From NCBI RefSeq assembly GCF_020520425.1, contig NC_079492.1, positions 72,655,671 to 72,719,670 of the forward strand: 64,000 bases of DNA, in the 5' to 3' direction. This document shows, piece by piece, positions 1 through 64,000 of this stretch; positions within the stretch are counted from its first letter, which is position 1; each line of letters starts with the position of its first letter. The notes beneath the pieces were generated by a model, which searched no databases, was not told the origin of the DNA, and worked only from the letters and a program-made list of their open reading frames with translations. Made by a program: the position numbers and the translations under genes. Source of the stretch: Spinacia oleracea (Eukaryota; Streptophyta; Magnoliopsida; Caryophyllales; Amaranthaceae).

Positions 1-14
1 AACATCAATTTCAA

Positions 15-102
15 CGCCCAGCCCTGGGCGCTGAAATTGCCTGGATCCTATTTTCAACGCCCAGAGATGGGCGCCGAAATCTTTGACGCCCAGCCCTGGG
101 CG
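15..102. repeat. Three GC-rich short palindromes in LTR U3
   Basis: CGCCCAGCCCTGGGCG occurs at 15-30 and 87-102, and the variant CGCCCAGAGATGGGCG at 58-73. Each is a perfect or near-perfect inverted repeat that could form a hairpin of 6 or more GC pairs, usually framed by TTCAA and TGAAA. Two related palindromes lie near 1798-1813 and 1829-1849. Confidence 0.75.
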
Positions 103-183
103 CTGAAAATACCTGGGACGTGTTCTTTCCTAATTCCTCGTGGATTAGAGTTCTACAATTCTATCTTTCCACGAACTCTTTTC

Positions 184-191
184 TATAAATA
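184..191 (+). promoter_or_regulatory. TATA-like box of the left LTR
   Basis: TATAAATA followed by GGGCCC lies about 30 bases before the region homologous to the leader side of the inverted sister LTR. The position suits an LTR core promoter. Activity is unknown. Confidence 0.4.
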
Positions 192-1005
192 GGGCCCTAA
201 GTTCGACGTGAAAAAAAGGACAACACACAATTATTATTCTGAGTATTGACTCTGAACCCCTAAGCCTAAGCCTCACGCTGCAAAACTGATCACGCGTTCT
301 ATAATTTGAGATTCGTTAAATAAAAGGAGAAATAGCAAAGTTAAAGTGGTTAGTTTTCTGAGAACCGTGATGCACCTCTCAAGGGTGCGTCGTAATGTGT
401 CCCTCTTCTATGGTTTAATTGCTTTCCTCGCCCTTTTATAAACTGTTAAACTAATTAAATCTGATTGTTCTATCACGCCTAATAAAGGTAATATGTTGGG
501 AAATTGGATTATCAGTCTAGGTCCCTTAAAACAATCTAAATCAGATAATCGCGTTCGATCTAGTACTATATATTGCATATTGTTAAAATCAACTCAGATT
601 AGTTTAATAGTTAACGCATGTCCCTTCAATTATTTATGCTGAGCTAGTAAGGATATCCTGCCTATGGAGTTATCGAAGAGCGAGTAATCCTCTCGGTAGT
701 TACAGTCCCCCGAACCCTCAATCTCTACCTTGCGGGTGTATGTTGAGAGATCCCCACACCAGGGATCACAAGGGACCCTACGGCCGCCGTGGTCAAACAT
801 AATTGCACTCCTCTTATGTCACGATAACCGAGTTTTGTCAGTTTTTCTCATTGTCGTTAAAAACTGAATGGCGACTCCTATATTACTAGTCAATTGGGTG
901 TAAACTCACAGTAAATCCAATTACATTTGATTTGAAAAAAAGAAACGTCACACCCACGAGGGACAAGGTCAAGCATTAGCCTCGCGCTTTTTCCACCCCC
1001 TCACA

Positions 1006-2630
1006 GTAGCCTTATGGCATGCCGATTTGGGTATTTTCATGGTTCATCATGTTACATTCATGAAAAATATTTTAGTCCGTACTTAGGAGTATTTCAAGGA
1101 GCGAGTCGTGACCCAATGTGATTATAAGCCTTGAGGCCATTAATTTTTTTGCCAATGGTATTGACACCTTAGGTTCACTTTGGGGGTTGTGCGACTATGG
1201 AGGAATGATTTTCAGAATGTGACTGTTTCCATTTTGCAAATACTTGAATTACATAATATATTCTTTTTATTGGTGAGAGAGAGTATTGAGGCCGTAGATT
1301 CTTAGCAAGGGATGACAATTACATATGGGTGCTTATTAATTTCTTTTAAATGTTAGGAAGGGAGACTCAATATGGTTTAACCTTTTAACTTGCAGAACGA
1401 CACCAAGCATTAGGACCGATTCTATGTATAAGACAACTAAGACTTAGGATTTAGATTGTACTTTGGCATAGCCTAGTCTAGACTCGGATTTATTTATTTT
1501 TTATTCGAACATTATTTTTCCTTGAAAAATTTATTTGAACATTATTTTTTGAATACTTTGCCCATGTGACATTCAAGGTCATTTAATCAGCATGCTCGGT
1601 TTAGTGCCGAACATAGTCGTCATAGGAGGCTTAGTGACGACAGAAGGAGTTGTTATTTTATAAGTCGTTCTTAGAATCGAGTGCCTTTTTCGTACGTCCT
1701 CGTAGCAAATTTGTTACGAAATTTTTTTATTGCTACGTATACTTTATGCGCGGGAATCGAGGCTGCTGTGCCTGACCCAAAGGCCAGGCAGCAACTTCGG
1801 CGCCCAGGCTGGGCGTGGAAACTGATTGGCGCCCAGCCAGGGGCGTTGAAAATGCGTCCCTGACTGGTACTCGTATTCTGTTCGCGTATCCTTTTTTTGT
1901 ATATACGACTTAATTTTGCGTGTTTGCCTAATAGTGTCCTTTACGCGTTGTACCGCGTTATGGATTCCGTTACAGGCTGTCCTGGGCGTCGCTTATTTTT
2001 GTGGCGATCGCCCGGGGCTGCGGAACACGTATTTTGGTATAACTCTTTGGCCAATTGGTGTTTATGAATTCTTGGGCAATTTTTAGGGTCGTTGGTTTTC
2101 TAGTATTATTTGTCACACACAATCATGTAATTCGCTACACGTAACTAACATTACAACATGAAGCAAAATATTATGTCACGTAGTTTATGATAGGCTTCTA
2201 TGGGTAATATTTGCGCCGGCTTGGTACCGCTTCTATTGTAGATCCAACACATGCCCCGGTCGAGGTAGTGCATTCACGAGAGAATTTCATCCCAAGAGGC
2301 CAATCACGATGTAAGCCAAGGGGGCATGCACCAATGAGAGGGACCTAATGGGCGAGCGATTGGGTTTGGGACAGGTGTACTACTAGCGAAAGTGTCGAGT
2401 GGGCAACATTCGAAGCGTATGCACCCCCCGGGTGGCGATGGGTATCCTTATTCCCAACTCCCGAGATGAAACACGCTAAGGGAGCCAAGATTCGTTATGC
2501 GGTTCTGCCCGTTCACATTAATATGCTGATTTTCAGGTCGTCCCAACTTGATAAGGAAATAAACGCGGGGTAGGATCGTTTCACCCTTCGGCTATTTTGA
2601 TTACCTACGACCACGAGTATTTCATTAACA
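1006..2630. other. Retroelement-derived spacer without a recognisable gene
   Basis: This is the spacer between the two inverted LTR copies. I see no protein-family motif. Two more GC-rich palindromes lie at about 1798-1849. The right part (about 2200-2630) sits directly downstream of the minus-strand PBS, so it is best read as the untranslated leader of the minus-strand gypsy element. The left part is unclassified and AT-rich. Confidence 0.4.
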
Positions 2631-2648
2631 TCCCCAGCGGAGTCGCCA
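2631..2648 (-). other. Primer binding site of minus-strand gypsy element
   Basis: On the minus strand TGGCGACTCCGCTGGGGA follows the LTR end CCCCCTCACA after one base. Starting with TGG (complement of a tRNA CCA end) and sitting right after the LTR identifies a PBS. This form is common in plant Tat/Ogre-like gypsy elements. I did not identify the tRNA. Confidence 0.7.
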
Positions 2649-2649
2649 C

Positions 2650-3650
2650 TGTGAGGGGGTCGAAAAAGCACGAGGCTAATGCGTGACCTCATCCCTCGTG
2701 GGCGTGACGTTGTCAGATCAGTGTAATTGGATTTTCCTGTGAGTTTACGCCAAATCGACTAGTAATATAGGAGTCGCCATTCAGTTTTTAACGACAATGA
2801 GATAAACTGACAAAACCCGGTTATCGTGACATAAAGGGAGTGCAATTATGTTCGACCACGACGGCCATAGGTTCCCTTGTGATCCCTGGAGTGGGGATCG
2901 CTCAACGTACACCCGCAGGGCAGAGATTGAGAGTTCGGGGGACTGTAGCTACCGAGAGGAGTGCTCATCGATAATACTCCAGAGGCAGGTTATCCTTACT
3001 AGCTCAGCATAAATAATTCAAGGGACATGCGTTAAACTATTAAACTATTCTGAATTGGTTTTAGCAACATGCAACACATAATACTAAATCGATCGTGATT
3101 ATCTTATTTAGATTGATTTAAGGTACCTAGCATGATAATTGAATTGTCCAAGGTATTATCTTATTAGGCGTGATAGATCAATCAAGTTAATAGTTTGACA
3201 ATTTTATAAAATGGTGATAAAAGAGATTAAATCATATGAGGGACACATTACAACGCACCCTTGAGAGGTGCGTTGTGGTTCTCAGAAAACTAACCACTTG
3301 GCTTTGCTATTTCTCCTTTTATTTAACGAATCTCGGGTTTCTAAGCAATGTTCCAGTATTTAGGCTTAATTCATCAAGCTACAAGGGGCAGGATGCGTTC
3401 TGTTCGACTTTTTGGTCGATTGCGACAGAACACCGGATCAATTTTGCAGCGTGAGGCATAGGCTTAAGGCTAGAGTCAATACTCAGGTTATGCCATTGTG
3501 TGTTCTTTTTCACGTCAGTTTTAGGCTGTATTTTCATGAAAGGGTGATTGAGATTCGTTATTTTATAGGAGATGCGTTGCCAAGTGGATATTTATGTTCT
3601 CATCATCGAACCTTCCCTTTCGGGAATGGGGACAAAAGTAGGTGTCTACA
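2650..3650 (-). repeat. Tat/Ogre-like gypsy LTR, minus orientation
   Basis: The minus-strand end is CA at 2651-2650, next to the PBS. The start is probably near 3650, where the minus strand reads TGTAGACACC; this outer limit is less certain because the same bases read TGTCTACA on the plus strand and may instead begin the next LTR. The copy is the inverted, diverged partner of the LTR ending at 1005. A TATA-like CTATAAAATA lies near 3560-3570 on the minus strand. Short open frames here on both strands are chance. Confidence 0.6.
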
Positions 3651-4567
3651 CTAAGAACATTTCCAAAATCCAAGGGCCAAAATTCAATCCCCGAGGCCGT
3701 TCCCATTCCGGAACTCGGTACAAAATACGAATTCCGAATATCAATTTCAAAATCCAAGTTCAATTTCACCCAATGGACTATCCCATTGGTTTTACAAGGC
3801 CTTTTCCAGTCGAAATGACACTAAGCAATCCAAATTCGGGTGCCGACCCACAAAACCGAGCAAGTCGGGCCTCGTCCCGTAAAATCGAATTCAAAAACCC
3901 GAAACGGCTTGTTTTTAGACGCAAACTAAGCCTTAATCCTCAAGCAAACACTACGTTCCAGCTTCGTACAATTCGTACGAAGGTACACCATTACAAGCCA
4001 AAACAAGGACGATATCTTTCGTCCTTGTTTGACAGCTTCTGTGCCACGTCAGCAGCGCTGGACGCTGGTGTATGCTGGCGTTTAGCAGCAGCTTCTCCTA
4101 TTTAAACCCCTAATTCTGAGCATTATGGGGAGGCAAAATCAAAACACAATGTCGTAATACAAAAATTGCCACTCTAATCAAAATACAAAAGTCCTCCAAA
4201 ATCACATACAATTTCCAAGTTCTAAGCAATTGGGAGCTCTAAAAGGAATTCTTGCCTAAACCTAACTAGGTAATTCCGAATCCCAACCCTAATCAATCAT
4301 GTTTCTTTGATTTTCTCTTTCAAAAATGATTAGTATGTTGGCATTTTTAATCCTAAAAGTGTCACTTACAACAATCATACATTTCTTACAAAATCCAAAC
4401 TTTATGTGATACAAAAATGCAAACTTTCAAGATTCAATGATGTTCAAAGTTGTTTGTAATCACTTCTTTGGACTAGAATCACCTTCAAAACGGAGTAATC
4501 AAAGATGATGCCTTTCTAATGTTTAAAGGTTTAATCTTTGAGATTCAAGACTCCACTTTTAAAATTA
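3643..4567 (+). repeat. Gypsy LTR left part (U3/R), split by the Helitron array
   Basis: A purine-rich tract GGGGACAAAAGTAGG, which could be a polypurine tract, precedes TGTCTACA at 3643-3650. The stretch is non-coding LTR-like sequence with a TATA-like TATTTAAA at 4099-4106. A 177-codon open frame over it has no family motif. The last ~130 bases (about 4440-4560) resemble the sequence just right of the array (33105-33230), sharing AATCTTTGAGATTCAAGACTC. The Helitron array starts at 4568. Confidence 0.5.
4099..4106 (+). promoter_or_regulatory. TATA-like box of the split LTR
   Basis: TATTTAAA followed by CCCCTAATTCTGAGC, in a position suiting an LTR core promoter. Supported only by motif and placement. 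Confidence 0.35.
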
Positions 4568-4594
4568 CTAGTCTTATATGCACGCGATGCGTGC
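4568..4594 (-). other. Helitron 3' terminus: hairpin and CTAG end
   Basis: On the minus strand the stem-loop GCACGC-ATC-GCGTGC (plus-strand 4580-4594) is followed by ATATAAGA and the terminal CTAG (4571-4568). A short GC hairpin about 10-12 bases before a CTRR end is the Helitron termination signal. The same structure recurs at the start of all eight units. Confidence 0.92.
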
Positions 4595-4828
4595 GGGATT
4601 ATATATAAAATTAAAAATTTAGTTAATACAACTAATTATAATAAATACTATGCAATAAAAATTGTTCAAAAACTAAACCAACAGAAAATGTCATGCTTTG
4701 CAAATTTGTGTTATTGAAGATATTGTATGGCTTTCTATTAACAACATTTTCCCTATGTAAAGGGGAAAAAAATATAATAATTTCTAGCTTAATATCTAAA
4801 AAGAAGGAAAACATCCTTTAATTCCTAT

Positions 4829-5313
4829 TCAAGGAAATCTGCTAATCGCCCTTTCAAGCAAATTATTCACAGCTAGAGTGAATGCATCTTCAAATTTCCC
4901 CAACTTGGTGTTAGCAGTTGCATAAACCAACCTAGGCATCAACTCATTAATAATATACTTCCTCATTTGTTGCGTTTCTTTTCGAGGGATCTTCATAAGC
5001 CTCTCTATCACATTCACCCATGACAGCTTGACCTCGTCTTGGTCTATAAACACGGAATACTTCCAGGATAATGTGCCGTGAATGGATCAAACACAACAGG
5101 GATGCAGCCAACAATGAGAGAATCAAACATGGACTTTCTCGTTGGACTGTCCCCTGGAGGCTGAAGGCAAAAATCCGATGCCATGAAAAGTTTCTCAACA
5201 TGTACTGATTTAATACATAATTCTCCTATACAGTTTAAGAAGTTGCAGACTTTATTTGGAGCAGAAATGCATTGTTCAATGAGGATCGATCTTTCAAGTG
5301 TGAATTCATGGAG
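4829..5313 (-). pseudogene. GT47 (exostosin/MUR3-like) glycosyltransferase C-terminal fragment, copy 1
   Basis: The parent family makes Golgi-located wall-polysaccharide glycosyltransferases, e.g. xyloglucan galactosyltransferases. In the minus-strand frame I read, in order, ILIEQC, FLNC, VEKLF, the hallmark [14 protein letters not shown] (about 5135-5180), and [21 protein letters not shown] deletion with frameshift then falls near 5060-5078, removing the stretch that normally carries a QYTWHLP-like motif. The other frame continues [32 protein letters not shown] and a natural-looking stop at 4829. Only about 160 of the usual 450-600 residues remain and there is no start codon. Sense strand matches Helitron orientation, as is common for captured genes. 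The exact GT47 clade is uncertain. Confidence 0.85.
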
Positions 5314-5344
5314 TAAACATGAAAAAGGTAAAAAACGGACTTAC

Positions 5345-5457
5345 CGGTATACCCAAGGCCCAAGATTTAGCCGCAGCAGCTACTGCCTTATTCGAACCAT
5401 TCATCCCTTGACCATCCTCACTATATCCTCCAAAGAATTATGCACTAAGAAATCATC
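5345..5457 (-). other. Exon-like captured fragment with splice-site motifs (Helitron copy 1)
   Basis: On the minus strand TTTGGTGCAG precedes and GTAAGTCC follows a 113 bp stretch. One frame reads GYSEDGQGMNGSNKAV then AAAAKSWALGIP up to the donor. Acceptor, open frame and strong donor together look like an exon taken from a host gene. I do not recognise the protein. It sits just upstream of the GT47 remnant in Helitron orientation and recurs in all copies. Confidence 0.4.
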
Positions 5458-6061
5458 CTGCACCAAATTTCAACACTAATTACCCCGAAATCTAAACACT
5501 TTACATGGATAGTCAATAGCTCAACTGTTAATAAAATCTAACAAACCCGCGATGAATGGGTGACCAATACGCAACGTTTCAGCTTCGAAAACAGGAAATC
5601 ATGGCTAAATCTTCCAATTGCAGCAAACAGAAGTATCGCCAATACATCCCCACCAGCTAATAACGCAACTTTCCTGAAATTTTAACAAAATAGTAAAGTA
5701 TGCTGAGTTTTTTCGCAAAATAATCAACATAACCAATTAAATTCTAAGAACATATATATATGCACGCTTCTAATTCATAAAATAAGAGTAAATAAATTTA
5801 GTCAAAAACAGAAAAATCGAAATATGCACTGAGTGAGCAGAAATTAGAACGATAGAAACCCATCATGTGAAGATACGTATCGTGATAAAATGAGTAAGGT
5901 ACAAAATCTCGATAATCCACAATTAGAAGGTGAATAAAGGTTTCAATATCGAATAGGTTAATTCTGATAAAAATTAACAGAGTAATTTAATAATAGAGAT
6001 AAACCGATGTCTCTAGTCACTCCAAACCTCGGGTAATTGGGCACATAATTGAGTCATATAC

Positions 6062-6119
6062 CTTCACCATCAGCAGGAACATAAGCTGAGCGCCTTGATT
6101 GGACTTGCTGATATGTCGG
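6062..6119 (-). other. Small exon-like captured fragment (Helitron copy 1)
   Basis: The minus strand reads TTTCTCAG, then 58 bp open in the frame PTYQQVQSRRSAYVPADGE, then GTATATGA. Splice-like borders flank a short open piece. The source gene is not recognised. It may belong with the other exon-like pieces. Confidence 0.35.
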
Positions 6120-6911
6120 CTGAGAAATTAAAAACATAAGTAGCATTTAGACTTTTAAAATAATGAAAGGAGTAGGTCAAAATAGCAGATTTCCTTCTTA
6201 ATGGAAGTTATTTAAGCACTTATTCAATTTTAGGACGACAACAGGTTATATATTGTTTTGTTTGTTGTCATCAGAATATTTTTTTTATTTCGGTACTTAC
6301 TCATAGAGATTACTTATGCACACCAAACAGAACAGACTGCACCTGAACTCAAGAACATCCAATTACTGAAATGCTGCACACTAACAACATCACTCCACAC
6401 AACAACAACTGGAGAGAAAACCTTACTTGAAAGCACCAGCAAAGCAACAGTAGAAAGTAACAGCAGCAAGCCAGCAACAACCAGACACTGCACACTGTAA
6501 ACCACAGCAGCAGACAACCAATAACAGACGCAGCAGCTACACGAACAAACACTCAATTATAAAACTTTGAATGAAGCAAAATTAACAAAATTAAGAAACG
6601 AAATGGGCATCAAAATCAATGCATTGCGATATTCTGAATGAGTCAATGCAATTCAAATAAATTTCAGCAACTATTAACACTACAACAAAGAAAGTAAAAC
6701 TTAGGGCTAATTATAGTGGGGGAGAAAGAAAGCATACCGAATTAGAAGAGGAAACAACGCTGGAAGAGAAGAGACAGCGAGATAGAGAAACTTAGGGCTA
6801 AATATACTCTGCACACCTAAAATTAAGATCAATCAAAAGTAAGAAAGAGAAAGATGCAATGGAAAAGATCCAGGAGAGTGTTAATATTTTGAGAGGGAAG
6901 AGATACGATAC

Positions 6912-7064
6912 CTCAAAAACCAAATCATTGAGGACGGTGGCAAGAAGCTCAAACATTTAACATGATTCCTTTTCAAAATGCTTATTGTAAGCTCTAAGCA
7001 CATTAGACGGGCTTGTCCTTGCTATGTAAATGTTCTCCTTGTTGTCCTCTATGTCTGCTGGCAC
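6912..7064 (-). other. Exon-like captured fragment ending in a stop (Helitron copy 1)
   Basis: On the minus strand GAATCTACAG precedes GTGCCAGCAG. The frame reads VPADIEDNKENIYIAR, then TSPSNVLRAYNKHFEKESC and TAA at about 6958-6960. Downstream MFELLATVLNDLVFE runs into GTATCG. It is either a last coding exon with 3' UTR or a fused piece. The family is not recognised. Another donor-like AAG|GTAATT lies near 7441. Confidence 0.35.
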
Positions 7065-8187
7065 CTGTAGATTCATCATCATTCATTGAACACCACAATT
7101 TACCAACAATTTTAGCTGCAGATTGTATGAAGATTGATCACCTTAGATAGCCACTGGAGGCTATACGAAGAATGAACAAAATGCAAGTGGTTGGTGGGAA
7201 AAAGCCTGTCATAAAAAGAGCCAGGGACACCATTCACAAAACAATACCCAAAATCCATATTCTTTAGTAAATTACCAATAAAAAGACATCTTATTTAAAC
7301 AAATATCCATGTTCATCACCATTTTTAAAAATTTACTGTGAAAATAAGATAAATCCAGATCCACAACAACAATTGACAGGCGAAATTTCAAAGCAATTGA
7401 AAAATTAATCAAAAAACAGAGAGATTGGAAGAAATAATTACCTTAATATTCGACGGAGATAATGAGGGAAAACGGTTGCCGAGAAGTGGACGTCGATGGA
7501 AACTAAAAATTAACCTCAGCAGAAACCTCAGCAAACTAAAAATTAACTAAAATCCTGAAGAAAAAAATCACGAACCAAAATTAAATTACCAACACCTAAT
7601 TCAAAAGAAAATCAGAATATTGCTTGAAAATAATCACAAAACGAAATTAAATTACCAACACCTAATTAAAATCGTAATAATTATCAAAACAGAAAGAAAA
7701 AAATCCCCAGAAAAAGAAATGTAATTTAAACAAACAGAAAAGCAAATGAAGAACTGTTACCTGATAATCGAAGAAGATCGATCAAACTCGTCGATTAATC
7801 GAATATTTATTATGAAAATTTCATTTTCCTTCCCTAAACCCCTAAATTCAATTATTTATTACGAAAATTTCAATTTTCCCCCAAATTTGAATCTATCTCC
7901 TCCAATGGTAAATCGATCGAAGGAGAGGAAGAAGATCGAGGGATAGGATGAATAAGATCGAAGGCATCTTTAGAGGAAAAAGATCGAAGAAGATCAAAGA
8001 GGATTTGAGTGGTATTCGTAGATGAAGAAGATCGAAGGAGAAAACGGGAGTGAGGAAGGAGAGATCAAACGGGAAGGAGGAGAGAGAAAACGGTGGAACA
8101 GGAAGCCAGAAAGGGCTCAGGGCAGTTTAGTATAGAGGGTATATTCGTATTTTTCCTTGGGGACACGAAAAGTTATTTTACCAAAAA

Positions 8188-8217
8188 GACCTCAGCTGTT
8201 CCTTTATATAATAGAGA
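8188..8217 (-). other. Helitron 5' terminus (TC end) at the copy 1/copy 2 junction
   Basis: The minus strand begins TCTCTATTATATAAAGGAAC at 8217 and reads inward to lower coordinates. It directly follows copy 2's terminal CTAG (8221-8218). The TC start with a TCTCTA..TATA body is typical of plant Helitrons. The junction recurs at 11867, 15517, 19167, 22816, 26465 and 30116. Confidence 0.88.
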
Positions 8218-11200
8218 CTAGTCTTATATGCACGCGATGCGTGCGGGATTATATATAAAATTAAAAATTTAGTTAATACAACTAATTATAATAAATACTG
8301 TGCAATAAAAATTGTTCAAAAACTAAACCAACAGAAAATGTCATGCTTTGCAAATTTGTGTTATTGAAGATATTGTATGGCTTTCTATTAACAACCTTTT
8401 CCCTATGTAAAGGGGAAAAAAATATAATAATTTCTAGCTTAATATCTAAAAAGAAGGAAAACATCCTTTAATTCCTATTCAAGGAAATCTGCTAATCGCC
8501 CTTTCAAGCAAATTATTCACAGCTAGAGTGAATGCATCTTCAAATTTCTCCAACTTGGTGTTAGCAGTTGCATAAACCAACCTAGGCATCAACTCATTAA
8601 TAATATACTTCCTCATTTGTTGCGTTTCTTTTCGAGGGATCTTCATAAGCCTCTCTATCACATTCACCCATGACAGCTTGACCTCGTCTTGGTCTATAAA
8701 CACGGAATACTTCCAGGATAATGTGTCGTGAATGGATCAAACACAACAGGGATGCAGCCAACAATGAGAGAATCAAACATGGACTTTCTCGTTGGACTGT
8801 CCCCTGGAGGCTGAAGGGAAAAATCCGATGCCATGAAAAGTTTCTCAACATGTACTGATTTAATACATGATTCTCCTATACAGTTTAAGAAGTTGCAGAC
8901 TTTATTTGGAGCAGAAATGCATTGTTCAATGAGGATCGATCTTTCAAGTGTGAATTCATGGAGTAAACATGAAAAAGGGAAAAAACGGACTTACCGGTAT
9001 ACCCAAGGCCCAAGATTTAGCCGCAGCAGCTACTGCCTTATTCGAACCATTCATCCCTTGACCATCCTCACTATATCCTCCAAAGAAGTATGCACTAAGA
9101 AATCATCCTGTACCAAATTTCAACACTAATTACCCCGAAATCTAAACACTTTACATGGATAGTCAATAGCTCAACTGTTAATAAAATCTAACAAACCCGC
9201 GATGAATGGGTGACCAATACGCAACGTTTCAGCTTCGAAAACAGGAAATCATGGCTAAATCTTCCAATTGCAGCAAACAGAAGTATCGCCAATACATCCC
9301 CACCAGCTAATAACGCAACTTTCCTGAAATTTTAACAAAATAGTAAAGTATGCTGAGTTTTTTCGCAAAATAATCAACATAACCAATTAAATTCTAAGAA
9401 CATATATATATGCACGCTTCTAATTCATAAAATAAGAGTAAATAAATTTAGTCAAAAACAGAAAAATCGAAATATGCACTGAGTGAGCAGAAATTAGAAC
9501 GATAGAAACCCATCATGTGAAGATACGTATCGTGATAAAATGAGTAAGGTACAAAATCTCGATAATCCACAATTAGAAGGTGAATAAAGGTTTCAATATC
9601 GAATAGGTTAATTCCGATAAAAATTAACAGAGTAATTTAATAATAGAGATAAACCGATGTCTCTAGTCACTCCAAACCTCGGGTAATTGGGCACATAATT
9701 GAGTCATATACCTTCACCATCAGCAGGAACATAAGCTGAGCGCCTTGATTGGACTTGCTGATATGTCGGCTGAGAAATTAAAAACATAAGTAGCATTTAG
9801 ACTTTTAAAATAATGAAAGGAGTAGGTCAAAATAGCAAATTTCCTTCTTAATGGAAGTTATTTAAGCACTTATTCAATTTTAGGACGACAACAGGTTATA
9901 TATTGTTTTGTTTGTTGTCATCAGAATATATTTTTTATTTCGGTACTTACTCATAGAGATTACTTATGCACACCAAACAAAACAGACTGCACCTGAAATC
10001 AAGAACATCCAATTACTGAAATGCTGCACACTAACAACATCACTCCACACAACAACAACTGGAGAGAAAACCTTACTTGAAAGCACCAGCAAAGCAACAG
10101 TAGAAAGTAACAGCAGCAAGCCAGCAACAACCAGACACTGCACACTGTAAACCACAGCAGCAGACAACCAATAACAGACGCAGCAGCTACACGAACAAAC
10201 ACTCAATTATAAAACTTTGAATGAAGCAAAATTAACAAAATTAAGAAACGAAATGGGCATCAAAATCAATGCATTGCGATATTCTGAATGAGTCAATGCA
10301 ATTCAAATAAATTTCAGCAACTATTAACACTACAACAAAGAAAGTAAAACTTAGGGCTAATTATAGTGGGGGAGAAAGAAAGCATACCGAATTAGAAGAG
10401 GAAACAACGCTGGAAGAGAAGAGACAGCGAGATAGAGAAACTTAGGGCTAAATATACTCTGCACACCTAAAATTAAGATCAATCAAAAGTAAGAGAGAGA
10501 AAGATGCAATGGAAAAGATCCAGGAGAGTGTTAATATTTTGAGAGGGAAGAGATACGATACCTCAAAAACCAAATCATTGAGGACGGTGGCAAGAAGCTC
10601 AAACATTTAACATGATTCCTTTTCAAAATGCTTATTGTAAGCTCTAAGCACATTAGACGGGCTTGTCCTTGCTATGTAAATGTTCTCCTTGTTGTCCTCT
10701 ATGTCTGCTGGCACCTGTAGATTCATCATCATTCATTGAACACCACAATTTACCAACAATTTTAGCTGCAGATTGTATGAAGATTGATCACCTTAGATAG
10801 CCACTAGAGGCTATACGAAGAATGAACAAAATGCAAGTGGTTGGTGGGAAAAAGCCTGTCATAAAAAGAGCCAGGGACACCATTCACAAAACAATACCCA
10901 AAATCCATATTCTTTAGTAAATTACCAATAAAAAGACATCTTATTTAAACAAATATCCATGTTCATCACCATTTTTAAAAATTTTCTGTGAAAATAAGAT
11001 AAATCCAGATCCACAACAACAATTGACAGGCGAAATTTCAAAGCAATTGAAAAATTAATCAAAAAACAGAGAGATTGGAAGAAATAATTACCTTAATATT
11101 CGACGGAGATAATGAGGGAAAACGGTTGCCGAGAAGTGGACGTCGATGGAAACTAAAAATTAACCTCAGCAGAAACCTCAGCAAACTAAAAATTAACTAA

Positions 11201-11867
11201 AATCCTGAAGAAAAAAATCACGAACCAAAATTAAATTACCAACACCTAATTCAAAAGAAAATCAGAATATTGCTTGAAAATAATCACAAAACGAAATTAA
11301 ATTACCAACACCTAATTAAAATCGTAATAATTATCAAAACAGAAAGAAAAAAATCCCCAGAAAAAGAAATGTAATTTAAACAAACAGAAAAGCAAATGAA
11401 GAACTGTTACCTGATAATCGAAGAAGATCGATCAAACTCGTCGATTAATCGAATATTTATTATGAAAATTTCATTTTCCTTCCCTAAACCCCTAAATTCA
11501 ATTATTTATTACGAAAATTTCAATTTTCCCCCAAATTTGAATCTATCTCCTCCAATGGTAAATCGATCGAAGGAGAGGAAGAAGATCGAGGGATAGGATG
11601 AATAAGATCGAAGGCATCTTTAGAGGAAAAAGATCGAAGAAGATCAAAGAGGATTTGAGTGGTATTCGTAGATGAAGAAGATCGAAGGAGAAAACGGGAG
11701 TGAGGAAGGAGAGATCAAACGGGAAGGAGGAGAGAGAAAACGGTGGAACAGGAAGCCAGAAAGGGCTCAGGGCAGTTTAGTATAGAGGGTATATTCGTAT
11801 TTTTCCTTGGGGACACGAAAAGTTATTTTACCAAAAAGACCTCAGCTGTTCCTTTATATAATAGAGA
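8218..11867 (-). mobile_element. Helitron copy 2
   Basis: Complete 3,650 bp unit with the same internal order as copy 1. It shares with copies 3 and 4 the variants AAGGGAAAAAACGG (near 8976) and CCTGTACC (near 9108), and with copy 3 alone CTGAAGGGAAAAATCC (near 8813). Confidence 0.9.
8479..8963 (-). pseudogene. GT47 fragment, Helitron copy 2
   Basis: Same remnant with the same frameshifting deletion as copy 1. KLEKFEDAF here replaces KLGKFEDAF of copy 1. Inherited through array amplification. Confidence 0.83.
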
Positions 11868-14800
11868 CTAGTCTTATATGCACGCGATGCGTGCGGGATT
11901 ATATATAAAATTAAAAATTTAGTTAATACAACTAATTATAATAAATACTGTGCAATAAAAATTGTTCAAAAACTAAACCAACAGAAAATGTCATGCTTTG
12001 CAAATTTGTGTTATTGAAGATATTGTATGGCTTTCTATTAACAACATTTTCCCTATGTAAAGGGGAAAAAAATATAATAATTTCTAGCTTAATATCTAAA
12101 AAGAAGGAAAACATCCTTTAATTCCTATTCAAGGAAATCTGCTAATCGCCCTTTCAAGCAAATTATTCACAGCTAGAGTGAATGCATCTTCAAATTTCTC
12201 CAACTTGGTGTTAGCAGTTGCATAAACCAACCTAGGCATCAACTCATTAATAATATACTTCCTCATTTGTTGCGTTTCTTTTCGAGGGATCTTCATAAGC
12301 CTCTCTATCACATTCACCCATGACAGCTTGACCTCGTCTTGGTCTATAAACACGGAATACTTCCAGGATAATGTGCCGTGAATGGATCAAACACAACAGG
12401 GATGCAGCCAACAATGAGAGAATCAAACATGGACTTTCTCGTTGGACTGTCCCCTGGAGGCTGAAGGGAAAAATCCGATGCCATGAAAAGTTTCTCAACA
12501 TGTACTGATTTAATACATGATTCTCCTATACAGTTTAAGAAGTTGCAGACTTTATTTGGAGCAGAAATGCATTGTTCAATGAGGATCGATCTTTCAAGTG
12601 TGAATTCATGGAGTAAACATGAAAAAGGGAAAAAACGGACTTACCGGTATACCCAAGGCCCAAGATTTAGCCGCAGCAGCTACTGCCTTATTCGAACCAT
12701 TCATCCCTTGACCATCCTCACTATATCCTCCAAAGAAGTATGCACTAAGAAATCATCCTGTACCAAATTTCAACACTAATTACCCCGAAATCTAAACACT
12801 TTACATGGATAGTCAATAGCTCAACTGTTAATAAAATCTAACAAACCCGCGATGAATGGGTGACCAATACGCAACGTTTCAGCTTCGAAAACAGGAAATC
12901 ATGGCTAAATCTTCCAATTGCAGCAAACAGAAATATCGCCAATACATCCCCACCAGCTAATAACGCAACTTTCCTGAAATTTTAACAAAATAGTAAAGTA
13001 TGCTGAGTTTTTTCGCAAAATAATCAACATAACCAATTAAATTCTAAGAACATATATATATGCACGCTTCTAATTCATAAAATAAGAGTAAATAAATTTA
13101 GTCAAAAACAGAAAAATTGAAATATGCACTGAGTGAGCAGAAATTAGAACGATAGAAACCCATCATGTGAAGATACGTATCGTGATAAAATGAGTAAGGT
13201 ACAAAATCTCGATAATCCACAATTAGAAGGTGAATAAAGGTTTCAATATCGAATAGGTTAATTCCGATAAAAATTAACAGAGTAATTTAATAATAGAGAT
13301 AAACCGATGTCTCTAGTCACTCCAAACCTCGGGTAATTGGGCACATAATTGAGTCATATACCTTCACCATCAGCAGGAACATAAGCTGAGCGCCTTGATT
13401 GGACTTGCTGATATGTCGGCTGAGAAATTAAAAACATAAGTAGCATTTAGACTTTTAAAATAATGAAAGGAGTAGGTCAAAATAGCAGATTTCCTTCTTA
13501 ATGGAAGTTATTTAAGCACTTATTCAATTTTAGGACGACAACAGGTTATATATTGTTTTGTTTGTTGTCATCAGAATATATTTTTTATTTCGGTACTTAC
13601 TCATAGAGATTACTTATGCACACCAAACAGAACAGACTGCACCTGAAATCAAGAACATCCAATTACTGAAATGCTGCACACTAACAACATCACTCCACAC
13701 AACAACAACTGGAGAGAAAACCTTACTTGAAAGCACCAGCAAAGCAACAGTAGAAAGTAACAGCAGCAAGCCAGCAACAACCAGACACTGCACACTGTAA
13801 ACCACAGCAGCAGACAACCAATAACAGACGCAGCAGCTACACGAACAAACACTCAATTATAAAACTTTTAATGAAGCAAAATTAACAAAATTAAGAAACG
13901 AAATGGGCATCAAAATCAATGCATTGCGATATTCTGAATGAGTCAAAACAATTCAAATAAATTTCAGCAACTATTAACACTACAACAAAGAAAGTAAAAC
14001 TTAGGGCTAATTATAGTGGGGGAGAAAGAAAGCATACCGAATTAGAAGAGGAAACAACGCTGGAAGAGAAGAGACAGCGAGATAGAGAAACTTAGGGCTA
14101 AATATACTCTGCACACCTAAAATTAAGATCAATCAAAAGTAAGAAAGAGAAAGATGCAATGGAAAAGATCCAGGAGAGTGTTAATATTTTGAGAGGGAAG
14201 AGATACGATACCTCAAAAACCAAATCATTGAGGACGGTGGCAAGAAGCTCAAACATTTAACATGATTCCTTTTCAAAATGCTTATTGTAAGCTCTAAGCA
14301 CATTAGACGGGCTTGTCCTTGCTATGTAAATGTTCTCCTTGTTGTCCTCTATGTCTGCTGGCACCTGTAGATTCATCATCATTCATTGAACACCACAATT
14401 TACCAACAATTTTAGCTGCAGATTGTATGAAGATTGATCACCTTAGATAGCCACTGGAGGCTATACGAAGAATGAACAAAATGCAAGTGGTTGGTGGGAA
14501 AAAGCCTGTCATAAAAAGAGCCAGGGACACCATTCACAAAACAATACCCAAAATCCATATTCTTTAGTAAATTACCAATAAAAAGACATCTTATTTAAAC
14601 AAATATCCATGTTCATCACCATTTTTAAAAATTTACTGTGAAAATAAGATAAATCCAGATCCACAACAACAATTGACAGGCGAAATTTCAAAGCAATTGA
14701 AAAATTAATCAAAAAACAGAGAGATTGGAAGAAATAATTACCTTAATATTCGACGGAGATAATGAGGGAAAACGGTTGCCGAGAAGTGGACGTCGATGGA

Positions 14801-15517
14801 AACTAAAAATTAACCTCAGCAGAAACCTCAGCAAACTAAAAATTAACTAAAATCCTGAAGAAAAAAATCACGAACCAAAATTAAATTACCAACACCTAAT
14901 TCAAAAGAAAATCAGAATATTGCTTGAAAATAATCACAAAACGAAATTAAATTACCAACACCTAATTAAAATCGTAATAATTATCAAAACAAAAAGAAAA
15001 AAATCCCCAGAAAAAGAAATGTAATTTAAACAAACAGAAAAGCAAATGAAGAACTGTTACCTGATAATCGAAGAAGATCGATCAAACTCGTCGATTAATC
15101 GAATATTTATTACGAAAATTTCATTTTCCTTCCCTAAACCCCTAAATTCAATTATTTATTACGAAAATTTCAATTTTCCCCCAAATTTGAATCTATCTCC
15201 TCCAATGGTAAATCGATCGAAGGAGAGGAAGAAGATCGAGGGATAGGATGAATAAGATCGAAGGCATCTTTAGAGGAAAAAGATCGAAGAAGATCAAAGA
15301 GGATTTGAGTGGTATTCGTAGATGAAGAAGATCGAAGGAGAAAACGGGAGTGAGGAAGGAGAGATCAAACGGGAAGGAGGAGAGAGAAAACGGTGGAACA
15401 GGAAGCCAGAAAGGGCTCAGGGCAGTTTAGTATAGAGGGTATATTCGTATTTTTCCTTGGGGACACGAAAAGTTATTTTACCAAAAAGACCTCAGCTGTT
15501 CCTTTATATAATAGAGA
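11868..15517 (-). mobile_element. Helitron copy 3
   Basis: Complete 3,650 bp unit. It belongs with copies 2 and 4 at the marker sites near offsets 762 and 892. A private change GTCAAAACAATTC near 13943 replaces the GTCAATGCAATTC of the other units. Confidence 0.9.
12129..12613 (-). pseudogene. GT47 fragment, Helitron copy 3
   Basis: Same truncated, frameshifted GT47 remnant. The downstream frame from FIDQDEV to the stop is intact. Confidence 0.83.
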
Positions 15518-18500
15518 CTAGTCTTATATGCACGCGATGCGTGCGGGATTATATATAAAATTAAAAATTTAGTTAATACAACTAATTATAATAAATACTG
15601 TGCAATAAAAATTGTTCAAAAACTAAACCAACAGAAAATGTCATGCTTTGCAAATTTGTGTTATTGAAGATATTGTATGGCTTTCTATTAGCAACATTTT
15701 CCCTATGTAAAGGGGAAAAAAATATAATAATTTCTAGCTTAATATCTAAAAAGAAGGAAAACATCCTTTAATTCCTATTCAAGGAAATCTGCTAATCGCC
15801 CTTTCAAGCAAATTATTCACAGCTAGAGTGAATGCATCTTCAAATTTCTCCAACTTGGTGTTAGCAGTTGCATAAACCAACCTAGGCATCAACTCATTAA
15901 TAATATACTTCCTCATTTGTTGCGTTTCTTTTCAAGGGATCTTCATAAGCCTCTCTATCACATTCACCCATGACAGCTTGACCTCGTCTTGGTCTATAAA
16001 CACGGAATACTTCCAGGATAATGTGCCGTGAATGGATCAAACACAACAGGGATGCAGCCAACAATGAGAGAATCAAACATGGACTTTCTCGTTGGACTGT
16101 CCCCTGGAGGCTGAAGGCAAAAATCCGATGCCATGAAAAGTTTCTCTACATGTACTGATTTAATACATGATTCTCCTATACAGTTTAAGAAGTTGCAGAC
16201 TTTATTTGGAGCAGAAATGCATTGTTCAATGAGGATCGATCTTTCAAGTGTGAATTCATGGAGTAAACATGAAAAAGGGAAAAAACGGACTTACCGGTAT
16301 ACCCAAGGCCCAAGATTTAGCCGCAGCAGCTACTGCCTTATTCGAACCATTCATCCCTTGACCATCCTCACTATATCCTCCAAAGAAGTATGCACTAAGA
16401 AATCATCCTGTACCAAATTTCAACACTAATTACCCCGAAATCTAAACACTTTACATGGATAGTCAATAGCTCAACTGTTAATAAAATCTAACAAACCCGC
16501 GATGAATGGGTGACCAATACGCAACGTTTCAGCTTCGAAAACAGGAAATCATGGCTAAATCTTCCAATTGCAGCAAACAGAAGTATCGCCAATACATCCC
16601 CACCAGCTAATAACGCAACTTTCCTGAAATTTTAACAAAATAGTAAAGTATGCTGAGTTTTTTCGCAAAATAATCAACATAACCAATTAAATTCTAAGAA
16701 CATATATATATGCACGCTTCTAATTCATAAAATAAGAGTAAATAAATTTAGTCAAAAACAGAAAAATCGAAATATGCACTGAGTGAGCAGAAATTAGAAC
16801 GATAGAAACCCATCATGTGAAGATACGTATCGTGATAAAATGAGTAAGGTACAAAATCTCGATAATCCACAATTAGAAGGTGAATAAAGGTTTCAATATC
16901 GAATAGGTTAATTCCGATAAAAATTAACAGAGTAATTTAATAATAGAGATAAACCGATGTCTCTAGTCACTCCGAACCTCGGGTAATTGGGCACATAATT
17001 GAGTCATATACCTTCACCATCAGCAGGAACATAAGCTGAGCGCCTTGATTGGACTTGCTGATATGTCGGCTGAGAAATTAAAAACATAAGTAGCATTTAG
17101 ACTTTTAAAATAATGAAAGGAGTAGGTCAAAATAGCAGATTTCCTTCTTAATGGAAGTTATTTAAGCACTTATTCAATTTTAGGACGACAACATGTTATA
17201 TATTGTTTTGTTTGTTGTCATCAGAATATATTTTTTATTTCGGTACTTACTCATAGAGATTACTTATGCACACCAAACAGAACAGACTGCACCTGAAATC
17301 AAGAACATCCAATTACTGAAATGCTGCACACTAACAACATCACTCCACACAACAACAACTGGAGAGAAAACCTTACTTGAAAGCACCAGCAAAGCAACAG
17401 TAGAAAGTAACAGCAGCAAGCCAGCAACAACCAGACACTGCACACTGTAAACCACAGCAGCAGACAACCAATAATAGACGCAGCAGCTACACGAACAAAC
17501 ACTCAATTATAAAACTTTGAATGAAGCAAAATTAACAAAATTAAGAAACGAAATGGGCATCAAAATCAATGCATTGCGATATTCTGAATGAGTCAATGCA
17601 ATTCAAATAAATTTCAACAACTATTAACACTACAACAAAGAAAGTAAAACTTAGGGCTAATTATAGTGGGGGAGAAAGAAAGCATACCGAATTAGAAGAG
17701 GAAACAACGCTGGAAGAGAAGAGACAGCGAGATAGAGAAACTTAGGGCTAAATATACTCTGCACACCTAAAATCAAGATCAATCAAAAGTAAGAAAGAGA
17801 AAGATGCAATGGAAAAGATCCAGGAGAGTGTTAATATTTTGAGAGGGAAGAGATACGATACCTCAAAAACCAAATCATTGAGGACGGTGGCAAGAAGCTC
17901 AAACATTTAACATGATTCCTTTTCAAAATGCTTATTGTAAGCTCTAAGCACATTAGACGGGCTTGTCCTTGCTATGTAAATGTTCTCCTTGTTGTCCTCT
18001 ATGTCTGCTGGCACCTGTAGATTCATCATCATTCATTGAACACCACAATTTACCAACAATTTTAGCTGCAGATTGTATGAAGATTGATCACCTTAGATAG
18101 CCACTGGAGGCTATACGAAGAATGAACAAAATGCAAGTGGTTGGTGGGAAAAAGCCTGTCATAAAAAGAGCCAGGGACACCATTCACAAAACAATACCCA
18201 AAATCCATATTCTTTAGTAAATTACCAATAAAAAGACATCTTATTTAAACAAATATCCATGTTCATCACCATTTTTAAAAATTTACTGTGAAAATAAGAT
18301 AAATCCAGATCCACAACAACAATTGACAGGCGAAATTTCAAAGCAATTGAAAAATTAATCAAAAAACAGAGAGATTGGAAGAAATAATTACCTTAATATT
18401 CGACGGAGATAATGAGGGAAAACGGTTGCCGAGAAGTGGACGTCGATGGAAACTAAAAATTAACCTTAGCAGAAACCTCAGCAAACTAAAAATTAACTAA

Positions 18501-19167
18501 AATCCTGAAGAAAAAAATCACGAACCAAAATTAAATTACCAACACCTAATTCAAAAGAAAATCAGAATATTGCTTGAAAATAATCACAAAACGAAATTAA
18601 ATTACCAACACCTAATTAAAATCGTAATAATTATCAAAACAGAAAGAAAAAAATCCCCAGAAAAAGAAATGTAATTTAAACAAACAGAAAAGCAAATGAA
18701 GAACTGTTACCTGATAATCGAAGAAGATCGATCAAACTCGTCGATTAATCGAATATTTATTACGAAAATTTCATTTTCCTTCCCTAAACCCCTAAATTCA
18801 ATTATTTATTACGAAAATTTCAATTTTCCCCCAAATTTGAATCTATCTCCTCCAATGGTAAATCGATCGAAGGAGAGGAAGAAGATCGAGGGATAGGATG
18901 AATAAGATCGAAGGCATCTTTAGAGGAAAAAGATCGAAGAAGATCAAAGAGGATTTGAGTGGTAGTCGTAGATGAAGAAGATCGAAGGAGAAAACGGGAG
19001 TGAGGAAGGATAGATCAAACGGGAAGGAGGAGACAGAAAACGGTGGAACAGGAAGCCAGAAAGGGCTCAGGGCAGTTTAGTATAGAGGGTATATTCGTAT
19101 TTTTCCTTGGGGACACGAAAAGTTATTTTACCAAAAAGACCTCAGCTGTTCCTTTATATAATAGAGA
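15518..19167 (-). mobile_element. Helitron copy 4
   Basis: Complete 3,650 bp unit. It is intermediate: it shares the offset 762 and 892 variants with copies 2-3, but AATCAAGATC near 17772 with copies 5-8 (copies 1-3 read AATTAAGATC). It has a private stop in its GT47 remnant. Confidence 0.9.
15779..16263 (-). pseudogene. GT47 fragment with extra stop, Helitron copy 4
   Basis: In addition to the shared deletion, plus-strand TTTTCAAGGGAT at 15929-15940 turns the CGA codon of the other copies into TGA (codon at 15932-15934), inside the KIPRKE motif. Confidence 0.83.
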
Positions 19168-22100
19168 CTAGTCTTATATGCACGCGATGCGTGCGGGATT
19201 ATATATAAAATTAAAAATTTAGTTAATACAACTAATTATAATAAATACTGTGCAATAAAAATTGTTCAAAAACTAAACCAACAGAAAATGTCATGCTTTG
19301 CAAATTTGTGTTATTGAAGATATTGTATGGCTTTCTATTAACAACATTTTCCCTATGTAAAGGGGAAAAAAATATAATAATTTCTAGCTTAATATCTAAA
19401 AAGAAGGAAAACATCCTTTAATTCCTATTCAAGGAAATCTGCTAATCGCCCTTTCAAGCAAATTATTCACAGCTAGAGTGAATGCATCTTCAAATTTCTC
19501 CAACTTGGTGTTAGCAGTTGCATAAACCAACCTAGGCATCAACTCATTAATAATATACTTCCTCATTTGTTGCGTTTCTTTTCGAGGGATCTTCATAAGC
19601 CTCTCTATCACATTCACCCATGACAGCTTGACCTCGTCTTGGTCTATAAACACGAAATACTTCCAGGATAATGTGCCGTGAATGGATCAAACACAACAGG
19701 GATGCAGCCAACAATGAGAGAATCAAACATGGACTTTCTCGTTGGACTGTCCCCTGGAGGCTAAAGGCAAAAATCCGATGCCATGAAAAGTTTCTCAACA
19801 TGTACTGATTTAATACATGATTCTCCTATACAGTTTCAGAAGTTGCAGACTTTATTTGGAGCAGAAATGCATTGTTCAATGAGGATCGATCTTTCAAGTG
19901 TGAATTCATGGAATAAACATGAAAAAGGTAAAAAACGGATTTACCGGTATACCCAAGGCCCAAGATTTAGCCGCAGCAGCTACTGCCTTATTCGAACCAT
20001 TCATCCCTTGACCATCCTCACTATATCCTCCAAAGAAGTATGCACTAAGAAATCATCCTGCACCAAATTTCAACACTAATTACCCCGAAATCTAAACACT
20101 TTACATGGATAGTCAATAGCTCAACTGTTAATAAAATCTAACAAACCCGCGATGAATGGGTGACCAATACGCAACGTTTCAGCTTCGAAAACAGGAAATC
20201 ATGGCTAAATCTTCCAATTGCAGCAAACAGAAGTATCGCCAATACATCCCCACCAGCTAATAACGCAACTTTCCTGAAATTTTAACAAAATAGTAAAGTA
20301 TGCTGAGTTTTTTCGCAAAATAATCAACATAACCAATTAAATTCTAAGAACATATATATATGCACGCTTCTAATTCATAAAATAAGAGTAAATAAATTTA
20401 GTCAAAAACAGAAAAATCGAAATATGCACTGAGTGAGCAGAAATTAGAACGATAGAAACCCATCATGTGAAGATACGTATCGTGATAAAATGAGTAAGGT
20501 ACAAAATCTCGATAATCCACAATTAGAAGGTGAATAAAGGTTTCAATATCGAATAGGTTAATTCCGAAAAAATTAACAGAGTAATTTAATAATAGAGATA
20601 AACCGATGTCTCTAGTCACTCCAAACCTCGGGTAATTGGGCACATAATTGAGTCATATACCTTCACCATCAGCAGGAACATAAGCTGAGCGCCTTGATTG
20701 GACTTGCTGATATGTCGGCTGAGAAATTAAAAACATAAGTAGCATTTAGACTTTTAAAATAATGAAAGGAGTAGGTCAAAATAGCAGATTTCCTTCTTAA
20801 TGGAAGTTATTTAAGCACTTATTCAATTTTAGGACGACAACAGGTTATATATTGTTTTGTTTGTTGTCATCAGAATATATTTTTTATTTCGGTACTTACT
20901 CATAGAGATTACTTATACACACCAAACAGAACAGACTGCACCGGAAATCAAGAACATCCAATTACTGAAATGCTGCACACTAACAACATCACTCCACACA
21001 ACAACAACTGGAGAGAAAACCTTACTTGAAAGCACCAGCAAAGCAACAGTAGAAAGTAACAGCAGCAAGCCAGCAACAACCAGACACTGCACACTGTAAA
21101 CCACAGCAGCAGACAACCAATAACAGACGCAGCAGCTACACGAACAAACACTCAATTATAAAACTTTGAATGAAGGAAAATTAACAAAATTAAGAAACGA
21201 AATGGGCATCAAAATCAATGCATTGCGATATTCTGAATGAGTCAATGCAATTCAAATAAATTTCAGCAACTATTAACACTACAACAAAGAAAGTAAAACT
21301 TAGGGCTAATTATAGTGGGGGAGAAAGAAAGCATACCGAATTAGAAGAGGAAACAACGCTGGAAGAGAAGAGACAGCGAGATAGAGAAACTTAGGGCTAA
21401 ATATACTCTGCACACCTAAAATCAAGATCAATCAAAAGTAAGAAAGAGAAAGATGCAATGGAAAAGATCCAGGAGAGTGTTAATATTTTGAGAGGGAAGA
21501 GATACGATACCTCAAAAACCAAATCATTGAGGACGGTGGCAAGAAGCTCAAACATTTAACATGATTCCTTTTCAAAATGCTTATTGTAAGCTCTAAGCAC
21601 ATTAGACGGGCTTGTCCTTGCTATGTAAATGTTCTCCTTGTTGTCCTCTATGTCTGCTGGCACCTGTAGATTCATCATCATTCATTGAACACCACAATTT
21701 ACCAACAATTTTAGCTGCAGATTGTATGAAGATTGATCACCTTAGATAGCCACTGGAGGCTATACGAAGAATGAACAAAATGCAAGTGGTTGGTGGGAAA
21801 AAGCCTGTCATAAAAAGAGCCAGGGACACCATTCACAAAACAATACCCAAAATCCATATTCTTTAGTAAATTACCAATAAAAAGACATCTTATTTAAACA
21901 AATATCCATGTTCATCACCATTTTTAAAAATTTACTGTGAAAATAAGATAAATCCAGATCCACAACAACAATTGACAGGCGAAATTTCAAAGCAATTGAA
22001 AAATTAATCAAAAAACAGAGAGATTGGAAGAAATAATTACCTTAATATTCGACGGAGATAATGAGGGAAAACAGTTGCCGAGAAGTGGACGTCGATGGAA

Positions 22101-22816
22101 ACTAAAAATTAACCTCAGCAGAAACCTCAGCAAACTAAAAATTAACTAAAATCCTGAAGAAAAAAATCACGAACCAAAATTAAATTACCAACACCTAATT
22201 CAAAAGAAAATCAGAATATTGCTTGAAAATAATCACAAAACGAAATTAAATTACCAACACCTAATTAAAATCGTAATAATTATCAAAACAGAAAGAAAAA
22301 AATCCACAGAAAAAGAAATGTAATTTAAACAAACAGAAAAGCAAATGAAGAACTGTTACCTGATAATCGAAGAAGATCGAACAAACTCGTCGATTAATCG
22401 AAAATTTATTACGAAAATTTCATTTTCCTTCCCTAAACCCCTAAATTCAATTATTTATTATGAAAATTTCAATTTTCCCCCAAATTTGAATCTATCTCCT
22501 CCAATGGTAAATCGATCGAAGGAGAGGAAGAAGATCGAGGGATAGGATGAATAAGATCGAAGGCATCTTTAGAGGAAAAAGATCGAAGAAGATCAAAGAG
22601 GATTTGAGTGGTATTCGTAGATGAAGAAGATCGAAGGAGAAAACGGGAGTGCGGAAGGAGAGATCTAACGGGAAGGAGGAGAGAGAAAACGGTGGAACAG
22701 GAAGCCAGAAAGGGCTCAGGGCAGTTTAGTATAGAGGGTATATTCGTATTTTTCCTTGGGGACACGAAAAGTTATTTTACCAAAAAGACCTCAGCTGTTC
22801 CTTTATATAATAGAGA
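19168..22816 (-). mobile_element. Helitron copy 5
   Basis: Complete 3,649 bp unit. The missing base is in CCGAAAAAATT near 20564 (CCGATAAAAATT elsewhere), shared with copies 6 and 7. With copy 6 it shares AGATCTAACGGG near 22661 and TCCACAG near 22303. Confidence 0.9.
19429..19913 (-). pseudogene. GT47 fragment, Helitron copy 5
   Basis: Same remnant and deletion. Small substitutions lie in its upstream part (AATAAACATG instead of AGTAAACATG just beyond its left limit). Confidence 0.83.
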
Positions 22817-25800
22817 CTAGTCTTATATGCACGCGATGCGTGCGGGATTATATATAAAATTAAAAATTTAGTTAATACAACTAATTATAATAAATACTGT
22901 GCAATAAAAATTGTTCAAAAACTAAACCAACAGAAAATGTCATGCTTTGCAAATTTGTGTTATTGAAGATATTGTATGGCTTTCTATTAACAACATTTTC
23001 CCTATGTAAAGGGGAAAAAAATATAATAATTTCTAGCTTAATATCTAAAAAGAAGGAAAACATCCTTTAATTCCTATTCAAGGAAATCTGCTAATCGCCC
23101 TTTCAAGCAAATTATTCACAGCTAGAGTGAATGCATCTTCAAATTTCTCCAACTTGGTGTTAGCAGTTGCATAAACCAACCTAGGCATCAACTCATTAAT
23201 AATATACTTCCTCATTTGTTGCGTTTCTTTTCGAGGGATCTTCATAAGCCTCTCTATCACATTAACCCATGACAGCTTGACCTCGTCTTGGTCTATAAAC
23301 ACGGAATACTTCCAGGATAATGTGCCGTGAATGGATCAAACACAACAGGGATGCAGCCAACAATGAGAGAATCAAACATGGACTTTCTCGTTGGACTGTC
23401 CCTTGGAGGCTGAAGGCAAAAATCCGATGCCATGAAAAGTTTCTCAACATGTACTGATTTAATTCATGATTCTCCTATACAGTTTAAGAAGTTGCAGACT
23501 TTATTTGGAGCAGAAATGCATTGTTCAATGAGGATCGATCTTTCAAGTGTGAATTCATGGAGTAAACATGAAAAAGGTAAAAAACGGACTTACCGGTATA
23601 CCCAAGGCCCAAGATTTAGCCGCAACAGCTACTGCCTTATTCGAACCATTCATCCCTTGACCATCCTCACTATATCCCCCAAAGAAGTATGCACTAAGAA
23701 ATCATCCTGCACCAAATTTCAACACTAATTACCCCGAAATCTAAACACTTTACATGGATAGTCAATAGCTCAACTGTTAATAAAATCTAACAAACCCGCG
23801 ATGAATGGGTGACCAATACGCAACGTTTCAGCTTCGAAAACAGGAAATCATGGCTAAATCTTCCAATTGCAGCAAACAGAAGTATCGCCAATACATCCCC
23901 ACCAGCTAATAACGCAACTTTCCTGAAATTTTAACAAAATAGTAAAGTATGCTGAGTTTTTTCGCAAAATAATCAACATAACCAATTAAATTCTAAGAAC
24001 ATATATATATGCACGCTTCTAATTCATAAAATAAGAGTAAATAAATTTAGTCAAAAACAGAAAAATCGAAATATGCACTGAGTGAGCAGAAATTAGAACG
24101 ATAGAAACCCATCATGTGAAGATACGTATCGTGATAAAATGAGTAAGGTACAAAATCTCGATAATCCACAATTAGAAGGTGAATAAAGGTTTCAATATCG
24201 AATAGGTTAATTCCGAAAAAATTAACAGAGTAATTTAATAATAGAGATAAACCGATGTCTCTAGTCACTCCAAACCTCGGGTAATTGGGCACATAATTGA
24301 GTCATATACCTTCACCATCAGCAGGAACATAAGCTGAGCGCCTTGATTGGACTTGCTGATATGTCGGCTGAGAAATTAAAAACATAAGTAGCATTTAGAC
24401 TTTTAAAATAATGAAAGGAGTAGGTCAAAATAGCAGATTTCCTTCTGAATGGAAGTTATTTAAGCACTTATTCAATTTTAGGACGACAACAGGTTATATA
24501 TTGTTTTGTTTGTTGTCATCAGAATATATTTTTTATTTCGGTACTTACTCATAGAGATTACTTATGCACACCAAACAGAACAGACTACACCTGAAATCAA
24601 GAACATCCAATTACTGAAATGCTGCACACTAACAACATCACTCCACACAACAACAACTGGAGAGAAAACCTTACTTGAAAGCACCAGCAAAGCAACAGTA
24701 GAAAGTAACAGCAGCAAGCCAGCAACAACCAGACACTGCACACTGTAAACCACAGCAGCAGACAACCAATAACAGACGCAGCAGCTACACGAACAAACAC
24801 TCAATTATAAAACTTTGAATGAAGCAAAATTAACAAAATTAAGAAACGAAATGGGCATCAAAATCAATGCATTGCGATATTCTGAATGAGTCAATGCAAT
24901 TCAAATAAATTTCAGCAACTATTAACACTACAACAAAGAAAGTAAAACTTAGGGCTAATTATAGTGGGGGAGAAAGAAAGCATACCGAATTAGAAGAGGA
25001 AACAACGCTGGAAGAGAAGAGACAGCGAGATAGAGAAACTTAGGGCTAAATATACTCTGCACACCTAAAATCAAGATCAATCAAAAGTAAGAAAGAGAAA
25101 GATGCAATGGAAAAGATCCAGGAGAGTGTTAATATTTTGAGAGGGAAGAGATACGATACCTCAAAAACCAAATCATTGAGGACGGTGGCAAGAAGCTCAA
25201 ACATTTAACATGATTCCTTTTCAAAATGCTTATTGTAAGCTCTAAGCACATTAGACGGGCTTGTCCTTGCTATGTAAATGTTCTCCTTGTTGTCCTCTAT
25301 GTCTGCTGGCACCTGTAGATTCATCATCATTCATTGAACACCACAATTTACCAACAATTTTAGCTGCAGATTGTATGAAGATTGATCACCTTAGATAGCC
25401 ACTGGAGGCTATACGAAGAATGAACAAAATGCAAGTGGTTGGTGGGAAAAAGCCTGTCATAAAAAGAGCCAGGGACACCATTCACAAAACAATACCCAAA
25501 ATTCATATTCTTTAGTAAATTACATATAAAAAGACATCTTATTTAAACAAATATCCATGTTCATCACCATTTTTAAAAATTTACTGTGAAAATAAGATAA
25601 ATCCAGATCCACAACAACAATTGACAGGCGAAATTTCAAAGCAATTGAAAAATTAATCAAAAAACAGAGAGATTGGAAGAAATAATTACCTTAATATTCG
25701 ACGGAGATAATGAGGGAAAACGGTTGCCGAGAAGTGGACGTCGATGGAAACTAAAAATTAACCTCAGCAGAAACCTCAGCAAACTAAAAATTAACTAAAA

Positions 25801-26465
25801 TCCTGAAGAAAAAAATCACGAACCAAAATTAAATTACCAACACCTAATTCAAAAGAAAATCAGAATATTGCTTGAAAATAATCACAAAACGAAATTAAAT
25901 TACCAACACCTAATTAAAATCGTAATAATTATCAAAACAGAAAGAAAAAAATCCACAGAAAAAGAAATGTAATTTAAACAAACAGAAAAGCAAATGAAGA
26001 ACTGTTACCTGATAATCGAAGAAGATCGATCAAACTCGTCGATTAATCGAATATTTATTACGAAAATTTCATTTTCCTTCCCTAAACCCCTAAATTCAAT
26101 TATTTATTACGAAAATTTCAATTTTCCCCCAAATTTGAATCTATCTCCTCCAATGGTAAATCGATCGAAGGAGAGGAAGAAGATCGAGGGATAGGATGAA
26201 TAAGATCGAAGGCATCTTTAGAGGAAAAAGATCGAAGAAGATCAAAGAGGATTTGAGTGGTATTCGTAGATGAAGAAGATCGAAGGAGAAAACGGGAGTG
26301 CGGATGGAGAGATCTAACGGGAAGGAGGAGAGAGAAAACGGTGGAACAGGAAGCCAGAAAGGGCTCAGGGCAGTTTAGTATAGAGGGTATATTCGTATTT
26401 TTCCTTGGGGACACGAAAAGTTATTTTACCAAAAAGACCTCAGCTGTTCCTTTATATAATAGAGA
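22817..26465 (-). mobile_element. Helitron copy 6
   Basis: Complete 3,649 bp unit with the one-base deletion of copies 5 and 7 (near 24213). It shares ATATCCCCCAAAG near 23671 only with copy 7, and AGATCTAACGGG near 26310 only with copy 5. Confidence 0.9.
23078..23562 (-). pseudogene. GT47 fragment, Helitron copy 6
   Basis: Same remnant and deletion. A private ATTAACCCATG near 23262 replaces ATTCACCCATG. Confidence 0.83.
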
Positions 26466-29400
26466 CTAGTCTTATATGCACGCGATGCGTGCGGGATTAT
26501 ATATAAAATTAAAAATTTAGTTAATACAACTAATTATAATAAATACTGTGCAATAAAAATTGTTCAAAAACTAAACCAACAGAAAATGTCATGCTTTGCA
26601 AATTTGTGTTATTGAAGATATTGTATGGCTTTCTATTAACAACATTTTCCCTATGTAAAGGGGAAAAAAATATAATAATTTCTAGCTTAATATCTAAAAA
26701 GAAGGAAAACATCCTTTAATTCCTATTCAAGGAAATCTGCTAATCGCCCTTTCAAGCAAATTATTCACAGCTAGAGTGAATGCATCTTCAAATTTCTCCA
26801 ACTTGGTGATAGCAGTTGCATAAACCAACCTAGGCATCAACTCATTAATAATATACTTCCTCATTTGTTGCGTTTCTTTTCGAGGGATCTTCATAAGCCT
26901 CTCTATCACATTCACCCATGACAGCTTGACCTCGTCTTGGTCTATAAACACGGAATACTTCCAGGATAATGTGCCGTGAATGGATCAAACACAACAGGGA
27001 TGCAGCCAACAATGAGAGAATCAAACATGGACTTTCTCGTTGGACTGTCCCCTGGAGGCTGAAGGCAAAAATCCGATGCCATGAAAAGTTTCTCAACATG
27101 TACTGATTTAATACATGATTCTCCTATACAGTTTAAGAAGTTGCAGACTTTATTTGGAGCAGAAATGCATTGTTCAATGAGGATCGATCTTTCAAGTGTG
27201 AATTCATGGAGTAAACATGAAAAAGGTAAAAAACGGACTTACCGGTATACCCAAGGCCCAAGATTTAGCCGCAGCAGCTACTGCCTTATTCGAACCATTC
27301 ATCCCTTGACCATCCTCACTATATCCCCCAAAGAAGTATGCACTAAGAAATCATCCTGCACCAAATTTCAACACTAATTACCCCGAAATCTAAACACTTT
27401 ACATGGATAGTCAATAGCTCAACTGTTAATAAAATCTAACAAACCCGCGATGAATGGGTGACCAATACGCAACGTTTCAGCTTCGAAAACAGGAAATCAT
27501 GGCTAAATCTTCCAATTGCAGCAAACAGAAGTATCGCCAATACATCCCCACCAGCTAATAACGCAACTTTCCTGAAATTTTAACAAAATAGTAAAGTATG
27601 CTGAGTTTTTTCGCAAAATAATCAACATAACCAATTAAATTCTAAGAACATATATATATATGCACGCTTCTAATTCATAAAATAAGAGTAAATAAATTTA
27701 GTCAAAAACAGAAAAATCGAAATATGCACTGAGTGAGCAGAAATTAGAACGATAGAAACCCATCATGTGAAGATACGTATCGTGATAAAATGAGTAAGGT
27801 ACAAAATCTCGATAATCCACAATTAGAAGGTGAATAAAGGTTTCAATATCGAATAGGTTAATTCCGAAAAAATTAACAGAGTAATTTAATAATAGAGATA
27901 AACCGATGTCTCTAGTCACTCCAAACCTCGGGTAATTGGGCACATAATTGAGTCATATACCTTCACCATCAGCAGGAACATAAGCTGAGCGCCTTGATTG
28001 GGCTTGCTGATATGTCGGCTGAGAAATTAAAAACATAAGTAGCATTTAGACTTTTAAAATAATGAAAGGAGTAGGTCAAAATAGCAGATTTCCTTCTTAA
28101 TGGAAGTTATTTAAGCACTTATTCAATTTTAGGACGACAACAGGTTATATATTGTTTTGTTTGTTGTCATCAGAATATATTTTTTATTTCGGTACTTACT
28201 CATAGAGATTACTTATGCACACCAAACAGAACAGACTGCACCTGAAATCAAGAACATCCAATTACTGAAATGCTGCACACTAACAACATCACTCCACACA
28301 ACAACAACTGGAGAGAAAACCTTACTTGAAAGCACCAGCAAAGCAACAGTAGAAAGTAACAGCAGCAAGCCAGCAACAACCAGACACTGCACACTGTAAA
28401 CCACAGCAGCAGACAACCAATAATAGACGCAGCAGCTACACGAACAAACACTCAATTATAAAACTTTGAATGAAGCAAAATTAACAAAATTAAGAAACGA
28501 AATGGGCATCAAAATCAATGCATTGCGATATTCTGAATGAGTCAATGCAATTCAAATAAATTTCAGCAACTATTAACACTACAACAAAGAAAGTAAAACT
28601 TAGGGCTAATTATAGTGGGGGAGAAAGAAAGCATACCGAATTAGAAGAGGAAACTACGCTGGAAGAGAAGAGACAGCGAGATAGAGAAACTTAGGGCTAA
28701 ATATACTCTGCACACCTAAAATCAAGATCAATCAAAAGTAAGAAAGAGAAAGATGCAATGGAAAAGATCCAGGAGAGTGTTAATATTTTGAGAGGGAAGA
28801 GATACGATACCTCAAAAACCAAATCATTGAGGACGGTGGCAAGAAGCTCAAACATTTAACATGATTCCTTTTCAAAATGCTTATTGTAAGCTCTAAGCAC
28901 ATTAGACGGGCTTGTCCTTGCTATGTAAATGTTCTCCTTGTTGTCCTCTATGTCTGCTGGCACCTGTAGATTCATCATCATTCATTGAACACCACAATTT
29001 ACCAACAATTTTAGCTGCAGATTGTATGAAGATTGATCACCTTAGATAGCCACTGGAGGCTATACGAAGAATGAACAAAATGCAAGTGGTTGGTGGGAAA
29101 AAGCCTGTCATAAAAAGAGCCAGGGACACCATTCACAAAACAATACCCAAAATCCATATTCTTTAGTAAATTACCAATAAAAAGACATCTTATTTAAACA
29201 AATATCCATGTTCATCACCATTTTTAAAAATTTACTGTGAAAATAAGATAAATCCAGATCCACAACAACAATTGACAGGCGAAATTTCAAAGCAATTGAA
29301 AAATTAATCAAAAAACAGAGAGATTGGAAGAAATAATTACCTTAATATTCGACGGAGATAATGAGGGAAAACGGTTGCCGAGAAGTGGACGTCGATGGAA

Positions 29401-30116
29401 ACTAAAAATTAACCTCAGCAGAAACCTCAGCAAACTAAAAATTAACTAAAATCCTGAAGAAAAAAATCACGAACCAAAATTAAATTACCAACACCTAATT
29501 CAAAAGAAAATCAGAATATTGCTTGAAAATAATCACAAAACGAAATTAAATTACCAACACCTAATTAAAATCGTAATAATTATCAAAACAGAAAGAAAAA
29601 AATCCCCAGAAAAAGAAATGTAATTTAAACAAACAGAAAAGCAAATGAAGAACTGTTACCTGATAATCGAAGAAGATCGATCAAACTCGTCGATTAATCG
29701 AATATTTATTATGAAAATTTCATTTTCCTTCCCTAAACCCCTAAATTCAATTATTTATTACGAAAATTTCAATTTTCCCCCAAATTTGAATCTATCTCCT
29801 CCAATGGTAAATCGATCGAAGGAGAGGAAGAAGATCGAGGGATAGGATGAATAAGATCGAAGGCATCTTTAGAGGAAAAAGATCGAAGAAGATCAAAGAG
29901 GATTTGAGTGGTATTCGTAGATGAAGAAGATCGAAGGAGAAAACGGGAGTGAGGAAGGAGATATCAAACGGGAAGGAGGAGAGAGAAAACGGTGGAACAG
30001 GAAGCCAGAAAGGGCTCAGGGCAGTTTAGTATAGAGGGTATATTCGTATTTTTCCTTGGGGACACGAAAAGTTATTTTACCAAAAAGACCTCAGCTGTTC
30101 CTTTATATAATAGAGA
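26466..30116 (-). mobile_element. Helitron copy 7
   Basis: Complete 3,651 bp unit: the shared one-base deletion (near 27863) is offset by one extra AT in the (AT)n run near 27650-27661. ATATCCCCCAAAG near 27320 ties it to copy 6. Confidence 0.9.
26727..27211 (-). pseudogene. GT47 fragment, Helitron copy 7
   Basis: Same remnant and deletion. An Asn to Ile change (ATAITKLEKF) is private to this copy. Confidence 0.83.
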
Positions 30117-33104
30117 CTAGTCTTATATGCACGCGATGCGTGCGGGATTATATATAAAATTAAAAATTTAGTTAATACAACTAATTATAATAAATACTGT
30201 GCAATAAAAATTGTTCAAAAACTAAACCAACAGAAAATGTCATGCTTTGCAAATTTGTGTTATTGAAGATATTGTATGGCTTTCTATTAACAACATTTTC
30301 CCTATGTAAAGGGGAAAAAAATATAATAATTTCTAGCTTAATATCTAAAAAGAAGGAAAACATCCTTTAATTCCTATTCAAGGAAATCTGCTAATCGCCC
30401 TTTCAAGCAAATTATTCACAGCTAGAGTGAATGCATCTTCAAATTTCTCCAACTTGGTGTTAGCAGTTGCATAAACCAACCTAGGCATCAACTCATTAAT
30501 AATATACTTCCTCATTTGTTGCGTTTCTTTTCGAGGGATCTTCATAAGCCTCTCTATCACATTCACCCATGACAGCTTGACCTCGTCTTGGTCTATAAAC
30601 ACGGAATACTTCCAGGATAATGTGCCGTGAATGGATCAAACACAACAGGGATGCAGCCAACAATGAGAGAATCAAACATGGACTTTCTCGTTGGACTGTC
30701 CCCTGGAGGCTGAAGGCAAAAATCCGATGCCATGAAAAGTTTCTCAACATGTACTGATTTAATACATGATTCTCCTATACAGTTTAAGAAGTTGCAGACT
30801 TTATTTGGAGCAGAAATGCATTGTTCAATGAGGATCGATCCTTCAAGTGTGAATTCATGGAGTAAACATGAAAAAGGTAAAAAACGGACTTACCGGTATA
30901 CCCAAGGCCCAAGATTTAGCCGCAGCAGCTACTGCCTTATTCGAACCATTCATCCCTTGACCATCCTCACTATATCCTCCAAAGAAGTATGCACTAAGAA
31001 ATCATCCTGCACCAAATTTCAACACTAATTACCCCGAAATCTAAACACTTTACATGGATAGTCAATAGCTCAACTGTTAATAAAATCTAACAAACCCGCG
31101 ATGAATGGGTGACCAATACGCAACGTTTCAGCTTCGAAAACAGGAAATCATGGCTAAATCTTCCAATTGCAGCAAACAGAAGTATCGCCAATACATCCCC
31201 ACCAGCTAATAACGCAACTTTCCTGAAATTTTAACAAAATAGTAAAGTATGCTGAGTTTTTTCGCAAAATAATCAACATAACCAATTAAATTCTAAGAAC
31301 ATATATATATGCACGCTTCTAATTCATAAAATAAGAGTAAATAAATTTAGTCAAAAACAGAAAAATCGAAATATGCACTGAGTGAGCAGAAATTAGAACG
31401 ATAGAAACCCATCATGTGAAGATACGTATCGTGATAAAATGAGTAAGGTACAAAATCTCGATAATCCACAATTAGAAGGTGAATAAAGGTTTCAATATCG
31501 AATAGGTTAATTCCGATAAAAATTAACAGAGTAATTTAATAATAGAGATAAACCGATGTCTCTAGTCACTCCAAACCTCGGGTAATTGGGCACATAATTG
31601 AGTCATATACCTTCACCATCAGCAGGAACATAAGCTGAGCGCCTTGATTGGACTTGCTGATATGTCGGCTGAGAAATTAAAAACATAAGTAGCATTTAGA
31701 CTTTTAAAATAATGAAAGGAGTAGGTCAAAATAGCAGATTTCCTTCTTAATGGAAGTTATTTAAGCACTTATTCAATTTTAGGACGACAACAGGTTATAT
31801 ATTGTTTTGTTTGTTGTCATCAGAATATTTTTTTTATTTCGGTACTTACTCATAGAGATTACTTATGCACACCAAACAGAACAGACTGCACCTGAAATCA
31901 AGAACATCCAATTACTGAAATGCTGCACACTAACAACATCACTCCACACAACAACAACTGGAGAGAAAACCTTACTTGAAAGCACCAGCAAAGCAACAGT
32001 AGAAAGTAACAGCAGCAAGCCAGCAACAACCAGACACTGCACACTGTAAACCACAGCAGCAGACAACCAATAACAGACGCAGCAGCTACACGAACAAACA
32101 CTCAATTATAAAACTTTGAATGAAGCAAAATTAACAAAATTAAGAAACGAAATGGGCATCAAAATCAATGCATTGCGATATTCTGAATGAGTCAATGCAA
32201 TTCAAATAAATTTCAGCAACTATTAACACTACAACAAAGAAAGTAAAACTTAGGGCTAATTATAGTGGGGGAGAAAGAAAGCATACCGAATTAGAAGAGG
32301 AAACAACGCTGGAAGAGAAGAGACAACGAGATAGAGAAACTTAGGGCTAAATATACTCTGCACACCTAAAATCAAGATCAATCAAAAGTAAGAAAGATAA
32401 AGATGCAATGGAAAAGATCAAGGGGAGTGTTAATATTTTGAGAGGGAAGAGATACGATACCTCAAAAACCAAATCATTGAGGACGGTGGCAAGAAGCTCA
32501 AACATTTAACATGATTCCTTTTCAAAATGCTTATTGTAAGCTCTAAGCACATTAGACGGGCTTGTCCTTGCTATGTAAATGTTCTCCTTGTTGTCCTCTA
32601 TGTCTGCTGGCACCTGTAGATTCATCATCATTCATTGAACACCACAATTTACCAACAATTTTAGCTGCAGATTGTATGAAGATTGATCACCTTAGATAGC
32701 CACTGGAGGCTATACGAAGAATGAACAAAATGCAAGTGGTTGGTGGGAAAAAGCCTGTCATAAAAAGAGCCAGGGACACCATTCACAAAACAATACCCAA
32801 AATCCATATTCTTTAGTAAATTACCAATAAAAAGACATCTTATTTAAACAAATATCCATGTTCATCACCATTTTTAAAAATTTACTGTGAAAATAAGATA
32901 AATCCAGATCCACAACAACAATTGACAGGCGAAATTTCAAAGCAATTGAAAAATTAATCAAAAAACAGAGAGATTGGAAGAAATAATTACCTTAATATTC
33001 GACGGAGATAATGAGGGAAAACGGTTGCCGAGAAGTGGACGTCGATGGAAACTAAAAATTAACCTCAGCAGAAACCTCAGCAAACTAAAAATTAACTAAA
33101 ATCC
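30117..33104 (-). mobile_element. Helitron copy 8, truncated at its 5' end
   Basis: The first 2,988 bp of the unit (its 3' part) match the others; the 662 bp holding the TC terminus are missing. Identity stops after AACTAAAATCC at 33104 and gypsy-like sequence starts at once. It lacks the one-base deletion of copies 5-7 and carries AATCAAGATC like copies 4-7. The GT47 remnant and exon-like pieces are still present. Confidence 0.88.
30378..30862 (-). pseudogene. GT47 fragment, Helitron copy 8
   Basis: Same remnant and deletion. It is preserved because the truncation removed the opposite end of the unit. Confidence 0.83.
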
Positions 33105-33226
33105 GATAATGTTTAGGGTTGTTTGCAAGCACTTCCCTAAACTAGGATCATTTCAAAATAAGAGCACATCAAAGATCAAACCTTTTCCACATTAAAAGGT
33201 CAAATCTTTGAGATTCAAGACTCTTA

Positions 33227-33332
33227 AGTTCAATATTTCAAGTTCAAGTTCAATATTTCAAAGTTCAATATTTCAAGTTCAATATTTCAAGTCCAATATT
33301 TCAAGATTCAAACTTTTCAAGTTCAAGTTCTA
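33227..33332. repeat. Short tandem repeat of GTTCAATATTTCAA type
   Basis: About five to six imperfect copies of a 14-17 base unit built from AAGTTC and AATATTTC, inside the LTR-like sequence. Confidence 0.8.
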
Positions 33333-33464
33333 TGTTCAAAATCTAAGACACTTTAGGTCGAGCAACTTGACCTAAAGTAGAGATTTTTGCTTTAAATATA
33401 TCCGTGTCGGGCGCACTTACTTGGCGTTCGGATCTCATGTGCTAAGATTCAAGTTCAATATCGT

Positions 33465-33576
33465 ACTTTCAATTATGCAATTTCAATACCGCACTTTCAA
33501 TTATGCAATTTCAATTCTGCACTTTCAATTATGCAATTTCAATTCTGCACTTTCAATCATGCAATTTCAATTCCGC
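33465..33576. repeat. Four exact-length 28 bp tandem repeats
   Basis: Units at 33465-33492, 33493-33520, 33521-33548 and 33549-33576, each ACTTTCAATTATGC followed by AATTTCAATTCTGC with one to three differences. The second and third are identical. An open frame across them is a by-product of the repeat. Confidence 0.9.
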
Positions 33577-34045
33577 AACTTTACTTGCCTAGTCCTTCTA
33601 GGCATTGTGGTTCTACCTCCTAGTCCATTTCTAGGTGGTCTTGTACTTTACTAATTCCGCACCTTTTTTCTATTGTGATGTTTCTTTACTTGCTTATTGC
33701 TTTCATCACCTAACATGCTAAATATAACAAAATACAAGGTTACGTCACGCTTAACAAAGATAATTTCTTGGACAAACTGATATTAGGTTCCCTTAAATTA
33801 ACTTTAAAGCAAAGTGACCACTATACAAAGTAGAAATTCTATTTGTTCTAAATTCAAACCCACATAGTCTAAACTAGGGTATTTTCGAAAATGTTGTGCC
33901 ACGCATTTGAATCATTTTTAAAGCTCGCGGAATAAGCATCTCGTTCCCTTGCCCGGATCTCACCCATCCGTTTCTAAGATTCAATGCCTTATCCTAATAG
34001 AGACATTTTTTTGGTATTTCTAAACGAGACCCTAAATAATGTTTG

Positions 34046-34895
34046 GTGGCGACTCCTACAAAATAGAAAGATACAAAGGTTTCTAAACAACAGCCCCCGT
34101 AGGGGAAAAAGGCAAGTACGAAAAAACCCCCTACAATTCTGGGGACTCTGCTGGGGAGTTCCTGATTTCAACTTCGAAAATACGAGCAGACCTTGAGCAT
34201 CAAGCAACTGATCTGCTTAAGTTCTGGATGCCAGCACTGGCGCCAGGCGCAGGCCCCTGTGCCAAACGCCACTGCCTGCATCCAGGACAGTGGCTCACAG
34301 TGGATTGCTGCCCACGTTTGCTCAAGTTTTCAAGTGGGAGTCAATCTGTCTTTGAATTTTGAAGGACGCTCCCAAACCTTGAGAATGAATGTCGAAAAAC
34401 GAGCTTTTCAAATACAATATTCAAGTGAGATTTCAATTTTCAATTTCTATGCATTTCATGCATTTTTCGAAAACCATATTTGTGCAAAACAAATTTCTAC
34501 CTTGCCCAAACGGATGTGTTCTACATTTGGGCTAGCCCCCGGGGCAACGAAATGGTGACTCTCCATACGGTTCCGGACCAAAGTGTGAGACCATTTCCGC
34601 GCCTACGGAAACTTAGCATTTGCTTGACATTCCCGATGTCAAGTATGGAGGTCGTCTGCCGACACCCACGTCCTTTAGGCGGATGTGCAAGTTGTCGCCG
34701 GATCCGCCTCTTAGTCAAGTACCTTTTGACAACCAAAGCCGACCACTTGCATCATACAAAACTTAGACCGAACTTAGGTTGAGAACTTTGCATGTCGCAT
34801 TCATATTCATGTTAGTGTGACAACGTGCTACTTGTGCATTGTGTGGGCGTCTTTGTACGAGTGAATGGCTAACCTCGAGTTCTAGCTTTGCCAAA
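34046..34895 (+). other. Gypsy untranslated leader with split PBS-like motifs
   Basis: TGGCGACTCC (34047-34056) and TCTGGGGACTCTGCTGGGGA (34138-34157) are PBS-style motifs of Tat/Ogre-like elements, separated by about 80 bases including GCCCCCGTAGGGG. The rest reads as leader. Several overlapping frames of 70-120 codons have no gag, protease or other motif. No coding part of this element follows. Confidence 0.45.
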
Positions 34896-36200
34896 ACTGT
34901 AACACCCCCGATTTACTAACTTTAAATAAATAAGAATTTTAAATACTTATAAAATTATTCGGAAGCTTACACCTAAATCAGAGGTATCACCGCTACACTT
35001 GACCATATTGTCAAGTGCTAAGGCTTACAAAACTTAAACTATTATAACTCGGTTACTAGGTGGTCTATTTACAACTGAAAAAACTTTAAACTGTCATAAA
35101 AGAAGAAAAGACAATACTAGAACTCCTTTAACTTGTAACTGCATCCTTCACGATCAATCTGCTCCAGTCAATCTTGACTGTCTACCATAAGAAAAAGACA
35201 TGGCCGCAAACACACATAACAAATAAACACACACGTCAGCAAAAAGCTGAGTAATCACATCTTACAAACATAAACATACTAATATAGAATAATAAAGTCT
35301 CATGTAAATAATGTAGTATGAAATTACATTTCAAGTACGATCCTAAAGATAAAACGTACTAACTCTATACTCTATGGAAACTATAAATCTTCTCTTCATA
35401 TGAACCTCAAATATATTGATATGATCCTTCCTCTAGTAAACTTACTTAACCCGATAGGTGCCATGGTTGTTCTTTGTTTTATACCTAGCCTTGGACATGG
35501 GTAATTTGAATAAATAAGCCAACAAGTATAAAAACTTGAAATTCTCAATAGCTACTAGAAAGACTCTCTGAGTCAAGGCCACTTTTGGACCAAATCCCAC
35601 TTTGGGGATAATAACAAAATAATAAAGATTGTATCTTGCTACTCTACTAATGGTAATCATCTCCTTACCAGCATGCCAAGGACTAAGGTGTATAACGCCG
35701 AGCCTCAAACCAAAAATATAACAATTATCCTCAACCGTCTTCTCATAATATGATCAATATACCCATCATGAGTTAAATTTATACACTTCTCAATCACGGC
35801 ACAAGATCCCAAAGTTAAACAGTATATAATTTTGTTGGGTAACAAATAACACTTATCAAGATCAACAGTCTAATATTTCCCAAACTAATTGAGTAAAACT
35901 CACGCTGGTCTAATATTCTCCAAAAGACCATATGCATCTAGCATCATAAGTAACTCATATTACCTATCTAAAGAATCTAAACCAAAACTTAATGATATGA
36001 TATTATAAAAAAAATAAACTAAACGTAATTCCTAAGGATTAATCGAAACATGGATTACACTCATGTATACTCAATCAATGAAGAAGCACATGTATTAAAA
36101 CTAATATCGCATGAGACCAAACGCATAAAACTAATTAACACATTCCAATGTCGCATAAACAAGACACTAATTCAGTAAAACTCCAAGAGATGCATGATTA
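34896..36200. other. Unclassified repeat-like sequence starting TGTAACACCCCCG
   Basis: It begins TGTAACACCCCCGATTTACT near 34896, a start often seen in plant gypsy chromovirus LTRs. No second LTR, PBS or coding domain is visible and the right end is undefined. It stops where copia LTR1 begins with TGAAGG. AT-rich, no gene seen. Confidence 0.3.
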
Positions 36201-36972
36201 TGAAGGAAATATGTTGGAAACGTTTTATACGATACGACCTTGCATCGGAATCGTATATCGTATCGCGAATATTCGTAAGCTAGGCGAAACGAATAAATCG
36301 TATCGTACGACGGTGATTCGTCGTATACGAAACGATAAATACATATATCGGAAATATATTTAATCGTGAATACGAGGAGCGGCCCACGAGCCGAGTGCAC
36401 GAAGCACTCGAGGCCCATGGGCGCGCACTAGGCAAGCAAGCAAGGGCCAAGGCAACACGGCAGCGCTGGCCCATGGCCGAGCAAAGCTGCAGGTGTGCGC
36501 GCGGGCCAAAGCAGCGACACAGTCACAGCAGCGAGGCCCGTGGCCCAGCTCGCTGTGCTTGTCTCACGCGGGGCTTGTTAGCCGGCCTTGCCTCAAGGCT
36601 TGGTCGGTTAGTAAGGTTATGTAAATAACCTTACAACCTAATTTCCAACTTAGCACAATCACAATTCAGATTACACACAACCCTAGGAGAAAACAGAGAA
36701 CCCTATTTCTCTCTGTGCCTCCATAGTGTGTTCATCCCAAAAGGCAAAGTATCTTGATCAATTGTCTAAGCTACGATAATCAAGACGGATCTGAACGTGT
36801 CGGTGAACCAAGTAGAGGAACGACAAGTGGAGTTCTTTGTTCGTGTTCGTTGACATATTATTGTGGAAAACACGCTTCGAATGTAAGTTTGTTTAATCTG
36901 TGCTTTATACATGTTTCCTGGCTTTGGGGATTGTTCCGCACATGTTATTATGTTTAACTGTATTCCCCTACA
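36201..36972 (+). repeat. Copia LTR1 (5' LTR of element A), internally deleted
   Basis: Starts TGAAGGAAATATG and ends TATTCCCCTACA. Compared with LTR3, about 240 bp after TGAAGGAAATATG are missing and the sequence jumps to TTGGAAACG. Landmarks shared by all four LTRs are a CGTATCG-rich hairpin region (36304-36329), a GC-rich central block (AGCGGCCCACGAGC), an AAGGTTAT..ATAACCTT palindrome near 36613-36632, and the 3' block GGCTTTGGGGATTG. Just after the LTR lies GTGGTAACATGAGCC, a degraded PBS of the TGGTATCAGAGC type. Confidence 0.8.
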
Positions 36973-39501
36973 GTGGTAACATGAGCCTAATGTATTCAAA
37001 GCATGAATTAGCAGGATTATTATTGTTTTTGCATCTGTCGAAAAATTTGGAATTTTTGTTGATTTTTCGGAATTTTTACGAATTATTGAATGAATTGCGT
37101 AATAATCAGGTGCGAAATAAAAAATGTTCGTTTTTTCGAGTTTTAAAACCTGAATCTAATGGAAAACAATTTTCTAAGATCAACTCATGAGAATAGAATT
37201 GCGAAAACAGGCCTCGAAGTATCGTTTTTTGGGCATTTTTGATAATTTTTCATTAAAAATTAAAAGTGTCGGACAGTAAATTCAATTAAAAGGTCGACCT
37301 AAACTACTCGGAATTACTTGAAATTTTGACACAATGTTGATAAGTACATTCTTGATCTATGGTAAAAATTTCAGATTTTTCCGATAAGTACAAACCCTAA
37401 TTTTGCCTTTCCCCAATTCGTAAAATTTGAAACCCTAATTGAATTTTAATTAATTTTGGTTTAATAATTCGGTTTTTTGGGAAAGGGGATATAATTTCAT
37501 GGGTCAGTGGCTAAGTTTTGAAAATGATTGGATTAAAATTTTGAATGGTTTCGTTAATTTTAATCGCACTTAAACCAAATTATTAAAATCTGAAATTTAA
37601 TTGTTTATGAACGATTTAAAGCTTCGGATTTTATTAATTAAAATTTCAAACTTTAAATGTTGATTCGTTCGTTCTTAAAAGTTTGAATATTGTTAGCCCT
37701 TGATTTAATAATTTTACGAAATTGGATTGTCGGTAAAGTTTATTGAATCGTTAAAAATCGTTGTTTTTCGAAAATGAAAATCGTAACATTTTGAAAAATA
37801 AAATTAATGCAAGTTCGTGAAATTAAATTTAATTTTAATTAAGTTGGTCCGTATCACGAACCAAAGGCACGAACACATGTGTGTGGTGGGCGTGTGGCTC
37901 GACGAGCCATGCGAGCTACCGTGCGCAATCGAGTCGCAGCGACGCGGGCAGCAGCATGCACGCTGTGTGCCGCGCGCGCTGGGCGAGAGGTCAAGGGCGT
38001 GTGTTGTGCGCATTGCAGGGCTCAAGCCCTTGCGATGTTGTAGCGATGCGCTACGACGAGTCGAGCAAGGCACGTAGGGCAGCAGCGATGCTGCGGGTAC
38101 GCGTGCATTGGCATCAGATGGGTGCGGGCTATGCTCGCATGCCTCGTTGGCCATGCGACGGCTGCGATGGCTGCGGGCTATGCTCGTGTGCCTCGTAGGC
38201 CACGCAATGCGAATGGGCTAGGCTTGGCACATGACAATTTTTTTTTGTTGGGCTTGACTTATTTGCATTAATTTGGGCTAACGGGATATTTAATTTAATA
38301 TTTTATTTGCTTGGGCCGGGCCGCGAGTTTTAATTTAATATTTCATAATTAATTATCCGGAATAATTATTGGTTTGAGTGGGAGCCACTAAATGAAATTA
38401 AAATGAAATAATTATTTTTTAATTATTTTCGTAGGTCGCATTATTTTAATTAAATTCAATTTTAATTAGAATAAATTCTAAGGATTAATAATTTGGAAAT
38501 TGATTAATCTTTTAGGACGTGTTTATGTGAACATGAATTTTAATTAATTCACGTAAATACTTGCATATTAATATGGGCCATTCGTTTTAGCATACGAATG
38601 GTGAATGCATAGAATATATATTTTATGTAATGCAGGTACTCCAAGTGACTAGTATGTCCAATTTAGGATAGTTAAATACGGTCTGCGTACCGTTCTATCT
38701 TTGAATGTAAAGTTTTAAATATGGTCTGGGTACCATGGAAATTTTGATGTAATTTATTATTTTCAAGTATTTCTAAGTTTAGAACTTTAAGTTAGCATTT
38801 GAACGAAGATTCAAGATGATGCCAAGCTAACAAGGAGGTGATGAAGATTGGATCCTTCAAGACAATATGTTTTGGGCCATACTAGATCACCATTTATTTA
38901 TGCACTTCTATATATATTATGCGTGAATGTATGAATGTATGTATGCTTTGCATGAACAGGTTGTTTCCTATGAATCGATTAGTTTTAAGTTCACTAAATA
39001 ATCGAACCAACATAGAAACAACTAGGTCCAAGTAATATTGAGTTTAAAAATTGCTTTCCAAATCAACACTTACAAAAATCTAGGGATCTAAGATAGTAGG
39101 TTTACGCTAAAGCGAGGTGCTATTTTAGTTGACTTAGGTGATAAGGCGTCCTAAAGGAGCACGTTGATTGTGGTTACAACTCAAACAACAATGGCATTAA
39201 GTTGTGGCAATGGGATAAATTATGGCATTAATTTATTAACCAAGAGTAATTTGGAGATTACTAGCAATAGGTTTTGCTTACCTGAAATCTTAAACTACTT
39301 AAGACATGCTAAAGCTGCTTAAGGATTTAGGACTTTTGGGGTCTTGGAATCGTTTCATTCATTTTGGACCATGTTTTTGCTTTTTGCATGAATGAAATGT
39401 TTTAATAGCTTTAATGATTACATGTTTTGCTTTTACTTCAAAGTCATTGAATTGTATGAATGGTTATTTATTGCAAATTCTTTTCGATTGTAATAATCAA
39501 A
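36973..39501 (+). other. Long untranslated leader of copia element A
   Basis: About 2.5 kb between LTR1 and the gag start. It is AT-rich except for a GC-rich block at about 37862-38220. Frames of 86-116 codons in that block overlap on both strands and lack domains. Two ATGGTCTGCGTACCAT-like sites lie at 38677-38692 and 38721-38736. The same order of landmarks is found in elements B and C, so the long leader is a family trait. Confidence 0.6.
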
Positions 39502-42500
39502 ATGGTCGCAAACATAACAACAATCATATCATCTTAAATTCTGGATGTCGAGTTAGACTTGACTAATTTTCTTGAATGGAAAGAGAAACTTGTAGAAGTT
39601 TTGAAAGTTAATGGCATACACTATGTCATTGAACAACCTTTCCCTAGCTATGATGCGCGAGGCATGACTCCTGAAAGGTACAGAAGTTGGGCACTTCACA
39701 AGTACCTTGTCACGGAGTTCATCCTTAAGTCTATCCCTTAGAGTTGGAGAGGGAGGTTCATTACTTTTGAACCTCAAGCTCTCCTAAGTAGCCTCGAGGA
39801 TAAGTGTGCGGGTTTTCGACCCTTGTGCCAAACTGGTGGCAATGGGGTTGACGAATTGGCTAATTCGATGAGCGATCTCAAGCTCGTAACCCCACGCAAG
39901 TCGTGCGTAGAAATCGAACTTCTAGAGGCACAAAGGCGCATTTACTCTGTCAAGATGGACAAAAACACATCTATTCGGTCTCATGTGGATATGATGTGTG
40001 GATTATTTTTCACAATTGAGAGACTTGGTGGTTCCATCAAAGAGTCGGTAGCTATTGCACTAGTGCTGAAATCTCTTCATAAGGATTATGAGGGTTTCAA
40101 GATGCACTATCTCTTTCATCAGAAAGAGAGAACATTTTGTGAACTTGTGGAATTACTCGTGAAATGCAAGAAAATCCTTAAGTTCAATCAAGACCCTTTG
40201 AATGTGAGGTGCACTAAATTCAAGAGAGTAGGCAAGGGGAAGAAAAGCAAGGCTGCATCTTCGTCCACTCCCGGAGGGCATCTGGCGCCTTCCAAGAGCA
40301 AGATGAAGAGGAATGCTTCTCCTTCTACATCGCAATGCTGCAATCGTAATGAAATTGGTCATTACAAGCGGGATTGCCCCAAACAAAAGGAAGGGAAGAA
40401 GGACGGAAACGTTGCTTCTACTTCAGGTATATATGTTATACATTGTAATCTTGCTAATTCTACTTCTTGGGTATTAGATACTGGTTGTGGCTCACACTTA
40501 TGTTCCAATTCACAAGGACTAAGGAGAAGTAGAAGGCTTGATAAAGGCGAGATGGATCTACGCGTGGGAAATGGAGCACGGATTGCTGCATGAGCCGTAG
40601 GATCTTATTTTATTTCTTTGCCTAGTGGGTTTGTTTTGGAACTAGAAAACTGTTACTACGTTCCTAGTATCACCAGAAACATTATTTCCGTTTCAAGTTT
40701 GGATTCTAAAGGTTTTAGTTTTCAATTTAAAGACAATAGTTGTTCTTTTTCTTTGAATGGAATGTTTTATGGTTCAGCACAACAAGAAAACGGTCTTTAT
40801 GTGCTAGATACGAGCAAGCCCATTTATAACATAAATACCAAAAAGGCAAAAATTGGTGATTCGGATCTCACATTTCTGTGGCATTGTCGATTAGGCCATA
40901 TAAACTTAAAGCGCATGGAATTACTTCAATGGAAAGGAATTCTAGAATCATTCGACTTAGAGAAGATTGATCAATGCGAATCTTGTTTACTTGGCTAAAT
41001 GACAAAGCAACCTTTCTCAAAGGTGGGAGAAAGAGCAAGCAAACTACTAGGGCTAATACATTCGGACATATGTGGGCATATGAGTACGAAAGCTAGAGGT
41101 GAGTTCAGCTATTTCATAACGTTTACGGACGATTTCAGTAGATATGGCTATATTTACTTAATGAAGCACAAGTCTGAATCGTTTTAGAAATTCAGAGAAT
41201 TTCAAAATGAAGCAGAGAATGAACATGGAAAGAAAATCAAACCTCTAAGATCGGATCGAGGAGGTGAATATCTTAGCCACGAGTTTGATGACCATCTAAA
41301 AGAATGCGGTATTCTTTCTGAATTGACTGCTCCGGGGACACCTCAATGGAATGGAGTGTCGGAACGGAGAAATAGGACCTTACTCGATATGGTCAGGTCA
41401 ATGATGGGTCAGGTCGAACTTCCTTAACACTTCTGGGGACATGCGTTGCAAACTGCAGCACTCACACTGAATCGTGCTCCGTCAAAAGCTGTTGAAAAGA
41501 CTCCATAAGAATTATGGACTGGGAAACTTCCAAAGTTGTCTTTTCTGAAGATTTGGGGTTGCGAAGCATATGTCAAGCGATTAATTTCGGACAAGCTACA
41601 ACCTAAATCTGACAAATGTTTCTTCGTTGGGTATCCAAAAGAAACCATGGGGTATTATTTCTACAACAAGTCAGACAACAAGGTATTCGTTGCTCGTGAC
41701 GGTGTCTTTTTGGAAAGAAATCATATTTCCAAATTGACAAGTGGGAGAATAATAGACCTCGAAGAAATTCGAGACGAACAACGAACTCAGAACTCTTTAG
41801 AAGCAGTTCAGGTTGATGAACCTCCAAGGTCTTTAGAGGAGCCAGTGGGAGTAGTTCCTCAAATTGTTTTTGCCCCTCGTAGGTCAAATAGAACTATTTT
41901 TCAGCCGGATAGATGGACAGGCGTCATCTTGACTGAAAACTTAGACGTTCTCATATTGGATAGTGATGAACCTATGACTTACAAGAAAGCTATGACAAGC
42001 CCAAGCTCCACTAAATGGTTAGAGGCCATGCAATCTGAAATAGACTCCATGTCTGAAAATCAAATCTGGGATTTGGTTGATTTGCCGGATGGGTTCACAC
42101 CTATCGGATGCAAATGGGTCTTCAAGTTGAAGAAAGACAAAGATGGAATTGTATACATATACAAGGCTAGATTGGTAGCAAAAGGTTACAGGCAAGTTCA
42201 CGGCGTTGACTACGATGAAACCTTTTCTCCATTCGCGATGCTTAAGTCTATTCGGATAATCCTTGCGATTGTCGCTTTCATGACTATGAAATATGGCAAA
42301 TGGATGTCAAAACTGCCTTCTTGAACGGTGTTCTTAAAGAGACCGTGTTCATGACACAGCCGGAGGGTTTTGTCGATCAAAAGAATCAAGGAAAGGTATG
42401 CAAGCTTAAGAAGTCCATCTACGAACTAAAGCAGGCATCAAGGAGTTGGAATAAACGATTTGATGAAGCAGTCAATAAGTTTGGCTTCATCAAGAATCAG

Positions 42501-43547
42501 GACGAATCTTGTGTATACAAGAAGGTCAGTGGGAGTAAAATTGCATTCCTAGTCTTGTATGTTGACGACATACTGCTTATTGGAAACGACATTCCTATGT
42601 TGGAGTCCGTAAAGACTTGGCTCAGGAAGTGTTTCTCAATGATGGACTTAGGAGAGGCACAGTACATATTGGGCATCAAGATATATAGGGATAGATCTAA
42701 GAAGATGATTGGACTAAGCCAAAGCACTTACATTAACAAAGTTCTAGCTGGGTTAAATATGATGGAAGCCAAGAGAGGCCATCTACCCATGTCACATGGC
42801 ATATATCTAAGCAAGAATCAGTGTCCCAAAACATCTGATGAGCGTAGAAAGATGAGTGGAATTCCATACGCTTCGGCTATTGGATCCATCATGTATGTTA
42901 TGATTTGTACAAGGCCGGATGTTTTGTTCGCGCTCAGTGCAACGAGCAGGTACCAGTCAAAACCAGGTGAGGCGCATTAGACTGCTGCCAAGAACATCCT
43001 AAAGTACCTGAAAATGACTAAGGATCAGTTTCTGGTTTATGGTGGTACAGATGAATTGATTGTTAAGGGCTATACGGACGCAAGCTTTCAAACCGACATA
43101 GATGATTTTAGATCACAGTCTGGGTTTGTGTTCTGCCTCAACGGCGGAGCAGTAAGCTGGAAAAGTGCTAAGCAAAGCACTATTGCGAATTCTACAACCG
43201 AAGCCGAGTACATTGTTGCCTCAGAAGCAGCAAAGGAAGCTGTTTGGATTCGGAAGTTCGTCGAAGAACTTGGTGTTGTCCCCTCCATTAAAGGACCAGT
43301 GGCTTTGTATTGCGACAATAGAGGAGCCATTGCCCAGGAAACGGAGCCTAGGAGCCACCAGAAGTCCATGCACATACTGTGGCGATTTCATATACTTCGA
43401 GAGATCGTTGAAAGAAAGGAAATCGAGATTTTCAAGGTTGGAACTGACGACAACGTCGCGGATCCATTGACTAAATCGTTGCCACAAGTGAAACACAACG
43501 CACATGTAGCAACCATGGGAATCAAGCATGTTGGAGAATGGCTTTGA
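39502..43547 (+). pseudogene. Copia gag-pol polyprotein, element A (degenerate)
   Basis: Gag begins MVANITTIISS at 39502 and has early stops (about 39537, 39739). The zinc knuckle near 40335-40380 is damaged (CCNRNEIGHYKRDC lacks its second Cys). Protease motif WVLDTGCGSHLC follows at about 40468-40503. The GAG-pre-integrase segment (WHCRLGH) and the DDE integrase (LRSDRGGEY; SERRNRTLLD) carry stops at about 40996, 41185, 41425 and 41506. Reverse transcriptase has CKWVFKLKKDKDG and YVDDILLIGND, with a frameshift near 42290-42300 before MDVKTAFLNG and a stop near 42978. RNase H has TDASF, TEAEY and VADPLTK and ends at 43547. The domain order PR-INT-RT-RH defines Ty1/copia. Motif style suggests the Tork/Angela group, not tested. 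Confidence 0.93.
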
Positions 43548-44080
43548 TTTTCTAAGTTTTGTTTTAGAACATCTGTTAGATCTATGTTTAAAACAATTGG
43601 TTTAACCATTTCATAATTATGAAATTTATTTATTTCATATTCATTTAATTGTGGTTTAGAATTAAATGATAAGTCCATGTGATTCATCATTCGAATGGGA
43701 TGTCAAGATGGATTCTTTGACAAAGAAACACCCATAAGTGAACTTGAATATTGAAGTCACAAAGGATCCCTAATCCAGGTCATTGAAAGGTGGACAACCA
43801 ATGACTAATGAAGATTAGATTGCAAGTAGATTACTTAGTTCTGTTTCTTGAACTAGAGTGATTGGATGTCAGAATCTTTTGCATAGATACTTATTGGATC
43901 TTGTATCGGATTGACCATGAGAATGCTTTAAGAGATTAAAGTCATGTCATAGGTAGTTCTCATTAATGGTGATTAGAACTGTTCCTCAAAACATGAGCGA
44001 TTATGTCTTCTCGTTTGAGAATTAATTCGCTTTGATACTAGCTAAACGTCGCACCGTAAAAGGAGGCTATAAAAGCAGTT
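43548..44080 (+). other. 3' non-coding region of copia A, polypurine tract lost
   Basis: Homologous to 59707-60175 and 61500-61976. Compared with element D, the sequence jumps from AAAAGCAGTT to AATTCAGTGAG inside the LTR, so the PPT and the first ~70 bp of LTR2 are deleted. Confidence 0.65.
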
Positions 44081-45022
44081 AATTCAGTGAGATCAAGTGA
44101 TCGGAACAGCTAGCTGGAGCAATGCATCCGATCAGTGAGTTCTAATGGATATTGAACTCACAACTTACTCTTGACTGAACCTACAAGGTCACACCAATGA
44201 CACGTAACAGATCATCAGATTAAATGAATCGGAAATTCATTTAATAGCTTTTCGGGATTTAAGTTGGAAACGTATTATACGATACGACCTTGCATCGGAA
44301 TCGTATATCGTATCCCGAATATTCGTAAGCTAGGCGAAACGAATAAATCTTATCTTACGACGGTGATTCGTCGTATACTAAACGATAAATAAATATATCG
44401 AAAATATATTTAATCGTGATTACGAGGAGCGGCCCACGAGCCGAGTGCACGAAGCACTCGAGGCCCATGGGCACGCACTAGGCAAGCAAGCAAGGGCCAA
44501 GGAAACACAACAGCGTTGGCCCATGGCCGAGCAAAGCTGCGTGTGTGCGCGCGGGCCGAAGCAGCAACACAGCCACAGCAGCGAGGCCCATGGCCCAGCT
44601 CGCTGTGCTTGTCTCACGCGGGGCTTGATAGCCGACCTTGCCTCAAGGCTTGGTCGGTTAGTAAGGTTATGTAAATAACCTTAAAACCTAATTTACAACT
44701 TAGCACAATCACAATTCAGATTACACACAAACCTAGGAGAAAACAGAGAACCCTAATTCTCTCTGTGCCTCCATAGTGTGTTCATCCCAAAAGAAAAAGT
44801 ATCTTGATCAATTGTCCAAGCTACGATAATCAAGAAGGATCTGAACGTGTCGGTGAACCAAGTAGAGGAACGACAAGTGGAGTTCTTTGTTCGTGTTCGT
44901 TGACATATTATTGTGGAAAACACACTTCGAATGTAAGTTTGCTTAATCTGTGCTTTATACATGTTTCCTGGCTTTGGGGATTGTCCCGCACATGTTATTA
45001 TGTTTAACTGTATTCCCCTACA
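44081..45022 (+). repeat. Copia LTR2, shared by elements A and B, 5' end missing
   Basis: Corresponds to LTR3 from about its base 72 onward and ends TATTCCCCTACA. It serves as A's 3' LTR and, in position, as B's 5' LTR: the sequence to the right is B's leader without a clear PBS. From TTGGAAACG onward it is nearly identical to LTR1. Confidence 0.8.
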
Positions 45023-47200
45023 GTTTTTCAACTTTTGTGACCCTAATCTGATTTAAAACGATTTTCTAAGATCAACTCATGTGAACAGAATTGCAAAAAC
45101 AGGCCTCGAAGTGGTGTTTTTTGGGCGTTTTTGTTAATTTTCGAATTAAAATTAAAAGTGTCGGAAAGTTTTTCAATTAAAAGGTCGACCTAAAAAACTC
45201 GGAATTGATTGAAATTTTGACACGATGTTGCTGGGTACATTATTGATCTATGGTAAAATTTCAGATTTTTCCGATAAGTATAAACCCTAATTTTGCTTTC
45301 CCCAAATTCGTAAACTTTAGTTCCCTAATTGATTTTTAAATAATTTAGATCTAATAATTCGGTTAATTGGGAAAGGGAATATAATTTCAAAGGTCAGTGG
45401 CTAATTTTAAAAATTATTGGATTAAAATTTTGAATGGTTTCGTTAATTTTAATCGCACTTAAACCAAATTATTAAAATCTGAAATTTAAATGTTTAAGAA
45501 CGATTTAAAGTTTTGGATTTTATTATTTAAAAGTTCAAATTTTAGGTTGAATCGTTCGGTCTTAAAATTTGAATAATGTTAGCTTTGATTTAATATTTTA
45601 CGAAATTGGATTGTCGTTAAATTAATTAAATTGTAAAAACCGTTGTTTTTTCGTAAATAAAAATCGTAACTTTTTATGAAAAATAACATGAATGCAAACG
45701 TTCGTGAAATTAATTTTTTTTAAATTAAGTTGGTCCGTAGTACGAACCAAAGGAACCAACACAAGGGTGGGGTGGACGTGTGGCTCATCGAGCCACGTCG
45801 GCTGCCGCATCAGTGCCGAGCCGCAGCGACGCGGGCATCAGCATGGGCATTGCTTGTGTGCCCCGTAGGCCACACATTGCTGCGATGGGCTGGGCACAAG
45901 CCTAGCCCGAGCAAGCACGTAAACATTTTTTTAAATTTGTTTATTTCGTTGGGCTTGACCATGTTTGCTTTAATTTGGGCTAACGGGATATTTAATTTAA
46001 TACTTTATTTACTGGGGCTAGGCCGCGAGTTTTAATTTAATATTTAATAATTAATTATACGGAATAATTATTGGTTTGAGTGGGAGCCACTAAATAAAAT
46101 TAAAATGAAATAATTAATTATAATTATTTTTCGTAGGTCAATTATTTTAATTAAATTCAATTTTAATTAGAATAAAGTCTAAGGATTAATAATTTGGAAA
46201 TTGATTAATCTTTTAGGACGCGTTTATGTGAACGTGAATTTTAATTGATTCACGTAAATACTTGCATTATTATCTTGGGCCATTCGTTTTAGCATACGAA
46301 TGGTTCAATGCATAGAATATATATTTTATGTAATGCAGGTACTCTAAGTGACTAGTATGGCCATTTAGGATAGTTAAATACGGTCTGCGAACCATTCTAT
46401 CTTTGAATGTAATGTTTTAAATATGGTCTATTTACCATGGAAATTTTGATGTAATTTTATTATTTTCAAGTATTTCTAAGTTTAAAACTTTAAGTTAGCA
46501 ATTTAACGAAGATTAAAGATGATGCCAAGCCAACAAGATGGTGATGAAGATTGGATGCTTCAAGGCAAGATGTTTTGGGCCATAATAGTTCACCATTTTA
46601 TTTATGCATTTGATACATATATATTATGCTTGAATGTATGAATGTATACTTTGCATGAATAGGTTGTTTTGTATGACTCGATTAGATTAAGTTCACTAAA
46701 TAATCGAACCAACATAGAAACAACTAGGTCCAAAGCAATATTCAGTTTAAAAATTTCCTTCCAAATCAAGCACTTACAAAAATCTAAGGACCTAACGTAG
46801 TAGGTTTACGCCAAAGCGAGGTGCTATATTAGTTGACTTAGACGGTAAGGCGTCCCAATGGAGCATGTTGATTGTGGTTTCAACTTGAACAACAATGGCA
46901 TTATGTTGTGGCAATGAGATAAATTATGGTATTAATTTATTAACCAAGAGTAATTTGGAGATTAGTAGCAATAGGTTTTGCTTACCTAGAATCTTAAACT
47001 ACTTAAGACATGCCAAAGCTGCTTAAGGATTTAGGACTTTTAGGGTCTTGGAATCGTTTCATTCATTTTTTGACCATGTTTTACTTTTGCATGAATCCAA
47101 TGTTTAATAGGTTTAATGATTGCATGTTAGCTATTATTTCAAAGTTATTAAAGTTATGAATGGTTATTTATTGCGAATTGTTTTCAAATGTAGTAATGAA
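45023..47200 (+). other. Untranslated leader of copia element B
   Basis: Homologous to A's leader from about 37140 on; the first part including the PBS is missing. It has a shorter GC-rich block (about 45770-45930) and the paired ATGGTCTGCG..ACCAT-like sites at 46379-46394 and 46423-46438. No gene seen. Confidence 0.6.
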
Positions 47201-48820
47201 GTGGCCGCAAACATAACAACAATCATATCATCTGAAATTCGGGATGTCGTGTTGAACTTGACTAACTTTCTTGAATGGGAAAGGAAACTTATCCAAGTTT
47301 TAAAAGTTCATGACATGCACTATGTCATTGAACAACCTTTTCATATCTATGATGCGTAGGGCATGACTCCAGAAAGGTATAAAAGTTGGGCACTTCACAA
47401 GTACCTTGTCACGGAGTTTATGCTAAAGTCTATACCTGAAAGTTGGAGAGGGAGGTTCATTACTTTTGAGCCTCATGCTCTCCTAAGTCGTCTTGGGGAT
47501 AGGTGTCGTGCGAGGTTTCAACCCAAGTGCCAAACTGGTGGCAAAAGAGTTGATGAATTGGCTAATTCAATGAGAGATCTCAAACTCATTACCCCACACA
47601 AGTCGTGCCTAGAGAACAAGCTTCTAGAGGCCCAAAAGCGCATTTACTCAATCAAGATGGACAAAAACACACCAATTCGGTCTCATATGGATATGATGTC
47701 TTGATTATTTTTCACAATCGAGAGACTTGGTGGTTCCGTCAAAGAGTCGATAGCTATTGCACTAGTGCTGAATTCTCTTCATAGGGATTATGAGGGGTTT
47801 AAGATGCAGTATCTCTTTAATCAGAAAGAGAGCACATTCTGTGAACTTGTGGAATTGCTCGAGAAATTCGATAGAATCCTTAAGTTCAAGCAAGACCCTT
47901 TGAATGCGAGGTGCACCAAATTCAAGAAAGTGTGCAAGGGGAAGATAAGCAAGGCTGGATCTTCATCCACTCTCGAAGGGCAACTGGCGCCTTCCAAGAG
48001 CAAGATGAGGAAGAATGCTTCTCCTTTAACATCGCAATGCTTCAATTTTAATGAAATTGGTCATTACAAGCGAGATTGCCCTAAACTAAAGGAAGAGAAG
48101 AAGGACGGAAGCTTTGCTTCTCCTTCAGGTATGTATGTTATACATTGTAATCTTGCTAATTCTACTTCTTGGGTATTAGATACTGGTTGTGGCTCACACT
48201 TATGTTCCAATTCGCAGGGACTAAGGAGAAGAAGAAGGCCTGATAAAGGCGAGATGGATCTACGCGTGGAAAATGGAGCACAGATTGCTGCATTAGCCGT
48301 AGGATCTTATTTTATTTCTTTTCCTAGTGGTTTTGTTTTGGAACTAGAAAACTGTTACTATGTTCCTAGTATCACCAGAAATATTACTTCCTTTTCAAGT
48401 TTGGATTGTTCTTTTGCTTTAAATGGAATGTTTTATGGTTCAGCACAACAAGAAAATAGTCTATATGTGGTAGATACGAGCAAACACATTTATAACATAA
48501 ATACTAAAAAGGCTAAAACTGGTGATTCGGATCTCACATTTCTGTGGCATTATCGATTAGGCCATATAAACACAAAGCGCATGGAATTTCTTCAGCGAAA
48601 GGGAATTCTAGAATCATTCGACTTAGAGAAGATTGATCAATGCGAATCTTCTTTACTTGGCAAAATGACAAAGCAACCTTTCTCAAAGGTGGGAAAAAAA
48701 GCAAGCGAACTACTAGGGCTAATACATACGGACGTATGTGGGCCTATGAGTACGAAAGCTAGAGGTGAGTTCAGCTATTTCATAACGTTTACGGAAGATT
48801 TCAGTAGATATGGCTATATT
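47201..48820 (+). pseudogene. Copia gag-pol, element B, cut off in the integrase
   Basis: The ancestral gag start appears as GTG at 47201 (ATG in A). Stops lie near 47357 and 47702. The zinc knuckle (CFNFNEIGHYKRDC) lacks its second Cys. From 47765 a long open stretch covers late gag, protease (WVLDTGCGSHLC) and the GAG-pre-integrase domain (WHYRLGH, His present but usual Cys changed to Tyr) to the first integrase Asp (HTDVCGP). The frame ends at 48820 in SRYGY because element C starts at 48821. The rest of integrase, RT and RNase H are absent. Confidence 0.9.
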
Positions 48821-49672
48821 TGTTAGGTTATGAAAAATATAAAGCATATATATTTCATGCGGAAAAACCATAAAGCCAGGAATCCAAATTAATTGCCATA
48901 TAACAATTAGCATAATTTAGGATACATACTTATGTAGCGTGCCCTCCCTAGCTGCTCCCGAACCGAACAAGAACAATTTTAGGACTCCAAGTATAGTCCC
49001 TCCTTAGATAGTCCATAGCACGTTCGGATCCGCCTTAGATTTAATTAACTAGAATTCAACCTAAGGTTTTAAGTTATTCGAATATGTTTTGTGGCAAATT
49101 ATTAACTTTAGTTTTAACCTTATAACTATATGAATACTTGAATTCACGTGTTACAAATTGTGAATGCCATCACCTATTCCGACAATATTTCCGTTTCCGG
49201 CAATATTTCCGATTCCGGCAATATTTCCATTTCCGATAATATTTTCCGATATGTACCATGTTTCCGTTTACGACAACATCTACGACTTGGATAATATTAA
49301 TATTTTCGATACGATCAATATTTCCGTTTTGGCAATATCATCGTTTCCGGAGTATTCATAATTTGCCTTTTGACGATTTCAGTTCCCACTGGAACCGAGA
49401 TCCGTCGATTCCGAATATCCATAAATGGAGTATTTAATTCACTTAAATACTTGATCCGTTCATGTACTATTTGCGTGACCCTACGGGTTCAGTCAAGAGT
49501 AAGTTGTGGATTAATATTATTAATTCCACTTGAACTGAAGCGGCCTCTAGCTAGGCATACAGTTAACTTGATCTCACTGAATTATTAACTTGTATAATTA
49601 ATTAATAGTGAACCACATTTATTAGACTGTATCATTGAATGCATACTTGGACCAAGGGCATTATTTCCTTCA
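48821..49672 (-). repeat. 3' LTR of copia element C
   Basis: 852 bp; the minus strand starts TGAAGGAAATAATGCCC and ends TCATAACCTAACA. It contains an 18 bp tandem repeat (49179-49250) and extra sequence around 49060-49165 that the 5' LTR lacks. Confidence 0.85.
49179..49250. repeat. 18 bp tandem repeat in element C's 3' LTR
   Basis: About four units of CCGGCAATATTTCCGATT type (49179-49196, 49197-49214, 49215-49232 and a diverged fourth). More degraded FFCC-like echoes (TTTCCG, AATATT) continue to about 49350. Confidence 0.85.
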
Positions 49673-50531
49673 GTCTCCCACTTGTCCTTAGGGACAAGTG
49701 TGCATTTCCTAATTCCTTTGTCGCTTGATGCTTTCTCATGAACATAAGGTAAGAGTTGTCATCCTTATTATGTCCAGAGGTATTTCAAGTTTCAGAGTTC
49801 AACTGATCAAATAAACAGATAATAATAGCTTATGATTCATCTGAGCACGACCATGCATTTTACAGTTTCCAGCTCTCCGAGTGGCCTTGTACAACTTTCA
49901 GCATCTCATCCCAATTTATGGGAGGACAATACCAATCTTGCGATCTTGAGATTAGACTTCATTTGATAGGTGATTACCCGAGCGTTGCCGTTATAGCCTC
50001 CTTTTACGGTGCGACGGTTGACAACGTCAAAGTAAGCAGTTCTCAAACAAGTAATCTCAAATCACTCAGGTATTGAGGATTAGTGTCTAATAATTTTAAT
50101 GAAATTTACTTATGACATAATTTCATCTCTTACAGTAAAGTTTCATAGGTCTTTCCGATACTAGTCTTTCCAAAGTAAGCATCTATGCAAATGATTGCGA
50201 CATTTCCATGTCCACATAGTTCAAGAAGCAGAACTACTAGTCATCTTGCATTCTAGTCGTCTAGCATTTTCTATGCGTCCATCTTTATAGAAAACTCCGA
50301 CAAGGGACAATTTTCAACTTTTGACATTCAAGTTCACTTGATAGACATTTCTTAGTCACAGGACTGGTCCTGACAGTCTATCTTGAATATATCGTGAAAT
50401 TGAAGGGACTCATCATTTAATAAACCACAAATTTAATGGAAAAATGAATTTTATTCATTTATATGAATGGTTAACCAATAACGTTTTACAAAGTATTAAA
50501 CTCTAAAACTTTAAAATATTAAATAAGGACA
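49673..50531 (-). other. Polypurine tract and 3' non-coding region of element C
   Basis: The minus strand reads TAAGGACAAGTGGGAGAC directly before the LTR's TGAAGG (PPT at about 49673-49690). The rest is non-coding and partly matches the 3' regions of A and D (e.g. the block with CCTCCTTTTACGGTGCGACG near 49998-50020). Confidence 0.7.
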
Positions 50532-53500
50532 TCAAAGACATTCTCCAACATGCTTGATTCCCATAGCTGTAGTGTGCGAGTTGTGCTTCACTTTTTGCAG
50601 AGGTTTAGTTAATGGATATGAGATGTTGTCATCAGTTCCAATCTTACTTATCTCGACTTCTTTTATTTCAACGAACTCTCGTAGAAGGTGAAATCTACGA
50701 AGTACATGCTTGACTCTCTGGTGGTGTCTAGGTTCCTTTGCCTGTGCAATAGCTCCGTTATTATCACAATATAGAGCTTTTGGCACTTTAATGGAGGGGA
50801 CTACACCAAGTTCACGTATGAACTTCCTTATCCAAATAGCTTCATTTGCTGCTTCATGTGCAGCAATGTACTCCGCTTCAGTTGTAGAATCCGCAATGGT
50901 GCTTTGCTTAGCACTTTTCCAGCTTACTGCACCTCCGTTGAGGCAGAAGACAAACCCAGACTGTGATGTGAAATCATCCTTGTTGGTTTGGAAACTTGCG
51001 TCCGTATAGCCTTTAACAATTAATTCATCATCTCCACCATAGACCAGGAAATCATCTTTGTGCCTTCTCAGGTACTTCAGAATATTCTTGGCAGCAGGCC
51101 AATGCCCCTCTCCTGGGTCTGACTGGTATCTGCTCGTAGCACTGAGTGCATACGCAACATCCGGGCGTGTACATATCATAGCATACATTATTAAACCAAT
51201 CAATGATGCATATGGAATCCCACTCACCCGTCTACGCTCATCTAGTGTTTTTGGGCCCTGAGTCTTGCATAGAGTCATTCCATGAGACATGGGTAGGTAG
51301 CCTCGCTTGGAATCTGCCATATTGAACCTTTCAAGAACTTTATTGATATAAGTGCTTTGACTGAGTCCAATTATTCTTTTAGATCTATCTCTGTAAATCT
51401 TGATGCCCAGTATGTACTGTGCTTCTCCTAGATCCTTCATCGAAAAACATTTTCCAAGCCAACTCTTGACAAAGTTCAATATAGGAATGTCATTTCCGAT
51501 GAGTAATATGTCGTCGACATATAATACTAGAAAAGCGATTTTGCTCCCACTGACCTTCTTGTATACACAAGATTCGTCTACTTTCTTGATGAAACCAAAG
51601 TCACTGACTACTTCATCAAAACGTATATTCCAGCTCCTTGATGCTTGCTTCAATCCGTAGATTGATTTCTTAAGGTTGCATACCTTTTTAGCATTCTTTG
51701 GATCCTCAAAAACCTCAGGCAGTGTCATAAACACAGTTTCTGTTACAACGCCGTTTAAGAAAGCAGTTTTGACATCCATCTTCTATATTTTGTAATCGTA
51801 ATATGCAGCGATTGCTAACATTATGCGAATAGATTTTAGCATTGCAACTGGTGAAAAGGTTTCATCGTAATCCACACCGTGGACTTGCCTGAAACCTTTT
51901 GCAACTAATCTAGCTTTGAAAACTTCTAGTTTCCCATCCTTGTCCTTTTTCAGTTTGAAAACCCATTTGCTTCCTATGGCTTAGTAGCCATCTCGCAAAT
52001 CGACCAAATCCCAAACTTGGTTTTCAGACATGGAGTCTAATTCAAATTGCATGGCTTCTTGCCATTGCTTGGAGCTAGGGCTCGTCATAGCTTGTTTGTA
52101 AGTCACAGGTTCATCACTTTCAAGTAATAGAACTTCATAGCTCTCGTTCGTCAAAATACCTAAGTACCTTTCCGGTTGAGATCTATATCTCTGCGATCTA
52201 CGCGGGGTTACATTTCTAGATGGTCCTTGATTCTCACCAGATATTTCTAAAGATCTCTGAGTTTCAACCTGCATGTCATATTGAGCATTCTCTAGAGTTT
52301 GTTGTTCGACTCAAATTTCTTCGAGGTCTACTTTTCTCCCACTTGTCATTTTGGAAATGTGATCTCTTTCCGAAAAGATACCATCTCGAGCAACAAACAC
52401 CTTGTTCTCAGATGTATTGTAGAAGTAATACCCCTTTGTTTCCTTTGGATAGCACACAAGGATACATTTGTCAGATTTTGGTTGAAGTTTGTCTGAAATT
52501 AATCGTTTGACGTATACTTCACAACCCCAAATCTTAAGAAAAGACACATTTGGAGGCTTTCCAAACCATAACTCATGTGTAGTCTTTTCAACAGCTTTAG
52601 ACGGAGCTCTATTTATAGTGAGTGCAGCTGTGTTTAGTGCATGTCCCCAAAATTCTATTGGAAGTTCGGCCTGACCCATCATTGATCTAACCATGTCTAG
52701 CAAGGTTCTATTCCTCCGTTCTGACACACTGTTCCATTGAGGTGTTCTAGGAGGAGTCAATTCTGATAGAATTCCACATTCTTTCAGATGGTCATCAAAT
52801 TCATAGCTCAGATATTCACCGCCTCTATCAGACCGCAGTGCCTTAGTCTTCTTGCCTAATTGATTCTCTACTTCACTCTGAAATTCCTTGAATTTGTCAA
52901 AGGATTCAGACTTATGCTTCATTAGGTAAACATAACCATATCTACTGAATTCATCAGTGAAAGTGATAAAGTAGCTGAAACCACCTCTTGCATTTGTACT
53001 CATTGGTCCACATACATCTGTATGGATTAAACCCAATAGTTCAGTTGCTCTTTCTCCAACTTTAGAGAAAGGTTGCTTTGTCATTTTGCTAAGTAAACAT
53101 GATTCGCACTTACCATAATCCTCTAAGTCAAATGGTTCTAGAATTCCTTCCTTTTGAAGTCTTTCTATGCGCTTTATGTTTATATGGCCTAATCGACAAT
53201 GCCACAGATAGGTGAGATCTGAATCATTCTTTTTGGCCTTTTTGGTATTTATGTTATTAACTTGTTTGTCGTGATCTAATAAATAAAGCCCATTGACTAA
53301 TCTAGCAGATCCATAAAACATCTCTTTAAAATAAAACGAGCAACTATTGTCTTTTATTAAAAAAGAAAATCCTTTAGCATCTAAGCAAGAAACAGAAATG
53401 ATGTTTTTAGTAAGACTTGGAACACAGAAACATTCTTCCAGTTCAAAAACTAGCCCAGAGGGCAACGACAAATAATAAGTTCCTACAGCTAATGCTTCCC

Positions 53501-54317
53501 ACTCGTAGGTCGACTTCACCCTTGCTTAACCTTCTACTTCTTCTTAGTCCATGCGAATTGGAACATAAGTGTGAGCCACAACCTGTATCTAATACCCAAG
53601 AAGTTGAATTAGCAAGTATATAGTCTATAATGAAAATAACAGAAGATGGAACGACTGTTCCGTTCTTCTGATCTTCTTTAAGCTTCAAGCAATCTGTCTT
53701 CCAATGCCCCTTCTTCTTGTACTAGAAGCATTCAGATTCAGAAGTGGGTTGGCTCACCTTCTTCTTTTCAGACTTGGTGCCTCTAGATTGCCTAGTCGGG
53801 CTAGCCTTCTTGCCACCTTTCTTTGCATTCCTCTTCTTGCCAGATTTCTTGAACTTGCCATTTCCTGAGACAATTGCTGATCCAGCCGACTCATATTCTC
53901 AATGAGTCCAATCATTTTGAGAACATGTGGACTTACGGGCTTGCCTTGGTTAAGCTTAGTCTCAAGAATTTGCCTATGATTCTCGAATCTTTCGACTCGA
54001 GCCAGATCTTGAAACATGTTCTTTAACTCACTGATGATCGTGAAAGCATCTGAGTTGATGAACGTTTTCTGTAGATCTGCACTCATGGTTGCAAGCATTA
54101 GACATTTTACATCCTAGTTGACATCAATCCAACGATTGAGGGCTGCGTGAGTGACCCCGTCGCATGCAGCTTCGGGCATCGCCTCTTCCAGGACATTCTC
54201 CTTTTCTTGCTGCATAAGAACTATTTGCAAGTTCCTTTGCCAGTCAAGGAAGTTTTTCCTGTTCAACTTCTCCTTTTCGTGAATTGATCGGATGTTGAAT
54301 GAATTTTTGTTTGCCAT
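50532..54317 (-). pseudogene. Copia gag-pol polyprotein, element C (lightly degenerate)
   Basis: Gag starts MANKNSFNIRSIHEKEKL at 54317, with a stop near 54112, an internal deletion/frameshift around 53870-53890 and a stop in the zinc knuckle (about 53720). Protease has WVLDTGCGSHLC. A short deletion near 53500-53520 shifts frame before the GAG-pre-integrase segment. Integrase is complete in appearance (WHCRLGH, HTDVCGP, LRSDRGGEY, SERRNRTLLD), with a stop near 52308. RT has stops near 51979 and 51781, then an open 415-codon stretch with MDVKTAFLNG, YVDDILLIGND and the RNase H motifs TDASF and TEAEY, ending at 50532. It is the best preserved element here. It shares family with A, B and D but differs clearly in gag. 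Confidence 0.93.
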
Positions 54318-55794
54318 AGTAAAACTAGAATTTAAAAAAGAATAAACAAATAAATAACCATTCGCAGTTTTTCTTAATAAACTTAAATTCTAGCATACAT
54401 GGATAATTTGTCATTTATTAAGCATTTTATTCAAGTTATGTGTTCCGGCAGGTGTGAATAAAATGATTCCAAGATCCTTAAATCATTGAAGAATTAAGCA
54501 AATTATGTATTTAGACTCAATTCTAAAATATTTTAGGTAAGCAAAGCCTTTGCTAATAGTGTAGAAACTACTCTTGGTTGATAGGTACGTCTAAGAACTT
54601 ATTAGGTAAACCTATCTCATTTGCCACGACATAAAAGGACTCCTTACTTATATCGTTGAGTTTCACTAAAACTAACATGTACTCACAATTATTTTTTGTG
54701 TACCTTACCCCTTTAGGATCAATAAGTAACACCTCGCTTAGGCGGAAAACTATTACTAAGATTGATGTAAAGGTTATCCAAGTAAGTGTTATTTTGGCAT
54801 GGCACTTTTTAACTCAATTTTTAAAGTTTGGAACTTAAGGATCTTACTATGTTGGTTAGATTTTAAGTGAACTAAAATCCTTAATCATGCAACATAATCA
54901 AGCCACAATCTCATGCATAATTTAGACATATTTAAAGCAATCAATAACTTAAAGCATGCATAAGATATAATTGTGATCTAGTCTGGCCCGACTTCATCTT
55001 GAAGCTTCAACTTTAAACTCCGTCTTGAAAATGTATTGGAAACTCCGTCTTGAATTTCACCATGGGAGGCGCTATTTTCTCCAAATAGGATAAGCTATAA
55101 TTTGAACTAATTACAACTATTTGATGGTACGCAGACCATATTTAAAGCAATAAAACTTTGGTACTTTAGACTAATATTACATTCAAATTAATGGTACGCA
55201 GACCATATTTTCTATCCTATGTGGGCCATACTAGTCACTTTCCATAACCTCCAAAACAGTACATTACCATTCACCCATTCATTTATCAATGAATGGCCCA
55301 CATAGCTGGTTAGTAGAACATATTATGCATCACATAAATATTTGCATCAATTAATCAAGGCTTCCAATAATCTACCAATTATTCAATCCTTATTAATTCT
55401 AATCGAGTTGTTTTAACCTTAAAGGAATGTAGACCTAATGAAGAGTTTATGACTAAAATGCTTCCACTTAAACCAAAAAATTTACATGCTTTACTAATTT
55501 TAAACATAAAATTGTATTTCCTAGTCTAACGGAAACATACAAATTTAATTAAAATTTAAAGCTCATATAATTTTTATTTGAATCCTTTAATTTATTTTCA
55601 GTTTATTAAATTAATTAATTTAAATTTAATCAAGGTTTTAATTTTAGTAAAATAATTAGAATAAATAAAATTTATAATAATTAAATTATTCAAAATTAAT
55701 TTCCGAGAAAAAATTAAATTACGAATTTTAAATTTAATTAAATTCGTTTTTCCAACTGAAAATCAAAATTAAATTAAAACGAATCAATATGGTC

Positions 55795-56215
55795 AAGATG
55801 AGGCCATGGGCTTGCACCTATGCCCCGTCGAGTCCACGAGGCAGCAACACCCCACTCGACTGATCGCACAGCAAGGCACGAGCAGCCACGCGCAAACGCA
55901 GCAAGCCAAGCAAGCCACGCTTGCGCGCAGCAGCTTGCTCGTTGTGGCGTAGCATTGCTCGCTGAGCGAGGCAGCACTCGCTGGTGCGGGGCAGCGCTCG
56001 CTGGTCTAGCCAGCTCTCGCTCCCTGCGCGCGCGCCTCGTCTCACATGGTGCCTTGCCTCTCGCCCATCTTCCCACTCGTCGCAGCACTCGACGCAAGGC
56101 AGGGCTACTGCCTTCTGCTCTCCTGCCACGCGCTTGCTCGCTGCATACGTACCGCATCGGCGACGAGCTCCCTTGCTCGTCGTCGCATGCCCGCACTATA
56201 CAACACCCCCTTAAG
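55795..56215. other. GC-rich, CpG-rich island in element C's leader
   Basis: A GC-rich block rich in GCAGC, CTCGC and GCACG strings within strongly AT-rich sequence. Counterparts lie at about 37862-38220 (A) and 45770-45930 (B), in the same leader position. No coding frame is convincing. Confidence 0.6.
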
Positions 56216-56288
56216 GGTAACACTTAGCGTCCATTGCTTTGTGCGTGCAAGATTCTTGACCGGTTTTTATAAAAATTAAAACGTTATA

Positions 56289-56617
56289 CTCCTTCCGTCC
56301 CGGAATACTCGACCCGGTTTGACCGGCATAGAATTTCAGGTACTTGAATTGACTTATTTAATTTAATAGGTAGTAGTTGATAGTGGGGGTATTATTTTAA
56401 TGTAGTAAGTGGGAGGTGGGTTAAGAGGTGGGGTTGGGGGAGAGTAGGGGTTGAATTTTTAATTATTTTTTGTATGGAGTAGGGGGTAGGTGGGTTAATA
56501 GGGGTGGAGTGAGAAATAATATAATATTGTTAGAATATTTCCATTTTTAGAAACAGGTCAAGTATTAAGGGACGACCCGATAAGGAAAACATGTCAAGTA
56601 TTCCGGGACGGAGGGAG
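56289..56617. mobile_element. Stowaway-type MITE (Tc1/mariner-like)
   Basis: Terminal inverted repeats CTCCTTCCGTCCCGGAATAC and, at the right, GTATTCCGGGACGGAGGGAG read inward. Flanking TA at 56287-56288 and 56618-56619 is the target duplication. 329 bp, no transposase. The CTCCNTCCGT terminus is the Stowaway signature. It is inserted in element C's leader. Confidence 0.9.
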
Positions 56618-57320
56618 TAATTTAAATTTATAGACGAATTAATAAATCATATTAATTTCATAAATTTAGGGCGAAAAATCGAAAAATTATTATTCAAATT
56701 AATTTTCGAACAAGTTTATTTTCATGGATTCAAATCTAGGTCATAAAATTTTAAAATTTTCCAAATTTAACAAATTTTATGTTGGTTTTTAATCATGGAT
56801 TCCTAAATAAATTGTCAATTAATTATGAAATCAAATCAAATTCTAAATTATTCGAATTTCAACAAATTAATTACAATTACAAATTAGGTTGTATAATTAA
56901 CAAGATTAGGCATCAAAATTGTTAAACATATACAGTAGGTCAATCACAGATTCAAGATTTACAAACAGGAATCGCAAATATTTAATTTAACATCTTAAAA
57001 ATTACAAATTTTGCGTTCGAAAAACTAAACTTCCAAAAAGTCATAGTTAGGCTTCGAATTTGGGAATTCTGGGTTTGGCATCAATCTTAGATTTTAGTCA
57101 AACTTTTAAAACGCCGTTTACATGCAAAAGTCACTATAAAATTATACGATTCCGACCATTATTGACTAAACTGCCGAAAATTCTGCGAACATATAATTAA
57201 ATAATCGTACCAATTAATTTGCAATTAATTACAATAATCGAAATTAATCACCCCTTTAATTTATTGCAAATTTATAAAATTTAACCAGGTTAACTATAAT
57301 TGATTATGGAATTAATTATA

Positions 57321-57335
57321 GGGTCGTGATACCAC
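57321..57335 (-). other. Primer binding site of element C
   Basis: The minus strand reads GTGGTATCACGACCC immediately after the LTR end AACCTAACA. It resembles the TGGTATCAGAGC site of plant copia elements (initiator Met tRNA), with changes. Confidence 0.7.
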
Positions 57336-57832
57336 TGTTAGGTTATGACAAATATAAAGCATATATATTTCATGCGGAAAAACCAGGAATCCAAATTAAT
57401 TGCCACATAACAATTATCATAATTTAGGATACATACTTATGTAGCGTGCCCTCCCTAGCTGCTCCCGAACCGAACAAGAACTAGTTTAGGACTCCAAGTG
57501 TAGTCCCACCGTAGATAGTCCACAACACGTTCGGATCCGCCTTAGATTTAATTAACTAGAATTCAACCGTGAATGACATCACCTATTTATAGGGTAGGAT
57601 CATCGAAACTAGAACCCTACTAGGATTCAATTAATCTAATTTTATTAGAATTATATACTAATTAAATCTATTAAGTTAATTTTTAATTCAACAACAGTTT
57701 TAGGAAATTAATCTTTAATTGAACTAATCCTAATCGCTTAAGGATTCGATGCATGCACGAACTCAAAGAACACACACGCACCGCCCATGAGGGGCGCAAG
57801 GCGCGCGCGCGCGGAGTGCTCGGCCCAGCAGC
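57336..57832 (-). repeat. Truncated 5' LTR of element C
   Basis: Matches 48821 onward for about 220 bp, then differs by indels: ATTCAACC goes straight to GTGAATGACATCACC. A minus-strand TATA box CTATAAATAG lies at 57593-57602. The outer end (TGAAGG start) is missing. A GC-rich stretch (about 57770-57832) runs into element D's zinc knuckle. Confidence 0.75.
57593..57602 (-). promoter_or_regulatory. TATA box in element C's 5' LTR
   Basis: Minus strand CTATAAATAG. The corresponding place in the 3' LTR (near 49170) reads CACCTATTCCGAC and lacks it, so the two LTRs differ at the core promoter. Confidence 0.45.
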
Positions 57833-57837
57833 GCTCT

Positions 57838-59706
57838 GAATGCTTCTACTGCAAGAAGAAGGGGCATTGAAAGAGGGATTGCTTGAAGAAAAAGGAAGAT
57901 GAGAAGAACGGGAACGTTGCTTCTACTTCAGGTATGTATGTTAAACATTGTAATCTTGCAAATTCTACTTCTTGGGTATTAGATACTGGTTGTGGCTCAC
58001 ACTTATGTTCCAATTCGCAGGGACTAAGGAGAAGTAGAAAGCTTGATAAAGGCGAGATGGATCTACGCGTGGGAAATGGAGCACGGATTGCTGCATTAGC
58101 CGTAGGATCTTATTTTATTTCTTTGCCTAGTGGTTTTGTTCTGGAACTAGAAAACTGTTACTATGTTCCTAGTATCACCAGAAACATCATTTCCATTTCA
58201 AGTTTGGATTCTAAAGGTTTTAGTTTTCAATTTAAAGACAATAGTTGTTCTTTTGCTTTGAATGGAATGTTTTATGGTTCAGTACAACAAGAAAACAGTC
58301 TATATGTGCTAGATACGAGCAAACACATATATAACATAAATACCAAAAAGGCTAAAACTGGTGATTCGAATCTCACATTTCTGTGGCATTGTCGATTAGG
58401 CCATATAAACACAAAGCGCATGGAATTACTTCAACCGAAAGGAATTCTAGAATCATTCGACTTAGAGAAGATTGATTAATGCGAATCTTGTTTACTTGGC
58501 AAAATGATAAAGAAACCTTTCTCAAAGGTGGGAGAAAGAGCAAGCGGACTACAAGGGCTAATACATACGGACGTATGTGGGCCTATGAGTACTAAAGCTA
58601 GAGGTGAGTTCAGCTATTTCATAACGTTTACGGACGACTTCAGTAGATATGGCTATATTTACTTAATGAAGCACAAGTCTGAATCGTTTGAGAAATTCCG
58701 AGAATTTCAAAATGAAGTAGAGAATCAACATGGCAAGAAAATCAAAGCTCTAAAATCAGATCGAGGAGGTGAATATCTTAGCCACGAGTTTGATGACCAT
58801 CTAAAAGAATGCTGTATTCTTTCTGAATTGACTGCTCCGGGGACACCTAAATGGAATGGAGTGTCGGAACGGAGAAACAGGACCTTACTCGATATGGTCA
58901 GGTCAATGATGGGTCAGGCCAAAATTCCTTTACGGTTCTGGGGACATGCGTTGCAAACTGCAGCACTCACACTAAATCGTGCTCCGTCAAAAGTTGTTGA
59001 AAAGACTCCATACAAATTATGGACTGGGAAACTTCGAAAGTTGTCTTTTCCGAAGATTTGGGGTTGCGAAACATATGTCAAGCGATTAATTTCGAACAAG
59101 CTACAACCTAAATCAGACAAATGTTTCTTCGTTGGGTATCTAAAGGAAACAAAGGGGTATTATTTCTACAACAAGTCAGACAACAAGGTTTTCGTTGCTC
59201 GTGACGGTGTCTTTTTGGAAAGAAATCATATTTCCAAATTGACAAGTGGGAGAATAATAGACCTTGAAGAGATTCGAGATGAACAACGAACTCAGAAATC
59301 TTTAGAAGAACTTCAGGTTGGAACAACTGAAGCCGAGTACATTGCTGCCTCAGAAGCAGCAAAGGAAGCTGTTTGGATTCGGAAGTTCATTGAAGAACTT
59401 GGGGTTGTCCCCTCCATTAAAGGACCAGTGGCTTTGTATTGCGACAATAGCGGAGCCATTACCCGGGAAAAGGAGCCTAGGAGCCACCAGAAGTCCAAGC
59501 ACGTACTGTGGCGATTTCATATACTTCGAGAGATCGTTGAAAGAAAAGAAATCGAGATTTGCAAGGATGGAACTGACGACAAAGTCGCGGATCCATTGAC
59601 TAAACCGTTGCCACAAGTGAAACAAAACGCACATGTAGCAACCATGGGAATCAAGCATGTTAGATCTATGTTTAAAACAATTGGTTTAACCATTTCATAT
59701 TTGTGA
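57838..59706 (+). pseudogene. Chimeric copia element D: knuckle-PR-INT fused to RNase H, RT deleted
   Basis: Starts in a zinc knuckle (CFYCKKKGH, then stop, KRDC). Protease WVLDTGCGSHLC and GAG-pre-integrase (WHCRLGH) follow, with a stop near 58478. A 400-codon open frame (58504-59706) carries integrase (HTDVCGP, LKSDRGGEY, SERRNRTLLD) and then, near 59320, jumps in frame from the linker QKSLEELQVG to TTEAEYIAASEAA of RNase H. All of RT, including YVDD, is missing. The end differs from A because about 50 bp around the normal stop are deleted, adding RSMFKTIGL. Element D also lacks gag's N-terminal part and its own 5' LTR. Confidence 0.9.
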
Positions 59707-60474
59707 AATTTATTAATTCATATTCATTTAATTTTGGTTTGGTATTAAATGATAAGTCCATGTGATTCAAATCATTCAAATGGGATGTAAGGATGGATTC
59801 TTCGACAAAGAAACACCCATAAGTGAACTTGAATATTGAAGTCACAAAGGACCCCTAATCCAGGTCATTGAAAGGTGGACGACTAATGACTAACGAACAT
59901 TAGATTGCAAGTAAATTACTTAGTTATGTTTCTTGAACTAGAGTGACTGAATGTCAGAATCTTTTGCATAGATACTTATTGGATCTTGTAACGGATTGAC
60001 CATGAGAACACTTTAAGAGATTAAAGTCATGTCATAGGTAGTTCTCATTAATGGTGATTAGAAACCATTCCTCAGAACATGAGCGATTATGTCTGCTAGT
60101 TTGCGAATTAGTTCGCTTTGATGCTCGCTAAACGTCGCATCATAAAAGGAGGCTATAAAAGCAGTTATTGGGCGTACTATGAATCAAAGTGAGTGTTCAT
60201 AGATTGCAAGAATGGATTGTCCTCCTATCTTTTATAGGATATTGTGTTGTTGTGTAACAAGGCCTCTCGGAGAGTTAGATACTGTAAAATGTATGGCCGT
60301 GCTCAGAATGGTTAAGGCTTAACCTTCTGCAAAAGTTTAACAGTTGAGCTCTGTAATCCGAGAAACACTTCTGAACCTAATAAGGATGGCTTGGATCTTA
60401 CCTTATGTTCAGTAAGTAACACTAAGTGACAAAGGAATGTGAATGCACACTTGTCTATATGACAAGTGGGAGAC
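59707..60474 (+). other. 3' non-coding region and PPT of element D
   Basis: Non-coding; matches A's 3' region, then continues about 300 bp further than A does. It ends with the polypurine tract ACAAGTGGGAGAC (60462-60474) directly before LTR3. Confidence 0.7.
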
Positions 60475-61390
60475 TGAAGGAAATATGTCCTTCACCCAAG
60501 GTGCATTAAGTCTAATACCAAGGTTCAGATTAATTGCGAACAATTAATTCAATGAGATCAAGTGATCGGAACAGCTAGCTGGAGCAATGCTTCCGATCAG
60601 CGAGTTCTAATGAATATTAAACTCACAGCTTACTCTTGACTGAACCTACAAGGTCACACCAATGACACGTAACAGATCACCGGATTAAATGAATCGGAAA
60701 TTCATTTAATAGCTTTTCGGGAATTAGTTGGAAAACGTATTATACGATACGACCTTGCATCGAAAGCGTATATCGTATCGTGAATATTCGTAAGCTAGGC
60801 GAAACGAATAAATCGTATCGTACGACGGTGATTCGTCGTATACAAAATGATAAATAATATCCGGAACGATATTAAGTCACGACTACGAAGAGCGGCCCAC
60901 GAGCCGAGTGCACAAGGCACTTAAGGCCCATGGGCGCGCTGGGCACGCAAGAAACGGCACGACACAACAGCGCTGGCCCATGGCCGAGCAGCTGCATGTG
61001 TGTGCGTGCGGGCCAAGGCAACGACACAGCAACAGCAGCGCGGCCCACGGCCCAGCTCGCTGTGCGTGCTCGTGTGCTCTTGCGGGGATTGCTGGCCGGC
61101 CTTGCCCTTGAGTCACAGAGACCCTAGTTCTCTCTGTGCCTCCAAAGTGAGTTCTTCCCAAAAAAAATGTATCTTGAACGATTTTCTAAGCTACGATAAT
61201 CAAGACGGATCCGATCGTGTCGGTGAACCGAGTAGAGGAACGACAAGTGGATTTCTATGTTCGTGTTCGTTGACAATTTGTGGAAAACACGCTTCAAACG
61301 TAAGTATGCTTAATGTATGCTTTATACATGCTTCCTGGCTTTGGGGATTGTTTCCGCACATTTTATTATGTTTAATTGTATTCCCCTACA
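60475..61390 (+). repeat. Copia LTR3 (3' LTR of element D), complete
   Basis: 916 bp, from TGAAGGAAATATGTCC to TATTCCCCTACA. The most complete LTR of this subfamily here and the reference for the deletions in LTR1 and LTR2. It contains the CGTATCG-rich hairpin region (about 60810-60845) and the GC-rich block near 60890-61110. Confidence 0.85.
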
Positions 61391-62146
61391 TGTGTTCCAT
61401 GAATGTTTTAAGTATTGGGTGAAAGGCCTATATCTGTAAAACATTAAATGCTTGATTTTGGGTTAGAGGCCCACAAATTGGTAAGCATTTGGTTTAAAAA
61501 TTTATCATATATGAAATTATATTTCATAGTTCATTTAATCTTGGTTTAGTATTATATGATAAGTCCATGTGATTCAAATCATTCAAATGGGATGTCAAGA
61601 TGGATTATTCGACAAAGAAACACCCATAAGTGAACTTGAATATTGAAGTCACAAAGGATCTCTAATCCAGGTCATTGAAAGGTGGACGACCAATGCCTAA
61701 TGAAGATTAGATTGCAAGTTGATTTGTAGTTCTGTTTCTTGAACTGAATGGACTGGATTTCAGAAATCATTTGCATAGATACTTATTTGATCTTGTATCG
61801 GATTGACCATGATAACACTTTAAGAGATTAAACTCATGTCATAAGTAGTTCTCATCAATGGTGATTAGAACCATTCATCAGAACATGAGCGATTATGTCT
61901 GCTAGTTTGAGAATTAGTTCGCTTTGATGCTAGCTAAACGTCGCACCGTAAAAGGAGGCTATAAAAGCAGTTATTGGGCGTACTATGAATCAAATGAGTG
62001 TTCATAGATTGCAAGAATGGATTGTCCTCCTATCTTTGATAGGATATGGTGTTGTTGTGTAACAAGAATAGCAAAGTATGATAAACTAAACCTAAGAGTT
62101 GAATGATACACAACATTCAAATGCAGATATGGAATCAAGTTTGTGT
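61391..62146 (+). other. Internal stub between LTR3 and LTR4: copia 3' non-coding region only
   Basis: From about 61500 it matches the 3' non-coding region of A and D (e.g. CGTAAAAGGAGGCTATAAAAGCAG near 61946). The first ~100 bases are unrelated to a PBS/leader. No gag or pol remains. The last ~80 bases before LTR4 lack the PPT seen in D. Confidence 0.65.
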
Positions 62147-63128
62147 TGAAGGAAATATGTCCTTCACCCAAGGTGCATTAAGTCTAATACCAAGGTTCAA
62201 ATTAATTGCGAACAATTAATTCAGTAAGATCAAGTGATCGGAACAACTAGCTGGAGCAATGCTTCCGATCAGTGAGTTCTAATGAATATTAAGCTCAAAG
62301 CTTACTCTTGACTGAACCTACAAGGTCACACCAATGACACGTAACAGATCACCGGATTAAATGAATCGGAAATTCATTTAATAGCTTTTCGGGAAATTAG
62401 TTCGGAAAACATAATTATATGATTTAACATTGGATCGTGAAATCGTATATCGTGATTGCGTATATTCGTAAGCTAGGCGAAACGAATAATCGTATCGTAC
62501 GACAATGGATCGTCAAGTACGAAACGATAAATAAATTATCGGATGATAATTAAATGAAGCAAACACGGAAGCAAGCCCACGAGCAAAGCACAAGGAGCAA
62601 GGGCCTATGGCCTTGCTGCCTCGGCTATGCCCGCGCGCAAGGAAGCCACAACAGTAGCAGCAACTTCGGCCCAAAGCCCAAGCGCTGCGATGCTATGCGC
62701 TTATGCGTGTCAGCGAGCTTATGGGCCTTGCTGGCCGGTTGAGCCTTGTGCTTGGCCGGTGTGCTTGGCTTACTAGTTAGGTTATTATAATAACCTAATC
62801 TACATGTTTTCCTTAACCTAATGCAAAATCAGATTCTAACCTAAGGCAAGAGAAACCCTAAACTCTCTGTGCCTCCATTAGAATTGTTCTTCCCAAAAGC
62901 ACAAACTCTTGAATGATTGCCTAAGCTACAGTTGTCAAGAGGGATCTGAGCATGTCGGTGAACCAAGTAGAGGAACGACAAGTGGAGTTCTTTGTTCGTG
63001 TTCGTTGATAGATTACTCGGGAAAACACGCTTCGATTGTAAGTATGCTTAATCTGTGCTTTATACATGCTTCCTGGCTTTGGGGATTGTTTCCGCACATG
63101 TTATTAGGTTTCACTGTATTCCCCTACA
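62147..63128 (+). repeat. Copia LTR4, more diverged
   Basis: 982 bp, TGAAGGAAATATGTCC to TATTCCCCTACA. It follows LTR3 closely in its first 240 bp, then diverges (GGAAAACATAATTATATG). The hairpin near 62495-62520 has changes on both arms but keeps pairing. Between the GC block and the 3' end an ATAACCT palindrome persists (about 62780-62800). Confidence 0.8.
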
Positions 63129-64000
63129 CTTCATTCCAACAATAAATTAAACCACATGCAAAAGCCAATTAATAAACAATTAATCATGACGACAAGACTC
63201 GACTCTTGACTCGACTCTTGTCTCATAGATTAATTAGAATAAGTTTCGAACGTGCCTAAAACAGAAATGTCAATTGGACAGGTGTTGGGAGCCCACCAAA
63301 CATCAAAATAATATCAATAACCTAGTTGTCGGACCATACCGACGGAATTCCAGCGCATAAAAGAAATGTAACAATGTCTTGTATCATTCATAGGAGTACA
63401 AGCCCCTTGGAAAGGTACTCCCCCCATTGTTCATACTCAAGGTATATACGTTCCAAGATTTTTGAAGCTTGTTCAGGTTGCACTTTACGTTTATTAATAT
63501 TTTATGCACAAAGCCGACTCCAGACATAATCAAGCAACAAATTTAATAAACGAACAACCAAACAATACTTCTTTTAAGATCATTACGACTTGTGATCAAA
63601 CATTCACGACTCAAGTGGAATCACTCCATTGTTCCTTCTCAACATACCGTTGAGTCCATGACATACCTGTTAACATGCGGGTTGTGCACTAGGCACGAAT
63701 AACCCCTAATTCAATTCACCTTGACTCATTCTACATATGCGGTGGCTTACGTGAGCATACCCTTCATATATACTTAATAAACGTGACTCGAAAGTCTACC
63801 CTCCATATGCGATGGCTTACATGAACATACCCTTCATATGTGGAACTAATCTGTGACGGAGGGAGTAAATAAATTAAATGGACTTATTTATTCGGGAATT
63901 GTTTTGTCGCATTTCAAAACTATTTTAATTATATTCCGAGCCCAATCCAATTCCGTTGGTATACCCAACTAGGCTTGCAAACAATTAATTCTAATTAAAC
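63129..64000. other. Flank without a gene; small repeats
   Basis: AT-rich, no domain-bearing frame. It contains GACTCGACTCTT-type repeats (about 63197-63226), a ~38 bp direct repeat (63733-63770 and 63804-63841), and a lone Stowaway-like end GACGGAGGGAGTA near 63855-63867. No target duplication pairing 63129-63133 (CTTCA) with the left edge of LTR1 (GATTA) is seen. Confidence 0.5.
63733..63841. repeat. Direct repeat of about 38 bp
   Basis: ACATATGCGGTGGCTTACGT..CATACCCTTCATAT near 63733 recurs at about 63804 as CCATATGCGATGGCTTACAT..CATACCCTTCATAT, with a handful of changes and a 71 bp period. Confidence 0.75.

Follow-up and report, generated by a model that had tools for sequence, protein, structure and literature searches.

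A tandem array of a gene-fragment-carrying Helitron in Spinacia oleracea and its possible origin from a joined-end intermediate

A 28.5-kb tandem array of Helitron units, fused end to end and all retaining the 3' terminator, was found in a window of 64,000 nucleotides of the Spinacia oleracea genome (NCBI RefSeq assembly GCF_020520425.1, contig NC_079492.1, positions 72,655,671 to 72,719,670 of the forward strand). The array is best read as a multimer that arose by copying of a joined-end intermediate, probably a circle, with a probability of roughly 0.55 for this reading, and the circular or rolling-circle origin proposed in the original prediction appears to be a fair first choice. The evidence includes seven identical spacer-free junctions, an outer left edge lying exactly at the Helitron 3' end and followed by T, a large majority of variants private to one unit, and a host repeat that continues in register across the joined flanks.

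Array structure and strand of the element

Self-comparison of the whole window revealed a period of 3650 bp, with diagonals at this spacing running from 4567 to 33104 at an identity of 99.36-99.60%, and placed the array at 4568-33104. Seven of its units are full-length (3649-3651 bp), the remaining one measures 2988 bp, and all share a single orientation (Table 1). A Tandem Repeats Finder run did not report the array because its longest period was 500. The same 19 bases, TAGAGACTAGTCTTATATG, occur at all seven junctions (starting at 8212, 11862, 15512, 19162, 22811, 26460 and 30111), with zero bases inserted between copies. Both the array of 3'-to-5' fused units, seven complete and one partial, and its seamless CTAG|TC junctions had been predicted and are confirmed by these boundaries.

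According to the available text of PMC6591975, canonical plant Helitrons start with TC, end in CTRR (mostly CTAG), carry a GC-rich hairpin of 16-20 nt located 10-15 nt upstream of the 3' end, and insert between A and T without terminal inverted repeats or target duplication, a Rep/helicase gene being present in autonomous elements only. In the spinach array, TC (TCTCTATT...) was found at the 5' end of the seven complete units, U8 having no 5' end, and CTAG closes all eight units. A hairpin with a 6-bp stem and a 3-nt loop, 15 nt long and thus slightly short of the canonical length, ends 12 nt before the 3' end in 8/8 units, on the minus strand only. When both strands of the whole window were scanned for GC-rich stems of at least 6 bp located 4-13 nt before CTAG, eight sites were detected on the minus strand, corresponding to the eight unit ends, and none on the plus strand, on which basis a plus-strand Helitron was rejected. 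The predicted fold energy was -9.6 kcal/mol for the minus-strand hairpin, compared with -2.0 kcal/mol for a weak AT hairpin at the plus-strand candidate end. With up to five mismatches allowed, the window contains matches to the 5' terminus TCTCTATTATATAAAGGAACAGC in the seven complete units only.

The Helitron-like termini noted in the original prediction were thus recovered, whereas its strand has to be reversed. CTAG|TC is legible on both strands because the junction GACTAGTC is its own reverse complement, which also explains the earlier choice of strand. Since the hairpin occurs only on the minus strand, the left edge of the array coincides exactly with a 3' end (CTAG|T), and what the partial unit lacks is its 5' part and not, as had been supposed, its 3' part. 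In minus-strand order, U8, without 662 bp, stands at the 5' side of the array and U1, whose CTAG lies against host T (position 4567), comes last.

Table 1. Features of the Helitron array and of the sequence around it (window positions)
Feature	Positions	Strand	Description
LTR-like host, left of array	3643..4567	+	First copy of a ~133-bp repeat (about 4405-4553); second copy begins at about 4539
U1	4568..8217	-	Complete, 3650 bp; 3' end CTAG at 4568-4571 adjoins host T (plus strand: A at 4567), the exact 3' edge of the array
U2	8218..11867	-	Complete, 3650 bp; unit taken for protein family scans
3' terminus (U2 example)	8218..8249	-	Hairpin GCACGC-ATC-GCGTGC, then ATATAAGACTAG; identical in 8/8 units
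Captured GT47 exostosin (PF03016) fragment, U2	8482..8858	-	Two frames; above Pfam cut-off
Captured DUF3054 (PF11255) fragment, U2	8992..9319	-	Three pieces; under Pfam's cut-off, backed by protein relatives
Captured SABATH methyltransferase (PF03492) fragment, U2	10613..10944	-	Two frames; above Pfam cut-off
5' terminus (U2 example)	11845..11867	-	TCTCTATTATATAAAGGAACAGC
U3	11868..15517	-	Complete, 3650 bp
U4	15518..19167	-	Complete, 3650 bp
U5	19168..22816	-	Complete, 3649 bp
U6	22817..26465	-	Complete, 3649 bp
U7	26466..30116	-	Complete, 3651 bp
U8	30117..33104	-	5' truncated, 2988 bp, without first 662 bp; 33104 is the truncated array edge
LTR-like host, right of array	33105..34135	+	33105-33223 continues the second 133-bp repeat copy in register

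Gene cargo and host sequence

No Rep/helicase Pfam family was found in the three sense frames of U2, and as far as these frames go the Helitron appears to be non-autonomous, which is still compatible with membership in this group. Fragments of three plant genes were detected in the same unit, all of them in the sense orientation of the Helitron and each split into pieces across frames; the original prediction had anticipated both the lack of a transposase and the captured gene fragments. A query joining the fragments matched 119 proteins via its GT47 or DUF3054 parts, none of which was marked as a SABATH relative, and the best relatives of these two parts were chenopod proteins (72% for GT47 in Chenopodium quinoa and 88% for DUF3054 in Spinacia oleracea), which points to a probable host in the Amaranthaceae/Chenopodiaceae. 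A three-gene chimaera is thereby repeated about eightfold at one locus. Tandem KCS genes have been tied to Helitrons in Populus (available text of PMC13253262).

The sequence around the array looks like an LTR, in agreement with the predicted location, judging from sequence signs: TGTCTACA follows a purine-rich tract at about 3643, and CCCCTACA precedes a PBS-like stretch at about 34135. Purine-rich tracts and PBS-like motifs are taken here to be signs of LTR elements. With the purine-rich tract on the left and the PBS-like stretch on the right, the LTR-like host (3616-4567 and 33105-34175) appears as if one LTR were common to two element copies or lay between two internal regions. It also contains, at 33226-33582, short motifs of 14 and 28 bp repeated in tandem. 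Elsewhere in the window, an inverted pair of ~700 bp (308-1010 and 2645-3334, 86% alike, ~1.6 kb apart) lies to the left of the array, and 36205-62541 is occupied by several complete or fragmentary members of a single Ty1/copia family, which lie in both orientations, are 72-96% similar and are nested or rearranged among each other; for this family, named matches came from many plants among the 120 of 7922 matches listed.

The host carries a diverged 133-bp repeat whose second copy is split by the array, and the joined flanks keep the register of this repeat. On the joined flanks, the highest end-anchored score fell on the predicted base, 4435 (P 0.003 relative to 300 shuffled queries). On the other hand, 28 of 1790 host positions gave an equal or higher end-anchored score, the top eight all at 33232-33241, beside the other repeat copy, and a less constrained register test gave P 0.03. 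Because the register is kept, the loss of host DNA would be at most small despite the cut 5' unit, with possibly one or two bases missing. A joint deletion of host sequence and the 5' part of U8 was considered and dropped, as the repeat continues in register across the joined flanks. The same observation suggests that the truncation belongs to the integration and did not arise by deletion afterwards; a subsequent deletion would have had to end at the border by chance, so that a 5' end lost by the time of integration is the simpler explanation. At the insertion site, T follows the 3' end, whereas the truncated 5' side reads host C where an A|T target would have A. This base counts against the multimer reading, and fits either joining by repair, not by transposase, or one changed base.

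Divergence among units and competing origins

Any two units are 11-28 substitutions apart (mean 0.56%). The 71 substitution columns comprise 60 private ones, each confined to a single unit, and 11 shared ones, and indels occupy three columns that represent two events. As most columns are private, most of the divergence postdates the array. Private change amounts to a mean of 0.21% per unit (0.11-0.33%), which at plant substitution rates of 0.7-1.3e-8 per site and year corresponds to an age of about 0.16-0.3 million years. C>T or G>A accounts for 26 of the 60 private changes, of which 14 fall at 214 CHG, 5 at 160 CG and 7 at 913 CHH sites (CHG vs CHH, P 1.8e-6; CG vs CHH, P 0.023), and this concentration at CHG suggests a methylated, silenced array. 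The substitutions between units, together with a spectrum such as real mutation of methylated DNA produces and only two indel events, argue against an assembly artefact, in which one or a few true copies would have been written out repeatedly; we consider this highly improbable.

The private fraction bears on how the array grew. In simulations that took all columns as eight-unit, though U8 lacks the first 662 bp, the mean share of private columns was 59% under stepwise duplication and 46% under steady turnover, and a share of 85% was reached with P 0.055 and 0.078, respectively. The surplus of private variants relative to either model is therefore only suggestive, which weakens the case for a multimer, and a quick burst of whatever kind, followed by rest, would give the same pattern. 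With linked columns merged and one indel included, six of nine shared patterns lay in neighbouring units when minority sets were counted (P 0.008), and eight of nine when either side was counted (P 0.001). Sharing above chance implies that neighbours exchanged sequence or that growth was partly local; it is not predicted by a single copying event alone and in this respect also counts against the multimer. Mean differences at spacings of one to seven units were 0.52, 0.60, 0.60, 0.59, 0.53, 0.48 and 0.40%, and ordered growth was rejected because the pairwise difference has no steady trend with spacing.

The main rival to the multimer is that a single event, involving either a circle or a second insertion at the 5' A|T, produced a seamless dimer, which unequal sister-chromatid exchange then rapidly expanded to nearly eight units. 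A single founding junction would suffice for this, the sharing between neighbours is in its favour, and stepwise growth is not rejected by the private share (P 0.055). On the other hand, the dominance of private variants requires rapid growth compared with the age of the array, the differences lack a clear trend with spacing, and expansion of a dimer alone leaves the 5' truncation beside intact host sequence unexplained. Taken together, we regard this origin as rather unlikely, although it comes closest to the preferred one.

Next in order are serial insertions, in which copies of a young family would each have hit the A|T at which host A meets the leading TC of the resident copy, no multimer being involved. 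An A|T at the Helitron 5' edge permits this in principle, and such insertion also yields CTAG|TC; the earlier argument that host bases should normally remain between independently inserted copies was thus overstated. The authors describing three tandem Helitron copies in Metarhizium weighed serial insertion and read the trio both ways (available text of PMC5148889), and dimers of transposable elements in Drosophila were attributed mainly to insertion site preference (McGurk and Barbash, as cited in part of the review PMC12628747). However, seven hits of one family on one dinucleotide, all in the same orientation, would be needed to account for the junctions, and sharing between neighbours is not predicted, so that we consider serial insertion improbable.

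Proposed multimer formation and comparison with known systems

In the preferred reading, a minus-strand Helitron that probably has no transposase gene of its own would have been mobilised by a Rep/helicase supplied from elsewhere, and a joined-end, probably circular, intermediate would have been copied several times past the intact 3' terminator. The multimer would then have entered the LTR. Precise cleavage at CTAG by the transposase would have produced the 3' end that adjoins host T, while the 662 bp missing from the 5' end may have been lost no later than the joining step. Some sequence would subsequently have passed between adjacent units through gene conversion or unequal exchange, and mutations would have accumulated in the array, chiefly at CHG cytosines. 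In the available text on the bat Helitron Helraiser, precise end-to-end junctions and circles are described (PMC5876387), and bypass of its 3' terminator is reported to be possible (PMC4778049). By contrast, the 3' terminator is lost in the published model of Helitron arrays, which results in numerous 5' ends and one 3' end (Xiong et al. 2016, via the available text of PMC12628747), whereas the terminator is kept in 8/8 units here, and the circles recovered from transgenic maize were all deleted at one or both ends (available text of PMC10095026). Exact searches gave 0 matches for the junction in viral_contigs and 0 for the 3' end in genome_contigs, both collections being unsuited to a plant element. 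Neither a circle nor a further copy of the family came to light, which counts against the multimer.

Helitron arrays are already known. The centromeric arrays of plants (Xiong, Dooner and Du 2016, known here second hand via parts of PMC12628747, PMC5876387 and PMC10095026) are likewise tandem, in one orientation and read as rolling-circle products. As cited there, they consist of partly decayed truncated units in up to hundreds of repeats, are mostly centromeric, and often combine numerous 5' ends with just one 3' end; in the spinach array, both ends are present in the seven complete units, hairpin and CTAG occur in 8/8, and one unit is 5'-cut, a structure different from the terminator-less type with one 3' end. 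Helraiser, a reconstructed bat Helibat1, similarly forms circles with precise 3'-to-5' junctions and TC/CTAG ends, as far as described in the accessible parts of PMC5876387 and PMC4778049, and its 19-bp palindrome located 11 nt from the 3' end resembles the spinach stem-loop, which is 15 nt long and lies 12 nt from the end. Its circles, however, are experimental, single-unit and from human cells, whereas no circle was seen for the spinach element.

Other systems resemble the array in part. The Metarhizium acridum trio also has tandem copies and the same two candidate explanations, but it comprises three copies of a fungal Helitron2-type element (PMC5148889, partial text). For a tRNA-Cys cluster of Arabidopsis thaliana that overlaps annotated Helitrons, a Helitron array formed by failed termination was likewise considered, although its units are 0.4 kb long and the Helitron programs used by the authors gave no reliable element over the tRNA genes (PMC10701932, partial text). 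In one-ended transposition of IS91, missed termination also makes tandem copies (via the same partial text); this element is bacterial and the termination signal is absent, whereas in spinach the signal is present in every unit. No description of a complete, terminator-bearing, gene-carrying Helitron array was found in the open papers searched, in which Xiong et al. 2016 was represented second hand, and this is not proof of absence.

According to the available texts, terminator loss has so far been the explanation given for plant arrays (PMC12628747), and transgenic maize has yielded only imprecise circle junctions (PMC10095026). It may tentatively be proposed, at lower confidence than the multimer itself, that a plant Helitron was copied several times from a precise circle through its intact 3' hairpin terminator and integrated as a terminator-bearing multimer, with a 3' end made by transposase and a 5' end trimmed and joined by repair. 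If this is true, array formation needs no loss of the terminator. A young array with seven exact junctions, kept terminators, a readable host site and eight comparable units offers a natural record of multimer formation.
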